Virus record (IMG/VR): IMGVR_UViG_3300023179_000221
Coordinates: 1 to 40,939 of that record
DNA length: 40,939 nucleotides
Reading direction: 5' to 3' (one strand)
Source: a virus
The first letter of the stretch is position 1; each line of letters begins with the position of its first letter. Below are positions 1 to 40,939 of this stretch, piece after piece. Below the pieces are notes generated by a model. The model was not told the DNA's origin. It ran no database searches and was given only the letters and a program-made list of their open reading frames with translations. The translations under genes and the position numbers were made by a program.

Positions 1-3000
1 TTAGCACCAGTTGATTCTGTCCTTACATCATCTACGTAAACTGTTCTTACCCAGTTATCTGCGGCTGGATCTAAAATAATACCTCCAGCATATTCTATAA
101 CATTAAAAGGATTCACATTTTCTACATTTGATGCCTGTGGTTGTTCTATCCAACCAACTTCTTCATATTTTAGAGTTATTAGATCTCCAGTTTTTCTTGT
201 ATTAGAATCTAATAGTTTTAAGTTTGTTGTATAATCTGCTTTAGTTCTATCTATTGAAGGATCTAGAGCAAGTTCAGAACTAATAGACAAGAAATCAACA
301 GGAGAAATCATTTCTCCTTTAATAGTATCAACATCACATTTGACGTCATTATTTACGATGTCAATTAAATCACTATTTTTAAAGTTATCAGCAATAAATC
401 CTGTTTTAAATCTACTGAGACCATCAGCATCTTGAATCTGAAGAGATTTAGTATCCAACTCTAAAAGATTTAAACTAGTAGTTATTTCTAAATTTTTAAT
501 TCTACTTTCTAGAGAAGCAATATCTCTCATCGTAAATCTTCTATTGTCAAATAATCTATACCTAACTCCAACTGTAGGATCATAAAGATATGGTGGAAGA
601 TAAATCTCAGCAATATCCATAGCATCATCAATATCAGTTGGTGGAACTGGAGAATCTGAAGATGTCCCCAATATTACAGAGACTTCCCCAAGTTTGTTTA
701 TAGTTACCTTATCCGTTCTTGGTAGATAATAACTATACCCAACTATTGAACTTTCGTTTGGTTTTAAAGTAAAGTTTGTAATAGTTTCAAAAGATCTACT
801 TGAGAATGAAAAAGGAGATGATGATGATGAAGTAAATGGTTTAACTCTTGGTCTGAAATCAAGAGTATCAGTTGCTCTAATTTTATTTGATATAATCGGA
901 ATATCTTTAGTATATCTATCTTTTGTATAAGAATTAACTGTAAATATATCTCCACTATTTCCACTTTGAACTTTGTAGTAATCGAAAATGATTAATAGTT
1001 TTTTAGATGGAATTGCTCCTCCAGAAGATCTAACTATTTTGGAGTAATCATAATATTGATCCTTTTGCCCCTTATCTAAAACAAAATTATCTGTCAAATT
1101 TGTATAAGAACCTTTTGTAATCAATTGTATATTGGATTGTATATTGGATTCTTTAAATGTTACTGTTTCTCCAACTTCAAAAGTTTTTGTATTTAAATAC
1201 ACAAATTCAATCTCGGTTGGAGATTTTCTATTAACAACTTGTCCAATTGATCTACTTTTTGATCCAACAATTTTTTCCCCAACAATTGAGTTAGTATCCA
1301 GATTTAATCCAGAAACAAAAGTAAGTTTTTCCAAAGTTGGAACATTAGTATCGGTTGATTGATAAATGGCAATAACTTTTGCCACATCTGGCAAATTTAA
1401 AGATATATCTTTATCCTCAACTCTTAATCCATAATACTTACTTGTACTTAATCCACTAATATCGGTCGATATTCCAGAAGTTTTATCAACTATTAATTGT
1501 TGACTTCTAATATAATCTTTTCCTTTTGAAGAAATTATATTTTTTTTCAATGTTGCATTTACAACAACATTGGAAGAACTTGCAGTTAATCCAGAAAATG
1601 TTACAGATTGTCCATTTGACCCTAGAGAAAACTGTCCATCTGACAATGGAGCAATAGTTCCATCTTGATAATAAATTGAATATTTTGAGGATGAGTAAGT
1701 ATCAAAAAATGCACTCGTAATTCCAACAATATCGGATAAATTAATAGTTAGATTTCCACTTCCATTTACTGATTTTTGAATGGCTTGAGAAGTTACTAAT
1801 AAGTTGGATTTGTCTAGATAAACTGAAGATATATTTCGTTTTGGTAAAGGTGAATATAAAGATGCTTTATCAACATCTTTTAGTTGAGGAATCCCAATAG
1901 AAAAGGTTGTTGTTTCTGTTGCTGAAGATGGAAGAGAACCATCACATATGCCAGAAACTGTGAAATCTGCCAAAACTTTCATTGACAATCCATCAGCAGA
2001 AATTTCTGAAATTCTATTAAATGTTTCAGTTGTTGCTCCAGATTTTTGATATCTAAGAATAGATCCTACTTTAATATTCAAAAAGTTTTTTGATCCCGTA
2101 ACTACTCCACTGGTCGTTATATTAATTTTATCAGTTACATTAAATGTACTTGGAAGAGTTCTATAAAGAACTGTATCTGCAATAAAATCACTAAGGATAT
2201 TAGCATTTATAGAAGTTGTGTCTTGATAAACAGATTTGATATCTGAAGTTGTATATGCAGTTATTGCTTGAATATTTCTAGTATTTTGGGTACTTTCATT
2301 AATTAATATTTGCTCACCAACTATAAAGTTTCCAGAAGTTTGTGTAAGTGTTAATGTGGCAGATGCAGTTCCAACAACATATCCAGAAGCTCCGCTGCTC
2401 AACCCCCTAATATAAGATGTGTTTGGACAAGAGTTTGCATCTAAAGCAACTGGTAAAGTTAAAGTTGTATAAGTTTGAACATCAAAAAGATACAAGTTAA
2501 AAGATGTAGATGCATTTAAATATGGTGCATCAGAAACTGAAAATGAATATACACGAGCTTCACCGATTTGAGTTCCTGTTCCAGCATTAGTTACTGAAGG
2601 ATCTCTTCTTCTATTAAAAAGTTTAACGGTGTTTGTTTCTGATAATCCAATATATGGAGACCCAAGAACATTATTAACTTTTAATAGATTTCCCATTTCA
2701 AATGGAATTAAAGAATCATTTACAGTTTTAGTGTCTCTTGGTTTTGGAACATCTAAAATCCTAGATCCATCTAAACTTACATCAAATCCTTTAATATAAG
2801 CTTTTCCTGGAGATATTCTAATGCACATCAAATCGTCAGATGGAATATTTCTCTGTTCAGTCTTCTGAGTTTCTGTATAAATTCCATTAGAAGATATCTC
2901 ATCATTCAGTGAGTTTAAAGCATCAACTGTGAATGAATCAATTGCATAGTTTCCAGATTCTTCAAAGGTTCTTTTTGCAAGGTATTTTTGAATTTCCGAA

Positions 3001-3872
3001 TATGTTGATGAATTTTGTAGTTTTTTAATCTCTCCTTTATCAATCCTCAATAACTCAACAAAATTAATATCTTCAAAATCATCTAATTGTTTTTTATAAA
3101 GTTGAACAGAAATTTTTAATCTGTCGGCACCTGGTGCAGAGTAGTTTGAAAATCCTCTGGCATTATCATTTAATTTAGAATTATCATTAGCAGTAACTAT
3201 TTCTTCCAAAATATTCAGACCAACTCTATAAGATGGTGTTGCAGAATATGGATCTAAAACAATCAATGTTTTGGGTACATCGATAAAAGTTCCCCTAATA
3301 AAATATACACCTTTATCTAATCCAACTGCACTTCCGACAGCAGAAGCATTGTTAGACAAAGATGTTAAAACAGTGTCTCCAGTATTAAAAGTTGTATTTC
3401 CATAGGTAAAATTTTCTTGAACTATTAAAATCTCATCATCAGAAAACTGTGATATTTGGAAATCATCACCAGAATCTAAATATTTTAAATAAACAGTTAT
3501 ATCTTGAACTCCATCATTTGGTGGTAAACTATAGTTTTTAATAGTTGCTACGGCACCAGAGGTTTGCCCTTTAACTTTTTTTCCAATCAAATATTCAAGA
3601 TAAACTGTAACATCAATTCCCAAATGTGTAGGATTAACTTTTAACGAATAATATCTATTATCATAACTTATGGATCCTGGAATAACCATCGATCCTTCTT
3701 TGAAAATATGACTTCCGAAGGATTCAATTTGATTTTGAAGGATTGATTGAAGATTAGTTAGTTCTCTTGACTGAACTGGATAACCTGGTTTAAATAAAAC
3801 CTTATAAAAATTATCTTCTTTATCAAAATCGTCAAAATATGGATTGATATTTAAATTAGTTTTTTGAGGCAT
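1..3872 (-). CDS. DUF4815-type virion structural (tail/baseplate) protein, 3' end outside window
   Basis: The reading frame is open from an ATG at 3872 to the window edge, about 1290 codons, with no stop and correct phase at base 1, so the gene is cut by the window and not broken. The N-terminus (YFDDFDKEDNFYKVLFKPGY, then RELTNLQSILQNQIESFG) matches the DUF4815 domain of large phage tail proteins. The rest is Ser/Thr/Gly-rich and beta-like, as in baseplate or fibre proteins. It starts 2 nt after the stop of the gp8-position gene and is probably on the same late transcript. Its place corresponds to T4 gene 9/10, but I cannot claim homology to those. Role as a virion component is likely; exact position in the tail is inference. 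Confidence 0.85.
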   Translation of the reverse strand, partial: MPQKTNLNINPYFDDFDKEDNFYKVLFKPGYPVQSRELTNLQSILQNQIESFGSHIFKEGSMVIPGSISYDNRYYSLKVNPTHLGIDVTVYLEYLIGKKVKGQTSGAVATIKNYSLPPNDGVQDITVYLKYLDSGDDFQISQFSDDEILIVQENFTYGNTTFNTGDTVLTSLSNNASAVGSAVGLDKGVYFIRGTFIDVPKTLIVLDPYSATPSYRVGLNILEEIVTANDNSKLNDNARGFSNYSAPGADRLKISVQLYKKQLDDFEDINFVELLRIDKGEIKKLQNSSTYSEIQKYLAKRTFEESGNYAIDSFTVDALNSLNDEISSNGIYTETQKTEQRNIPSDDLMCIRISPGKAYIKGFDVSLDGSRILDVPKPRDTKTVNDSLIPFEMGNLLKVNNVLGSPYIGLSETNTVKLFNRRRDPSVTNAGTGTQIGEARVYSFSVSDAPYLNASTSFNLYLFDVQTYTTLTLPVALDANSCPNTSYIRGLSSGASGYVVGTASATLTLTQTSGNFIVGEQILINESTQNTRNIQAITAYTTSDIKSVYQDTTSINANILSDFIADTVLYRTLPSTFNVTDKINITTSGVVTGSKNFLNIKVGSILRYQKSGATTETFNRISEISADGLSMKVLADFTVSGICDGSLPSSATETTTFSIGIPQLKDVDKASLYSPLPKRNISSVYLDKSNLLVTSQAIQKSVNGSGNLTINLSDIVGITSAFFDTYSSSKYSIYYQDGTIAPLSDGQFSLGSNGQSVTFSGLTASSSNVVVNATLKKNIISSKGKDYIRSQQLIVDKTSGISTDISGLSTSKYYGLRVEDKDISLNLPDVAKVIAIYQSTDTNVPTLEKLTFVSGLNLDTNSIVGEKIVGSKSRSIGQVVNRKSPTEIEFVYLNTKTFEVGETVTFKESNIQSNIQLITKGSYTNLTDNFVLDKGQKDQYYDYSKIVRSSGGAIPSKKLLIIFDYYKVQSGNSGDIFTVNSYTKDRYTKDIPIISNKIRATDTLDFRPRVKPFTSSSSSPFSFSSRSFETITNFTLKPNESSIVGYSYYLPRTDKVTINKLGEVSVILGTSSDSPVPPTDIDDAMDIAEIYLPPYLYDPTVGVRYRLFDNRRFTMRDIASLESRIKNLEITTSLNLLELDTKSLQIQDADGLSRFKTGFIADNFKNSDLIDIVNNDVKCDVDTIKGEMISPVDFLSISSELALDPSIDRTKADYTTNLKLLDSNTRKTGDLITLKYEEVGWIEQPQASNVENVNPFNVIEYAGGIILDPAADNWVRTVYVDDVRTESTGA

Positions 3873-3874
3873 TT

Positions 3875-5428
3875 TTAGAATTCCAGAATAATTTTAATAT
3901 CTTCTTTTTGGCGAGAGTTTCTATTAATCAAAGGACGATTATCAATATAAACTATTTCTCCCGATCCTTTATTTATTTCGGAATTTGCTACCCCATTTGT
4001 AAAATTAATACCAAGATTGATTAATTTGGTTCCATTAGGATTTGTTGTAATCCCACTAAATCCAGTATCGATAGCAGCAGTAAATCCTGATGTCTCACCT
4101 TTGATTAAAGATGTTGATGATTGAAAATCATATATTCTTCCATTAGTGGATATTCCAATATAATCAGTTTCGTCTAAAGTAGTTTGATTGACAAATAAAG
4201 ATCTATCTCTGAAATATTTTAAAACTTTTGTTTCACTGTCATACGATGCAACATATCCAATAGCACGGCCAGTAGATAAAGTTTGAAATATTTTTTCTCC
4301 GATAATTGGTGAAGAAGAAACTGAAGAAAGTTTTAACGAGTATAGAGAAGAAAAAGTAGAATCATAATATGTTTGTGTTGATCCAATAGAAGTTGGATTT
4401 TTTAAAATTCCAACCTGAGCAAACTTAGTATCAATTGGAAAATCTTTTGTTGAATCATCAAAACGAGCATACATCAGAACTCTATCAGTTCCCAACTCTT
4501 TATAAATGTCAAAACCATGACCCTTAGATGGTGGGATAATAGGAACTAATTTTGCATAATTTCCAGCAGATGCTGAGTTTATTGCCCCCAAATCAACCAT
4601 ACCATAACTATATCCTTTTCCACCAGATGAAACAATCGCATTTGTTATTTTTCCGTTAATGACATCTACTCTAACTTTTCCCCCAGATCCATCTCCAATA
4701 ATGTCAAACTCTTGGCCCAATCCATTTGAGTAGTTTGCTCCAGTTTTTTCAATATATACCTTTTTAATCTGATTCTCATTTGCAGAAGAATCTGCATTTT
4801 CTCTGATTGCTTTAATTTGAGAATCTGAACTATTTTGCCAGTCATTGGGGACAGTAATGTATTCGGTTGAATCAAACTTAACTATATCACTTGGTGAAGT
4901 GCTAAAAAGATATTTCCACACATATCCATCACCACTATTTCCAGCTTTTGATGGTTCTAAATCTGTAAATGTCGGTTCATCTTGGGAAATATTACCCACA
5001 GTACTAATCCCAGAAGAACCATTATCGATACAAATATAAACTCTATAATCAGAGTTCATAACATAATAGTTTGCATCGTATAATCTTGCAGATTTTGTTA
5101 AAGGGGAAGGATTTAAAATGCTATAATCATGACGATACATTTCATATCTATTGCCAGAAACCCATTCAATTTTTCTTATAACTCTTTTTACATTTGCGTT
5201 AGTAACCTTTTTACCAAACATCATCACATCACCCGCATGTGAGTTATAGGAAAAATTATCAATTGGTGCTGGTGAATTTGTATTCCAATTTTCAGATCTA
5301 CCAAATCCTACTATTGTTGGGTTTGGGAGACTTATAAACACATAATATGAGTTGGCATCATTATTAACAGATTCTACAAAGTTATTTGCGTTTAATATTC
5401 TAAACTGATCAGTAACAATTGCTGACAT
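3875..5428 (-). CDS. Probable baseplate wedge protein in the gp8 position
   Basis: A 517-residue protein with no signal peptide or membrane segment. The N-terminus (MSAIVTDQFRILNANNFVES, then SYYVFISLPNPTIVGFGRS) is a type I know from T4-like cyanophage baseplate clusters, where it is usually labelled gp8-like. Gene order (25, 6, giant gene in the 7 slot, then this) equals the T4 order 6-7-8 and supports the call. A GDGYVWKYLF segment near residue 170 and a C-terminal half rich in Gly/Ser strands fit a tail structural protein. A TATAAATA late promoter lies 19-26 bp upstream of the start and overlaps the end of the giant gene, so it can be transcribed separately. T4 gp8 is shorter (about 334 residues), so the equivalence is by position and type. 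Confidence 0.65.
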   Translation of the reverse strand: MSAIVTDQFRILNANNFVESVNNDANSYYVFISLPNPTIVGFGRSENWNTNSPAPIDNFSYNSHAGDVMMFGKKVTNANVKRVIRKIEWVSGNRYEMYRHDYSILNPSPLTKSARLYDANYYVMNSDYRVYICIDNGSSGISTVGNISQDEPTFTDLEPSKAGNSGDGYVWKYLFSTSPSDIVKFDSTEYITVPNDWQNSSDSQIKAIRENADSSANENQIKKVYIEKTGANYSNGLGQEFDIIGDGSGGKVRVDVINGKITNAIVSSGGKGYSYGMVDLGAINSASAGNYAKLVPIIPPSKGHGFDIYKELGTDRVLMYARFDDSTKDFPIDTKFAQVGILKNPTSIGSTQTYYDSTFSSLYSLKLSSVSSSPIIGEKIFQTLSTGRAIGYVASYDSETKVLKYFRDRSLFVNQTTLDETDYIGISTNGRIYDFQSSTSLIKGETSGFTAAIDTGFSGITTNPNGTKLINLGINFTNGVANSEINKGSGEIVYIDNRPLINRNSRQKEDIKIILEF

Positions 5429-5446
5429 CTTAAATCTTTTTTTTTA

Positions 5447-5454
5447 TATTTATA
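5447..5454 (-). promoter_or_regulatory. T4-type late promoter TATAAATA
   Basis: The plus strand reads TATTTATA here, which is TATAAATA in the minus direction, the exact T4 late consensus read by a gp55-like sigma factor. It sits 19 bp before the ATG of the gp8-position gene and overlaps the stop region of the giant gene. It is followed by an A-rich leader. Confidence 0.7.
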
Positions 5455-8400
5455 TCAAGTCAGTTGAAGACGATTTTAATATTGCACCAGTGCTTCTTAA
5501 TCCATATTTCCTTCTCTGAATTGTTGGGAATGTTGACAAACCAGAATCTACAACCAATCCAGTGACCCCAATAGAAATTGGATTTGCTGAACGAGTAAAA
5601 GAATATAAACGACCCCAAGATATTCTTCCCAAAGGTGAAGATAGTGATCCATATGTTGTAATTCCAGAAATATTTGTAGATGTGGCAACATTACAAATTA
5701 TTTCTGCGTTTGATGCCAAAGAACTTATACTATTAACGTAGTAAATATTGTCTAAGAATGAAGTTCCTATGCCAACTATAGAAGAATTGGAAAAAGATAC
5801 TGAAGTAACTCCAGTCCCAACTCTGGTATCAACTATACAAACTGGATAACCCGATAAAAGATCATTTGCAGTGGCAGAATTTGCTCTAAAGAAAAACTTA
5901 AGTGCTAAAGGATGACCGCCAACTCCTGTTGCTGTTGTTATTCCAGTAATAATTCCAGAAAATCCTTGGGTATATGTTATATTTTGAATAACTTCATGCT
6001 TATAAGATGGAATTTCAATAAGAATTTGTGGAGGAGTTGTATACCCTAAACCTGGATTGATAATATTTACAGAAGAAATAGATCCATATGATATATTTGC
6101 CGAAATAGTGGCAGTCGTTCCTATTCCTATTCCAATTTGTTTTGGTTTTGAAACGCTTAGATTAATCGAAGAACCAGTATATCCATATCCAGGATTATTA
6201 ATACTAACATTTGATATTGTTCCTGAAGGAGAAACAGTTGCTGTTAATGCAGCTGCTATTGGGTCTGATCCAGCAACAACTAAAGCATCCACACTATCAA
6301 TCGTTTTACCATAACTATTTTCTTCATAGTTAAAAAACTCAGCATTATCAACAAATATTTGAGTGGAAGAAGAAGTTATATCACCAATTACTTTTGCGGT
6401 TGGATATATTAAAGATTCTATTGAATCTCTGTCTTTATAAACATAATCTCCATTGATAATCGTATCAACTTTTTGTTTCTCAAATTTAATTGGTCGATAA
6501 TAAGTTTCATCTATTCCCTGACCAACATAAATGTCAGTTTGTACCAAATCTGATCCTGTAATCTCAATAATCTTTCTTTGCGATTCTTGTGAAACCGATT
6601 GGGAATAATTTGGATTTTTTTCTATGAGAATAGAATCTCCAATTTCAACAATTTGACTTACTGAGACATCTTCAACATCTGTTGATCTACTACCCAAGTA
6701 AAAGAAAATATCAATTTTATCGTTTGCTTTTGGTGGTTCTGTGAATATAAATGAGGTTCCACCATCAAACTGATAAGAAATTCCTGGTGTTTGAAGAACA
6801 CCGTTAACAAAGATAACTAAAACTGCATTTAAATCTATCGTTGATGAAATAGAATCAGTTGGATCAATCTCAAAACTTAACAAGTTTCCATTATAGTATA
6901 ATGGGAATCTTTTTCTTAATCCATCTTGCAAAAACTTAACAGTATCAATATAATCAAGTTCGCCAAATTGCCATGCTGAGAAGTAATCATTGAAAGTTTC
7001 AACAACTTCTAAAGTAAAATCCGAAAGAGGTGCGGATAATCCTTTTGCAGCAACTAATCCAACAGCTTTAAACTTATCCCCAACGTTGAATCCATAACCA
7101 GGTCTAGAAATTTTAAAGGATGAAACTTGGAAAAAAGTTGAACCTATACCAGTTGTATTCGATGCTCCAACATCAACAGTTAATAATAGATTTACACCAG
7201 TATCAGTTGTTTGCCCCAATCCTAGTCTAGAAACTCCCACAACTGGTAGGTTCTCATATGATGGTTGTGGAATTTGGATAGATGGTTTTGTATATCCAGT
7301 ACCCCCATAAGAAACATTAAATGATAATGTTCCTCCAGCACCAACATTGGCAGTAATAATTGCAGAAGATCCAGCAAATCCAATATATTGTGTTATTCCA
7401 ATCGAGACAGGACCTCTATAACCAGATCCAAGAATATCAGTTGATCCAAAACCAACTGAAACAATACTCCCGTTAGTGGGGTTTATAACTGCAGTAACTG
7501 AAGCCCCAACTAGAGGTGCATATCCCAATCCAGGAGTTGATCCTAAAGATACGATTAGACCTCCTCTTGGTAGTTGATTTTGATTTATATCAAATGGAGA
7601 TACAACATAATCTCCATTTGCTGAAGTAATACCACTAAAGACTACACTAGAAATACCAGCATTCTGAATTAAACTATAGTTATTTCCAGAGTTGTTTAAA
7701 GTCGTTGGTGTTTGGAATACTCCATTAATGAATAAAATGCCATTTCCAATAGTAATACCTGTTGTGTTTATTCCTTGAGAAGTCAATGTATATGTTTTTC
7801 CTATGCCAGTAAAACGATCTGATATATCATCAAAAAGAATATTAGAAGAATAATCTTGCCTCAAGAATGTTCTTCCTCCAAATTCAGCTTTTACATAAGG
7901 AAGATTACTATTGTCTCTTATAGAACGAGTGTTTCCTTTTGGTGGATCTAAGAAATAAACTTTACTTCCAACTATATTAAAAGATCCTCTGTATATTCTA
8001 GCAATAGATCCGCTATTATGAGATGTTGCTGCAGAACCGATAGAACCTCTAATAACCTTGACAAGATTAAATGAACCAGAGCCTGTTATTGGTCCAGATG
8101 AAGTTGACCCAACTCCAACAGCAGTTATTTTCATATATTCATCATCAATCTTCAAAACATCTCTAGGTTGAACTGTACCTATTCCACTCAAACTAATAAT
8201 AGATGATGCAGCCCCAACAGATTTTTGTAGATTATGTGCAATTGAAGTATAAGTTACTGGTTGTTGAACAATACCATCTAAAGAAATAATAGTTCTTTCA
8301 ACTTTTTTATTCATTTCAAATCTGTGAGCATTTCCAGATCCATAAGATGTAAATGTTACATATGTACCAGCAACTGCATAATCTTTTCTGGTTGCAATTT

Positions 8401-11400
8401 TAAATTGATTTGGATTCAAAACTATAGGATAAACAATGCTTGGTAAAATATTTGTAGAAACTCCAAGATAGTTTACTGATGTTGTGATTCCAACGGATGT
8501 AGCCCCAATACCAGCATAAGTTGAATCTGGAATATATTTTAGTTCTTCTCCATTGCTAAAGAAGTGATTTTTTATAGTAAAAATTCCCGTAGCTGGATCT
8601 ATTTGATTTATATTTGTCGGATCAAATGTTTTGCTATAGATGGGGATTCCTTGATATTTTAAATCAAAATCTGTTTTATTTGCTCTGTTGCCATTGATTC
8701 CATCATATGCAGATAAGAATAAAGATTGAGTTACGGATCCATAAGAAGTTGGTGGATTTTCATTCTCAAAATCATTCAGAGTGTATAAAATCTCATTGTA
8801 TGATTGAACTGTAACAGGAGTTGTATAAATGGGATCTGGATAAAACTTAAGCGATAAAGTGTCATTTAAATTTTCACTACCAAAAGTTCCAATACCACTA
8901 GTTGTTCCTATCGAAACATATGGGTAAGATAGTACATACGAATCTTTTTTGTCATTAATCATCATAACTTGATGTAATGAACTTGTTTTTCCGCAAGAAA
9001 CTCTGACCAAAGATTTTACGCTTTGATCTAGGGAAAAACTGGAATTACATACAGTAAGGCTGGAAATACCAGTGCTTACAAAACTTTCTAAACGAGCACT
9101 TCTTTCTGTTCCATCATATTGATTTGGAATCTTAAACCTATATGTACCAATTCCACTGGCAGTAGATCCAAATCCAACAATATTTGCTCTGACTGAAATT
9201 GGGTTAGATTGTTGATTAATCAGCTGTAAACTGATAGTATTTGTTGTTTGATTTGTTATTGCGGTAAAAATTCCAATATATTTTTGACTTGAAGTTTGCT
9301 CATCGTCAAAATAATATTCTGCCAAATGCGTATCTGTTCCATCATATCCAAGAAGAACTTCAACGTAGTTAAGTTTTTTAGTAACAGAATCCAATAACTG
9401 AACATTTGCAAATAAAGATCCAAAAGAGTTCAGAGAGTAACTGGCGATTGTTTTAGCAGTTCCCACAGCAACTGTTTGATTTGTTCCTGTTAGCGAAACT
9501 GCCCCAATAGTTTGAGATCCAGATATAGTTGGAGTATCTGTATTAAAACTAGTCTTTAATATCTTTATATCATGGTCAGTATTATATGGATCTACAGGAT
9601 AAAATCTTAATGTTTTTACCTCATCATTAAGTTCAGAAACTATATCTCCAATTTTAAATTTACTATAAACATTTGCTTTTTCAAAGGTCAAAGTATTTTT
9701 TTGATTTGATAAAACCACGATTTCTTTTAAATCAGTATCAAATGTATCTGGATTTATTATTTGAATAAGATATTTTTCAAAACTATCACCGATGGTTTCC
9801 AACTCAACAAAACTGTCCTGAAATCCTTTACTTGAAAACCTTGAACTTATGTCATCAATGATCAATACTCTATTAGTTTTACATTTTATGTACCTAGTTA
9901 ATTTTTTATTTTTTAGTTTAACGTATTTTGATTTATTTTTTAATGCATCATAATCTAACCCCAAGTCAAAGTTATTAATAGCATCAACTCTATTTTCATC
10001 AAATATATCTAAAATAACAGTTTGATTTGTTGTAGAACCAAGTGAAACAGATGCTTTAACACTAGTTTCAACTGAAGTATCAGCAAAGTTTTTAAGACCA
10101 CTTGGATGAACCAATCTGTTAACTGGATCAATAAACTTATCATATTCAATAGAACTTTTTATAGAATATGAAAGATTTTGGTAATAATCATTATCCGATG
10201 TTACTTGAGTGTCTTCATTTAACTTACCAACGTTATTTTCCCACTGATAATTTTGCGAGGTTGAATAATCAATTTCAAATTTAGAATTATTTAATTGAAC
10301 ATCTTTAATCGTGGCAATTACTCCAGTTTTTTTACCTTTTACTATTTCACCTTCCGTTACTTGGTAAGTTCCCTTTATTTTAATAAAATCTTTTCTAGAT
10401 TTTGTTACAAAAAGATCTCTTTCATAAAAACCAGAACCAATGTCACTATAAAGTTGCTCACCTTCTTTGAATAAAGCTCTTTCCTGAATATTTTCAAAAA
10501 CTGGATAGATTTTTTTATTAACTATGGTTGGATATCCAGATTGATATGTTTTTGCCAATCCTGGATTTGTTGTCAGATTAATAATTTCAAACTCTATTTT
10601 TGCAGGATCTGTATTTTCATAGTTTACGACATTAAAAAACTCATAGTTATAGTCTGAAGAATTAAATCCTGATCCATAAGAGGTAAATTTTTCAATATTT
10701 TCAACAAAAACTTTATCACCAACTGCAAATGGTGCAACTCTAAATCCCCCAAATGGAGTTGATAATGTACATGTTACTATTCCAGAAGCAGAAGACACTA
10801 TAGAGTTGATTCCAATTCCATTGGAGTTATTGATTGCAACTATTTTTTGATTTTCATAATTTAATCCATATATTGGTGCAATAACATTAACTTCAAAAAT
10901 TGAACTGTTTGGGGCATTGCAACTTAATGAAGAACTGTCAACAACTGTATTTGAAACTGGATCAAAAACTATTAGATTTGGTGCTTTTAAGTAGTTTTTG
11001 CCACCATCTATAACATTAACCTTACTGATTGTATCAGACTTACTTAAAGTTAAGATTGGAGAAACAAAAGCATCAGGTCTAAGAGTTTTGTCCGATGAGT
11101 ATTCGTATCCATAATCTACAATCCTTACATTCTTTATTTTTCCTACTGTTTTCGAAGAAGGAATTATATTAGCATTTTTTCCATTTTGTGAAGAAACGGA
11201 TACAAACTTAGGAAGTTTTTTATAATTAAATCCGCCAGATAAAAATCTTAAATCTTTAATACTTCCTTCAACATTTTCTGAAGAAGTTGAATATGATAAA
11301 ACATCACAATCACTCGACAAATAAGAATATCTTTCTGGGTTTATTTTTGGAGATATATTAAAGGTAGTCGATCCAATTCCAGATACAACATAAGAATCAT

Positions 11401-14400
11401 TATATTTGCTACCAATATATGTTATTTCCGAATAATTTTTAACTTCATCATCTGGGAAAACTATACTTCCAGATTTTTCTAAAACATAATAAAGTTTTGA
11501 TGGTATATTTTCGGAATGAGAAACTGTCAGAGATGCTGTTGTTGTTAAACCAACTGTTCCTACACCAATCACATTAAATAGATCACTTTCTTTTGTTGAT
11601 AAAAATTCATTTTCAATACCTCTGTCGTAAAATATTTTTACTTTTGATCCATACAAAGAAGAGTCTGAAAGATTAAAAACTAAATTTGAGTTTTTAATAA
11701 CCTCGATTGGAGGATTAATCAAAGAAATGTAGTGTTGACTTCCACCAATCCCAACAATATTTACAACATTTGGAGAATCTAAGGTTATATCGTAATAAGT
11801 TTCGGAAAGTTTAATATTATTAGAATCAACTTTATATACAAAATATGTTCCAGTTGTAAGTCCACTTGCTATTTGATCATTTGAATAATATAAAATTTTA
11901 TCTCCAGTTTTTAAATTGTGATTACTAACAGTGATTTTATCGTTAACTGTATCTATTGAAGATGATGTAAATCCTATTGGATTTACTAAAAGTTTATTAA
12001 ACTGTGAATTGTATATTAGTTTTACTGATGAAGAAATTCCTATTCCAACAGAAATATTCGGTTTGACTTCAAGATTTATTACATCTCCATTATATAAACC
12101 ATGATTGGACTTTGTAATTATTGTTGTTAATATACGATCAACAGTTCCAGTTACTTGTTTATAATTTGATTGCAAAAGATATTCATAATCATTACTACCA
12201 TTACTATAAAAATATAATCCACTTGTATTTGTAGTCAATCCTACAGATGTTGTTATACCAATATAATCTTTTGATTTATTAATAATATAAACTGTGGAAG
12301 ACGCTGTAAAGTTATCTGGTAAAAGGAAAGTTGATCCACTTGGACCATTTCCAACAATAAAAGAGTCTTGGGTTGGTTTTTTAGTTAATGTTAGTTGTTG
12401 TCCAGTTTTAAATGGGTGATTTGGTAAATAAATCGTTTGAGTAGGTATGGATACTGATTTTGTTGTTTCTCCTACTGTATAATTTACAGAAGATGCTGCC
12501 CCAGCGGTTGTTCCAACTCCAACAGATTGAATCCCATTAAAATAAATCTTATCATTCAATTTAGAATCAAAAAAGGGAGTTGATGCATTTATTACAAATC
12601 TATTGTTAAAAACATTTACAAATGTGCCCATAGTATGAGCCGCTGCAACACCATATCTTTTTACTCTTAAGCAAGATTCAGTTGGATAAATGTTAAGAAC
12701 TGAAAGTATTTCATTATCAATCTGAAGACTACTGCCAACAGAGACTGTATTTGGAATTTGAGAGACGTAGATATCTTCAACACTACCATCGGGATAAGAA
12801 TTTGATGGTATTCCTTTAAACAATCTTACTATATCTGTTCTAACTCCGACAGTAAATGTTCCGTTTAACGCGGAAATTGAACTGCTCAATCCAGATATTA
12901 CTACATTATCTTTGTCAATCAGTTGATTATATGGTGATTGGTAGACCTGAACTCTTTCATTTCCATCCCAAATAAAAACAGAATTTTCATATCTTTGTAA
13001 GTTTGTATTTAAACTAAAAATATCCTTCCCTTCTATAGAAGAAACTACTGCTTTTAATCCGTTACCACCAGATCCATTATCATCAAATATGGTATAATCA
13101 TTAACTTTATATCCATCACCACCATTTAAAACTTCTAACGAATCAACCGATCCTTTTGTAACAGATTCAATAGTAGATGTTTGCTTAATAACCTCATTAG
13201 ATTCTACTAGAAAATAATTTCCAGCATAAGGATCTTGAACTTTATATGGAAAAGTATTTCTAGATAATGAAGAACTATTAAAGTCGTAAGTTTGATCTAA
13301 TAATAAATTTTCTTCGATAAAAGGAGATTTGTAATAATCACCAACAAAATATGGATATTGTGGTTCAAGTTTATTTGTAGTTAAACTAATAGAGACTCCT
13401 GCAAAATAAGCATATATACCATTTGGAAAATCTGGAGTTTTTGTAAACCTACCATTACAAATATCGAGATCACCAGAATTATCAAATTTATAATCTTCTA
13501 TAAAGAATCCTGGATCAAATCCAGATGGTCTATCATAAACATTGCTCGTATTTAAACTATACCCAGTTTTTAACGTTTTAATTGTGGATGTATTGTCATT
13601 TGATATAGAATAACCATATGGTCCATAGATTGGATTTCCGTCATATGCCCAACCAATAATTGGAGAATGTTTTGATCCATCATCAGAAAAAATATTTTCT
13701 CCAAGATCTTGATAATATCCTAAAATATTATATGTTAATTTACCATTAGAATTTGAAAAATACTCTCTATTGTCTCTATACTGTCGGTTTAAAGTTAGAC
13801 TTCTAATTCGGCAATCAAATAGTGCCCCACTTCCTTTTGGGCGAACTTCAATAATAGTATTTGATTTCAAATATCCTATCCCAGCATTTATCACAATCAC
13901 AGAAGTTATCTTATTATTATTAACTACTGCTCTTAATATTGCACCTGATCCACTACCAATAACTTTTAAATCTGGTATTGAATAATATTCCGAACCTTTA
14001 GATAATACCTGAACGTCCACAATTTTACCATTAGTTATTATAGGTTTTAATTCTGCAGATTTTCCAGTTTTAACGGTTATCAGGGGTTTCTTTTCTAGGT
14101 TTAGAATATCCGATCCATAACCAGAACCACTTTCATACAAATATGCATCAATAATTTTTCCAGAAACTACTGGAGTTAAGAAAAAGTTTCCACCAAAAGT
14201 GTTTCCATAAGATACGTTAATAGTAACCTTGATATCTGGATATTTAAAAATATTGTATCCAGATCCAGGTGAAGTAAAAGTAGCATATTTTTTGCGGATA
14301 TAATCTGAAGTTACTGGTGTTCCAATACCAGCATTTGCCAATCTAAATGCATTATTATCTTTTTTAATAACATAATATTGATATGAAGTTGATAATCCAG

Positions 14401-17380
14401 AAACTGGTGTTCCCGTATTCAAATACTCTACGAGATCTCCATCATTAAATCCATGATTATTAAAAGTAATGGTGCTGTTATATGTTGAAATACCAGATGA
14501 TTTAACGTATAACTTTCTATTTTGGTATCCAGATCCAGAATTTAAAACTTGTACTGATCTTAAGGTTTTTTTGGATAAAGTTCTAAACTTATGAATTCCA
14601 TTATAGGTTCCTGCCGTTAATCCTACAGTATTAATACCTGCTGAATAATCTGATAAAGTATTATAAAGTTGAATAGTCTTATTATTAACTGATTTTATAT
14701 AATATTTTGATCCGCTTACAAGAGTTGAATTTGGATTAAATTGATTTGATCCTTTAAATGTGCCAACACCTATAGGACTATTACCATTTTGATTATAAAC
14801 AAGTTGATCTCCATTAGAAAGATAATGTTCTGATTTAAATGTTATGGTTTCATTTACAAAGTCTAATCCACCATTAAAGAAAATATCTCTACTGTCAAAC
14901 TCTAAATCTCTATATCTTTCCCCAACAACTGGTTTTAGAATACATCCAGTACCATTTCCCCCAGTCAAACTTACAGAAATAACTTTATCAAAATCAAAAT
15001 TTTGAGGATCTACAAATACTGATGATACATTTCCACTCAAAACTGGAACCACATAGGCAGTTGTTCCAGCACCAGAAGTGGAAATCTCTATTTTTGGAGG
15101 ATTAATAATATCATAATCTTTACCAGAATTGATTACATCAAAACTAGATAAAGGACCATAATAAATTTTATCTTCAGATCTAGGATTAATGATTTCAACA
15201 CCATTTGAAAGCAATCCTAAAGAAGGAATCTGATCTGTTGGTGTATTTTTTGAAGAACTTAATGACTGTTCTAACGAAAACTTTTTAAGAATATTTTTAG
15301 AACTAATATTAAGAGATTGATCTTTTTCTAAAACAAATGTATGTGTTCCAGATCCAGGATCAAGTTGATCAAATTCAACCCAGTTATTTCCAGGAAGAAA
15401 AGATCTAGAAGAATAAATTCTAATTTGATTTGTGGGATAAGAACCAACCAGTTTTACATAATAAATTTGTCCAGCAACTAAACCTGGAATAGATCTATTT
15501 GATGGTTTATAAACAACACTGTCCCCATTCAAAAATGAAACACTACTATCAAATGAAATAATAGAATATCTTAAGGTTTTGGTGTTATATCCCTGCAAAT
15601 ATGACCCATTTGCTTCTTGAATAACTGCGGAGATAATATTTTTTTGTAGAGTGTAACTCGGTAAAGAGTTAGAAGCTACATAACCAAATTTATTAGTATC
15701 TATATAAACGTTTAGAACGTCTGATATTATCTTATCATTTCCATACTGTAATCTAGATCCACTACTTGATGCTTTATTTAGATTTCTTCTTATATCATAG
15801 TATAAACCATACGTTGGAATAAACCCATAAATATTAGATAATGTAATCTCATTTGTACTTGTATTAATAATTTCAACTCTAGCATTTGAAACTACTATAA
15901 TATTACTATTTCTTTGTAAAATATCAACCTTATCACCAACTTTTAAACTAGATTTATCGATTTTACTTAAAAGTTTTAAAACAGAACCATTTATTGTGTC
16001 AATTTGATATGACGATCTAGTATTATAAATCCAAGAATTGGCAAAAATTTCAGTATTAGTTTTTTTCGTTTGTGGATTTCTAATAACTGTTCCAATATTC
16101 TTAACAGATATATTTTCTCCCTCATCAACCAAAGAAATATCAGATAATGCAACAAACTTAGATAAAACACCTGTTAGTCTAAGTTCAATTTTTTTACTTA
16201 AATCTCCATTTTCATACCCATAAACAACTTCATCAGACTTGATATCAGATGTTTGTTCTATATTTTCAGTTACTCCAATACATCCAAAAAACTGATTGAC
16301 ACTTTTTGATGTGTAGTATATCTTATTATTTCCAGATATAATATTTCCAGTTTGACCAAATCCAATAGTTGAATCAACAGAAATAACAGAAGATCCGATA
16401 GAAACTGTTTCTAAAGCTTTAGTTTTTCCAGAAATACTGAACTTACCTTCAATGAGATTTCTTTCGTCATATCCAACAAATAAAGAAATTTTATAATAAG
16501 TTTTATTTTCTCTGGTTAAAATTTCAACCTCAGAAACAGAAGCTTGAGTACTTGGATCCGAAGATTTTTTAATTGTTTGACCAACTAGGTTATTTGGGTC
16601 TCCACCAGAAACTAATTCAGTAACTAAAACTTCTCTACGAATATATTTTGCCGAGGATGGTTTAATTAAAAACTGTTCCAAATCAACTACCCTAGCACTT
16701 TCTCCATACAAAACATTAAAAAGAATGCGGAATGACTCTGGAACTCCTTTTGATTGATAGAAACTTCTGGCATTTTTGATGAAGTTTCCAACATTAATCG
16801 AAGAAGAAAAATCATTGTTCTCTAAACCTGGTGTTAAAAATGCTTTTAGTTTTTTATAAAACTCTTGTAAAAACAAAGAGCTTAGATTTTTAACTGAAGA
16901 ACCTTTTGTATGATTGCTAGATTTAGATGTTGAAAAAACTAACTGTGATTGATTTATAAAATCGGTTTGTGTTCCAATACCAGACGTGTAGTTAGTAACA
17001 CCACTAAACCCACGAATACACCCAGTAAAGGTATTTGTGGTAATACCAGTATAAGTGATTATCTCATCATCAATTTGAAAAAGTCCGTACTCGGATGGGT
17101 ATCCTTTTGTCGATGTTACAGTCACAATTCCAGTAGCCGCAGAAATATCACTGAAAAGGACTGTTGATCCTACAACAACTTCGGAAGTTAGATTGTCAAG
17201 CTTTAGATATTGATCTAGATTTTCTACAATATCAACTGAACCACCCTGATATTCTTGGGAAATATAATATTGTTTTAAAAAATCTGAAGCCTTTGGAGAC
17301 TCTGAAAGAAGAAATTCTGGAAGTTGGTTCTCAATAATTTTATTGATTTGAACCCTCTTCTCAAAATCAGACTCAAACAT
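5450..17380 (-). CDS. Giant (3976-residue) baseplate/tail structural protein with YHYH-like insert, gp7 position
   Basis: An uninterrupted 11.9-kb frame. The ATG at 17380 has a good GAGGG ribosome site inside the last codons of gene 6. Its place between gp6 and the gp8-position gene is that of T4 gene 7 (1032 residues), so this protein is nearly four times longer. Residues about 1-260 are charged and helical, like an attachment head. Residues about 1235-1340 carry a YHYH-like domain: GWAYDGNPIYGPYGY, then DLDICNGRFTKTPDFPNGIY. Around 770-1180, 2050-2110, 3290-3450 and 3727-3790 are repeats of the form G-x-GY...P.I...G.GA...V..G.I..V. Near 3517 are fibre-like segments (VNGVLQTPGISY, FTEPPKANDKID). 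I infer a baseplate core extended by many beta modules, perhaps for host contact. Low-complexity Ser/Ile/Thr/Gly content matches the neighbouring tail genes. Confidence 0.8.
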   Translation of the reverse strand: MFESDFEKRVQINKIIENQLPEFLLSESPKASDFLKQYYISQEYQGGSVDIVENLDQYLKLDNLTSEVVVGSTVLFSDISAATGIVTVTSTKGYPSEYGLFQIDDEIITYTGITTNTFTGCIRGFSGVTNYTSGIGTQTDFINQSQLVFSTSKSSNHTKGSSVKNLSSLFLQEFYKKLKAFLTPGLENNDFSSSINVGNFIKNARSFYQSKGVPESFRILFNVLYGESARVVDLEQFLIKPSSAKYIRREVLVTELVSGGDPNNLVGQTIKKSSDPSTQASVSEVEILTRENKTYYKISLFVGYDERNLIEGKFSISGKTKALETVSIGSSVISVDSTIGFGQTGNIISGNNKIYYTSKSVNQFFGCIGVTENIEQTSDIKSDEVVYGYENGDLSKKIELRLTGVLSKFVALSDISLVDEGENISVKNIGTVIRNPQTKKTNTEIFANSWIYNTRSSYQIDTINGSVLKLLSKIDKSSLKVGDKVDILQRNSNIIVVSNARVEIINTSTNEITLSNIYGFIPTYGLYYDIRRNLNKASSSGSRLQYGNDKIISDVLNVYIDTNKFGYVASNSLPSYTLQKNIISAVIQEANGSYLQGYNTKTLRYSIISFDSSVSFLNGDSVVYKPSNRSIPGLVAGQIYYVKLVGSYPTNQIRIYSSRSFLPGNNWVEFDQLDPGSGTHTFVLEKDQSLNISSKNILKKFSLEQSLSSSKNTPTDQIPSLGLLSNGVEIINPRSEDKIYYGPLSSFDVINSGKDYDIINPPKIEISTSGAGTTAYVVPVLSGNVSSVFVDPQNFDFDKVISVSLTGGNGTGCILKPVVGERYRDLEFDSRDIFFNGGLDFVNETITFKSEHYLSNGDQLVYNQNGNSPIGVGTFKGSNQFNPNSTLVSGSKYYIKSVNNKTIQLYNTLSDYSAGINTVGLTAGTYNGIHKFRTLSKKTLRSVQVLNSGSGYQNRKLYVKSSGISTYNSTITFNNHGFNDGDLVEYLNTGTPVSGLSTSYQYYVIKKDNNAFRLANAGIGTPVTSDYIRKKYATFTSPGSGYNIFKYPDIKVTINVSYGNTFGGNFFLTPVVSGKIIDAYLYESGSGYGSDILNLEKKPLITVKTGKSAELKPIITNGKIVDVQVLSKGSEYYSIPDLKVIGSGSGAILRAVVNNNKITSVIVINAGIGYLKSNTIIEVRPKGSGALFDCRIRSLTLNRQYRDNREYFSNSNGKLTYNILGYYQDLGENIFSDDGSKHSPIIGWAYDGNPIYGPYGYSISNDNTSTIKTLKTGYSLNTSNVYDRPSGFDPGFFIEDYKFDNSGDLDICNGRFTKTPDFPNGIYAYFAGVSISLTTNKLEPQYPYFVGDYYKSPFIEENLLLDQTYDFNSSSLSRNTFPYKVQDPYAGNYFLVESNEVIKQTSTIESVTKGSVDSLEVLNGGDGYKVNDYTIFDDNGSGGNGLKAVVSSIEGKDIFSLNTNLQRYENSVFIWDGNERVQVYQSPYNQLIDKDNVVISGLSSSISALNGTFTVGVRTDIVRLFKGIPSNSYPDGSVEDIYVSQIPNTVSVGSSLQIDNEILSVLNIYPTESCLRVKRYGVAAAHTMGTFVNVFNNRFVINASTPFFDSKLNDKIYFNGIQSVGVGTTAGAASSVNYTVGETTKSVSIPTQTIYLPNHPFKTGQQLTLTKKPTQDSFIVGNGPSGSTFLLPDNFTASSTVYIINKSKDYIGITTSVGLTTNTSGLYFYSNGSNDYEYLLQSNYKQVTGTVDRILTTIITKSNHGLYNGDVINLEVKPNISVGIGISSSVKLIYNSQFNKLLVNPIGFTSSSIDTVNDKITVSNHNLKTGDKILYYSNDQIASGLTTGTYFVYKVDSNNIKLSETYYDITLDSPNVVNIVGIGGSQHYISLINPPIEVIKNSNLVFNLSDSSLYGSKVKIFYDRGIENEFLSTKESDLFNVIGVGTVGLTTTASLTVSHSENIPSKLYYVLEKSGSIVFPDDEVKNYSEITYIGSKYNDSYVVSGIGSTTFNISPKINPERYSYLSSDCDVLSYSTSSENVEGSIKDLRFLSGGFNYKKLPKFVSVSSQNGKNANIIPSSKTVGKIKNVRIVDYGYEYSSDKTLRPDAFVSPILTLSKSDTISKVNVIDGGKNYLKAPNLIVFDPVSNTVVDSSSLSCNAPNSSIFEVNVIAPIYGLNYENQKIVAINNSNGIGINSIVSSASGIVTCTLSTPFGGFRVAPFAVGDKVFVENIEKFTSYGSGFNSSDYNYEFFNVVNYENTDPAKIEFEIINLTTNPGLAKTYQSGYPTIVNKKIYPVFENIQERALFKEGEQLYSDIGSGFYERDLFVTKSRKDFIKIKGTYQVTEGEIVKGKKTGVIATIKDVQLNNSKFEIDYSTSQNYQWENNVGKLNEDTQVTSDNDYYQNLSYSIKSSIEYDKFIDPVNRLVHPSGLKNFADTSVETSVKASVSLGSTTNQTVILDIFDENRVDAINNFDLGLDYDALKNKSKYVKLKNKKLTRYIKCKTNRVLIIDDISSRFSSKGFQDSFVELETIGDSFEKYLIQIINPDTFDTDLKEIVVLSNQKNTLTFEKANVYSKFKIGDIVSELNDEVKTLRFYPVDPYNTDHDIKILKTSFNTDTPTISGSQTIGAVSLTGTNQTVAVGTAKTIASYSLNSFGSLFANVQLLDSVTKKLNYVEVLLGYDGTDTHLAEYYFDDEQTSSQKYIGIFTAITNQTTNTISLQLINQQSNPISVRANIVGFGSTASGIGTYRFKIPNQYDGTERSARLESFVSTGISSLTVCNSSFSLDQSVKSLVRVSCGKTSSLHQVMMINDKKDSYVLSYPYVSIGTTSGIGTFGSENLNDTLSLKFYPDPIYTTPVTVQSYNEILYTLNDFENENPPTSYGSVTQSLFLSAYDGINGNRANKTDFDLKYQGIPIYSKTFDPTNINQIDPATGIFTIKNHFFSNGEELKYIPDSTYAGIGATSVGITTSVNYLGVSTNILPSIVYPIVLNPNQFKIATRKDYAVAGTYVTFTSYGSGNAHRFEMNKKVERTIISLDGIVQQPVTYTSIAHNLQKSVGAASSIISLSGIGTVQPRDVLKIDDEYMKITAVGVGSTSSGPITGSGSFNLVKVIRGSIGSAATSHNSGSIARIYRGSFNIVGSKVYFLDPPKGNTRSIRDNSNLPYVKAEFGGRTFLRQDYSSNILFDDISDRFTGIGKTYTLTSQGINTTGITIGNGILFINGVFQTPTTLNNSGNNYSLIQNAGISSVVFSGITSANGDYVVSPFDINQNQLPRGGLIVSLGSTPGLGYAPLVGASVTAVINPTNGSIVSVGFGSTDILGSGYRGPVSIGITQYIGFAGSSAIITANVGAGGTLSFNVSYGGTGYTKPSIQIPQPSYENLPVVGVSRLGLGQTTDTGVNLLLTVDVGASNTTGIGSTFFQVSSFKISRPGYGFNVGDKFKAVGLVAAKGLSAPLSDFTLEVVETFNDYFSAWQFGELDYIDTVKFLQDGLRKRFPLYYNGNLLSFEIDPTDSISSTIDLNAVLVIFVNGVLQTPGISYQFDGGTSFIFTEPPKANDKIDIFFYLGSRSTDVEDVSVSQIVEIGDSILIEKNPNYSQSVSQESQRKIIEITGSDLVQTDIYVGQGIDETYYRPIKFEKQKVDTIINGDYVYKDRDSIESLIYPTAKVIGDITSSSTQIFVDNAEFFNYEENSYGKTIDSVDALVVAGSDPIAAALTATVSPSGTISNVSINNPGYGYTGSSINLSVSKPKQIGIGIGTTATISANISYGSISSVNIINPGLGYTTPPQILIEIPSYKHEVIQNITYTQGFSGIITGITTATGVGGHPLALKFFFRANSATANDLLSGYPVCIVDTRVGTGVTSVSFSNSSIVGIGTSFLDNIYYVNSISSLASNAEIICNVATSTNISGITTYGSLSSPLGRISWGRLYSFTRSANPISIGVTGLVVDSGLSTFPTIQRRKYGLRSTGAILKSSSTDLI

Positions 17381-17383
17381 ATT

Positions 17384-19312
17384 TTATTCCCTCTCTATAT
17401 TTCCGTTTGAATAACTTGAAGTGTAATAATCTCTAATGAATGTGCTTCCTGAAGTGTCTTCTCCAGAACTAATAACATCTCTTATCATATTTATCTTGCT
17501 GTTTTCAACATTAAAACTCAAATATAAATCCTTTAATCCAACAACATCATTAGATTCTGGATATGCTTGTATTTCAATTATATTATTGGGTTTATCTGTA
17601 GAAGTAATATTAATGGTTCCTATTTTAATTTCTCCGTTATTGTAATCAACTGTCCCCACAGATTTAATGACAACACGATAGTTATTATTTTCGTTAATAT
17701 TCGCAATAATACTTATTACCCCTTTTCCACTGCCATCAAGATTTCCATATTCATCTTTATTTGGCACATCGGTTAGATAAACTTTTTCAAGTTCTCCTTG
17801 AACATAAAACCCTGTGCTTTTAATATTCAAACCAGATGAATTAATATGAAACTTATTACCAAAACAAAGTTCATATTGAGCAAACCTGTTAATCAGTGCT
17901 TTCATATCTCTTCTAATAATAACCTTGGTAATATTAGAAGAAATTGCATTATTAACTCTATCAATTACCTGAATTAATTTACTATATTTAAATCTCCCAC
18001 CAAATCGATTTATTTCAATATTTTCCGAATAATCATAAAGCGAATTGATAACGGATGTTCTTAAACTATCGACATTTGAAACTTGAGATGAGTTATAATA
18101 TACGGAGGAATCAATCTCAACGTAAAGTACTTTAAGATCAACTATTTCTTGACTAATTCCTGCAATCGAATAATTTTTAAGTTGATTAAGAATATAATTT
18201 TTATCAAAATCAGATACATAACTTCCATTTTTGGGTTTAATGCTAATAATAACCTTTCCAAACATTGGGGGGTTTAACTCTTCTCCACCAACAACAGAGA
18301 TTGAATCTGCATTTGGATAGATTTCTTTGATGATTGCCTCATAATCTCTGGAAGTTACTGAACGATATTGAGATGAATATAAACGAGGTGCATAATATTT
18401 GATTGATGAAATATTTTCAATCTCATCACCATTTGCTGCGGCGGAAATTGTATTTACAGTAACCGCATTTGATGGAATGACTCTTACATTTGAAGCATCA
18501 ACTAGTCCACCCTTAAAATCAAATGAAGATGATCCGTTTCCAGATTTTCCGTTTGTGATGATATATTTAATTGTTATGACTGTATTATTATCTAACTTCT
18601 TACCAAAATATCCATCACCAAAGATGAGTTCATACTTTTCATCTTGAACTTCCTGTATGAAATAGATTTCTGATGTTGATTTTGCATTTAAGATATTATT
18701 AACTTTATAATACTCTCTACCTAAACCGCTGTCATTAACTCCTTTTACATAAACAACGATTGTTGATGTATCGACATTAGCATTATCAATAACAAACTTC
18801 TGATTAATTCCTGTATTTACCGTCCACTGTTTTCTTAATAATGTTCCTTCATAAACATAAACTGGAGATGATGAAGATCCAAACTTTGCAATACCATTAT
18901 TTACAGTTGTTGTGATACTTTCGGAAGTTGAAAATGTATAAGATGTATTTTCAACCGATCCTACGCACACTAGGCCCGCTTCTAAGGTAAGTAGAGGACT
19001 AGTTGTTGTGGTTGGAACTTCGATTGTAACTGACGCCCTTGCTGCCTTTCTGGAGCGGGGTACATAACCAATATTTCTTGCCAGTGAAACAACATTTTCT
19101 CTCAAAGTTGCAGAATCCAAAAAGGATTCGTTCACAACCATATTTGAGTTAAATGCCGTAATATAAGTGTTATACGCAAGAGTATCAATCAAGACAGAAA
19201 AATTAGATCCTTCAAAATCAAAATCTGTGAAATTTGAATTTGCACGGAGATAATCTTTAATGGATGCTTTGATCTGATCGAAATCTAGATTAGTAAACTG
19301 TGTAAAAGGCAT
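17384..19312 (-). CDS. gp6: Baseplate wedge protein gp6
   Basis: The 642 residues match the usual length of T4 gp6 (660). The N-terminus (FTQFTNLDFDQIKASIKDYL, then FSVLIDTLAYNTYITAFNSN and ESFLDSATLRENVVSLARNI with YVPRSRKAARASV) is the conserved signature of the gp6 / baseplate J-like family. This protein forms the inner iris of the baseplate and holds wedges together around the hub. The gene starts 4 nt after the gp25 stop and ends 3 nt before the giant gene, so the three are one late operon. No frameshift or unusual feature is seen. Confidence 0.95.
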   Translation of the reverse strand: MPFTQFTNLDFDQIKASIKDYLRANSNFTDFDFEGSNFSVLIDTLAYNTYITAFNSNMVVNESFLDSATLRENVVSLARNIGYVPRSRKAARASVTIEVPTTTTSPLLTLEAGLVCVGSVENTSYTFSTSESITTTVNNGIAKFGSSSSPVYVYEGTLLRKQWTVNTGINQKFVIDNANVDTSTIVVYVKGVNDSGLGREYYKVNNILNAKSTSEIYFIQEVQDEKYELIFGDGYFGKKLDNNTVITIKYIITNGKSGNGSSSFDFKGGLVDASNVRVIPSNAVTVNTISAAANGDEIENISSIKYYAPRLYSSQYRSVTSRDYEAIIKEIYPNADSISVVGGEELNPPMFGKVIISIKPKNGSYVSDFDKNYILNQLKNYSIAGISQEIVDLKVLYVEIDSSVYYNSSQVSNVDSLRTSVINSLYDYSENIEINRFGGRFKYSKLIQVIDRVNNAISSNITKVIIRRDMKALINRFAQYELCFGNKFHINSSGLNIKSTGFYVQGELEKVYLTDVPNKDEYGNLDGSGKGVISIIANINENNNYRVVIKSVGTVDYNNGEIKIGTINITSTDKPNNIIEIQAYPESNDVVGLKDLYLSFNVENSKINMIRDVISSGEDTSGSTFIRDYYTSSYSNGNIERE

Positions 19313-19316
19313 TTGA

Positions 19317-19718
19317 TTATCTGGTTGCCTCTAATAAAAACGTAAATTGTTGAGTTGGAAACTCTTGACCAATAATATCAAAGATGACATCAACCTCAAA
19401 CGCATTATTATCTGGAATAGGGTTTGCTTTGACTTGCAGATTTTTAACTCTTGGTTCAAAGTTTTTAATCGTTATTTTGATTTGATCTTCAACAATTGAT
19501 GCCGTACCATAATCAACAAACTCAAATAAACTTTTACGAACATCAGATCCAAGAATCGAGTTAAAAAACCTTTCGGTTGGAATGGTTTCGACTAGATTGC
19601 GAACGGATCTGATGATTGCACGTTCATTTGACAAGATGGGAAGATCTTTTGTCACAGGATGTGGATCAAAAGACAGACTAATATCTTTAAATGATCGGGA
19701 TATTTTCTTAAATTCCAT
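19317..19718 (-). CDS. gp25: Baseplate wedge protein gp25 (lysozyme-like fold family)
   Basis: 133 residues against 132 in T4. The sequence shows the family's N-terminal FKDISLSFDPHP..KDL and the conserved EPR triplet at residues 88-90 (KNFEPRVKNL). That triplet seats gp25 against gp6 and the sheath initiator. The protein joins the baseplate wedge to the first sheath ring and helps trigger contraction. It is the first gene of the baseplate operon here, with a TATAAATA late promoter 23-30 bp upstream. The leader has no clear Shine-Dalgarno sequence. Confidence 0.95.
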   Translation of the reverse strand: MEFKKISRSFKDISLSFDPHPVTKDLPILSNERAIIRSVRNLVETIPTERFFNSILGSDVRKSLFEFVDYGTASIVEDQIKITIKNFEPRVKNLQVKANPIPDNNAFEVDVIFDIIGQEFPTQQFTFLLEATR

Positions 19719-19740
19719 CGAACAAAAAGATATTTTGCAT

Positions 19741-19748
19741 TATTTATA
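19741..19748 (-). promoter_or_regulatory. T4-type late promoter TATAAATA before gene 25
   Basis: TATTTATA on the plus strand is TATAAATA read towards gene 25. It lies in the short gap between the 80-residue gene and gene 25, at 23 bp from the start codon. It should drive the 25-6-giant operon late in infection. Confidence 0.75.
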
Positions 19749-19752
19749 CCTA

Positions 19753-19995
19753 CTACCAACCAGATCCATAGATTGGTTCTGTACCGTACTCCCAGTCATC
19801 ATAGTCTTCATCATTACGAATTTTTTCATGAAGTTCAACTTGCTTATCAAAATCGTGTTTTGGCGCAGAATCGTGCATAATTTCTTGAATAACACGTTTT
19901 GTTGGTGGATTTGGATTGTAATCAGTCACCAGTTTTGTGGTTCCCCACATCTGATTCATATAATTTACATCTCTATCAACGGGTAAATTGGACAT
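19753..19995 (-). CDS. Conserved cyanophage hypothetical protein (80 aa)
   Basis: The ATG at 19995 has a good AGGAG site 5 nt upstream (CAGGAGCTAAAATG). The product is soluble and acidic at its end, with WGTTKLVTDYNPNPPTKRVI and a Trp/Tyr-rich tail (DDWEYGTEPIYGSGW). I recognise it as a protein often found next to gene 25 in cyanophages, with no known function. The position suggests late expression and perhaps a virion or assembly role, but nothing in the sequence proves this. Confidence 0.8.
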   Translation of the reverse strand: MSNLPVDRDVNYMNQMWGTTKLVTDYNPNPPTKRVIQEIMHDSAPKHDFDKQVELHEKIRNDEDYDDWEYGTEPIYGSGW

Positions 19996-20003
19996 TTTAG
20001 CTC

Positions 20004-20023
20004 CTGTTTTATGAATAAAACAG
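20004..20023. repeat. Perfect 9-bp inverted repeat at a ribosome-binding region
   Basis: CTGTTTTAT and ATAAAACAG separated by 2 bp. On the minus transcript the second arm runs directly into the AGGAG site of the 80-residue gene. Folding could therefore expose or limit translation; this is inference. Confidence 0.4.
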
Positions 20024-20033
20024 AACTTTTATA

Positions 20034-20053
20034 AAGGAGGTTGCTATCTCCTT
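20034..20053 (-). terminator. Hairpin terminator candidate after speD
   Basis: AAGGAG and CTCCTT form a 6-bp stem with an 8-nt loop, 9 nt after the speD stop. In the minus direction the U-run is poor (TTTATAAAAG); in the plus direction TTGTTTTTATTT follows, so it may work better that way or be bidirectional. Confidence 0.5.
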
Positions 20054-20061
20054 GTTTTTAT

Positions 20062-20388
20062 TTAACGGTCGACCTCACGAAGAGAATAGTTGTCTGAATT
20101 GAGGTATTTTAGCATTTCAAGAGCAACCAATCGCGGATTTCCTTGTCCACATGTATAGACATCGATCGCAATTGCACCTTTTTCTGGCCAAGTATGGCAA
20201 GAAACATGACTTTCTGCAAGTGCAATCATGATTGTGCATCCTTGAGGCATGAAACAGTGACTATAAACGTTTAAAATTGTCATTTTTGCACGGTTTATGC
20301 CATTTTCCATTGCTTTTTGAAGGAATATGACGTCATTTAGAAGACTAAAGTCAACATCATACACTTCTAAAAGTAGGTGTTTACCCAT
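20062..20388 (-). CDS. speD: S-adenosylmethionine decarboxylase proenzyme (SpeD), phage auxiliary metabolic gene
   Basis: 108 residues from the ATG at 20388, the usual length for the short prokaryotic class. The frame also opens at a TTG 15 nt earlier, but MGKHLLLEVYDV is the normal start. The active-site block AESHVSCHTWPEKGAIAIDV is intact: the Glu59-Ser60 bond is the self-cleavage site that makes the pyruvoyl group, His65 serves processing, and Cys80 (VYTCG) is the catalytic acid. The enzyme makes decarboxylated SAM, the aminopropyl donor for spermidine. Cyanophages carry speD as an auxiliary gene, possibly to supply polyamines for DNA packaging or to support photosynthesis. No spermidine synthase gene is seen nearby, so it would rely on the host's. 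Tandem ATAAATA boxes lie about 40 bp upstream. Confidence 0.95.
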   Translation of the reverse strand: MGKHLLLEVYDVDFSLLNDVIFLQKAMENGINRAKMTILNVYSHCFMPQGCTIMIALAESHVSCHTWPEKGAIAIDVYTCGQGNPRLVALEMLKYLNSDNYSLREVDR

Positions 20389-20425
20389 TGAAAAATGTTC
20401 CAATATACCAGAATACTAAAAAGTC

Positions 20426-20436
20426 TATTTATTTAT
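20426..20436 (-). promoter_or_regulatory. Late promoter candidate before speD
   Basis: The plus strand TATTTATTTAT gives overlapping ATAAATA copies in the minus direction, about 40-48 bp before the speD ATG and overlapping the end of the 69-residue gene. The first base of the T4 consensus is less well matched than at gene 25. Confidence 0.5.
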
Positions 20437-20638
20437 CGAAATTAGAGATATTTTTACGAAAAAGGGTATAATTTTTTTGAATTCTAATCTCATTATTTTT
20501 AAAAGTCCAACATTCTCCACCATCATCTAGAAAAACAACCCATTCTAGATCATGTTCTTGAGATCTATCAATTAAAAAAAATGCCCACCCTTTACCTTTG
20601 GGAGTAATAACAGGAATCTGTGGATTTAATTGAATCAT
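20429..20638 (-). CDS. Conserved cyanophage hypothetical protein (69 aa)
   Basis: A small soluble protein with Trp-rich beta segments (GKGWAFFLIDRSQEHDLEWV, then DDGGECWTFKNNEIR). The layout resembles other short cyanophage proteins upstream of speD. I do not know a function. It precedes speD by 40 bp and its 3' end contains the speD late promoter. Confidence 0.75.
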   Translation of the reverse strand: MIQLNPQIPVITPKGKGWAFFLIDRSQEHDLEWVVFLDDGGECWTFKNNEIRIQKNYTLFRKNISNFDK

Positions 20639-20711
20639 TTTTTAATGATAAATGGTTGATAATTCATCTTCATCAAGGATAAAAATATTTTTATCCTTTC
20701 AATCAATGGTA

Positions 20712-20870
20712 TTATTTACCTTGACCTCTATAAGGTTTACGAGCCTCATTGCGAGAAGACGCAGCGTACTTAGTTCCCCCTCCATTGCCTTGGCGAGACT
20801 TTTTAGGAGAACCGAGAGTATCGAGAGTATAAGAGCTCTTATTCTGATCAGATTTTGCTTTAACTGCCAT
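20712..20870 (-). CDS. Small basic conserved cyanophage protein (52 aa)
   Basis: MAVKAKSDQNKSSYTLDTLG followed by SPKKSRQGNGGGTKYAASSR and a basic end. It is Lys/Arg/Ser/Gly-rich, without hydrophobic core or Cys, so it is probably disordered and may bind nucleic acid or be part of a particle. I recognise near-identical small proteins in many T4-like cyanophages, always unannotated. It begins 5 nt after the stop of the next gene upstream. Confidence 0.8.
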   Translation of the reverse strand: MAVKAKSDQNKSSYTLDTLGSPKKSRQGNGGGTKYAASSRNEARKPYRGQGK

Positions 20871-20875
20871 AAGTT

Positions 20876-21037
20876 TTATTCTCCAATAATTTCAGTTTCA
20901 AGTTCTTCAGGTTTTGGAGAACCTGTCCGATAGTACTCAATCGACAGATCCTCCATAATATTGAAATATTCTTCTTCTGTAAGGTCAGAGTATATTTTTC
21001 TACCCTTACAGTAAATATTATAAAATTCGATGGACAT
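20876..21037 (-). CDS. Conserved cyanophage hypothetical protein (53 aa)
   Basis: MSIEFYNIYCKGRKIYSDLT, then an acidic part (EEEYFNIMEDLSIEYYRTG) and PKPEELETEIIGE. The start overlaps the glycosyltransferase stop as TGATG, so translation is probably coupled. It is the familiar partner of the 52-residue gene in cyanophage genomes. No function can be read from it. Confidence 0.8.
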   Translation of the reverse strand: MSIEFYNIYCKGRKIYSDLTEEEYFNIMEDLSIEYYRTGSPKPEELETEIIGE

Positions 21038-21795
21038 CAGATTACCCGAGTTTTTTCGTGTCCAACGCGAATGCGAGGATCACACCAAATCTCAAATCCT
21101 GCTTCTTTCGCATCTAGACAGAAACTTACATCTTCTCCACACATGTCTTGAACTTCTCCAGACTCAAAGACTTGCATCTTTGGAGCAAACCAGGGATACT
21201 TCATTTCTTCGTGTTCAAAGACTCCGTTCTTAATCAAAACCCATCCAAAACCAGTATAATCAACAGTAAATGGTTTACGGCGCTTTTCCATTGTTTCAAG
21301 AGTTTCGTGATTCATCACTCCACCATTACTACGGAAATCATCTTCTTCCATCCAGTGTGCAACAGATGTTGTTCGACCATCTTCTGTACAATACCATCCT
21401 GAGGCAATATCTTTATTCATCAGAACCAATTGCCAGAACTTTTCGGTGCCGAAAACAATGTCACTATCGATCCATAGTTGCCAGTCATATTTTAGTTGTC
21501 CGTCCCAAGGTTTTTGATCAGGCCCACGAAGAACATTTGCACCTAAACACTTACACCGTGCAAAGTTGACCATTGAACTATAGTCTTGTGAGATCTGAAT
21601 ACTCACACCCGCCGAAACTAAATCAAAACAGAGTTGTACAAAGTTTTTCAGGAATGTATAAGAAACTACTCTTCCTGGTAAACAAAATACAAGAGATTTT
21701 CCTTTCACCATTTCTTTTGCCAGATTATAGTCCCATTCTTGTTCTGTTTTGGGTGCTACTGGGCTTTTTGCTTTTACAGTAAATCCTTTAGACAT
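21037..21795 (-). CDS. Glycosyltransferase of GT-A type (family 2-like)
   Basis: 252 residues. QLWIDSDIVFG places a DxD-type motif (Asp110-Ser-Asp112), which binds the metal and nucleotide sugar. A later CGED (220-222) and a His246 near the end (RVGHEKT) fit the GT-A catalytic pattern. The N-terminal half has the usual Rossmann-like strands and a GANVLRGPD loop. It lacks signal or membrane segments. In phages such enzymes modify hydroxymethylated DNA bases, virion proteins or host glycans, and the substrate cannot be read here. A sigma70-like promoter (TTGACA, 17 bp, TATGAT) lies just upstream. Confidence 0.75.
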   Translation of the reverse strand: MSKGFTVKAKSPVAPKTEQEWDYNLAKEMVKGKSLVFCLPGRVVSYTFLKNFVQLCFDLVSAGVSIQISQDYSSMVNFARCKCLGANVLRGPDQKPWDGQLKYDWQLWIDSDIVFGTEKFWQLVLMNKDIASGWYCTEDGRTTSVAHWMEEDDFRSNGGVMNHETLETMEKRRKPFTVDYTGFGWVLIKNGVFEHEEMKYPWFAPKMQVFESGEVQDMCGEDVSFCLDAKEAGFEIWCDPRIRVGHEKTRVI

Positions 21796-21818
21796 AAGCT
21801 TAGTGTTGTTACTTTCAT

Positions 21819-21847
21819 ATCATACAATATTATATATCAGATGTCAA
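21819..21847 (-). promoter_or_regulatory. Sigma70-type promoter before the glycosyltransferase gene
   Basis: In the minus direction TTGACA (21842-21847) and TATGAT (21819-21824) are spaced by exactly 17 bp. The -35 box overlaps the stop codon of the gene upstream. This is a classical host-polymerase promoter, suitable for early expression of a gene that borders the late block. Confidence 0.65.
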
Positions 21848-22008
21848 TCCAGAATAATTTCCTGATAAGAGAGATCATCTATAGTATATTCTGTTTTCAT
21901 AAGCCCTACCATATTATTCAGAGTTTTCCAAGTTGTACGAAACTCGTCCTCTGAAATTGAATCAAATAAACACTTATCTTTTGCATAGATTTGATATGTT
22001 TTAGTCAT
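21844..22008 (-). CDS. Small hypothetical protein (54 aa)
   Basis: I take the ATG at 22008 (MTKTYQIYAKDKCLFDSISE); an earlier start at 22041 would run further into the previous gene. The form is a mixed alpha/beta sequence with FRTTWKTLNNMVGLMKTEYT, resembling a short cyanophage protein of unknown role. It overlaps the AbrB-like gene upstream by 8 bp, so the two are co-transcribed. Confidence 0.75.
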   Translation of the reverse strand: MTKTYQIYAKDKCLFDSISEDEFRTTWKTLNNMVGLMKTEYTIDDLSYQEIILD

Positions 22009-22174
22009 CTTTATTTTCCGATAGTATAATATCATCACCATCGAGCGTCAAACAAATCTGTGTGTCCTCGTACCAGGACAGTTCATTCATTAAACATTCT
22101 GGTATCACTAAGTAATATTCTCCACTGATTGGATCAGCCTGAATTGATTGAATATTGTCTTCGAATTTTTTCAT
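22001..22174 (-). CDS. AbrB/MazE-like small protein (57 aa)
   Basis: MKKFEDNIQSIQADPISGEY, then YLVIPECLMNELSWYEDTQI and a LTLDGDDIILSE end. The pattern (G-E-Y-y-x-x-(I/F)-P, a short helix, E-D/G-D, then a strand with D-G-D) is that of swapped-hairpin AbrB-type DNA-binding domains. The C-terminal part of the 224-residue protein at 37.6 kb has the same pattern. It may be a transition-state-type regulator, but many such phage proteins are uncharacterised. It is the first gene before the duplicated A+T-rich border. Confidence 0.6.
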   Translation of the reverse strand: MKKFEDNIQSIQADPISGEYYLVIPECLMNELSWYEDTQICLTLDGDDIILSENKDD

Positions 22175-22202
22175 TCTTATTACTTTGAGTGTATGTGTGT
22201 AA

Positions 22203-22330
22203 AACTATTTAAGATTATATAGTAAATCTTGTAGGCAAAAAATTTATGGCGGGAAAATTTTTAAGATTATATGAGATTATATGAAAAATCTTGTGAGGAA
22301 AAAATTTATGGCGGGAAAATTTTTTAAGTC
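22203..22330. repeat. Imperfect tandem duplication at the border of the G+C-rich island
   Basis: Two units, 22211-22262 and 22263-22325, begin AAGATTATAT and end with the same 26 bp (22237-22262 and 22299-22324, core TTTATGGCGGGAAAATTTTT). In the minus direction both copies carry CCATAAAT, close to a late box. A further TATAAT and CTTAAATAG lie at about 22205-22221, just before the AbrB-like gene. So this is both a repeat and a probable promoter region. Confidence 0.6.
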
Positions 22331-22485
22331 TTGTTGAATAATGATCTCGCTTGGGTAACACTTTATAGCTTAGGGGATCCTATCGAATTTAATTACGGGG
22401 GGCATAACCACGCACGGCGGCGGGCGGCGCCACCCCACATAACGGGGCGACTGCCTGTCCCGAACGAACGAATAGGGCACCTGCC
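22331..22485. other. Non-coding transition into the G+C-rich island
   Basis: With the duplication before it this makes a 311-bp stretch without a convincing gene. It passes abruptly from A+T-rich to G+C-rich sequence at about 22390. A plus-strand frame is open here, but its composition and direction do not fit a gene. I see no clear terminator or RNA. Confidence 0.5.
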
Positions 22486-22677
22486 TCAGCGCACGTCGCC
22501 CAGGGCGCTGGCGGTGGTGCTCATGCTGGTGCCCCTGCTACCAGCGGCGCCGCCATGAGTGCGGACTCTGGTGCTGCCACCCTTGATGCGATCCGCCCAA
22601 CGGTTGGCGCTGGCGCCATGAGCAACGGGCAGGCGGGTGACCTTAAACTGAATGCCGTCGATGGTGGTGGAGGTCAT
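22486..22677 (-). CDS. Small basic Ser/Thr/Arg-rich protein of the G+C-rich island (63 aa)
   Basis: The ATG at 22677 (MTSTTIDGIQFKVTRLPVAH) is preferred to one 33 nt earlier. The second half, with RIKGGSTRVRTHGGAAGSRG and a STTASALGD end, is basic and flexible. There is no domain I recognise. The third codon positions are strongly G/C, like the rest of the island and unlike the AbrB-like gene only 300 bp away. Confidence 0.55.
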   Translation of the reverse strand: MTSTTIDGIQFKVTRLPVAHGASANRWADRIKGGSTRVRTHGGAAGSRGTSMSTTASALGDVR

Positions 22678-22728
22678 AGAGTTGGTTGCGGTTCGGATTG
22701 ATTGTGGCACGAATCGGAAAGGGGGGGA

Positions 22729-22920
22729 TCAGTACCCCAACCAGGAGAGGAACTCACCAGCGTCGACAGGACCGAAGCGGGCGGTGGTTCCGTAGTCGGT
22801 GCGGAAGTCGTCCCACAGTCCGTGATCCTTTGCTGCTTGGCAGGCGGTGCCCCAGCGGATCGTCCCGTTGCTGGGATCGGTGCAGGATTCCAGCAGTTCG
22901 GGGAAGGTGGAGAAGGTCAT
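22729..22920 (-). CDS. Island protein of unknown function (63 aa)
   Basis: MTFSTFPELLESCTDPSNGT then IRWGTACQAAKDHGLWDDF and an aromatic end (FLSWLGY). It looks like a compact helical protein with Trp and Cys, of the small cyanophage kind. A box of the type TACAATACTCTCA lies about 30 bp upstream of its ATG. No function can be assigned. Confidence 0.7.
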   Translation of the reverse strand: MTFSTFPELLESCTDPSNGTIRWGTACQAAKDHGLWDDFRTDYGTTARFGPVDAGEFLSWLGY

Positions 22921-22952
22921 CAGAGGGTGTCGGGTGAGAGTATTGTAGCAGA

Positions 22953-23294
22953 TCAGGCGGCGACGTAGCGGTCGGCGTAGACCTGCTCCAGGCGGTACGC
23001 CTCCTCCTCACGGGCATCGTCGTCGTGGTTGCCTTCCAGGGATTGGCGACAGTGAATCAGTTCGTGAATCAGGGTAGTGACATACTCCAGATGGGGCAAG
23101 TCGCGCTCAACATCGATCAGGAACTCCAGGTCGTCCTCCTGCTGCTGCCAACCCACCACACCCTCAGAGGCGATCAGGCGGCGGTGGTGAACGGTGATGG
23201 TGGCGGCGCCCAGGAGGGGTTCCTGATCCAGCATGAAGCGGTAGACCTGCTGTGCCAGGCGGGGGCGTTGCTTCTGTCCTGAAGTGAGCAGCAT
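22953..23294 (-). CDS. Zinc metallopeptidase-like protein with HExxH (113 aa)
   Basis: Residues 77-81 read HELIH inside TLIHELIHCRQSLEG, the HExxH zinc site of gluzincin-type peptidases, with two His ligands and the catalytic Glu. Acidic residues follow about 20 positions later (AREEEAYRLE, residues 95-103), where the third ligand Glu often sits. The helix before it (DLPHLEYVTT) is normal for the fold. The protein is short, a minimal domain like SprT or M78-type proteins, but I cannot name a family. It may cleave a host protein, or be an inactive relative. High G+C codon use. A TACAATACT promoter-like box lies 17-30 bp upstream. Confidence 0.6.
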   Translation of the reverse strand: MLLTSGQKQRPRLAQQVYRFMLDQEPLLGAATITVHHRRLIASEGVVGWQQQEDDLEFLIDVERDLPHLEYVTTLIHELIHCRQSLEGNHDDDAREEEAYRLEQVYADRYVAA

Positions 23295-23339
23295 GGGTCC
23301 GTTGCGGTTGAGAGTATTGTAGCAGATCCCAGGGGAGGG

Positions 23340-23528
23340 TCACTCCATCCCCATTGCCGCCTTCAGGTTGTTGTAGGCGTTCAGGTAGTAGTCGGCATCG
23401 GACCCCTTACCAGCAACGCGGCAATCGCAAGCGAGGCAGAGGAGAGCGGTGCGGATGGTGCTCCACTGTGCCTCAGTCAGGGTGACAGTGCAGAGGTCCA
23501 GGGGAAGAACGTTGGTGCGGACGGTCAT
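23340..23528 (-). CDS. Island protein of unknown function (62 aa)
   Basis: MTVRTNVLPLDLCTVTLTEA, then a helical part with WSTIRTALLCLACDCRVAGK and a C-terminal DADYYLNAYNNLKAAMG. Three Cys lie within or close to the central helix. This resembles small cyanophage proteins with a Trp-centred helix pair. It is a single-gene unit with its own promoter-like box upstream (about 23549-23560). Confidence 0.7.
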   Translation of the reverse strand: MTVRTNVLPLDLCTVTLTEAQWSTIRTALLCLACDCRVAGKGSDADYYLNAYNNLKAAMGME

Positions 23529-23574
23529 CGGAGGGGTGTCGGTTGCTTGAGTATTGTAGCAGATCGGAGGCGGG

Positions 23575-23736
23575 TCACTGCCCGTTGGTGTAGTCTCCCA
23601 CGATCAGACCATTGCAGCGGACCTGAGCGTAACCATACTCCTCAGAGAGGGAGAGGCACAGATCCCAGGCACGGTCCTCATCGGTCGTGGTGTTCTCCCA
23701 GGGAGCGGAGGGGCAGATCACGTCGTAGCGGGTCAT
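23575..23736 (-). CDS. Conserved cyanophage hypothetical protein (53 aa)
   Basis: I choose the ATG at 23736 (MTRYDVICPSAPWENTTTDE); the frame opens earlier, but that part is the promoter region. Then DRAWDLCLSLSEEYGYAQVR and a CNGLIVGDYTNGQ end. It has one Trp-containing helix and a short sheet. I know the type from marine cyanophages with no function assigned. Confidence 0.75.
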   Translation of the reverse strand: MTRYDVICPSAPWENTTTDEDRAWDLCLSLSEEYGYAQVRCNGLIVGDYTNGQ

Positions 23737-23746
23737 CGGTTTCCTT

Positions 23747-23765
23747 TGAACTGAGATCAGTATAG
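23747..23765 (-). promoter_or_regulatory. Island promoter-type repeat (CTATACTGATCTCAGTTCA)
   Basis: One of three near-identical copies; the others are at 24733-24750 and 25159-25177. In the minus direction each has TATACT, then GATCTCAGTTCA, and stands 10-15 nt before an ATG. TATACT fits a -10 box. The leader is then very short, or the conserved TCAG part is the ribosome-binding region. Confidence 0.55.
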
Positions 23766-23774
23766 AGGCAAAAG

Positions 23775-23792
23775 GGAGGGGAATGCCCCTCC
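23775..23792 (-). terminator. Strong G/C hairpin, terminator candidate
   Basis: GGAGGGG and CCCCTCC pair perfectly over 7 bp around AATG. In the minus direction CCTTTTGCC follows. It lies 13 nt after the stop of the 40-residue gene and just before the next promoter box, as part of the intergenic module. Confidence 0.6.
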
Positions 23793-23804
23793 GTTGTGCC
23801 ACTA

Positions 23805-23927
23805 TCAGAATTGGATCTCCTGGTCGGTGGCATCGCTCTCAGCGGAGGCGATCGTCTCCAGGATCTGCAGAATCTCATCCCCATTGCTACCACGGCGGAG
23901 CAGGGAGAGAGCAAGGTCGGCGGTCAT
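23805..23927 (-). CDS. Conserved cyanophage small helical protein (40 aa)
   Basis: MTADLALSLLRRGSNGDEIL, then QILETIASAESDATD and a QEIQF end. Similar TADLAL...L..G.NG.EIL proteins are among the most common tiny ORFs in T4-like cyanophages, of unknown function. The predicted form is a helix pair joined by the SNGDE turn. The stop codon lies in a degenerate GTGCC hairpin element. Confidence 0.8.
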   Translation of the reverse strand: MTADLALSLLRRGSNGDEILQILETIASAESDATDQEIQF

Positions 23928-23987
23928 GAGTTGAAAATGGGATAGGGTGTGCTGGGAGTCTTTAAGGGCGCTCCCGTTCCCATTGCA

Positions 23988-24170
23988 TCAGGCGGCGATG
24001 GGTTCAGGAATCAGGCGGAGCACATCATCCTCCCAGCGGTAGAAGTGCAGAATCTCAGCGTAGGGGTCAACAGCAGGGGCAGGTGCCTGTGCCTTCAGGA
24101 TTGCCGCTTTGCACTGGGCGGCGATCTCATCAATGCTCACGGCGCGGTCGGTAGCGGGGTTGTAGCGCAT
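23988..24170 (-). CDS. Conserved cyanophage hypothetical protein (60 aa)
   Basis: MRYNPATDRAVSIDEIAAQC, then AAILKAQAPAPAVDPYAEIL and a Trp-containing end (HFYRWEDDVLRLIPEPIA). It has a helix, an Ala/Pro linker and an amphipathic tail. A TACAATACTCTCAG box lies just upstream (about 24187-24203). Function unknown. Confidence 0.75.
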   Translation of the reverse strand: MRYNPATDRAVSIDEIAAQCKAAILKAQAPAPAVDPYAEILHFYRWEDDVLRLIPEPIAA

Positions 24171-24245
24171 TGGGGTTCGGTTGAGTGAACTGAGAGTATT
24201 GTAGGGCAGTCTTTCGGGCGCTGCCGTTCCCAGTGTGCCAGTGCC

Positions 24246-24431
24246 TCAGGCGGTTGCCAGGGCGGAATCGAAGTTGATCTCCCGCTCTTCGATCAGGGCG
24301 TAGTCTACGGCGATCTGCTGCTCCAGGTGCTCAGCGTATGCTTTGGCGGTGGAGCGGCAATCGAACAGGCGGAGGGTCTTGAAGTCCTCCCCTTCGTAGT
24401 CGGTGCCAGCGATGACGGCGTAGAATTTCAT
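24246..24431 (-). CDS. Conserved cyanophage hypothetical protein (61 aa)
   Basis: I take the ATG at 24431 (MKFYAVIAGTDYEGEDFKTL), whose product begins as a known cyanophage type with a following RLFDCRSTAKAYAEHLEQQ. The longer frame runs through the promoter box at 24443-24462. Probable alpha/beta fold (strand, strand, long helix). The role is unknown. Confidence 0.8.
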   Translation of the reverse strand: MKFYAVIAGTDYEGEDFKTLRLFDCRSTAKAYAEHLEQQIAVDYALIEEREINFDSALATA

Positions 24432-24475
24432 GGTCGGGTCGTTTGAACTGAATGTATTGTAAGGGGTGGCGCCCC

Positions 24476-24721
24476 TCAGAACGCCACCAGTTGGTCCAGA
24501 TCCCATTGTGGCACAAGCGCCACCTTAGCATAGGTGCTGGCGTTGGCGGTCAACCAGCGGTTGACGTGCTTGGTGGTCGTGGTGCTGTAGGTCTGCTCCG
24601 TCCGCATCCACCCCCTACCAGGCACCAGGGCGGCGACTGGGGTGGAGTAGGAGAACAGGACCTCAGTCCCGTCTGCCAGGGAGACCTGGGTTTGATTGCT
24701 GCCGATGGGTTGAACCTTCAT
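24476..24721 (-). CDS. Small phage protein with YSTTTTKHVNRWL motif (81 aa)
   Basis: The N-terminus (MKVQPIGSNQTQVSLADGTE, then VLFSYSTPVAALVPGRGW) forms strands, followed by RTEQTYSTTTTKHVNRWLT. The combination of FSYSTPVA and YS.TT..KH is the pattern of a widespread small phage family (I believe DUF8033-like). Its function is unknown. It is a single-gene unit with a TATACT box upstream. Confidence 0.75.
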   Translation of the reverse strand: MKVQPIGSNQTQVSLADGTEVLFSYSTPVAALVPGRGWMRTEQTYSTTTTKHVNRWLTANASTYAKVALVPQWDLDQLVAF

Positions 24722-24732
24722 GAGGTGTCCTC

Positions 24733-24750
24733 TGAACTGAGATCAGTATA
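24733..24750 (-). promoter_or_regulatory. Island promoter-type repeat, second copy
   Basis: Same TATACTGATCTCAGTTCA sequence as at 23747, placed 11 nt before the ATG of the YSTTTTKH gene. Confidence 0.55.
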
Positions 24751-24755
24751 AGGGG

Positions 24756-24923
24756 TCAGCGGGCGATCAGGTCGGCAGCAGTGGACAGTGCGTCTGCTGT
24801 CACAACCCTCACGGGGCGGATCGGTTCCCAGAGCAACCACAGCAGCAGAGCACCAACGGTCAGGCGGAGCATGGTAGCGCGGTGGAACTCAGGGGAGCGG
24901 GAACGGGTCAGGGAGCGGATCAT
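24756..24923 (-). CDS. Single-pass membrane peptide (55 aa)
   Basis: The ATG at 24923 is chosen because it overlaps the upstream stop as TGATG; an internal ATG at 24872 would give 38 residues. The product has a basic head (MIRSLTRSRSPEFHRATMLR) and a membrane helix LTVGALLLWLLWEPI, then a soluble tail. Positive charge before the helix suggests an N-in orientation. Last gene of a three-gene coupled set. Confidence 0.65.
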   Translation of the reverse strand: MIRSLTRSRSPEFHRATMLRLTVGALLLWLLWEPIRPVRVVTADALSTAADLIAR

Positions 24924-25006
24924 CAGCGACGGTTCAGGCGGGAGACGATCATTGCCTGGGAGAATCCCAGGACGTATGCCAACAGCATCAGGAGTCCAAC
25001 AGTCAT
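24923..25006 (-). CDS. 27-residue membrane peptide
   Basis: MTVGLLMLLAYVLGFSQAMI then VSRLNRR: one membrane helix and a basic tail. Its start overlaps the upstream stop (ATGA) and its stop overlaps the next start (TGATG). Such tight coupling on both sides is the main reason to accept so short a gene. Confidence 0.6.
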   Translation of the reverse strand: MTVGLLMLLAYVLGFSQAMIVSRLNRR

Positions 25007-25149
25007 GGTGCCAGGTGAGCGGGGGAACCACATGAACGGTAGAAGTCTACCATACGCATCGCCTCATCATAGGTGCGGAAGAACTGAGAGCGCCACTCGC
25101 AGGCATTGTATGGGACCTGGTAGCGGACTTCGTAGCGGATCAGTGCCAT
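25003..25149 (-). CDS. Small basic aromatic protein (48 aa)
   Basis: The ATG at 25149 (MALIRYEVRYQVPYNACEWR) follows the third TATACTGATCTCAG box. Then SQFFRTYDEAMRMVDFYRSC. The beta-strand, then helix pattern resembles small cyanophage proteins of unknown function. First gene of the coupled trio 25149-24756. Confidence 0.75.
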   Translation of the reverse strand: MALIRYEVRYQVPYNACEWRSQFFRTYDEAMRMVDFYRSCGSPAHLAP

Positions 25150-25158
25150 GGGGTTGTC

Positions 25159-25177
25159 TGAACTGAGATCAGTATAG
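25159..25177 (-). promoter_or_regulatory. Island promoter-type repeat, third copy
   Basis: CTATACTGATCTCAGTTCA in the minus direction, 10 nt before the start of the 48-residue gene. It follows the hairpin element at 25207-25226, the normal order of the intergenic module. Confidence 0.55.
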
Positions 25178-25206
25178 GGGGTCAGAGTGCCAGGTCTACG
25201 GGGTCT

Positions 25207-25226
25207 GTGCCACTTGCTCAACTGTC
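25207..25226 (-). repeat. GTGCCA hairpin element over a stop codon
   Basis: Reads GTGCCACTTGCTCAACTGTC on the plus strand. The TGA of the 51-residue gene (25218-25220) lies in the loop. The second arm is TGTCC instead of TGGCAC, so this copy pairs weakly. Confidence 0.5.
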
Positions 25227-25373
25227 CTCCACAAGATCAAACTTAGAATCAACACATTCCCAATAACGACACAAATCGTAGTCGGGTTCGTTGATCCATT
25301 CCTCTGCTTCTTCTTTGGTGTCGAAGACAACAGCAGTCGTGTTAGTTTCAGTAACGTAGACAGTGTAAGACAT
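25218..25373 (-). CDS. Conserved cyanophage hypothetical protein (51 aa)
   Basis: MSYTVYVTETNTTAVVFDTK, then EEAEEWINEPDYDLCRYWEC and an acidic end. The two strands followed by a helix with E-E-W give a ferredoxin-like half fold common in small phage proteins. Last gene of the nine-gene micro-operon. Codon use here is already back to the A+T-richer style. Confidence 0.75.
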   Translation of the reverse strand: MSYTVYVTETNTTAVVFDTKEEAEEWINEPDYDLCRYWECVDSKFDLVEDS

Positions 25374-25375
25374 GA

Positions 25376-25624
25376 TTAGTTCAGTTCGCGGAGTTCGTTT
25401 TCAATACAGTTGAAGATTTCCTCATAGAGGTAATCATAATCGTCTTCCACATTGTTGAGAACTTGTGCTGCAATCTCGCGGGATTGTGTCACTGGTTCTC
25501 CATCTTCATCCATCACGAATACATCTTCGCCCGTGAAGATAAATGCAGCAACAGGAGCATCTTCGCCCTGTTTAGCGATCATACGCTCAACAGATTCTTT
25601 GAGTTGTTGAAGTGTTCGTGCCAT
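25376..25624 (-). CDS. Acidic hypothetical protein (82 aa)
   Basis: MARTLQQLKESVERMIAKQG, then APVAAFIFTGEDVFVMDEDG and a Tyr/Glu-rich C-terminus (EDDYDYLYEEIFNCIENEL). The net charge is strongly negative, which recalls DNA-mimic inhibitors, but no family motif is visible. The start overlaps the upstream 13-codon frame as TGATG. Confidence 0.75.
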   Translation of the reverse strand: MARTLQQLKESVERMIAKQGEDAPVAAFIFTGEDVFVMDEDGEPVTQSREIAAQVLNNVEDDYDYLYEEIFNCIENELRELN

Positions 25625-25665
25625 CAGTCGTTGGTGGGGTGATACTCTTTGAGTGTGTCAGTCAT
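25624..25665 (-). CDS. 13-codon frame, likely fragment of a duplicated gene
   Basis: MTDTLKEYHPTND. Its start resembles the neighbouring gene's start (MTNTLKEFHFTDE), and both have the same leader. It overlaps both neighbours (ATGA and TGATG). It may be a remnant kept to couple translation, or a real tiny peptide. Confidence 0.4.
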   Translation of the reverse strand: MTDTLKEYHPTND

Positions 25666-25823
25666 TTTTGGAATACGCTCTGCCGTATGGTTTCATACAA
25701 TTTATGGGCACATTCATACTCTTGTTCAGAATAGTTTCCGTTGTCAATCGTCCAGATCAGTGCCTCCAAAAGGACATCAATCTGTTCGTCAGTGAAGTGA
25801 AACTCTTTGAGTGTGTTAGTCAT
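25662..25823 (-). CDS. Conserved cyanophage helical protein (53 aa)
   Basis: MTNTLKEFHFTDEQIDVLLE, then ALIWTIDNGNYSEQEYECAH and KLYETIRQSVFQK. Two amphipathic helices around a DNGNYSEQE turn. I recognise the type from several cyanophages, function unknown. ATGA overlap to the 13-codon frame. Confidence 0.8.
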   Translation of the reverse strand: MTNTLKEFHFTDEQIDVLLEALIWTIDNGNYSEQEYECAHKLYETIRQSVFQK

Positions 25824-25825
25824 TA

Positions 25826-26005
25826 TCAGAAACGAATAATGGGGTGATTAACATCGAGGACATCACATTCCTCAGTCGCAAATACTAACTCTACAGATGC
25901 CTGAAATACCTCATCTGGTTCATCTTCAGAGCAGATAGCAACATCTTGATTGAGTTGTTCTTCAGAAAGTTGTTGAAGTTGTGAGAGAAGTTCTTTGTAA
26001 GTCAT
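25826..26005 (-). CDS. Acidic hypothetical protein (59 aa)
   Basis: Start at 26005 (MTYKELLSQLQQLSEEQLNQ) by the ATGA overlap with the gene upstream. Then DVAICSEDEPDEVFQASVEL and VFATEECDVLDVNHPIIRF. The form (helix, strand, acidic loop, strand) is typical of a small phage protein family with LSQLQQLSEEQLNQDV. Function unknown. Confidence 0.75.
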   Translation of the reverse strand: MTYKELLSQLQQLSEEQLNQDVAICSEDEPDEVFQASVELVFATEECDVLDVNHPIIRF

Positions 26006-26130
26006 TTTCTCAGAGGAGAATTGAAGTAACGAGTGAAGCATAGCACCAGAATGATGCCAGTGGAGATGACACCGACCAGTCCGAGAACTGTCACAGTATC
26101 GCCAACGAAGTTGTAAGTTTCAGGTGTCAT
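26002..26130 (-). CDS. Single-pass membrane protein (42 aa)
   Basis: MTPETYNFVGDTVTVLGLVG then VISTGIILVLCFTRYFN: one membrane helix with a basic C-terminal end (N-out likely). ATGA overlaps at both ends place it firmly in the operon. Confidence 0.7.
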   Translation of the reverse strand: MTPETYNFVGDTVTVLGLVGVISTGIILVLCFTRYFNSPLRK

Positions 26131-26261
26131 TTGTTGCGGTTACGATGACGGAATGAAGCGGAAGGATCGGGATCATAAAGTCCACCGCCTTCACGATCTT
26201 CAAGGTAGAAAAGAATTGAAAAGGTGGTGAGAATCACACCACCCAGAATTGCAGTAATCAT
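26127..26261 (-). CDS. Single-pass membrane protein with basic tail (44 aa)
   Basis: MITAILGGVILTTFSILFYL is a membrane helix, followed by EDREGGGLYDPDPSASFRHR and NRNK. The Gly/Pro and Arg-rich cytoplasmic tail recalls other cyanophage micro-membrane proteins. The start overlaps the upstream stop as TGATG. Confidence 0.7.
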   Translation of the reverse strand: MITAILGGVILTTFSILFYLEDREGGGLYDPDPSASFRHRNRNK

Positions 26262-26410
26262 CAGTAGGTTACCAGTGCAGAAACTTTATCATAGAGGGCG
26301 GCAACATCCACCCCCACAATCTCACTCACCTCATCCCAATCATCATGGAACTCGATGAGATCCAGGAGAGCACGAATCTCTGCCTGATTGATTCCAAGAA
26401 CTTCAAACAT
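26261..26410 (-). CDS. Small hypothetical protein (49 aa)
   Basis: MFEVLGINQAEIRALLDLIE, then FHDDWDEVSEIVGVDVAALY. Helical and acidic, with a pattern that could fold as a three-helix bundle. Unknown function. It starts 2 nt before the stop of the upstream gene region. Confidence 0.7.
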   Translation of the reverse strand: MFEVLGINQAEIRALLDLIEFHDDWDEVSEIVGVDVAALYDKVSALVTY

Positions 26411-26412
26411 AA

Positions 26413-26532
26413 TCAGTAATCGTAATCGGCGGCGAGATACTCATTCAGGTTAAACTCTTCATCATTCAGTTCAGGAATGTCGAAGATTTCACCAGGAGCA
26501 TCTTGAATCTCAGACCAGAGTTCATCAAACAT
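26413..26532 (-). CDS. Very acidic 39-residue protein
   Basis: MFDELWSEIQDAPGEIFDIP then ELNDEEFNLNEYLAADYDY. About a third of residues are Asp/Glu. First gene of the nine-gene micro-operon, about 20 bp after the 20-bp promoter-type repeat at 26551. Confidence 0.7.
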   Translation of the reverse strand: MFDELWSEIQDAPGEIFDIPELNDEEFNLNEYLAADYDY

Positions 26533-26550
26533 TGGGGTGTCTTTCAGGTG

Positions 26551-26570
26551 AACGAATGTAATGTATCAGG
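26551..26570 (-). promoter_or_regulatory. Exact 20-bp promoter-type repeat, copy 1
   Basis: AACGAATGTAATGTATCAGG on the plus strand, identical at 26804-26823 and partly shared at 27119-27137 and 28973-28985. In the minus direction GATACATTACATTCGTT precedes the first gene of a unit. A GATACAT or TACATT -10 type box is the best reading. Confidence 0.5.
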
Positions 26571-26574
26571 GTCT

Positions 26575-26594
26575 GGGGGGCATTGCAACCCCCC
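26575..26594 (-). terminator. G6/C6 hairpin
   Basis: GGGGGG and CCCCCC with an 8-nt loop (CATTGCAA), directly after the GTGACA hairpin and before the promoter repeat in the minus direction. It has no U-run, so it may pause, terminate with a factor, or insulate. Confidence 0.45.
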
Positions 26595-26596
26595 TT

Positions 26597-26618
26597 GTGA
26601 CACTCTCTCAACTGTCAC
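26597..26618 (-). repeat. GTGCCA-family hairpin with compensated base pair
   Basis: GTGACA ... TGTCAC: compared with the usual GTGCCA ... TGGCAC both arms changed so that the pair is kept. The stop of the 59-residue gene (26608-26610) lies in the loop. Confidence 0.6.
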
Positions 26619-26787
26619 TAGTGTTGATGAGACCTTCCTCAATCAGATCACGAAGGAATCGACCATAAAAACCTTGCAACCAAGTGTATGCTTTGGTATC
26701 ATAGATCTGCTGAAAAAGTGTAATCACCTCATCATCAGAATCCAGACCAGTTTCCTCAAACCGTAGCAGCAGATCGGTGTCAAGCAT
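26608..26787 (-). CDS. Conserved small phage protein (59 aa, DUF7417-like)
   Basis: MLDTDLLLRFEETGLDSDDE, then VITLFQQIYDTKAYTWLQGF and YGRFLRDLIEEGLI. The pattern E-x(7)-DDEVI.LFQ.I.DT....LQG.YGR....LI..GLI is found in many phages in a short protein of unknown function (I believe DUF7417). It is probably an all-helical fold. Single-gene unit between two copies of the 20-bp promoter repeat. Confidence 0.75.
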   Translation of the reverse strand: MLDTDLLLRFEETGLDSDDEVITLFQQIYDTKAYTWLQGFYGRFLRDLIEEGLINTSDS

Positions 26788-26803
26788 TGGTGAATGTTTC
26801 AGG

Positions 26804-26823
26804 AACGAATGTAATGTATCAGG
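26804..26823 (-). promoter_or_regulatory. Exact 20-bp promoter-type repeat, copy 2
   Basis: Identical to 26551-26570; placed 17 nt before the ATG of the DUF7417-like gene and directly at the stop of the membrane-protein gene upstream. Confidence 0.5.
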
Positions 26824-26825
26824 GA

Positions 26826-27074
26826 TCAGCGGCGTTTGGTGGTTTTCTGTGCCACTTTCACAACTGGCACATCGGTATCAACAACTGCCAGCAATTGAGT
26901 CACGATTGTATGCATGAAGCGCAGCACGGTTTGAATCACCTTGCGAACTTTTTCGTTGCCGTTGTTTTCTTTGTAAGCACGAACACTAAATTGTATAATG
27001 CCCACAATGATTGCGGAGATGGTAGCAACATTGAAAATCAGAGTTTGAATGAATTTGTCAGAAAAGAGTTTCAT
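26826..27074 (-). CDS. Membrane-anchored basic protein (82 aa)
   Basis: The ATG at 27074 (MKLFSDKFIQTLIFNVATIS) follows a leader; the longer frame would cross the promoter. A membrane helix (about residues 9-30), a charged part (RAYKENNGNEKVRKVI), then a second amphipathic stretch and a very basic end (KVAQKTTKRR). I recognise the type as a cyanophage membrane protein. The GTGCCA hairpin at 26849-26870 lies inside its last codons, an exception to the normal position. Confidence 0.7.
   Translation of the reverse strand: MKLFSDKFIQTLIFNVATISAIIVGIIQFSVRAYKENNGNEKVRKVIQTVLRFMHTIVTQLLAVVDTDVPVVKVAQKTTKRR
26849..26870 (-). repeat. GTGCCA hairpin element inside a coding end
   Basis: GTGCCACTTTCACAACTGGCAC, arms GTGCCA/TGGCAC perfect. 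It is translated as part of VPVVKVA, with the stop 8 codons later, so the gene may have been extended past the element. Confidence 0.6.
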
Positions 27075-27163
27075 TACATTTGGGGTGTGGGAGGTTAAGT
27101 GTAGAGATCTCCTCAACCACGAATGTAGATTATCAGGATTTGATTGGGGTTGCAAGGGGTCTT

Positions 27164-27185
27164 GTGCCACTTAGGCGACTGTCAC
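27164..27185 (-). repeat. GTGCCA hairpin element over a stop codon
   Basis: GTGCCACTTAGGCGACTGTCAC; the TAA of the GTG-start gene (27171-27173) is in the loop. One arm pair is a mismatch (GTGCCA against TGTCAC). Confidence 0.5.
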
Positions 27186-27329
27186 ACTCACCTCTTTGAT
27201 GTTAAGACCCATCAACTGGTTTGTGACACGATTGCAGACAACTTCGGTGGGGTTCTTGACTCTGGACTTCTCATACCAGAATGTAACGCAACCATCGTAA
27301 GTTTCGACCCGAACTTTAACTTCAGTCAC
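27171..27329 (-). CDS. Small hypothetical protein with GTG start (52 aa)
   Basis: No ATG exists in frame at the right place. GTG at 27329 (VTEVKVRVETYDGCVTFWYE) has CTGAGG 7 nt upstream, a good ribosome site. Then KSRVKNPTEVVCNRVTNQLM. The sequence is beta-rich with one helix, unknown function. Its stop lies in a hairpin element. Confidence 0.65.
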   Translation of the reverse strand: MTEVKVRVETYDGCVTFWYEKSRVKNPTEVVCNRVTNQLMGLNIKEVSVTVA

Positions 27330-27385
27330 GGTTGAACCTCAGGAACAAATGTGTGTTGAGAGGGCACGGTAATTGCTTTTACCTC

Positions 27386-27425
27386 AACCACATTTCCCCG
27401 CTTCTAGTTAGTTGTCGGGGTGGTT
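27386..27425. ncRNA. Bulged hairpin, possible structured RNA
   Basis: AACCA pairs with TGGTT and, inside, CCCCG with CGGGG, around a 15-nt loop. The 5' arm has an extra CATTT. Not a tRNA shape. Whether it is transcribed as an RNA is inference. Confidence 0.3.
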
Positions 27426-27498
27426 GGGAACCGCCTTTGCTTCTTCCCTCTCAACTTTTATAGTATGGCAGGGGATCACGAGATTCGCAACCCCCCCT

Positions 27499-27520
27499 GT
27501 GCCACTTACTCAACTGGCAC
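27499..27520 (-). repeat. GTGCCA hairpin element without an intact gene
   Basis: GTGCCACTTACTCAACTGGCAC, both arms perfect, followed in the minus direction by a run of seven G. No gene with a start codon ends here, so it may mark a lost gene. Confidence 0.6.
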
Positions 27521-27619
27521 AAGATATCTTGACGGTTGCCCTTTGGGTCTTTAAAGTTCCTATACCCTTCGGTTCAACGATACCAAAGGTATCTATAATA
27601 TTTAAGATTTCTAGATCTT

Positions 27620-27674
27620 ATTCTCAATAAGGAAAATCTTATTGAGACTCAATAAAAAAGATCTTATTGAGAAT
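27620..27674. repeat. Nested TTATTGAG hairpins
   Basis: ATTCTCAATAA (27620) and TTATTGAGAAT (27664) form an outer perfect 11-bp pair. Between them are CTTATTGAG and ACTCAATAA, giving two alternative inner hairpins. The same 11-bp pair recurs at 29483-29512 and 30362-30391. Confidence 0.6.
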
Positions 27675-27706
27675 ATAAACAAAACATATGTTCTCGCATA
27701 TAAAAA

Positions 27707-27731
27707 TGGGCGAGTTCACCAGGCTCGCCCA
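27707..27731. terminator. Perfect 8-bp stem-loop
   Basis: TGGGCGAG and CTCGCCCA with a 9-nt loop. In the minus direction ATTTTTATATG follows, so it can act as an intrinsic terminator for minus transcripts. Confidence 0.5.
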
Positions 27732-27765
27732 CATATATCCACTGCCTATTGAATATAAACTACAT

Positions 27766-27923
27766 CTCGACGAGGGTAACTTTATTTAAATGTGAGGCAA
27801 ACCCATTCCTCATATAATATATCGTATATGTGATCTCGACGAGTTGTGTATATCGTATATGTGTGTATGTGATCTCGACGAGTTGTGTATGTCTCGTCGA
27901 GATCATCATATCATCTAGTCGAG
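27766..27923. promoter_or_regulatory. CTCGWCGAG site cluster I
   Basis: CTCGACGAG at 27766, 27835 and 27874, CTCGTCGAG at 27893 and a variant CTAGTCGAG at 27915. Two sites stand in a direct repeat (TATCGTATATG...GATCTCGACGAGTTGTGTA). Two form a perfect 12-bp inverted repeat (27871-27882 with 27893-27904). Likely protein-binding sites; no binding protein is known. Confidence 0.45.
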
Positions 27924-27926
27924 ATC

Positions 27927-28400
27927 CTACCAGTTCTTGTTAAACACGAACCCATCTTCGAAATCAAAATCATAACAAAGATTGCAGTTCCAGGTAGCAT
28001 CCCAATCAACTACCACGAACGAAGGTGCATCAAACCCATAGATGTCAGCGGTAAACTCTTCGGCAAATGCTGCCTCAGAATCATAAGAACCCCGATAGGC
28101 ATCTTCAAAATGACCCAGATCATTCTCATCATAGAGTTCCAGAAATGCATCAATTGCATCTGCACCATAACGATTGCAGAGTTCCTGATACAGTTCCTGA
28201 TTCTCTTCGGAGATCTCATTCTCCAAAGTCTCATTGTTGATCAGACCCTTAACAGTCAGCAACTCAGTATAAAAGGCAGTATACTGAAGTTTGCCTTCGA
28301 GTTCATACCCACAGGCACGAACGATTTCAGACATCTTAGCAGGCGGGTTTTGTGCCTGCATCTCATTCACTTTGTTCAGCAGGGAAGAACCAGTCAGCAT
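27927..28400 (-). CDS. cyAbrB-like N-terminus fused to ArdA-like antirestriction domain (157 aa)
   Basis: I start at the ATG at 28400 (MLTGSSLLNKVNEM); the frame upstream is the leader with a TATACT box. Residues 1-52 (LTGSSLLNKV, MSEIVRACGY, LQYTAFYTELLTVKGL) resemble the conserved part of cyanobacterial AbrB-type regulators (LTG..LL.KV, CGY, FYEALL). Residues 97-157 carry HFEDAYRGSYDSEAAFAEEF, then VVVDWDATWNCNL, the pattern of ArdA proteins, which mimic bent DNA and inhibit type I restriction enzymes. The product is very acidic, as a DNA mimic should be. The middle is a Glu-rich helix. Normal ArdA is about 160-180 residues in three domains, so here the first domain may be replaced. Both assignments are by eye. 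Confidence 0.6.
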   Translation of the reverse strand: MLTGSSLLNKVNEMQAQNPPAKMSEIVRACGYELEGKLQYTAFYTELLTVKGLINNETLENEISEENQELYQELCNRYGADAIDAFLELYDENDLGHFEDAYRGSYDSEAAFAEEFTADIYGFDAPSFVVVDWDATWNCNLCYDFDFEDGFVFNKNW

Positions 28401-28453
28401 TGGATTGAAGAAAAGAATGGGAAAGGTTGAGGTTTGCCACCAGGCGAATGCCC

Positions 28454-28459
28454 AGTATA
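28454..28459 (-). promoter_or_regulatory. -10 box TATACT before the ArdA-like gene
   Basis: GGTATACTGGG in the minus direction, 54 bp before the start codon, in a leader rich in G/C. A second A+T box (TGATATATTG) lies about 50 bp further upstream. Confidence 0.4.
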
Positions 28460-28545
28460 CCAGTTGGCGGTGGCGGGGTGGTCTTAGTGCCCCCCTCAAC
28501 CTGAAATCAATATATCAGGAATTTGAGAGAAGCGCAATCACCCTT

Positions 28546-28567
28546 GTGCCACTAGTCAGACTGGCAC
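28546..28567 (-). repeat. GTGCCA hairpin element over a stop codon
   Basis: GTGCCACTAGTCAGACTGGCAC, arms GTGCCA/TGGCAC perfect. The TGA of the 64-residue gene (28556-28558) is in the loop, and its last codons (YVPV) encode one arm. Confidence 0.65.
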
Positions 28568-28750
28568 ATACCCGAACTGATCAATCATAATATCCCGCAC
28601 GTGCTCACGATCAAAACTATCACCACAGAAATTTGCACCTGATTGAATGTATTTAAAGGTCGCCTCAATGATATCATCATCAGTGGCACCCATATCATAA
28701 ATGCCACCAGGACCATAGAAGGACCTGACATAACGAATGAATTCCATCAT
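28556..28750 (-). CDS. Conserved cyanophage hypothetical protein (64 aa)
   Basis: The start at 28750 (MMEFIRYVRSFYGPGGIYDM) overlaps the upstream stop as TGATG; a GTG 3 nt earlier is also possible. Then GATDDDIIEATFKYIQSGA and CGDSFDREHVRDIMID. The FYGPGG(I/V)YD.GAT pattern is common in cyanophage small proteins, unknown function. Confidence 0.8.
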   Translation of the reverse strand: MMEFIRYVRSFYGPGGIYDMGATDDDIIEATFKYIQSGANFCGDSFDREHVRDIMIDQFGYVPV

Positions 28751-28959
28751 CACTTCACCTCCGCCAGCAACAGTTTGTGAATACGATCTGCTTCTTCCAA
28801 TGTATCAGAATCCAGTCGATCCCATTCGACCCAATCATAGGCGGATCCTGCGGTTTCGTATGAACCATCAGGCAATATTGGAGCATACATCAGAACTCTT
28901 TGATTGTTTGCATCCAGAGTGTAGGTGCAATTGTTGAGTTTGGAAATGGCGAAAACCAT
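28750..28959 (-). CDS. Conserved cyanophage hypothetical protein (69 aa)
   Basis: MVFAISKLNNCTYTLDANNQ, then RVLMYAPILPDGSYETAGSA, YDWVEWDRLDSDTLEEADRI and a helical tail. Known only as a conserved phage protein. It starts 15 nt downstream of a TACATTCGTT-type box. Confidence 0.8.
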   Translation of the reverse strand: MVFAISKLNNCTYTLDANNQRVLMYAPILPDGSYETAGSAYDWVEWDRLDSDTLEEADRIHKLLLAEVK

Positions 28960-28986
28960 TGGATTTCTTGTGAACGAATGTAGAAT

Positions 28987-29016
28987 AACCCCTCACAAAT
29001 ATTTCTGCAAGGGGTT
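28987..29016 (-). terminator. G/C hairpin of the intergenic module
   Basis: AACCCCT and AGGGGTT form a perfect 7-bp stem around 16 nt in which CACA/TGCA can add pairs. It lies between the GTGCCA element at 29019 and the promoter box before 28959. Confidence 0.5.
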
Positions 29017-29018
29017 TT

Positions 29019-29041
29019 GTGCCAGTTTGGCAACTGGTTAC
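29019..29041 (-). repeat. GTGCCA hairpin element over a stop codon
   Basis: GTGCCAGTTTGGCAACTGGTTAC; the last positions of the second arm have changed to TTAC, which is the TAA stop of the 120-residue gene (29038-29040). The stem is weakened. Confidence 0.45.
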
Positions 29042-29400
29042 TTATACAAATATCCCCCACTCCAATCTGCATTCTGAAACAACCATTCTCGTTGTTCAAT
29101 CAAACGCAGATCATAGCGAACACCTTTGGCAGGAGATTTCCAACTGGCAGACTTATAAACCTCACCAGTCTTTTTATCAACAAAGCAATGCACAGAACGA
29201 GCACCACTAGAGTCAATCATGATGATCTTGTGATACTTACGACCAGACTCGAAGATATAATCATAACCTTCGGGAGCAGCATGACGCAGAGCATCACAGA
29301 ATTGCCACACATACTTAACAACATTCAGTTGAAGAGTATTCACAGCATCACGCTCAGCACAGTAGGCACTGAAGTCTTTGGTGAGAAAAGCAGAAGTCAT
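29038..29400 (-). CDS. Conserved phage hypothetical protein (120 aa)
   Basis: Start at 29400 (MTSAFLTKDFSAYCAERDAV). The middle part RKYHKIIMIDSSGARSVHCF, then VDKKTGEVYKSASWKSPAKG and VRYDLRL is well conserved in many cyanophages and other T4-like phages (I believe the DUF7717 type). The core looks like a beta sheet (K.IM.D......CFVDK.TGEV.K.....P.K..R.DL). Its role is unknown; a single-strand nucleic-acid-binding or replication-linked role has not been shown. Confidence 0.8.
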   Translation of the reverse strand: MTSAFLTKDFSAYCAERDAVNTLQLNVVKYVWQFCDALRHAAPEGYDYIFESGRKYHKIIMIDSSGARSVHCFVDKKTGEVYKSASWKSPAKGVRYDLRLIEQREWLFQNADWSGGYLYK

Positions 29401-29459
29401 GAGATTTCTGAGGAACGAAACCAACATAATCCCTTACGGAATATTCCACCAGGGGTCTT

Positions 29460-29536
29460 GTGCCAGTTTCCTGACTGTCCTCATTCTCAATAACAAGAGT
29501 CTTATTGAGAATCAGAACCAATCTTATAACTGGCAC
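29460..29536. repeat. GTGCCAGTT/AACTGGCAC pair with a nested hairpin insertion
   Basis: GTGCCAGTT (29460-29468) and AACTGGCAC (29528-29536) are perfect 9-bp arms, but 59 bp apart. Between them stands ATTCTCAATAA ... TTATTGAGAAT (29483-29512). It looks like a GTGCCA element into which the second hairpin family inserted. Confidence 0.55.
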
Positions 29537-29537
29537 A

Positions 29538-29690
29538 TTACTCGAACGGATCGTACTCCTTTACCTTATAATGGAGATCTTCGCCTGGTTCGAGTTCCAA
29601 TATCTCACGCCAATTAATATGATCTAGATCTAGATCATCATAACACATGATGTCGAGTGTAACCTGTACAATACGTTTCTGTGCAATCAT
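29538..29690 (-). CDS. Acidic hypothetical protein (50 aa)
   Basis: MIAQKRIVQVTLDIMCYDDL, then DLDHINWREILELEPGEDLH and YKVKEYDPFE. Two strands around an acidic helix; repeated GATCTA triplets encode DLDLD. The N-terminal pattern (I.QKR.V.V.LD..CYDD.D...I.W.E.L.L.GDE) is a common small cyanophage protein. A TATAAT box (ATGATATAATATC) lies about 20 bp upstream. Confidence 0.8.
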   Translation of the reverse strand: MIAQKRIVQVTLDIMCYDDLDLDHINWREILELEPGEDLHYKVKEYDPFE

Positions 29691-29721
29691 GGGTATCTAG
29701 ATGTGATGTGTAGATATTATA

Positions 29722-29871
29722 TCATGCATAATGACGATAGGCAAGATCTTGATAATCGTGCCCGTCACGTGCATAATCCTCGTCGAGATCTAATGCACCT
29801 AGTACATGATAGTCTTCGAGATCTGCGTAATCATTAGTGTATGTGTAGTCGATGTCGTAATCGTCGTACAT
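29722..29871 (-). CDS. Very acidic Tyr/Asp-rich protein (49 aa)
   Basis: MYDDYDIDYTYTNDYADLED, then YHVLGALDLDEDYARDGHDY. About one third Asp/Glu and one fifth Tyr, with no basic patch: the composition of a nucleic-acid mimic. No motif names a family. A CTCGACGAG site lies 2 nt before the ATG, over the ribosome-binding position, and another flanks the TATAAT box, so the gene may be repressed there. Confidence 0.65.
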   Translation of the reverse strand: MYDDYDIDYTYTNDYADLEDYHVLGALDLDEDYARDGHDYQDLAYRHYA

Positions 29872-30080
29872 AGCTCGTCGAGATTGTGTGAACGCTTTCG
29901 TATTATATCATAAAAACTCGTCGAGATGCAATCTAGACTAAATAGAGTTCTCGTCGAGATTCATAGCAGTATATATACAAGCTCGTCGAGTTTTTATGAT
30001 TCTCGTTATATCTCGACGAGATTCTATCACGAACTTATAAGAATGTCAAGATTTTATGATTCTCGTTATATCTCGACGAG
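29779..30080. promoter_or_regulatory. CTCGWCGAG site cluster II
   Basis: Sites at 29779, 29874, 29917, 29950, 29982 (CTCGTCGAG) and 30012, 30072 (CTCGACGAG). The pair 29982/30012 is an inverted repeat with 21 bp between. TATAAT (29902-29907, minus) lies between two sites, and one site lies in the gene 29722-29871. This fits operators for a small protein that acts on the promoter of that gene. Confidence 0.45.
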
Positions 30081-30120
30081 ATTCTATCACGAACTTATAA
30101 GAATGTCAAGATTTTATGAG
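30001..30120. repeat. 60-bp tandem duplication
   Basis: Units 30001-30060 and 30061-30120 differ only in the last base. Each holds TCTCGTTATATCTCGACGAG and ends TGTCAAGATTTTATGA(T/G). The near identity suggests a very recent duplication or ongoing correction. Confidence 0.85.
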
Positions 30121-30200
30121 TCTTGTGTGGGTCTGGAAGTATTTCGGCGGGCGGTGGACTTGACAAACTCCGCGTCTTATGATACGCTCGCTTAGCTTGC

Positions 30201-30327
30201 ATAAGAATCAGACATTTATAAGCATTCAACACATAAGAATCAGACATTTATCAATATTCAACACATAAGATTAAATAGTGATAAACATTCAATAAATAAG
30301 AATCGAACAGTAATAAAAACTCAAAGA
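30201..30327. repeat. Four direct repeats of about 32 bp (iteron-like)
   Basis: Units at 30201-30232, 30233-30264, 30265-30295 and 30296-30327 share ATAAGAATC...A(T/A)T...TTCAAcA(C/A). Units 1 and 2 differ at only a few bases; 3 and 4 are diverged. They have no spacers and are not CRISPR. Confidence 0.7.
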
Positions 30328-30537
30328 ATACATAAAATATTCTCAACACCACATACACTTGATTCTCAATAATACAAAACTTATTGAAAATGTTATAGTA
30401 CACACATATATTTAATAAAATATTAACTCAAAACAGTATTTTACACTACAGAATACAAAATTTATTATACCATGAAATAAAGCATATATACCATACAATA
30501 CATAAAATGTAACAAAAATAATACCATACCATATACA

Positions 30538-31269
30538 ATGGAAAGAGGAACCATCTATCTCATTTTGAATAAGAAAAACGGACACAAGTACGTGGGAAAC
30601 ACCACACTTGCAATGAATAAAGAATGGGCACACCACATAGATCGTTCAAAAAGAATGTCTTCTAAACCTCTACACAAAGCATTCAGAGAATATGGACTAC
30701 ACAACTTTATGATGAAAGAACTGGACGAATATGATAATACCAGTTTAGATGATAAACTTAATGAATGGATTGAAAAATATAAACCCGAATACAATCCTCC
30801 TCCTATTACTCCTGTAGTAAAAGAGATTCCAATAATTGAAAAAAAACCAAGAGTTTATTCATCACCACCACATCTCATACAATGGAATAAACAAAATAGA
30901 GGAAATGGTAAACACTTTGGATTAAAGATAAGAGGAAAGAATCTAGAGACTGGTCTATGTACAGACTATGAGAATGCAAGAGTGGCTGCAGAACAAATCA
31001 CGGGTAATCCCAGAAACAACTCTAATATACTACTTGCCGCCAGAACAGATAGAATCGCATATGGTCACAGATGGCAGTTACTAGAAAACAAGAAAAAGAA
31101 AAAAGCAGTATTTGGTGTCAATAAAAAAACCGAACAAATTGAAGTTCAGTTTGAAAGTATTAATGCCGCTGTTCGTGGACTGAAAGGAACCGATAAACAA
31201 GGAATTCTAAAGAGTCTAAAAAATCCAAGACGTTATAGTTGGAAAGGTTACTGGTGGTACTTCAGTTAA
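30538..31269 (+). CDS. GIY-YIG homing-endonuclease-like protein with NUMOD-type C-terminus (243 aa)
   Basis: The only plus-strand gene in the window. Residues 4-23 (GTIYLILNKKNGHKYVGNTT) are the GIY...YIG module with both Tyr (7 and 18). A helix LHKAFREYGLHNF follows, then NEWIEKYKPEYN. Where the family normally has Arg before W-x-x-H (RW..H), this protein has Glu29 (KEWAHHI), and the usual metal-binding Glu is not clearly placed, so it may be inactive or a divergent subtype. The C-terminal part (AVFGVNKKTEQIEVQFESIN, then WKGYWWYFS) looks like a DNA-binding NUMOD/IENR repeat. No Shine-Dalgarno is seen before the ATG. Its 3' end overlaps the converging gene by 8 bp. Opposite direction and an own leader indicate a mobile insertion. 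Confidence 0.7.
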   Translation: MERGTIYLILNKKNGHKYVGNTTLAMNKEWAHHIDRSKRMSSKPLHKAFREYGLHNFMMKELDEYDNTSLDDKLNEWIEKYKPEYNPPPITPVVKEIPIIEKKPRVYSSPPHLIQWNKQNRGNGKHFGLKIRGKNLETGLCTDYENARVAAEQITGNPRNNSNILLAARTDRIAYGHRWQLLENKKKKKAVFGVNKKTEQIEVQFESINAAVRGLKGTDKQGILKSLKNPRRYSWKGYWWYFS

Positions 31270-31471
31270 AAATCGAAATTGTTTCGATTTCTTTGCATTC
31301 CTGAAGTTTAACTTGATTCCAGTCATTTCGATACACAAGAACACAGACATCATTCATACGATTATCTCTGATATCAATACAAACAGAGATATATTCATCA
31401 CAAACAAATCGAACTTCACCCACCCAATCTTTGTATTGAACGATGATACCCTGAGCAAAAGATGTTTTCAT
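31262..31471 (-). CDS. Conserved cyanophage hypothetical protein (69 aa)
   Basis: MKTSFAQGIIVQYKDWVGEV, then RFVCDEYISVCIDIRDNRMN and a V-rich strand (DVCVLVYRNDWNQVKL). A compact beta protein with a GQGIIV.Y..W.G.V.F.... pattern, found in nearly all T4-like cyanophages without a function. Its end meets the GIY-YIG gene tail to tail. Confidence 0.85.
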   Translation of the reverse strand: MKTSFAQGIIVQYKDWVGEVRFVCDEYISVCIDIRDNRMNDVCVLVYRNDWNQVKLQECKEIETISIFN

Positions 31472-31519
31472 ACAAATGCATTTTCCAGTGAAATTCCCTG
31501 TGATCAGCAGTGAGAAAAC

Positions 31520-31690
31520 TCAGAATGCATGATCGGGAACGGCACGAAGGCGATTTGGATTGTATCCTTCAGAGATTAGAAATTCAAGACGTTGTTTTGC
31601 CTGTTCTTTGGAAAGTTGAACATCCGTTGATTCTGTCAGTTCCCAACCATTGGTCGACAGTTCTTCAATACGATAAAGTTGTTCAGACAT
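31520..31690 (-). CDS. Conserved cyanophage hypothetical protein (56 aa)
   Basis: MSEQLYRIEELSTNGWELTE, then QLSKEQAKQRLEFLISEGYN and PNRLRAVPDHAF. The Y.IE.L.T.GWE........L.K...K..L..L...G.NP..LR pattern is a small conserved cyanophage protein. Start overlaps the oxygenase stop by one base (TAATG), so it is co-translated. Confidence 0.85.
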   Translation of the reverse strand: MSEQLYRIEELSTNGWELTESTDVQLSKEQAKQRLEFLISEGYNPNRLRAVPDHAF

Positions 31691-32355
31691 TATTTTAGTT
31701 CCAATGGAGCAGATGTTTTTGAAATTTTTCCTCTGAACATCAGATTGAAACTGAGTGTAATCCGAACATCATCATTCTTAAATGGCATTTCAGACTGATA
31801 CACACAGTGTGGCAACCAGGAAGGAAAAATCAAAACATTTCCAGATTGAAAAGGAACCGTATAACGACTCATATTGAATACAGTCGATTCTTTATAGTCT
31901 GGTTCTAAAACCTGTGTAACAGATCGCGGATCAATGAATGTCGTACCAGCACAGTTTTCTGGTCCTTTCAGATGAATAATACCACTCAAATAGGAGTTGG
32001 GATGAATGTGTTGTACATGACTATAGGTTTCGGACGTCGAAAAATTTGCCCACATACTGGTAATATAGAGTTCATCATAAACCAGTTGATTGAACTGACA
32101 AATGCTTTCTCCCAGTTCAAGAATACCTTTACAAAAGTCTGACATTTCGTCCAGAAGATGCAGTTGATCTCCCTTACGCATATGAATTGTCGAACTGCTT
32201 GTGGTTTCTTGTTTTTTTAGAAAATAAACAATCTGATCAATTACTTCTGAAGTATTCGAAAAGTTTTTTTCAAATGATGTCACAAAAACTGGAGAAGAGA
32301 AGAGAGATAGAACTTCTCCGTTTGATTGTTGCCGTTGTTCTGTGTTTTCTTTCAT
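31690..32355 (-). CDS. 2OG-Fe(II) oxygenase (221 aa)
   Basis: Residues 110-142 (HVQHIHPNSYLSGIIHLKG, then FIDPR) and 172-205 (NVLIFPSWLPHCVYQSE, then RITLSFNLM) form the double-stranded beta-helix of the phage and bacterial oxygenase family with HP.s.lSG...l, DPR, FPSWL.H.V and RI..sFN (TIGR02466-like). Iron ligands are probably His116 or His118, with Asp142 less certain, and His183; Arg198 binds 2-oxoglutarate. T4-like cyanophages often carry several such enzymes, perhaps for protein or nucleotide modification; the substrate is unknown. It sits in an operon with three conserved cyanophage genes. Confidence 0.85.
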   Translation of the reverse strand: MKENTEQRQQSNGEVLSLFSSPVFVTSFEKNFSNTSEVIDQIVYFLKKQETTSSSTIHMRKGDQLHLLDEMSDFCKGILELGESICQFNQLVYDELYITSMWANFSTSETYSHVQHIHPNSYLSGIIHLKGPENCAGTTFIDPRSVTQVLEPDYKESTVFNMSRYTVPFQSGNVLIFPSWLPHCVYQSEMPFKNDDVRITLSFNLMFRGKISKTSAPLELK

Positions 32356-32582
32356 GTCGTAAATGCATCGATAATACCAGATTTATACTCATCAACCAGT
32401 GCAAACTTCTGTGCCTTGACGATATTTGGCATAATCAGATTTTGATAGCGATCATCAAAACCATTTTCTTCCGCTAAGAGTTTGAATGCTTCTGTATCAT
32501 TTTCGGCAATCAGAGAGATCACGCCACCATATTCAGAAGATGGAAACGGAACCCAATAGTCAACAATGTAAAGAGATTTCAT
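32352..32582 (-). CDS. Conserved cyanophage hypothetical protein (76 aa)
   Basis: MKSLYIVDYWVPFPSSEYGG, then VISLIAENDTEAFKLLAEEN. A short alpha/beta protein with IVDYWVPFPSSEYGG as a hallmark, present in many cyanophages. Stop overlaps the oxygenase start (ATGA). A sigma70-like promoter lies upstream (32606-32634). Confidence 0.85.
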   Translation of the reverse strand: MKSLYIVDYWVPFPSSEYGGVISLIAENDTEAFKLLAEENGFDDRYQNLIMPNIVKAQKFALVDEYKSGIIDAFTT

Positions 32583-32605
32583 CGGTATGTGTAAGTTACT
32601 TTTTG

Positions 32606-32634
32606 ATTTTAGTATGATTATTTTTATTTGTCAA
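32606..32634 (-). promoter_or_regulatory. Sigma70-type promoter of the oxygenase operon
   Basis: TTGACA (32629-32634) and TAAAAT (32606-32611) with 17 bp spacing in the minus direction, 24 bp before the operon's first ATG at 32582. The -35 box is perfect. Confidence 0.65.
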
Positions 32635-32656
32635 CTGGTATTGTGCGAATCATAAG

Positions 32657-32839
32657 TCAAACAAACTCCTGAATATAATAGTCGACCGTAATCTCAAGTT
32701 CTGCCGCTTTTTGTTCATAATACTGATCGGCATATTGTTTTGCAACAGTCCAGGCACTATGACTGAACTGTTCGAGCTCGGCATGTTTCATAAAGTCTTG
32801 AAATGCGGTCATAGACTGTTGAATGTTTTCGTTGTTCAT
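32657..32839 (-). CDS. Small helical protein (60 aa)
   Basis: MNNENIQQSMTAFQDFMKHA, then a long helix with WTVAKQYADQYYEQKAAELE and a VDYYIQEFV end. All-helical, unknown function. Coupled to the membrane protein upstream by an ATGA overlap. Confidence 0.75.
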   Translation of the reverse strand: MNNENIQQSMTAFQDFMKHAELEQFSHSAWTVAKQYADQYYEQKAAELEITVDYYIQEFV

Positions 32840-32982
32840 TTGTGATGAGGACAGTCGGGATGAAAAGTGTATGATGCACAGGCATCATATGCCCTGAACA
32901 TCTCAGAATCACGGTGAATCAAAAAAACATTCCATCCAAGAATAAAAGCAATTCCAACAAGAATCAAATGGTACAGTTTCAT
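32836..32982 (-). CDS. Membrane or exported Cys/His-containing protein (48 aa)
   Basis: MKLYHLILVGIAFILGWNVF is a membrane helix near the N-terminus; the rest (MFRAYDACASYTFHPDCPHH) has two Cys and four His and would lie outside. Disulfide or metal binding is possible. Not covered by any family I recognise. Confidence 0.7.
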   Translation of the reverse strand: MKLYHLILVGIAFILGWNVFLIHRDSEMFRAYDACASYTFHPDCPHHK

Positions 32983-32985
32983 AAA

Positions 32986-33147
32986 TCAGTCCTCAGGATA
33001 GAGTTTCCAACCGTCAGGGCATATGCCCAGTTCTTCACAGCGCACCTCATAAACAATGCGCTTCAGCAGGCGCATAGACATTTCCTGCTCAATTGTTTTT
33101 TGAATTGTGCGGCGCAGTTGTGCATCTGTGATGGTATCGGTGATCAT
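32986..33147 (-). CDS. Small basic protein (53 aa)
   Basis: MITDTITDAQLRRTIQKTIE then EMSMRLLKRIVYEVRCEELG and ICPDGWKLYPED. Helical with a Cys-Pro-Asp-Gly-Trp end, a type known in cyanophages (unassigned). A TATAAT box in the palindrome TGTATTATACA (33170-33180) precedes it. Confidence 0.75.
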   Translation of the reverse strand: MITDTITDAQLRRTIQKTIEQEMSMRLLKRIVYEVRCEELGICPDGWKLYPED

Positions 33148-33208
33148 CGGTGATTTCCTTGATTACCTCTGTATTATACAAGAAGAATCTCCTCATCACG
33201 AGTGTGCC

Positions 33209-33230
33209 GTGCCAGTTTGATGAGTGGCAC
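33209..33230 (-). repeat. GTGCCA hairpin element
   Basis: GTGCCAGTTTGATGAGTGGCAC, arms GTGCCA/TGGCAC perfect. It lies 19 nt after the stop of the 67-residue gene, before the next TATAAT box in the minus direction. Confidence 0.6.
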
Positions 33231-33248
33231 ATTCGATTCATTCATACA

Positions 33249-33452
33249 TCAGAATGAAGGAGTCACATCATTTTTCAATAATATACTGGATCGATCCATT
33301 TGTTCAAATACCGTATAAAATTTATTGTAAAGTGCCGAAACACTTCCATATTCTCTTGCGATGATTTGCTCTTCGGGCAAATTTACAAGTTGCAGTGCAG
33401 ATAGAATCACTCCAATTTCGTGTACATTCAGATTTACTTGTATATCAGTCAT
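33249..33452 (-). CDS. Hypothetical protein (67 aa)
   Basis: MTDIQVNLNVHEIGVILSAL, then QLVNLPEEQIIAREYGSVSA and LYNKFYTVFEQMDRSS. The pattern 'V.L....V..IL.AL........I...YGSV..LYNK' is a familiar conserved cyanophage protein. Probably a small helical dimer. Unknown role. Confidence 0.8.
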   Translation of the reverse strand: MTDIQVNLNVHEIGVILSALQLVNLPEEQIIAREYGSVSALYNKFYTVFEQMDRSSILLKNDVTPSF

Positions 33453-33456
33453 TTGT

Positions 33457-33837
33457 TTAATCCCAAGAAACGTCTTTTAAAGTTACACCAGGCATTACAT
33501 ATGTCCAACCATCTCTAGATGCCACATAATCCCACTTGTATTCGTATTGATTGTAGTTGTCCCAAGTCATATATCCAGCAGTTTTATCAAATCGCCCTTT
33601 GATGATTAGTTTAAACAAATTTGAAAAAATATTACGAGTGCGAAGACCTCCACCAGTTTCGCGGGTTTCAATTACCACACAAGTATCTTCAAAGATTTGA
33701 CCTTTACTTTCTAGATGACAGGGAGTTTCATATCGAAATGGTTTGTAGATTTTGGATTCTTTAGATGTAAGAAATGTAGTTTGTGCAAATGTGGTTTTTC
33801 CCAATAGAAGTAATGCCACAATTAATAAAGTTTTCAT
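33457..33837 (-). CDS. Exported protein of unknown function (126 aa)
   Basis: I take the ATG at 33837; the frame also opens at a TTG 3 nt before. The signal peptide is clear: MKTLLIVALLLLGKTTFAQT with a cleavage after Ala-Gln or nearby. The mature part has three Cys, Trp/Tyr-rich strands (MTWDNYNQYEYKWDYVASRD) and no known domain. It may act at the cell envelope, e.g. in lysis or superinfection exclusion. Confidence 0.75.
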   Translation of the reverse strand: MKTLLIVALLLLGKTTFAQTTFLTSKESKIYKPFRYETPCHLESKGQIFEDTCVVIETRETGGGLRTRNIFSNLFKLIIKGRFDKTAGYMTWDNYNQYEYKWDYVASRDGWTYVMPGVTLKDVSWD

Positions 33838-33847
33838 CAATCAAATA

Positions 33848-33997
33848 TCAGTAGAGTTTTTCTTTCTTGCCATATTCTATCATAAATCTTCGGGCAGAGT
33901 AAGCCTCAAACTGTGTGGCAAATGATGCGATTTTTTGCCCATTATCTGCCCAGTACAAATACCAGCGATTGTAAAACTGTTTAATGAGAATCGGCAT
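33848..33997 (-). CDS. Small basic aromatic protein (49 aa)
   Basis: MPILIKQFYNRWYLYWADNG, then QKIASFATQFEAYSARRFMI and YGKKEKLY. Strand-strand-helix with many Tyr/Trp, like other small phage proteins. It ends 11 bp before the exported-protein start. Confidence 0.7.
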   Translation of the reverse strand: MPILIKQFYNRWYLYWADNGQKIASFATQFEAYSARRFMIEYGKKEKLY

Positions 33998-34003
33998 CTT
34001 AGA

Positions 34004-34102
34004 TTAGTAGATCAGATTAATCACTGTTTGAGTGACTCTAACTCCCCAGTTCATAAAGATAAAAAATGAGGAAATAAAAATGAGTTTGTCAGTCGTATTC
34101 AT
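34004..34102 (-). CDS. 32-residue membrane peptide
   Basis: MNTTDKLIFISSFFIFMNWG then VRVTQTVINLIY. One membrane helix. It overlaps the gene upstream by 14 bp in another frame, and fills an otherwise empty gap. Confidence 0.5.
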   Translation of the reverse strand: MNTTDKLIFISSFFIFMNWGVRVTQTVINLIY

Positions 34103-34181
34103 CGGGAGTTTCAATCAGGTGACCAGTGATAATACCAATAAAAATGGATAAAAAAAACCAAAAGAGTAAAAACACCATCAT
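34089..34181 (-). CDS. 30-residue membrane peptide
   Basis: MMVFLLFWFFLSIFIGIITG then HLIETPDEYD. An almost pure membrane helix with an acidic tail (N-in unlikely). Placed 2 bp after the Gly-rich exported protein's stop. Confidence 0.6.
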   Translation of the reverse strand: MMVFLLFWFFLSIFIGIITGHLIETPDEYD

Positions 34182-34182
34182 T

Positions 34183-34587
34183 TTAGTTGCAGACTGCACT
34201 ACCAACTATACCACCAGTAACAACACCAAGTGGAATGCTCCACCAACGATCTGGTACACTTTTTGTTACTGCATATGCACCAAGTCCACCTAAAATTGAT
34301 CCTAATGGTGCTGCCGAACAAGTTGGTTGTGCAACTGGTTGCATCACTGGAGTGGCATAATAAGAACCACCATTGTTGGAATGATAGTATGTTTGGTTCT
34401 TGCAGTTTGTATTGTATGCTTGCGTATTCACACCACCTTGCACATAGTTACCGTACTGATCATAATATCCAGGTGCATAGTTTTCATGATAAGTTCGACA
34501 AACCTGATAGATGTTTGTTTGTTGTGCTTTTCCAATAACAGGTGCAGAACACAACATTAAAGGAATCAGAATGAGTAGTTTTTTCAT
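34183..34587 (-). CDS. Exported glycine-zipper protein (134 aa)
   Basis: Signal peptide MKKLLILIPLMLCSAPVIGK, possibly a lipoprotein-like Cys at 13 but without a clean lipobox. The middle is Tyr/Asn/Gly/Gln-rich (YHENYAPGYYDQYGNYVQGG). The C-terminal part (SILGGLGAYAVTKSV, then PLGVVTGGIVGSAVCN) is a glycine zipper, as in envelope proteins that insert in membranes. I recognise the type in cyanophages. Likely acts at the host envelope; the function is inference. Confidence 0.75.
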   Translation of the reverse strand: MKKLLILIPLMLCSAPVIGKAQQTNIYQVCRTYHENYAPGYYDQYGNYVQGGVNTQAYNTNCKNQTYYHSNNGGSYYATPVMQPVAQPTCSAAPLGSILGGLGAYAVTKSVPDRWWSIPLGVVTGGIVGSAVCN

Positions 34588-34598
34588 TTTTATGATGA

Positions 34599-34826
34599 TT
34601 AATAAACAGTAATCTTCAAAGACTCTAGCAGCATCATCGCAAGTTCCATTTGATTATCTTCATCAATCACAGGAATGTTAGCATTTACAAACTCACTTGC
34701 AAGTTCGGCAAAGAGTTCAGTCGTTCGCTCATTTGCAAAGACAGATGTAGCAAACTCACTCTTAAAACCATCGCACAGAAGACGCAGAGACTTGGTGATG
34801 GTCAGTTCGTTGATGGTGTCGTTCAT
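34599..34826 (-). CDS. Conserved cyanophage helical protein (75 aa)
   Basis: The ATG at 34826 (MNDTINELTITKSLRLLCDG) is chosen, because the upstream part of the frame is the intergenic module. Then FKSEFATSVFANERTTELFA and ELASEFVNANIPVIDEDNQM. Helical throughout; a conserved small phage protein of unknown role. Confidence 0.75.
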   Translation of the reverse strand: MNDTINELTITKSLRLLCDGFKSEFATSVFANERTTELFAELASEFVNANIPVIDEDNQMELAMMLLESLKITVY

Positions 34827-34865
34827 TGGGGGTGTTTTGATTACTTTGTTATTATAAGGCATCTG

Positions 34866-34883
34866 GGGTGCATTGAAGCACCC
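34866..34883 (-). terminator. G/C hairpin of the intergenic module
   Basis: GGGTGC and GCACCC with a 6-nt loop, between the GTGCCA element (34887) and a TATAAT box (34850-34855, minus). Confidence 0.5.
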
Positions 34884-34886
34884 ACT

Positions 34887-34908
34887 GTGCCAGTTCTCCA
34901 AGTGGTTA
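34887..34908 (-). repeat. GTGCCA hairpin element, degraded second arm
   Basis: GTGCCAGTTCTCCAAGTGGTTA. It lies about 60 bp after the stop of the 41-residue gene, whose own end carries another, complete copy. Confidence 0.45.
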
Positions 34909-34969
34909 GCGGTCATTGGTTGATTGTGTATGTGCTTATTGTAGCGGCACCTAGGCACCGCTCAGAAAG

Positions 34970-35095
34970 TCAGTATGCCAGTTCCGAATCTGGCACCAAG
35001 AAGTCATCAGTTTCCATATAACCCATCCAATCTTGGGGATCAGACTCATAGATTGCAATTTCCCGCAGTTCGTCAATCAGTTCAGACAGATCCAT
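34970..35095 (-). CDS. Acidic hypothetical protein (41 aa)
   Basis: MDLSELIDELREIAIYESDP then QDWMGYMETDDFLVPDSELA. Strongly acidic, helical start. Its last codons contain a GCCA...TGGC element (34974-34996). Ribosome site GAGGGTTTCTT. Unknown function. Confidence 0.75.
   Translation of the reverse strand: MDLSELIDELREIAIYESDPQDWMGYMETDDFLVPDSELAY
34974..34996 (-). repeat. Hairpin element inside a coding end
   Basis: TATGCCAGTTCCGAATCTGGCA: GCCAG/CTGGC arms, translated as part of PDSELA. Confidence 0.4.
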
Positions 35096-35126
35096 AAGAA
35101 ACCCTCAGATACCTGATTATTATAAC

Positions 35127-35145
35127 AGAAAACCCGCTTTGTGGG
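35127..35145 (-). terminator. Intrinsic terminator
   Basis: In the minus direction CCCAC AAA GCGGG (one mismatch) then TTTTCT, 16 nt after the stop of the 50-residue gene. A TATAAT box (35118-35123) of the next unit follows. Confidence 0.6.
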
Positions 35146-35153
35146 TGAGTAGT

Positions 35154-35176
35154 GTGCCAGTTAGTTTTGTGGCGGT
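35154..35176 (-). repeat. GTGCCA hairpin element over a stop codon
   Basis: GTGCCAGTTAGTTTTGTGGCGG; the TAA of the 50-residue gene (35161-35163) lies in the loop, and the second arm is GTGGCGG instead of TGGCAC. Confidence 0.4.
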
Positions 35177-35313
35177 GGAAGTTGTGGTTTTGCTGCTTCT
35201 ATGGTAGTTTTTTGTAAACTTGTCATACCTTGATTTAAGACATTAGCAATCGGAGTGAAACCAACAGTTGCAGCAATAATACCAAAAATTACACCAAAAA
35301 TAAAGTTAAACAT
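35161..35313 (-). CDS. Single-pass membrane protein with Gln/Pro tail (50 aa)
   Basis: MFNFIFGVIFGIIAATVGFT is one membrane helix, then an amphipathic part and a AAKPQLPPPQN tail. Resembles small cyanophage membrane proteins. 3-4 bp from the gene upstream. Confidence 0.7.
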   Translation of the reverse strand: MFNFIFGVIFGIIAATVGFTPIANVLNQGMTSLQKTTIEAAKPQLPPPQN

Positions 35314-35316
35314 TAC

Positions 35317-35442
35317 TTATTCATCAATATAAACATAATCGGGGTGTTTTGCTTTAAAAGCTTCTACCTGTTCTTCATTTTTAAGAAACACCGAAAGAGT
35401 AGTATTCGGATATTCTTTATAGTAATACTTTATGCGAATCAT
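35317..35442 (-). CDS. Small basic hypothetical protein (41 aa)
   Basis: MIRIKYYYKEYPNTTLSVFL then EEQVEAFKAKHPDYVYIDE. Strand, helix, strand. Coupled to the 143-residue gene upstream by an ATGA overlap. Unknown function. Confidence 0.75.
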   Translation of the reverse strand: MIRIKYYYKEYPNTTLSVFLKNEEQVEAFKAKHPDYVYIDE

Positions 35443-35870
35443 ACCATTAATGCTCCAGTGGGAATTTCAACAATTTCAGGCAGTTTACTATCATCAAACT
35501 GATTCATATTATAGCACACCCATTCACCATTACGGAAGACATAAGCATACTCTTCACTATTATCAGGAAGAAGATACTCACACAGGTCAGCATCAAGGCG
35601 AGGAGGGCAATTCTCACCACGATAGGAATAATAATTAGGTCCATAAGAATAATTGGGTCCATAAGAACCGTCAGCACTATTATCCCAGCGGTCATCAGTC
35701 CAGCAGCAGGACATATCGCCACCATCAATCAGTTCAGCGGCAAGTTCTTTGCTATTGTAGTGAGTATTCAGGATACGACCCAACCATTCGGGATAACCAT
35801 CATAATGATGATATGCCGACAAAATAGAACCGTCAGCGAGTTCAAGACCGATGCGGGAGCGGGTTGCCAT
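35439..35870 (-). CDS. Conserved phage protein, MATRSRIG type (143 aa)
   Basis: MATRSRIGLELADGSILSAY then HHYDGYPEWLGRILNTHYNS is a strongly conserved phage signature. A Gly/Asn/Tyr repeat (DGSYGPNYSYGPNYYSY) follows at about 67-83, then a C-terminal Cys/Tyr-rich domain (YVFRNGEWVCYN). It is found in many phages and in some bacteria; no function is known. The repeat is likely a flexible linker. Confidence 0.85.
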   Translation of the reverse strand: MATRSRIGLELADGSILSAYHHYDGYPEWLGRILNTHYNSKELAAELIDGGDMSCCWTDDRWDNSADGSYGPNYSYGPNYYSYRGENCPPRLDADLCEYLLPDNSEEYAYVFRNGEWVCYNMNQFDDSKLPEIVEIPTGALMV

Positions 35871-35933
35871 TGGGGGCTTTTGTTGATTACCTCCATATTA
35901 TAAAGGGTCCCCAGTGCCCTGAGAACCCCCTGT

Positions 35934-35954
35934 GTGCCAGTTTGTCAACTGTCC
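35934..35954 (-). repeat. GTGCCA hairpin element beside a stop codon
   Basis: GTGCCAGTTTGTCAACTGTCC directly before the TGA of the 70-residue gene. It shares AACTGTCCTC with the copies at 25207 and 29460. Confidence 0.45.
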
Positions 35955-36167
35955 TCAATCTTCATATACTCTACATTCTGGTGCATCAGGATGAGTATCA
36001 CAATAAAGTTCTAGTGGAGTAGGATCGTGCGAATCTTCTGGATGATTTTCTTTATATGATTTGAGTGCTTTTAACTCCTCTTCGGTATGTCTCCATGCTT
36101 GTGCAGAGATCATAGGATCATTTAAAAGATCTTCGTCTCTCTGAATGTGTTGATCGATATTATTCAT
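35955..36167 (-). CDS. Conserved cyanophage hypothetical protein (70 aa)
   Basis: MNNIDQHIQRDEDLLNDPMI, then SAQAWRHTEEELKALKSYKE and DPTPLELYCDTHPDAPECRV. The ending DPTPLE.YCD.NPDAPEC..Y is a clear conserved cyanophage motif. The two Cys could bridge. Unknown role. Confidence 0.85.
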   Translation of the reverse strand: MNNIDQHIQRDEDLLNDPMISAQAWRHTEEELKALKSYKENHPEDSHDPTPLELYCDTHPDAPECRVYED

Positions 36168-36200
36168 TGCATTGTATTTTTATGATAAATTATTTATTTT
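36168..36200 (-). promoter_or_regulatory. A+T-rich gap with ATAAATA late-type box
   Basis: In the minus direction AAATAAATAATTTATCATAAAAATAC lies between two genes. ATAAATAA agrees with the core late box but there is also a general A+T excess, so the call is weak. Confidence 0.35.
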
Positions 36201-36407
36201 TCATTCACTTAAAGCACTACCTCTCCAATTTTTTGGTTCAGGAGGATCACATTTACCTTCCCAAGACCTTACAAGCAATTCGGTGAATTTTTCCATTTTA
36301 TTAGGATGAACATTGGCAGGATTGTCATTAATTGCTTCTTTTAGAGCAACAAGTTCATCCCATTCTTCTGTTGTCAGTTTTTCTGTGCTGGTTTTAGAAA
36401 GAGTCAT
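36201..36407 (-). CDS. Small hypothetical protein (68 aa)
   Basis: Start at 36407 (MTLSKTSTEKLTTEEWDELV) with AGGACT as weak ribosome site. Then ALKEAINDNPANVHPNKMEK and LLVRSWEGKCDPPEPKNWRG. The N-terminal helix and HP.KME.FTELLVRS pattern recall a known cyanophage protein of unknown function. Confidence 0.8.
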   Translation of the reverse strand: MTLSKTSTEKLTTEEWDELVALKEAINDNPANVHPNKMEKFTELLVRSWEGKCDPPEPKNWRGSALSE

Positions 36408-36464
36408 AGTCCTCAAGTATGATTGTGTTGATTCTAACACTTACATTCATTATTATGTAGAAAC

Positions 36465-36728
36465 TTAATGTTCTCTTTGGGATTGCTTAACATCTTGTAT
36501 CTTATTCATTTCAGATTCATAAAATCTCATAATATCAGGTTCAAACTCCGAAAGGTGCCTTTGCAAACAAATTGCACCACTAACATTACATGCATATAAT
36601 GTTGAGTTATAGTGGCAGGCAGTCCAAGTAATTGTTAGATACTTATAGAGTTCTGAATGTTCTTCTTTTTGTGGTTCTACGAGATCAATGAGTTCCCGTA
36701 GCATCTCCCGACTCATTAGGCGTTTCAT
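36465..36728 (-). CDS. Hypothetical protein (87 aa)
   Basis: MKRLMSREMLRELIDLVEPQ, then YKYLTITWTACHYNSTLYAC and a helical tail. The 5' end overlaps the next gene by 44 bp, so an internal ATG (36716 or 36704) may be the true start. No family recognised. Confidence 0.65.
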   Translation of the reverse strand: MKRLMSREMLRELIDLVEPQKEEHSELYKYLTITWTACHYNSTLYACNVSGAICLQRHLSEFEPDIMRFYESEMNKIQDVKQSQREH

Positions 36729-37125
36729 TTTTATTCTCCAAGAAAGCCTTTAATTTATTTACATCTTGTTCAAGTTCTTGTTCAATTTTTTTATCGTGAT
36801 AATAAGACCAAAGAGAATTGTGAACATCCATCAGATGATCAATCCAGAAACCAGAAGGATAGATTCCCAGTTCATTCATAAGACCACGATGACTGGTTCC
36901 TTCACTTTCTGCCTTACACATAATATAGCAGATTGCCTGAACCATATCAAGTTTATCAGACTCAGAAAGCATAAAATACTTTCCTACTGCTTTTTCTAGA
37001 CTTTCTTGATGTGCCTTCTGCATTTCTTTATAAGCATCAGAATTCCACCATTCTTGTAGAGATTTACCAAGATTATTTGGTTTTTGTAGTTCTTCCGAAC
37101 TTACTACTGGATTTTCTTCATTCAT
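36685..37125 (-). CDS. Hypothetical protein (146 aa)
   Basis: ATG at 37125 (MNEENPVVSSEELQKPNNLG), because the frame before it overlaps the next gene. Residues 30-50 (WWNSDAYKEMQKAHQESLEK) and YFMLSESDKLDMVQAICYIM are helical, then GIYPSGFWIDHLMDVHNSLW and a coiled-coil-like end. The motif L.ESDKLDMVQAI is known in cyanophage proteins without function. Confidence 0.75.
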   Translation of the reverse strand: MNEENPVVSSEELQKPNNLGKSLQEWWNSDAYKEMQKAHQESLEKAVGKYFMLSESDKLDMVQAICYIMCKAESEGTSHRGLMNELGIYPSGFWIDHLMDVHNSLWSYYHDKKIEQELEQDVNKLKAFLENKNETPNESGDATGTH

Positions 37126-37129
37126 TGTG

Positions 37130-37354
37130 TTACTCTCCAAACATTGTGCCAAAGAAACCAGCATCTCCTGGTTTACGATTTTCAAGTTTATCTAAGAGTG
37201 CATCGGTGCTTTGTAGTGACTCAATACGATGAATAAGATCTGAAATGACACTACAAACCATCGGTCGTTCTTGGCGGGCAGCATACGCTAATGCATTACG
37301 CAGAGATGCTTCTGCTTCCTTCAAACTGTCTTCAACAGATTTAGATAGTGCCAT
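37130..37354 (-). CDS. Conserved cyanophage helical protein (74 aa)
   Basis: MALSKSVEDSLKEAEASLRN, then ALAYAARQERPMVCSVISDL and IHRIESLQSTDALLDKLENR. The AL..AARQERP.V...I..LI..I pattern is widespread in T4-like cyanophages. Its start overlaps the upstream stop as TGATG. Probably a helical bundle, unknown role. Confidence 0.85.
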   Translation of the reverse strand: MALSKSVEDSLKEAEASLRNALAYAARQERPMVCSVISDLIHRIESLQSTDALLDKLENRKPGDAGFFGTMFGE

Positions 37355-37617
37355 CAATGTGCTCCAAAAAATAAAATTTGAATAAGTTTTGTTAATTCTA
37401 TAATGGCAAAAAATGTACGAATTGTCATCATATCCCACATCTTCACTCTATAAAAGTATGGAAAAGAAACAAGATTTCCAAATAAACGACAATAGATTCC
37501 AATTTGAACGCTATTAAATAAAATTACTGCATATCCAATAATAAAAAATATATTACCAATAATTCTCAACCAACTAAGAACTGGATATTTTGGATGAATT
37601 AATTTATCACTATTCAT
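37354..37617 (-). CDS. Membrane protein with about three helices (87 aa)
   Basis: MNSDKLIHPKYPVLSWLRII, then helices GNIFFIIGYAVILFNSVQIG, RLFGNLVSFPYFYRV and ATIELTKLIQILFFG-like end. It begins with a HPKYP motif also seen in the coiled-coil gene at 39.3 kb. Coupled by one-base overlap TAATG to the AbrB-like gene upstream. Unknown role. Confidence 0.7.
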   Translation of the reverse strand: MNSDKLIHPKYPVLSWLRIIGNIFFIIGYAVILFNSVQIGIYCRLFGNLVSFPYFYRVKMWDMMTIRTFFAIIELTKLIQILFFGAH

Positions 37618-38291
37618 TAAACTTCGTAATCTTTATTCCAGTCATTTTCATCAACTGGAGTTTCTTTTACTCTATTAACTTTTTCTAAGAAAAAAGACCC
37701 ATCACCCCGATCAATCCAATAAACTTGATCACCTTCTTTTAAATCTTCTGCTTCAAGCAAATCATTAGGGAAGGTAACAAAGTATTCGCCACTTGGGCCA
37801 TCAGCTTCAACAGGAAGAACCCATTTATTTTCTTTACCTTTTTTTGCTGAAGTTGTAGCATCACACATTGCATTCAGTTCTTCTTCTGTGTACTGCTGAT
37901 GTTTTTCCCAGAAATCATTCCAGGCACCTTTATATTCAGATGAGGAATCATTTTCATCGCAGATTTTTTTTACTGGTTGATTACGATCATAATCATAATA
38001 ATGTTCCGAATGATCTTTTTGTTCATTTGGAAAATTACTATTGCGATCTTTTCTTAAAAGACTATCTTTACCAACAATATCATCATATGCCCCAATATGT
38101 CCCTTACCATTACCATTCAACAGTGCAAGAAGTTCGTTTGCTTTTTGTGTCTGTGCTTTATAGGTATAATAGTTGTCCTGAACAACACCTTTAATCACAT
38201 CATAGATTTCTTGTGGCGTTGCTTCTGTACTCATCGCATCATATAGAAAGTTCTCAACTTGTCCAAGTGAGTATTTTTTGTAGTCAGTCAT
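37617..38291 (-). CDS. Protein with C-terminal AbrB-like domain (224 aa)
   Basis: Residues 157-205 (WVLPVEADGPSGEYFVTFPN, then DLLEAEDLKEGDQVYWIDRG and GSFFLEKV) form an AbrB/SpoVT-type swapped-hairpin pattern, highly conserved among cyanophages. Residues 1-60 are helical (YSLGQVENFLYDAMSTEATP, YDVIKGVVQDN); the middle is a flexible acidic/His part. The AbrB-like domain may bind DNA, so this could be a phage regulator of early or middle genes. Its own leader has a TATGAT box (38324-38329). Confidence 0.7.
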   Translation of the reverse strand: MTDYKKYSLGQVENFLYDAMSTEATPQEIYDVIKGVVQDNYYTYKAQTQKANELLALLNGNGKGHIGAYDDIVGKDSLLRKDRNSNFPNEQKDHSEHYYDYDRNQPVKKICDENDSSSEYKGAWNDFWEKHQQYTEEELNAMCDATTSAKKGKENKWVLPVEADGPSGEYFVTFPNDLLEAEDLKEGDQVYWIDRGDGSFFLEKVNRVKETPVDENDWNKDYEV

Positions 38292-38325
38292 GACATTGAA
38301 GTTCCTCTTTGATTGCTTGAATCTA

Positions 38326-38815
38326 TCATAGCACAGATTTCATAACCTGTCCAGTCCATCCTTTGTAAGGTTTTTTAACTTTTCCAGTTATTCTATCCAT
38401 CATTCTGCTGTAATGTAGATTATTATCCTTACAAAACTGTGTAAAATTATTAACTACAACCTCTTTACCAGAAATATGTTTTAGTAAATATGTATCTTTA
38501 CATAAAGCATTGGCAATTTTCTTCCTAGTCTCTTTACTTGTTAGATGCCCTATTCTACTTTTGGACATTTTTTTTACAAGTTTCTTTAGTGTGTTTTTTA
38601 CCCATATTTGTCTCTCTAATTTTTTCTCTTGTTTCTTTAGAGTGACTATATCCAGGACGATATGAAGGAATACCTTTTCTACCTATACTTATCCTTTCTT
38701 TTACATCTTCTGTTAGTTTTATGCCCTTGTTGTGAGGAGGAAAAACACAAATAAACTCACTAGGATCGGGCACGCCAGGATCAAAGGTTTTGAGACCTTC
38801 TAAAAATTCTTTCAT
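38326..38815 (-). pseudogene. Frameshifted NUMOD3/NUMOD1 homing-endonuclease remnant
   Basis: Two frames that belong together: 38815-38555 (MKEFLEGLKTFDPGVPDPSE, then SHSKETREKIRETNMGKKHT) and 38568-38326 (MSKSRIGHLTSKETRKKIAN). They meet at a run of eight A in the minus direction (38569-38576). With one base less, the joined part reads KETCKKMSKSRIGHLTSKET, an unbroken NUMOD3 helix-turn-helix tandem. The end (LLKHISGKEVVVNNFTQFCK, YKGWTG) is like NUMOD1. No nuclease domain is visible, so this may be the DNA-binding half of a former endonuclease. A late promoter TATAAATA lies upstream. Confidence 0.65.
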
Positions 38816-38838
38816 CTGCTTTTTGTTTGTGGTAATAC

Positions 38839-38846
38839 TATTTATA
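38839..38846 (-). promoter_or_regulatory. T4-type late promoter TATAAATA
   Basis: TATTTATA on the plus strand, 24 bp before the ATG of the NUMOD3 remnant and directly behind the terminator 38851-38870. Exact late consensus. Confidence 0.6.
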
Positions 38847-38850
38847 TGAG

Positions 38851-38870
38851 AAAAGGAGCATTTCTGCTCC
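38851..38870 (-). terminator. Intrinsic terminator
   Basis: GGAGCA and TGCTCC (6 bp stem, 4-nt loop); in the minus direction TTTTCTC follows. It ends the transcript of the genes up to 38909, which lies 39 bp before. Confidence 0.75.
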
Positions 38871-38908
38871 AATCTCTTGCTTCTGAATAACCACAAACAA
38901 AAGCATTA

Positions 38909-39067
38909 TTATTTATCTTCAAGATTGTCTTTGATTGCTTGCTCTACAATCACTTGTATCTCTTTACTAGTGAGATTATTCAACCAAGACCATTTTGGGT
39001 CTTGCCTGTCCCATTCCATCGAAAATGTGCCATCAGCATTTTCAACAATCTTAAATGAATCTTCCAT
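38909..39067 (-). CDS. Conserved cyanophage hypothetical protein (52 aa)
   Basis: MEDSFKIVENADGTFSMEWD, then WSWLNNLTSKEIQVIVEQAI. The pattern F.I....DG.....WD..D..WS....T..EI...I.QAI is known in cyanophage small proteins. Strand pair plus helix. Start overlaps the gene upstream as TGATG. Confidence 0.85.
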   Translation of the reverse strand: MEDSFKIVENADGTFSMEWDRQDPKWSWLNNLTSKEIQVIVEQAIKDNLEDK

Positions 39068-39321
39068 CAGAACCAAGAACCTTTAAGTGATTTGTGTGAT
39101 TCCTTCATTGCCTTATAGAGTTTTCTAATCTCTTGATAGGCATCTTCAGCAGTCATCTTACCACCGATTGCCATATTCGTCAAGTAGGAGACGTGATGAG
39201 AAAAGTTATTCAGATTGTTAATCGTGGCAATGTCCAGAAAACTCATATCAGCATCTGGGTTCATTGGAGGAGTTGGATATAAAAACTCTTCCTTTGCTTG
39301 TTGTGCTTTTGATGTTGTCAT
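39067..39321 (-). CDS. Hypothetical protein (84 aa)
   Basis: MTTSKAQQAKEEFLYPTPPM, then NNLNNFSHHVSYLTNMAIGG and KMTAEDAYQEIRKLYKAMKE. Helical, with an Ala/Met-rich central helix. A typical small cyanophage protein, unassigned. Stop overlaps the next start, and its own start overlaps the stop before. Confidence 0.8.
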   Translation of the reverse strand: MTTSKAQQAKEEFLYPTPPMNPDADMSFLDIATINNLNNFSHHVSYLTNMAIGGKMTAEDAYQEIRKLYKAMKESHKSLKGSWF

Positions 39322-39608
39322 TTGTCACCAAGAGTAAATTGATTTGTAGTATAGGGTTCTGCCACCAAAATGTCAATACGAGCATCAACTGCATCTATTT
39401 GATTAGAGAGTTCATATAAGCAATTACTTGTTTCAATGTTTTCTTCTTCAAGTCTTTTAATATCTGCAAGTGCTCCTGAATACTTCTCTTCAAGTTTTTT
39501 GACTGCAGTTTCCAAATCAGACAACCTTTTTTGAAGAAGATCTATAGAGACTTCTTCTAATCTGCCCCATTTCTTTTGAAACCAGTTTGGATATTTTGGA
39601 TGTTTCAT
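39318..39608 (-). CDS. Coiled-coil protein (96 aa)
   Basis: MKHPKYPNWFQKKWGRLEEV, then a long heptad region (residues 25-65: LQKRLSDLETAVKKLEEKYS, ADIKRLEEENIETSNCLYEL) and an unstructured tail. The coiled coil implies oligomers or a tether. No family known to me. Confidence 0.8.
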   Translation of the reverse strand: MKHPKYPNWFQKKWGRLEEVSIDLLQKRLSDLETAVKKLEEKYSGALADIKRLEEENIETSNCLYELSNQIDAVDARIDILVAEPYTTNQFTLGDK

Positions 39609-39784
39609 AATACACCTACAGATTTTAAATAGCGACGATATGCCATAAACCTACCTACACTTGGTTGACCAGGAACATTTAATTGGTGGCAGATTTCGCA
39701 GTATTGAATAAATTCCATCCAGGGAGTAGTAGAATCTAATTCGTGATATGGATAATCAGATTTTTCCACCCACTTTCCCATCAT
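39605..39784 (-). CDS. Small hypothetical protein with two close Cys (59 aa)
   Basis: MMGKWVEKSDYPYHELDSTT, then PWMEFIQYCEICHQLNVPGQ and FMAYRRYLKSVGVL. CEIC (residues 29-32) may be a metal- or redox-active pair. ATGA overlap to the coiled-coil gene. Confidence 0.75.
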   Translation of the reverse strand: MMGKWVEKSDYPYHELDSTTPWMEFIQYCEICHQLNVPGQPSVGRFMAYRRYLKSVGVL

Positions 39785-39881
39785 AAGTTGGTGACAAGTC
39801 CATTGCCTTTTTTATTGGTAGAATACCAGAGTCCAATCGTTTTTGTTCAACACAAAAAACATCATTAATTAGGTGTTTCAT
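39756..39881 (-). CDS. Possible 41-codon gene in a gap
   Basis: MKHLINDVFCVEQKRLDSGI then LPIKKAMDLSPTYDGKVGGK. It fills an 80-bp gap and overlaps both neighbours (28 and 17 bp), with a poor ribosome site. It may equally be non-coding. Confidence 0.3.
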   Translation of the reverse strand: MKHLINDVFCVEQKRLDSGILPIKKAMDLSPTYDGKVGGKI

Positions 39882-40080
39882 ACTTATCGCTCAATTTAAT
39901 GTCTTTCTTTTTTAAATTGTATCGGTCAATGTGTTTTTGGCGATGATCTTCACTTTGAAAGTAACATTTACGAGTTTCGTTTCCATCTTTATGAACTAGT
40001 TTATAAGGAAATTGATCAAACGGAAACTCTTCTTCTCTATCGTAAAAAGTCACTTGTTCGGTTTTTTTTGGTCTTCCCAT
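39865..40080 (-). CDS. Small charged protein (71 aa)
   Basis: The ATG at 40080 (MGRPKKTEQVTFYDREEEFP) begins with an AT-hook-like GRPKK, then FDQFPYKLVHKDGNETRKCY and HRQKHIDRYNLKKKDIKLSD. Basic on the whole. It may bind DNA through the GRPKK motif (weak). A strong promoter with a dyad lies just upstream. Confidence 0.75.
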   Translation of the reverse strand: MGRPKKTEQVTFYDREEEFPFDQFPYKLVHKDGNETRKCYFQSEDHRQKHIDRYNLKKKDIKLSDKYETPN

Positions 40081-40101
40081 AATGTGTTGTTTGGTATTTG
40101 T

Positions 40102-40132
40102 AGTATACTTGACATTAAACAATTTGTCAAGT
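40102..40132 (-). promoter_or_regulatory. Sigma70-type promoter with overlapping palindrome
   Basis: TTGACA (40125-40130) and TATACT (40102-40107) are spaced 17 bp in the minus direction. ACTTGACA (40107-40114) and TGTCAAGT (40125-40132) form a perfect 8-bp inverted repeat that covers the -35 box and the spacer, like a repressor operator. It serves the gene starting at 40080. Confidence 0.65.
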
Positions 40133-40323
40133 TACTTGAACCCCTTTGCCTCTTGTTTTCTATCTAGAACTTCAATGTGACTCAAAAAGTTCCCACTACG
40201 GTTCCACCATAATAGTTGAGCTTCTTCATAGTTGTCAAATACTTGATAAGTGCCGTCACTATAAACTACCTTATAATCGTGACGAAGATAAGGTTCATTT
40301 GATGTTTGCTCAAAGACTGTCAT
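40132..40323 (-). CDS. Small hypothetical protein (63 aa)
   Basis: The ATG at 40323 (MTVFEQTSNEPYLRHDYKVV) is chosen by its ATGA overlap with the membrane peptide; an ATG 27 nt earlier is in frame. Then YSDGTYQVFDNYEEAQLLWW and a helical end. The YKV.YSDG.......YEEA...WW pattern is of a small phage alpha/beta protein. Function unknown. Confidence 0.8.
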   Translation of the reverse strand: MTVFEQTSNEPYLRHDYKVVYSDGTYQVFDNYEEAQLLWWNRSGNFLSHIEVLDRKQEAKGFK

Positions 40324-40409
40324 TTGTTGATTGTCGTGAGAAGAACCCATAACCAAACCTCTAATACTATAAGAATAATGATTTCAACAAAAACTGGTGG
40401 GAGTGTCAT
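40320..40409 (-). CDS. 29-residue membrane peptide
   Basis: MTLPPVFVEIIILIVLEVWL then WVLLTTINK. One membrane helix. ATGA overlaps at both ends make it credible despite the size. Confidence 0.6.
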   Translation of the reverse strand: MTLPPVFVEIIILIVLEVWLWVLLTTINK

Positions 40410-40648
40410 TTGGGGCAGTGTAGAAAGTATTTGTATTCTGCTGCCTGATGTGGTGCATATCTTACCACATCACATCCTTTATACTTATCAACTACCTCAA
40501 ATGATGGTTCCAATGGTTTATCACCTGAAGCAAAATAAGCAAGTGTAATCAGAACAGCAATAAGGATAGCAGCGGTAGCAGCAAATACACCAGCACCACG
40601 CATAAACTCTTTGAGAGCATACTTATTTTCAGGAGTCATTTTCATCAT
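40406..40648 (-). CDS. Single-pass membrane protein with exposed C-terminal part (80 aa)
   Basis: MMKMTPENKYALKEFMRGAG then a membrane helix VFAATAAILIAVLITLAYFA, and a soluble part with two Cys (KYKGCDVVRYAPHQAAEYKY, FLHCPK). The latter half ('C.VV.Y......Y.YFL.C') is a conserved cyanophage type, probably with a disulfide or metal site outside the membrane. Start at the first of three close ATG. Confidence 0.8.
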   Translation of the reverse strand: MMKMTPENKYALKEFMRGAGVFAATAAILIAVLITLAYFASGDKPLEPSFEVVDKYKGCDVVRYAPHQAAEYKYFLHCPK

Positions 40649-40845
40649 TCTTTTACCTCAATTGTGGGGACATCAATCCATTTACCATTTTCAAGAGATT
40701 GAAGTTTATATGACATACGAATATAAGTAATCTCCTTGTCTCTAAAAAATGGAATAACTCTCAACCAGTGTAGAAACTTAGGCATATCTTCGCAAGTTTC
40801 AACTCCTTTGATTTTTGTTTCAGTTTTTAGGTATCGTAATTTCAT
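40645..40845 (-). CDS. Small hypothetical protein (66 aa)
   Basis: Start at 40845 (MKLRYLKTETKIKGVETCED), 2 nt after the gene upstream. Then MPKFLHWLRVIPFFRDKEIT and MSYKLQSLENGKWIDVPTIE. Beta-rich end with a NGKW.DVP.IEV pattern. Unknown. Confidence 0.75.
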   Translation of the reverse strand: MKLRYLKTETKIKGVETCEDMPKFLHWLRVIPFFRDKEITYIRMSYKLQSLENGKWIDVPTIEVKE

Positions 40846-40847
40846 AG

Positions 40848-40939
40848 TTACCACCCAGTAAAACCAAAAATATATCCTAGTCCCCATTCTAATGTATGAG
40901 GTGGCAATTCGTCAATATGATTAAAAGCAGTTTGTCGTG
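40848..40939 (-). CDS. C-terminal end of a small (membrane) protein, 5' part outside window
   Basis: The last 30 codons run from the window edge to TAA: RQTAFNHIDELPPHTLEWGL then GYIFGFTGW. The GLG...GFTGW end suggests a membrane-embedded segment. It ends 2 bp before the next gene, so it belongs to the same operon. Confidence 0.6.
   Translation of the reverse strand, partial: RQTAFNHIDELPPHTLEWGLGYIFGFTGW

Follow-up and report, generated by a model that had tools for sequence, protein, structure and literature searches.

A 24-bp dyad at fixed spacing from predicted sigma70-type promoters of small genes in T4-like cyanophages

Introduction

The MotA box of T4 is a short, non-palindromic motif that lies at about -30 and replaces the -35 box. 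For the T4-like cyanophages Syn9 and P-TIM40, Doron et al. in 2016 reportedly found a 'novel regulatory element' of early genes, which is said to be conserved among T4-like cyanophages.

T4-like cyanophages rank with the most abundant viruses of the sea. Neither motA nor asiA is present in cyanophages, and how the T4-like ones steer the host polymerase to early genes without Alt, MotA and AsiA has been called unclear (PMC2984593). T4-type phages also carry composite cassettes of an early promoter and a stem-loop, termed PeSLs (Arbiol 2010 and Comeau 2014, as far as they are cited in PMC4503421), and Puxty 2015 noted a stem loop at 11369-11391 of S-PM2 (PMC4503421).

Here we analyse a repeated intergenic element in a fragment of a T4-like cyanophage (Kyanoviridae). 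The whole stretch, 40,939 nucleotides long, is referred to as the window. A first-pass annotation of the window knew of no description of such a module. Promoter-terminator cassettes of T4-type phages have been described, and the S-PM2 stem loop is the spacer hairpin of one module of the element reported here.

Results

A recurring module between small genes

Using the proximal half TGGCACA with at most 1 mismatch, we found 15 copies of the element within 23.8-36.0 kb, each of them on the minus strand. In its strict form, the palindrome GTGCCANTT-n2-8-AANTGGCAC occurs 2 times in the window compared to 0 in 100 shuffles. The recurring intergenic module among small genes seen in the first-pass annotation is therefore real and far above chance; all its coordinates are correct, and one further copy (34974-34997) was absent from its list. 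The consensus is TGTGNCA-S-TT-N4-AA-S-TGGCACA, 24 bp long and followed after 29-30 bp by a TATAAT-like -10 box. The copies, the terminator of one spacer and two genes placed downstream are as follows.

35933-35956, minus strand: copy 1 (GAGGACAGTTGACAAACTGGCACA); -10 TATAAT at 35897-35902, offset 30
35153-35176, minus strand: copy 2, proximal half only; -10 TATAAT at 35119-35124, offset 28; TAA stop inside
34974-34997, minus strand: copy 3 (end = CTGGCATA); TACAAT at 34938-34943, offset 30
34886-34909, minus strand: copy 4, proximal half; -10 TATAAT at 34851-34856, offset 29; spacer hairpin GGGTGC/GCACCC
33208-33231, minus strand: copy 5 (TGTGCCACTCATCAAACTGGCACG); -10 TATAAT at 33173-33178, offset 29
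29459-29482, minus strand: copy 6; TATGTT at 29423-29428, offset 30; precedes the DUF7717/phrog_818 gene
29018-29041, minus strand: copy 7; TATTCT at 28982-28987, offset 30; spacer repeat ACCCCT/AGGGGT
28545-28568, minus strand: copy 8 (TGTGCCAGTCTGACTAGTGGCACA); TATATT at 28509-28514, offset 30; precedes the anti-restriction (ArdA-like) gene; stop in loop
27498-27521, minus strand: copy 9, full match to the consensus; CATACT at 27462-27467, offset 30
27163-27186, minus strand: copy 10; GATAAT/TAATCT at 27127-27134, offset 28 or 30; stop in loop
26848-26871, minus strand: copy 11, full match to the consensus; TACATT at 26813-26818, offset 29; within the upstream ORF (stop 26826-26828)
26596-26619, minus strand: copy 12 (AGTGACAGTTGAGAGAGTGTCACA); TACATT at 26560-26565, offset 30; spacer hairpin GGGGGG/CCCCCC
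25206-25229, minus strand: copy 13; TATACT at 25171-25176, offset 29; stop in loop
24234-24257, minus strand: copy 14, proximal half only; TACAAT at 24198-24203, offset 30
23795-23818, minus strand: copy 15, proximal half only; TATACT at 23759-23764, offset 30
23775-23792, minus strand: predicted intrinsic terminator GGAGGGG-CATT-CCCCTCC + CTTTTG, in the spacer between copy 15 and its -10 box
27927-28400, minus strand: anti-restriction protein gene (phrog_36653, E 5e-13), put downstream of the copy 8 promoter
29038-29400, minus strand: DUF7717/phrog_818 gene, put downstream of the copy 6 promoter; conserved in 9/10 Kyanoviridae genomes compared

The element is locked to a -10 box

The first-pass annotation had often noticed a -10 box after the element; a sequence match to a sigma70-type box is present in all 15 window copies, 28, 29 or 30 nt downstream. 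In phage ACG-2014f, the box lies at 29 or 30 nt in 27 of 27 copies (SD 0.47), compared to an SD of 14 for the distance from element to stop codon, and three sites have no adjacent stop. We also used a sample from IMG/VR, made up of the matches listed and picked by exact pattern. Among these listed matches, 213 non-redundant oriented sites have 55 and 25 boxes at offsets 29 and 30, respectively, compared to about 1-2 at each other offset. Likewise among the matches listed, a box at 28-31 nt on at least one side accompanies 94 of 129 palindromes, compared to 1-12 in control bands.

In the 29-nt class, the -35 region carries no strong consensus. A secondary peak at offset 40 suggested phasing by one helical turn; after filtering out near-duplicates and every site whose box lies at 28-31, only 4 offset-40 sites were left, and helical phasing is for this reason not claimed. 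The first-pass annotation passed over the constant spacing between element and -10 box, which we regard as the key to the element.

The two arms behave as unequal DNA half-sites

The palindrome was originally read as a processing or termination signal, that is, as a hairpin of RNA marking the 3' ends of mRNAs. Several copies are indeed perfect palindromes, and a comparison of ORF ends with sites places stop codons over the palindrome in 7 of 15 window copies. The stop codon in the loop thus holds for these seven; in the remaining copies, the stop precedes the site by as much as about 60 nt or, at 26848, follows it. A hairpin or terminator would be expected to keep its arms paired, but the inner arm position is G/G or C/C, and hence non-pairing, in 117 of 129 metagenomic copies among the matches listed (Fisher p 4e-24). 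Most copies in S-CRM01 are fully paired, as perfect G/C palindromes, so the non-pairing rule is not universal.

In the window, the arms are unequal: the half adjacent to the promoter, on the right when the minus strand is read, hardly varies, and among the 14 tabulated copies, the distal half of 8 carries 3-5 mismatches out of 7. On its own, the proximal half shows an excess at offsets 29 and 30 (7 and 4 against a background of 1.0), unlike the isolated distal half (2 and 0 against 1.9). Many functional-looking copies do without the distal arm that a hairpin would need. A single copy can also be common to divergent promoters, a place where no mRNA comes to an end: boxes flank both sides in 17 of the 129 metagenomic palindromes (among the matches listed), and the P-HM2 site at 39292-39315, between PHM2_064(-) and PHM2_066(+), has boxes 30 nt away on both sides. 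Furthermore, no U-tract follows the palindrome, it is the -10 box, rather than the stop codon, to which the spacing is fixed, and the window has no Rfam match up to E 1.

Judged from these sequence comparisons, the arms of the element are not selected for RNA pairing. Fixed spacing to the -10 box, non-pairing arms, half-site asymmetry and divergent use together argue for a promoter-linked DNA element, and an RNA processing or termination signal is highly improbable.

Some spacers hold a terminator

A second hairpin was reported to follow the palindrome. With a stem of at least 5 pairs, it is present in 5 of 15 window copies compared to 1.0 in shuffles, and absent from the rest. More widely, stems of at least 6 pairs occur in 25 of 107 spacers (about 1.5 in shuffles), most spacers having none. 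The general IMG/VR set shows a weak enrichment among the matches listed (7 terminators in 88, compared to 2.2), suggesting that terminators characterise particular lineages. Judging by its predicted structure, the second hairpin of a minority of copies is a real intrinsic terminator nested within the promoter spacer. The arrangement described as 'stop-insulate-start' is accordingly right for that minority: each small gene has its own predicted promoter, and the insulating terminator belongs to a subset of copies, the others lacking it.

The element is restricted to a phage lineage

The suggested check for matches beyond chance in related phages came out positive: the element is found in 12 of the 13 Kyanoviridae records tested (window included) and reversed-pattern controls gave 0 matches. 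The positive phages are S-SRM01, Syn9, S-PM2, P-SSM2, P-SSM4, P-HM2, S-SKS1, ACG-2014f, S-T4, S-CRM01 and S-RSM4; no site was detected in S-SM2 with up to 2 mismatches allowed. None of 7 other phages (P-SSP7, Syn5, S-TIM5, PSS2, T4, KVP40 and Ma-LMM01) has a site at up to 3 mismatches. The Syn9 sites, at 48558, 51000, 52996, 127492 and 148742, each have a -10-like box at 28-29 nt. Sites are concentrated in the small-gene region adjoining gp25-gp6, and the downstream genes include an anti-restriction protein, typical of early genes.

This distribution bears on whether these phages have put to use a site that a host transcription factor recognises, a strategy proposed for NtcA and demonstrated for PhoB sites. 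Unmodified host polymerase is believed to transcribe early genes (PMC2984593), cyanophages do exploit host factors (PMC3037559, PMC10976474), and picocyanobacterial genomes (n=151) show a weak excess of 13 sites compared to 2 in the control. Nonetheless, these host sites lie in no conserved gene neighbourhood and hardly any is followed by a -10 box at 29-30 nt, and phages of the same hosts, P-SSP7 (MED4) and Syn5 (WH8109), lack the element, whose sequence fits neither GTA-N8-TAC nor the Pho box. We therefore consider a host factor unlikely, though it is the alternative to be taken most seriously.

Three candidate identities were rejected. The consensus has TGTGNCA-N10-TGNCACA instead of the NtcA site GTA-N8-TAC. 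For a sigma-54 promoter (TGGCAC-N5-TTGCA; GG/GC 10 bp apart), TTGCA lies 8 nt after TGGCAC in some copies and is missing in many. As for a host regulon, 257 Gb of cellular genomes, with only 13 exact matches, and the 151 picocyanobacterial genomes gave almost no promoter-like sites.

We also searched for a binder. Some 30 Syn9 proteins, of which the majority are conserved in cyanophages, were compared with Pfam and PHROGs; none showed a DNA-binding domain or a helix-turn-helix. Syn9 gp230 (phrog_385, 76 aa) bears the only 'transcriptional regulator' label and has no solved relative; it was put aside as a weak candidate.

Discussion

We think it likely that the element acts as double-stranded DNA in a class of sigma70-type promoters confined to T4-like cyanophages, probably as an activator site for small early genes. 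Its 24 bp would extend from about -66 to about -43, with the centre close to -54, and precede a weak -35. An activator, probably particular to the phage lineage, would bind there and recruit the host RNA polymerase to the promoters of small early (host-takeover) genes, with the promoter-proximal half-site being essential and the distal half-site adding strength. In the minority of copies where the 30-bp spacer would hold an intrinsic terminator, upstream transcription should end inside the promoter of the next gene, making each gene an insulated unit.

The dyad adjoins promoters and early genes presumably must be shut off, which would also suit the operator of a repressor that switches them off later in infection. 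Since the element does not overlap the core promoter and the -35 boxes are weak, we infer that activation fits better, and hold a repressor to be quite improbable. Slightly less probable still is a mainly recombinational role, in which small genes are shuffled by cassette exchange. Near-identical modules do repeat between small genes, and shuffling has been proposed for the PeSL cassettes of T4-type phages in work cited in PMC4503421. Recombination, however, does not require a fixed distance to the -10 box, and the one mapped S-PM2 deletion (5799-15339) has neither end at an element.

Returning to the activator site, we tentatively suggest, as something short of an even chance, that a dedicated activator, carried or injected by T4-like cyanophages, reads the asymmetric 24-bp dyad. 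It could serve as a priority switch for early genes without Alt, MotA and AsiA, and the spacer terminator would complete self-contained gene cassettes. Early genes depend on a factor that is already there at entry; this counts against a newly made phage activator unless it is packaged.

With a precise element, a spacing rule, half-site roles and phage specificity in hand, the binder becomes directly searchable. The element is also a usable signature for early host-takeover genes, including anti-restriction proteins, among the thousands of unknown small metagenomic genes.

Several known systems resemble this arrangement in part. As in T4 middle promoters, a host sigma70 -10 box is combined with an upstream box for a phage activator (predicted here), but the T4 MotA box lies at about -30 whereas here a 24-bp dyad is centred at -54. 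Class I activator sites such as those of CRP also place a dyad at a fixed position upstream of a weak -35, with a different half-site spacing and sequence (here TGTGNCA-N10-TGNCACA, 24 bp). The phage group, and the presumably early small genes concerned, are shared with the 'novel regulatory element' of Syn9 early genes from 2016, which is probably the same element; conservation across cyanophages is also what we find (12/13 Kyanoviridae, 0/7 others).

Finally, PeSLs, as portrayed where PMC4503421 cites them, are likewise small intergenic cassettes in which a terminator stem loop is joined to an early promoter; they sit among small variable genes, and shuffling was proposed for them. A sigma70-type promoter in a short module between small genes is predicted here in 15/15 window and 27/27 ACG-2014f copies, and a terminator stem loop, expected in every PeSL module, is found in 25/107 spacers. 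In contrast to PeSLs, the terminator here is an optional part, present in about one copy in four, and sits nested between element and -10 box, the conserved core is the 24-bp upstream element at fixed spacing, and this element is absent from T4 and KVP40. The modules are thus related to the composite cassettes already known in T4-type phages, as a variant with a fixed-spacing upstream element.

Location and spacing of the element

The large minus-strand genes of the window, an IMG/VR fragment of 40.9 kb, are T4-type baseplate genes, and its gp6-like protein (17384-19312, minus strand) is 61-63% identical to those of P-SSM2, S-SKS1 and S-SRM01. Accordingly, we assign the window to a T4-like cyanophage (Kyanoviridae); at the DNA level no isolate is close, and S-SRM01 gives short matches. 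An Rfam search of the whole window gave zero family matches.

The first-pass annotation described a recurring element between small minus-strand genes. We find 15 copies of this 24-bp repeat (TGTGNCA-S-TT-N4-AA-S-TGGCACA), all on the minus strand at 23.8-36.0 kb, within the small-gene cluster upstream of gp25-gp6. This cluster also holds a homing endonuclease gene of HNH/GIY-YIG type on the opposite strand (30541-31269, plus strand), and the S-SRM01 cluster likewise has an HNH gene. Read along transcription, the copies share a nearly invariant proximal half, TGGCACA, while their distal half, TGTGCCA, varies from good to beyond recognition. ORF ends set against site positions put the upstream stop codon, which the first-pass annotation had seen in the loop of many copies, there in 7/15; elsewhere it is not, as in copy 26848, where it lies downstream of the element. 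All 15 copies are 28, 29 or 30 nt from a -10-like hexamer (-10 boxes are sequence matches throughout).

The strict pattern occurs in at least 119 IMG/VR stretches, for an estimated chance expectation of around 1 or fewer. In this sample, picked by exact pattern, 94 of the 129 unique sites among the matches listed have a 5- or 6-position match to TATAAT at offset 28-31 on at least one side, compared to 1-12 in six other offset bands. Among the matches listed, 213 non-redundant oriented sites have the box at offset 29 in 55 cases and at offset 30 in 25, with around 1-2 boxes at each other offset. The 27 copies of isolate ACG-2014f show solely offsets 29 or 30 (SD 0.47), whereas the nearest stop codon scatters from -36 to +24 and three copies have no adjacent stop. 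Freshwater isolate S-CRM01 keeps the 29-nt spacing with TATGCT as the box, and most P-HM2 minus-strand sites near the inverted genes are ~62 nt ahead of the starts of those genes.

Evidence for a DNA element

The GTGCCA...TGGCAC hairpin had been suggested as a possible processing or termination signal, a reading that the data contradict. Four independent tests agree in pointing to a DNA element instead. First, the two bases that would be hairpin partners, at positions 8 and 17 of the 24-mer, are G/G in 61 and C/C in 56 sites (117/129, Fisher p = 4e-24), pairing combinations being rare (12 of 129); the exception is S-CRM01, where most copies are true palindromes. Second, the proximal half on its own is enriched at the correct spacing and the distal half on its own is not. 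Third, -10-like boxes flank both sides in 17/129 sites. A clear annotated divergent example is P-HM2 39292-39315, one site serving PHM2_064 (minus strand) and PHM2_066 (plus strand) and overlapped by PHM2_065, a doubtful 42-codon ORF. Fourth, the element keeps a fixed distance from the promoter, as the offsets above show. S-CRM01 also carries, at 123-160 kb, a separate sub-consensus of perfect G/C palindromes with TTATGCTAGCTAAGTGGTC as -10/start region and the same 29-nt spacing.

Terminators within the spacer

A second hairpin had been reported to follow the element often. Stems of at least 6 pairs are found inside the 30-nt spacer in 25/107 sites (isolates and window) compared to ~1.5 in shuffles, both figures being sums over phylogenetically non-independent genomes, as are all our isolate counts. 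Several are canonical intrinsic terminators, with several more in ACG-2014f and S-CRM01, thereby placing a terminator inside the promoter of the next gene.

Spacer terminators, each with a T tract
P-SSM2: AACCCCCT-TTC-AGGGGGTTTTTT
S-PM2: GGGACT-TGCT-AGTCCCTTTTTT
S-SKS1: AGACCC-TTGAC-GGGTCTTTTTT
Window, 23775-23792: GGAGGGG-CATT-CCCCTCC-CTTTT

The terminator is an optional part of the module (element, spacer and -10): just 7/88 spacers in the general IMG/VR set (among the matches listed) have stems of at least 5 pairs.

Phylogenetic range, candidate reader and timing

A search of related phages recovers the element in 12/13 Kyanoviridae records, window included; S-SM2 has none at up to 2 mismatches. 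Seven other phages have none at up to 3 mismatches: T7-like cyanophages P-SSP7 and Syn5, S-TIM5, siphovirus PSS2, Ma-LMM01, T4 and KVP40. Across 257 Gb of cellular genomes there are 13 exact matches, two resembling phage contamination, and 151 picocyanobacterial genomes contain 13 sites (2 in the reversed control), for which we found no consistent promoter context. Together, this restricted range, the few cellular matches and the lack of a consistent host promoter context favour, short of proof, a phage-lineage-specific factor over a general host regulator as the reader. A scan of ~30 Syn9 proteins found no DNA-binding family.

We infer that the element activates transcription through a binder. 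The linked genes are probably early, because sites are concentrated among the small genes next to gp25-gp6 and an anti-restriction protein gene lies behind one window site. Syn9 carries the element, and Doron et al. in 2016 reportedly described a novel regulatory element of Syn9 early genes, conserved in T4-like cyanophages.

Other repeats in the window

CTCGWCGAG occurs eleven times (0.04 expected in shuffles) in two clusters, 27766-27901 and 29779-30080, at spacings of ~30, 32, 43 and 60 nt. Clusters of 4-10 copies are found in many of the other viral loci compared and in S-SRM01. The pattern resembles a binding array, either iterons or an array of operator or partition-like type. At 30021-30140, two tandem ~60-bp copies each contain TTGACA-N17-TAGAAT, a predicted strong sigma70-like promoter, followed by CTCGTCGAG. 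Inverted repeats TCTCAATAAG...TTATTGAGAA, some with a T run, recur at 27640-27680, 29475-29515 and 30370-30385 and seem to be a further small repeat, mobile or regulatory.

Relation to described phage elements

Upstream of S-PM2d250, CCTATACTGATCTCAGTTC is listed as a putative Pho box (Rihtman 2024, PMC10976474); in window copies 25206 and 23795, the -10 and start region is the core of this string. The start region TATACTGATCTCAGTTCA is near-identical at three window promoters (25171-25149, 24756-24720 and 23764-23740) and is found in several other cyanophage loci, its S-PM2d counterpart being a putative Pho box in the same report.

Promoter-early stem loops (PeSLs) of T4-type phages have been discussed as drivers of gene shuffling, with few found in S-PM2 (Puxty 2015, PMC4503421). 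One stem loop listed there, S-PM2 11369-11391, is the spacer hairpin of an element module. Because most copies have no terminator, the module does not fully fit the PeSL definition; it would nonetheless work similarly, with an extra upstream element.
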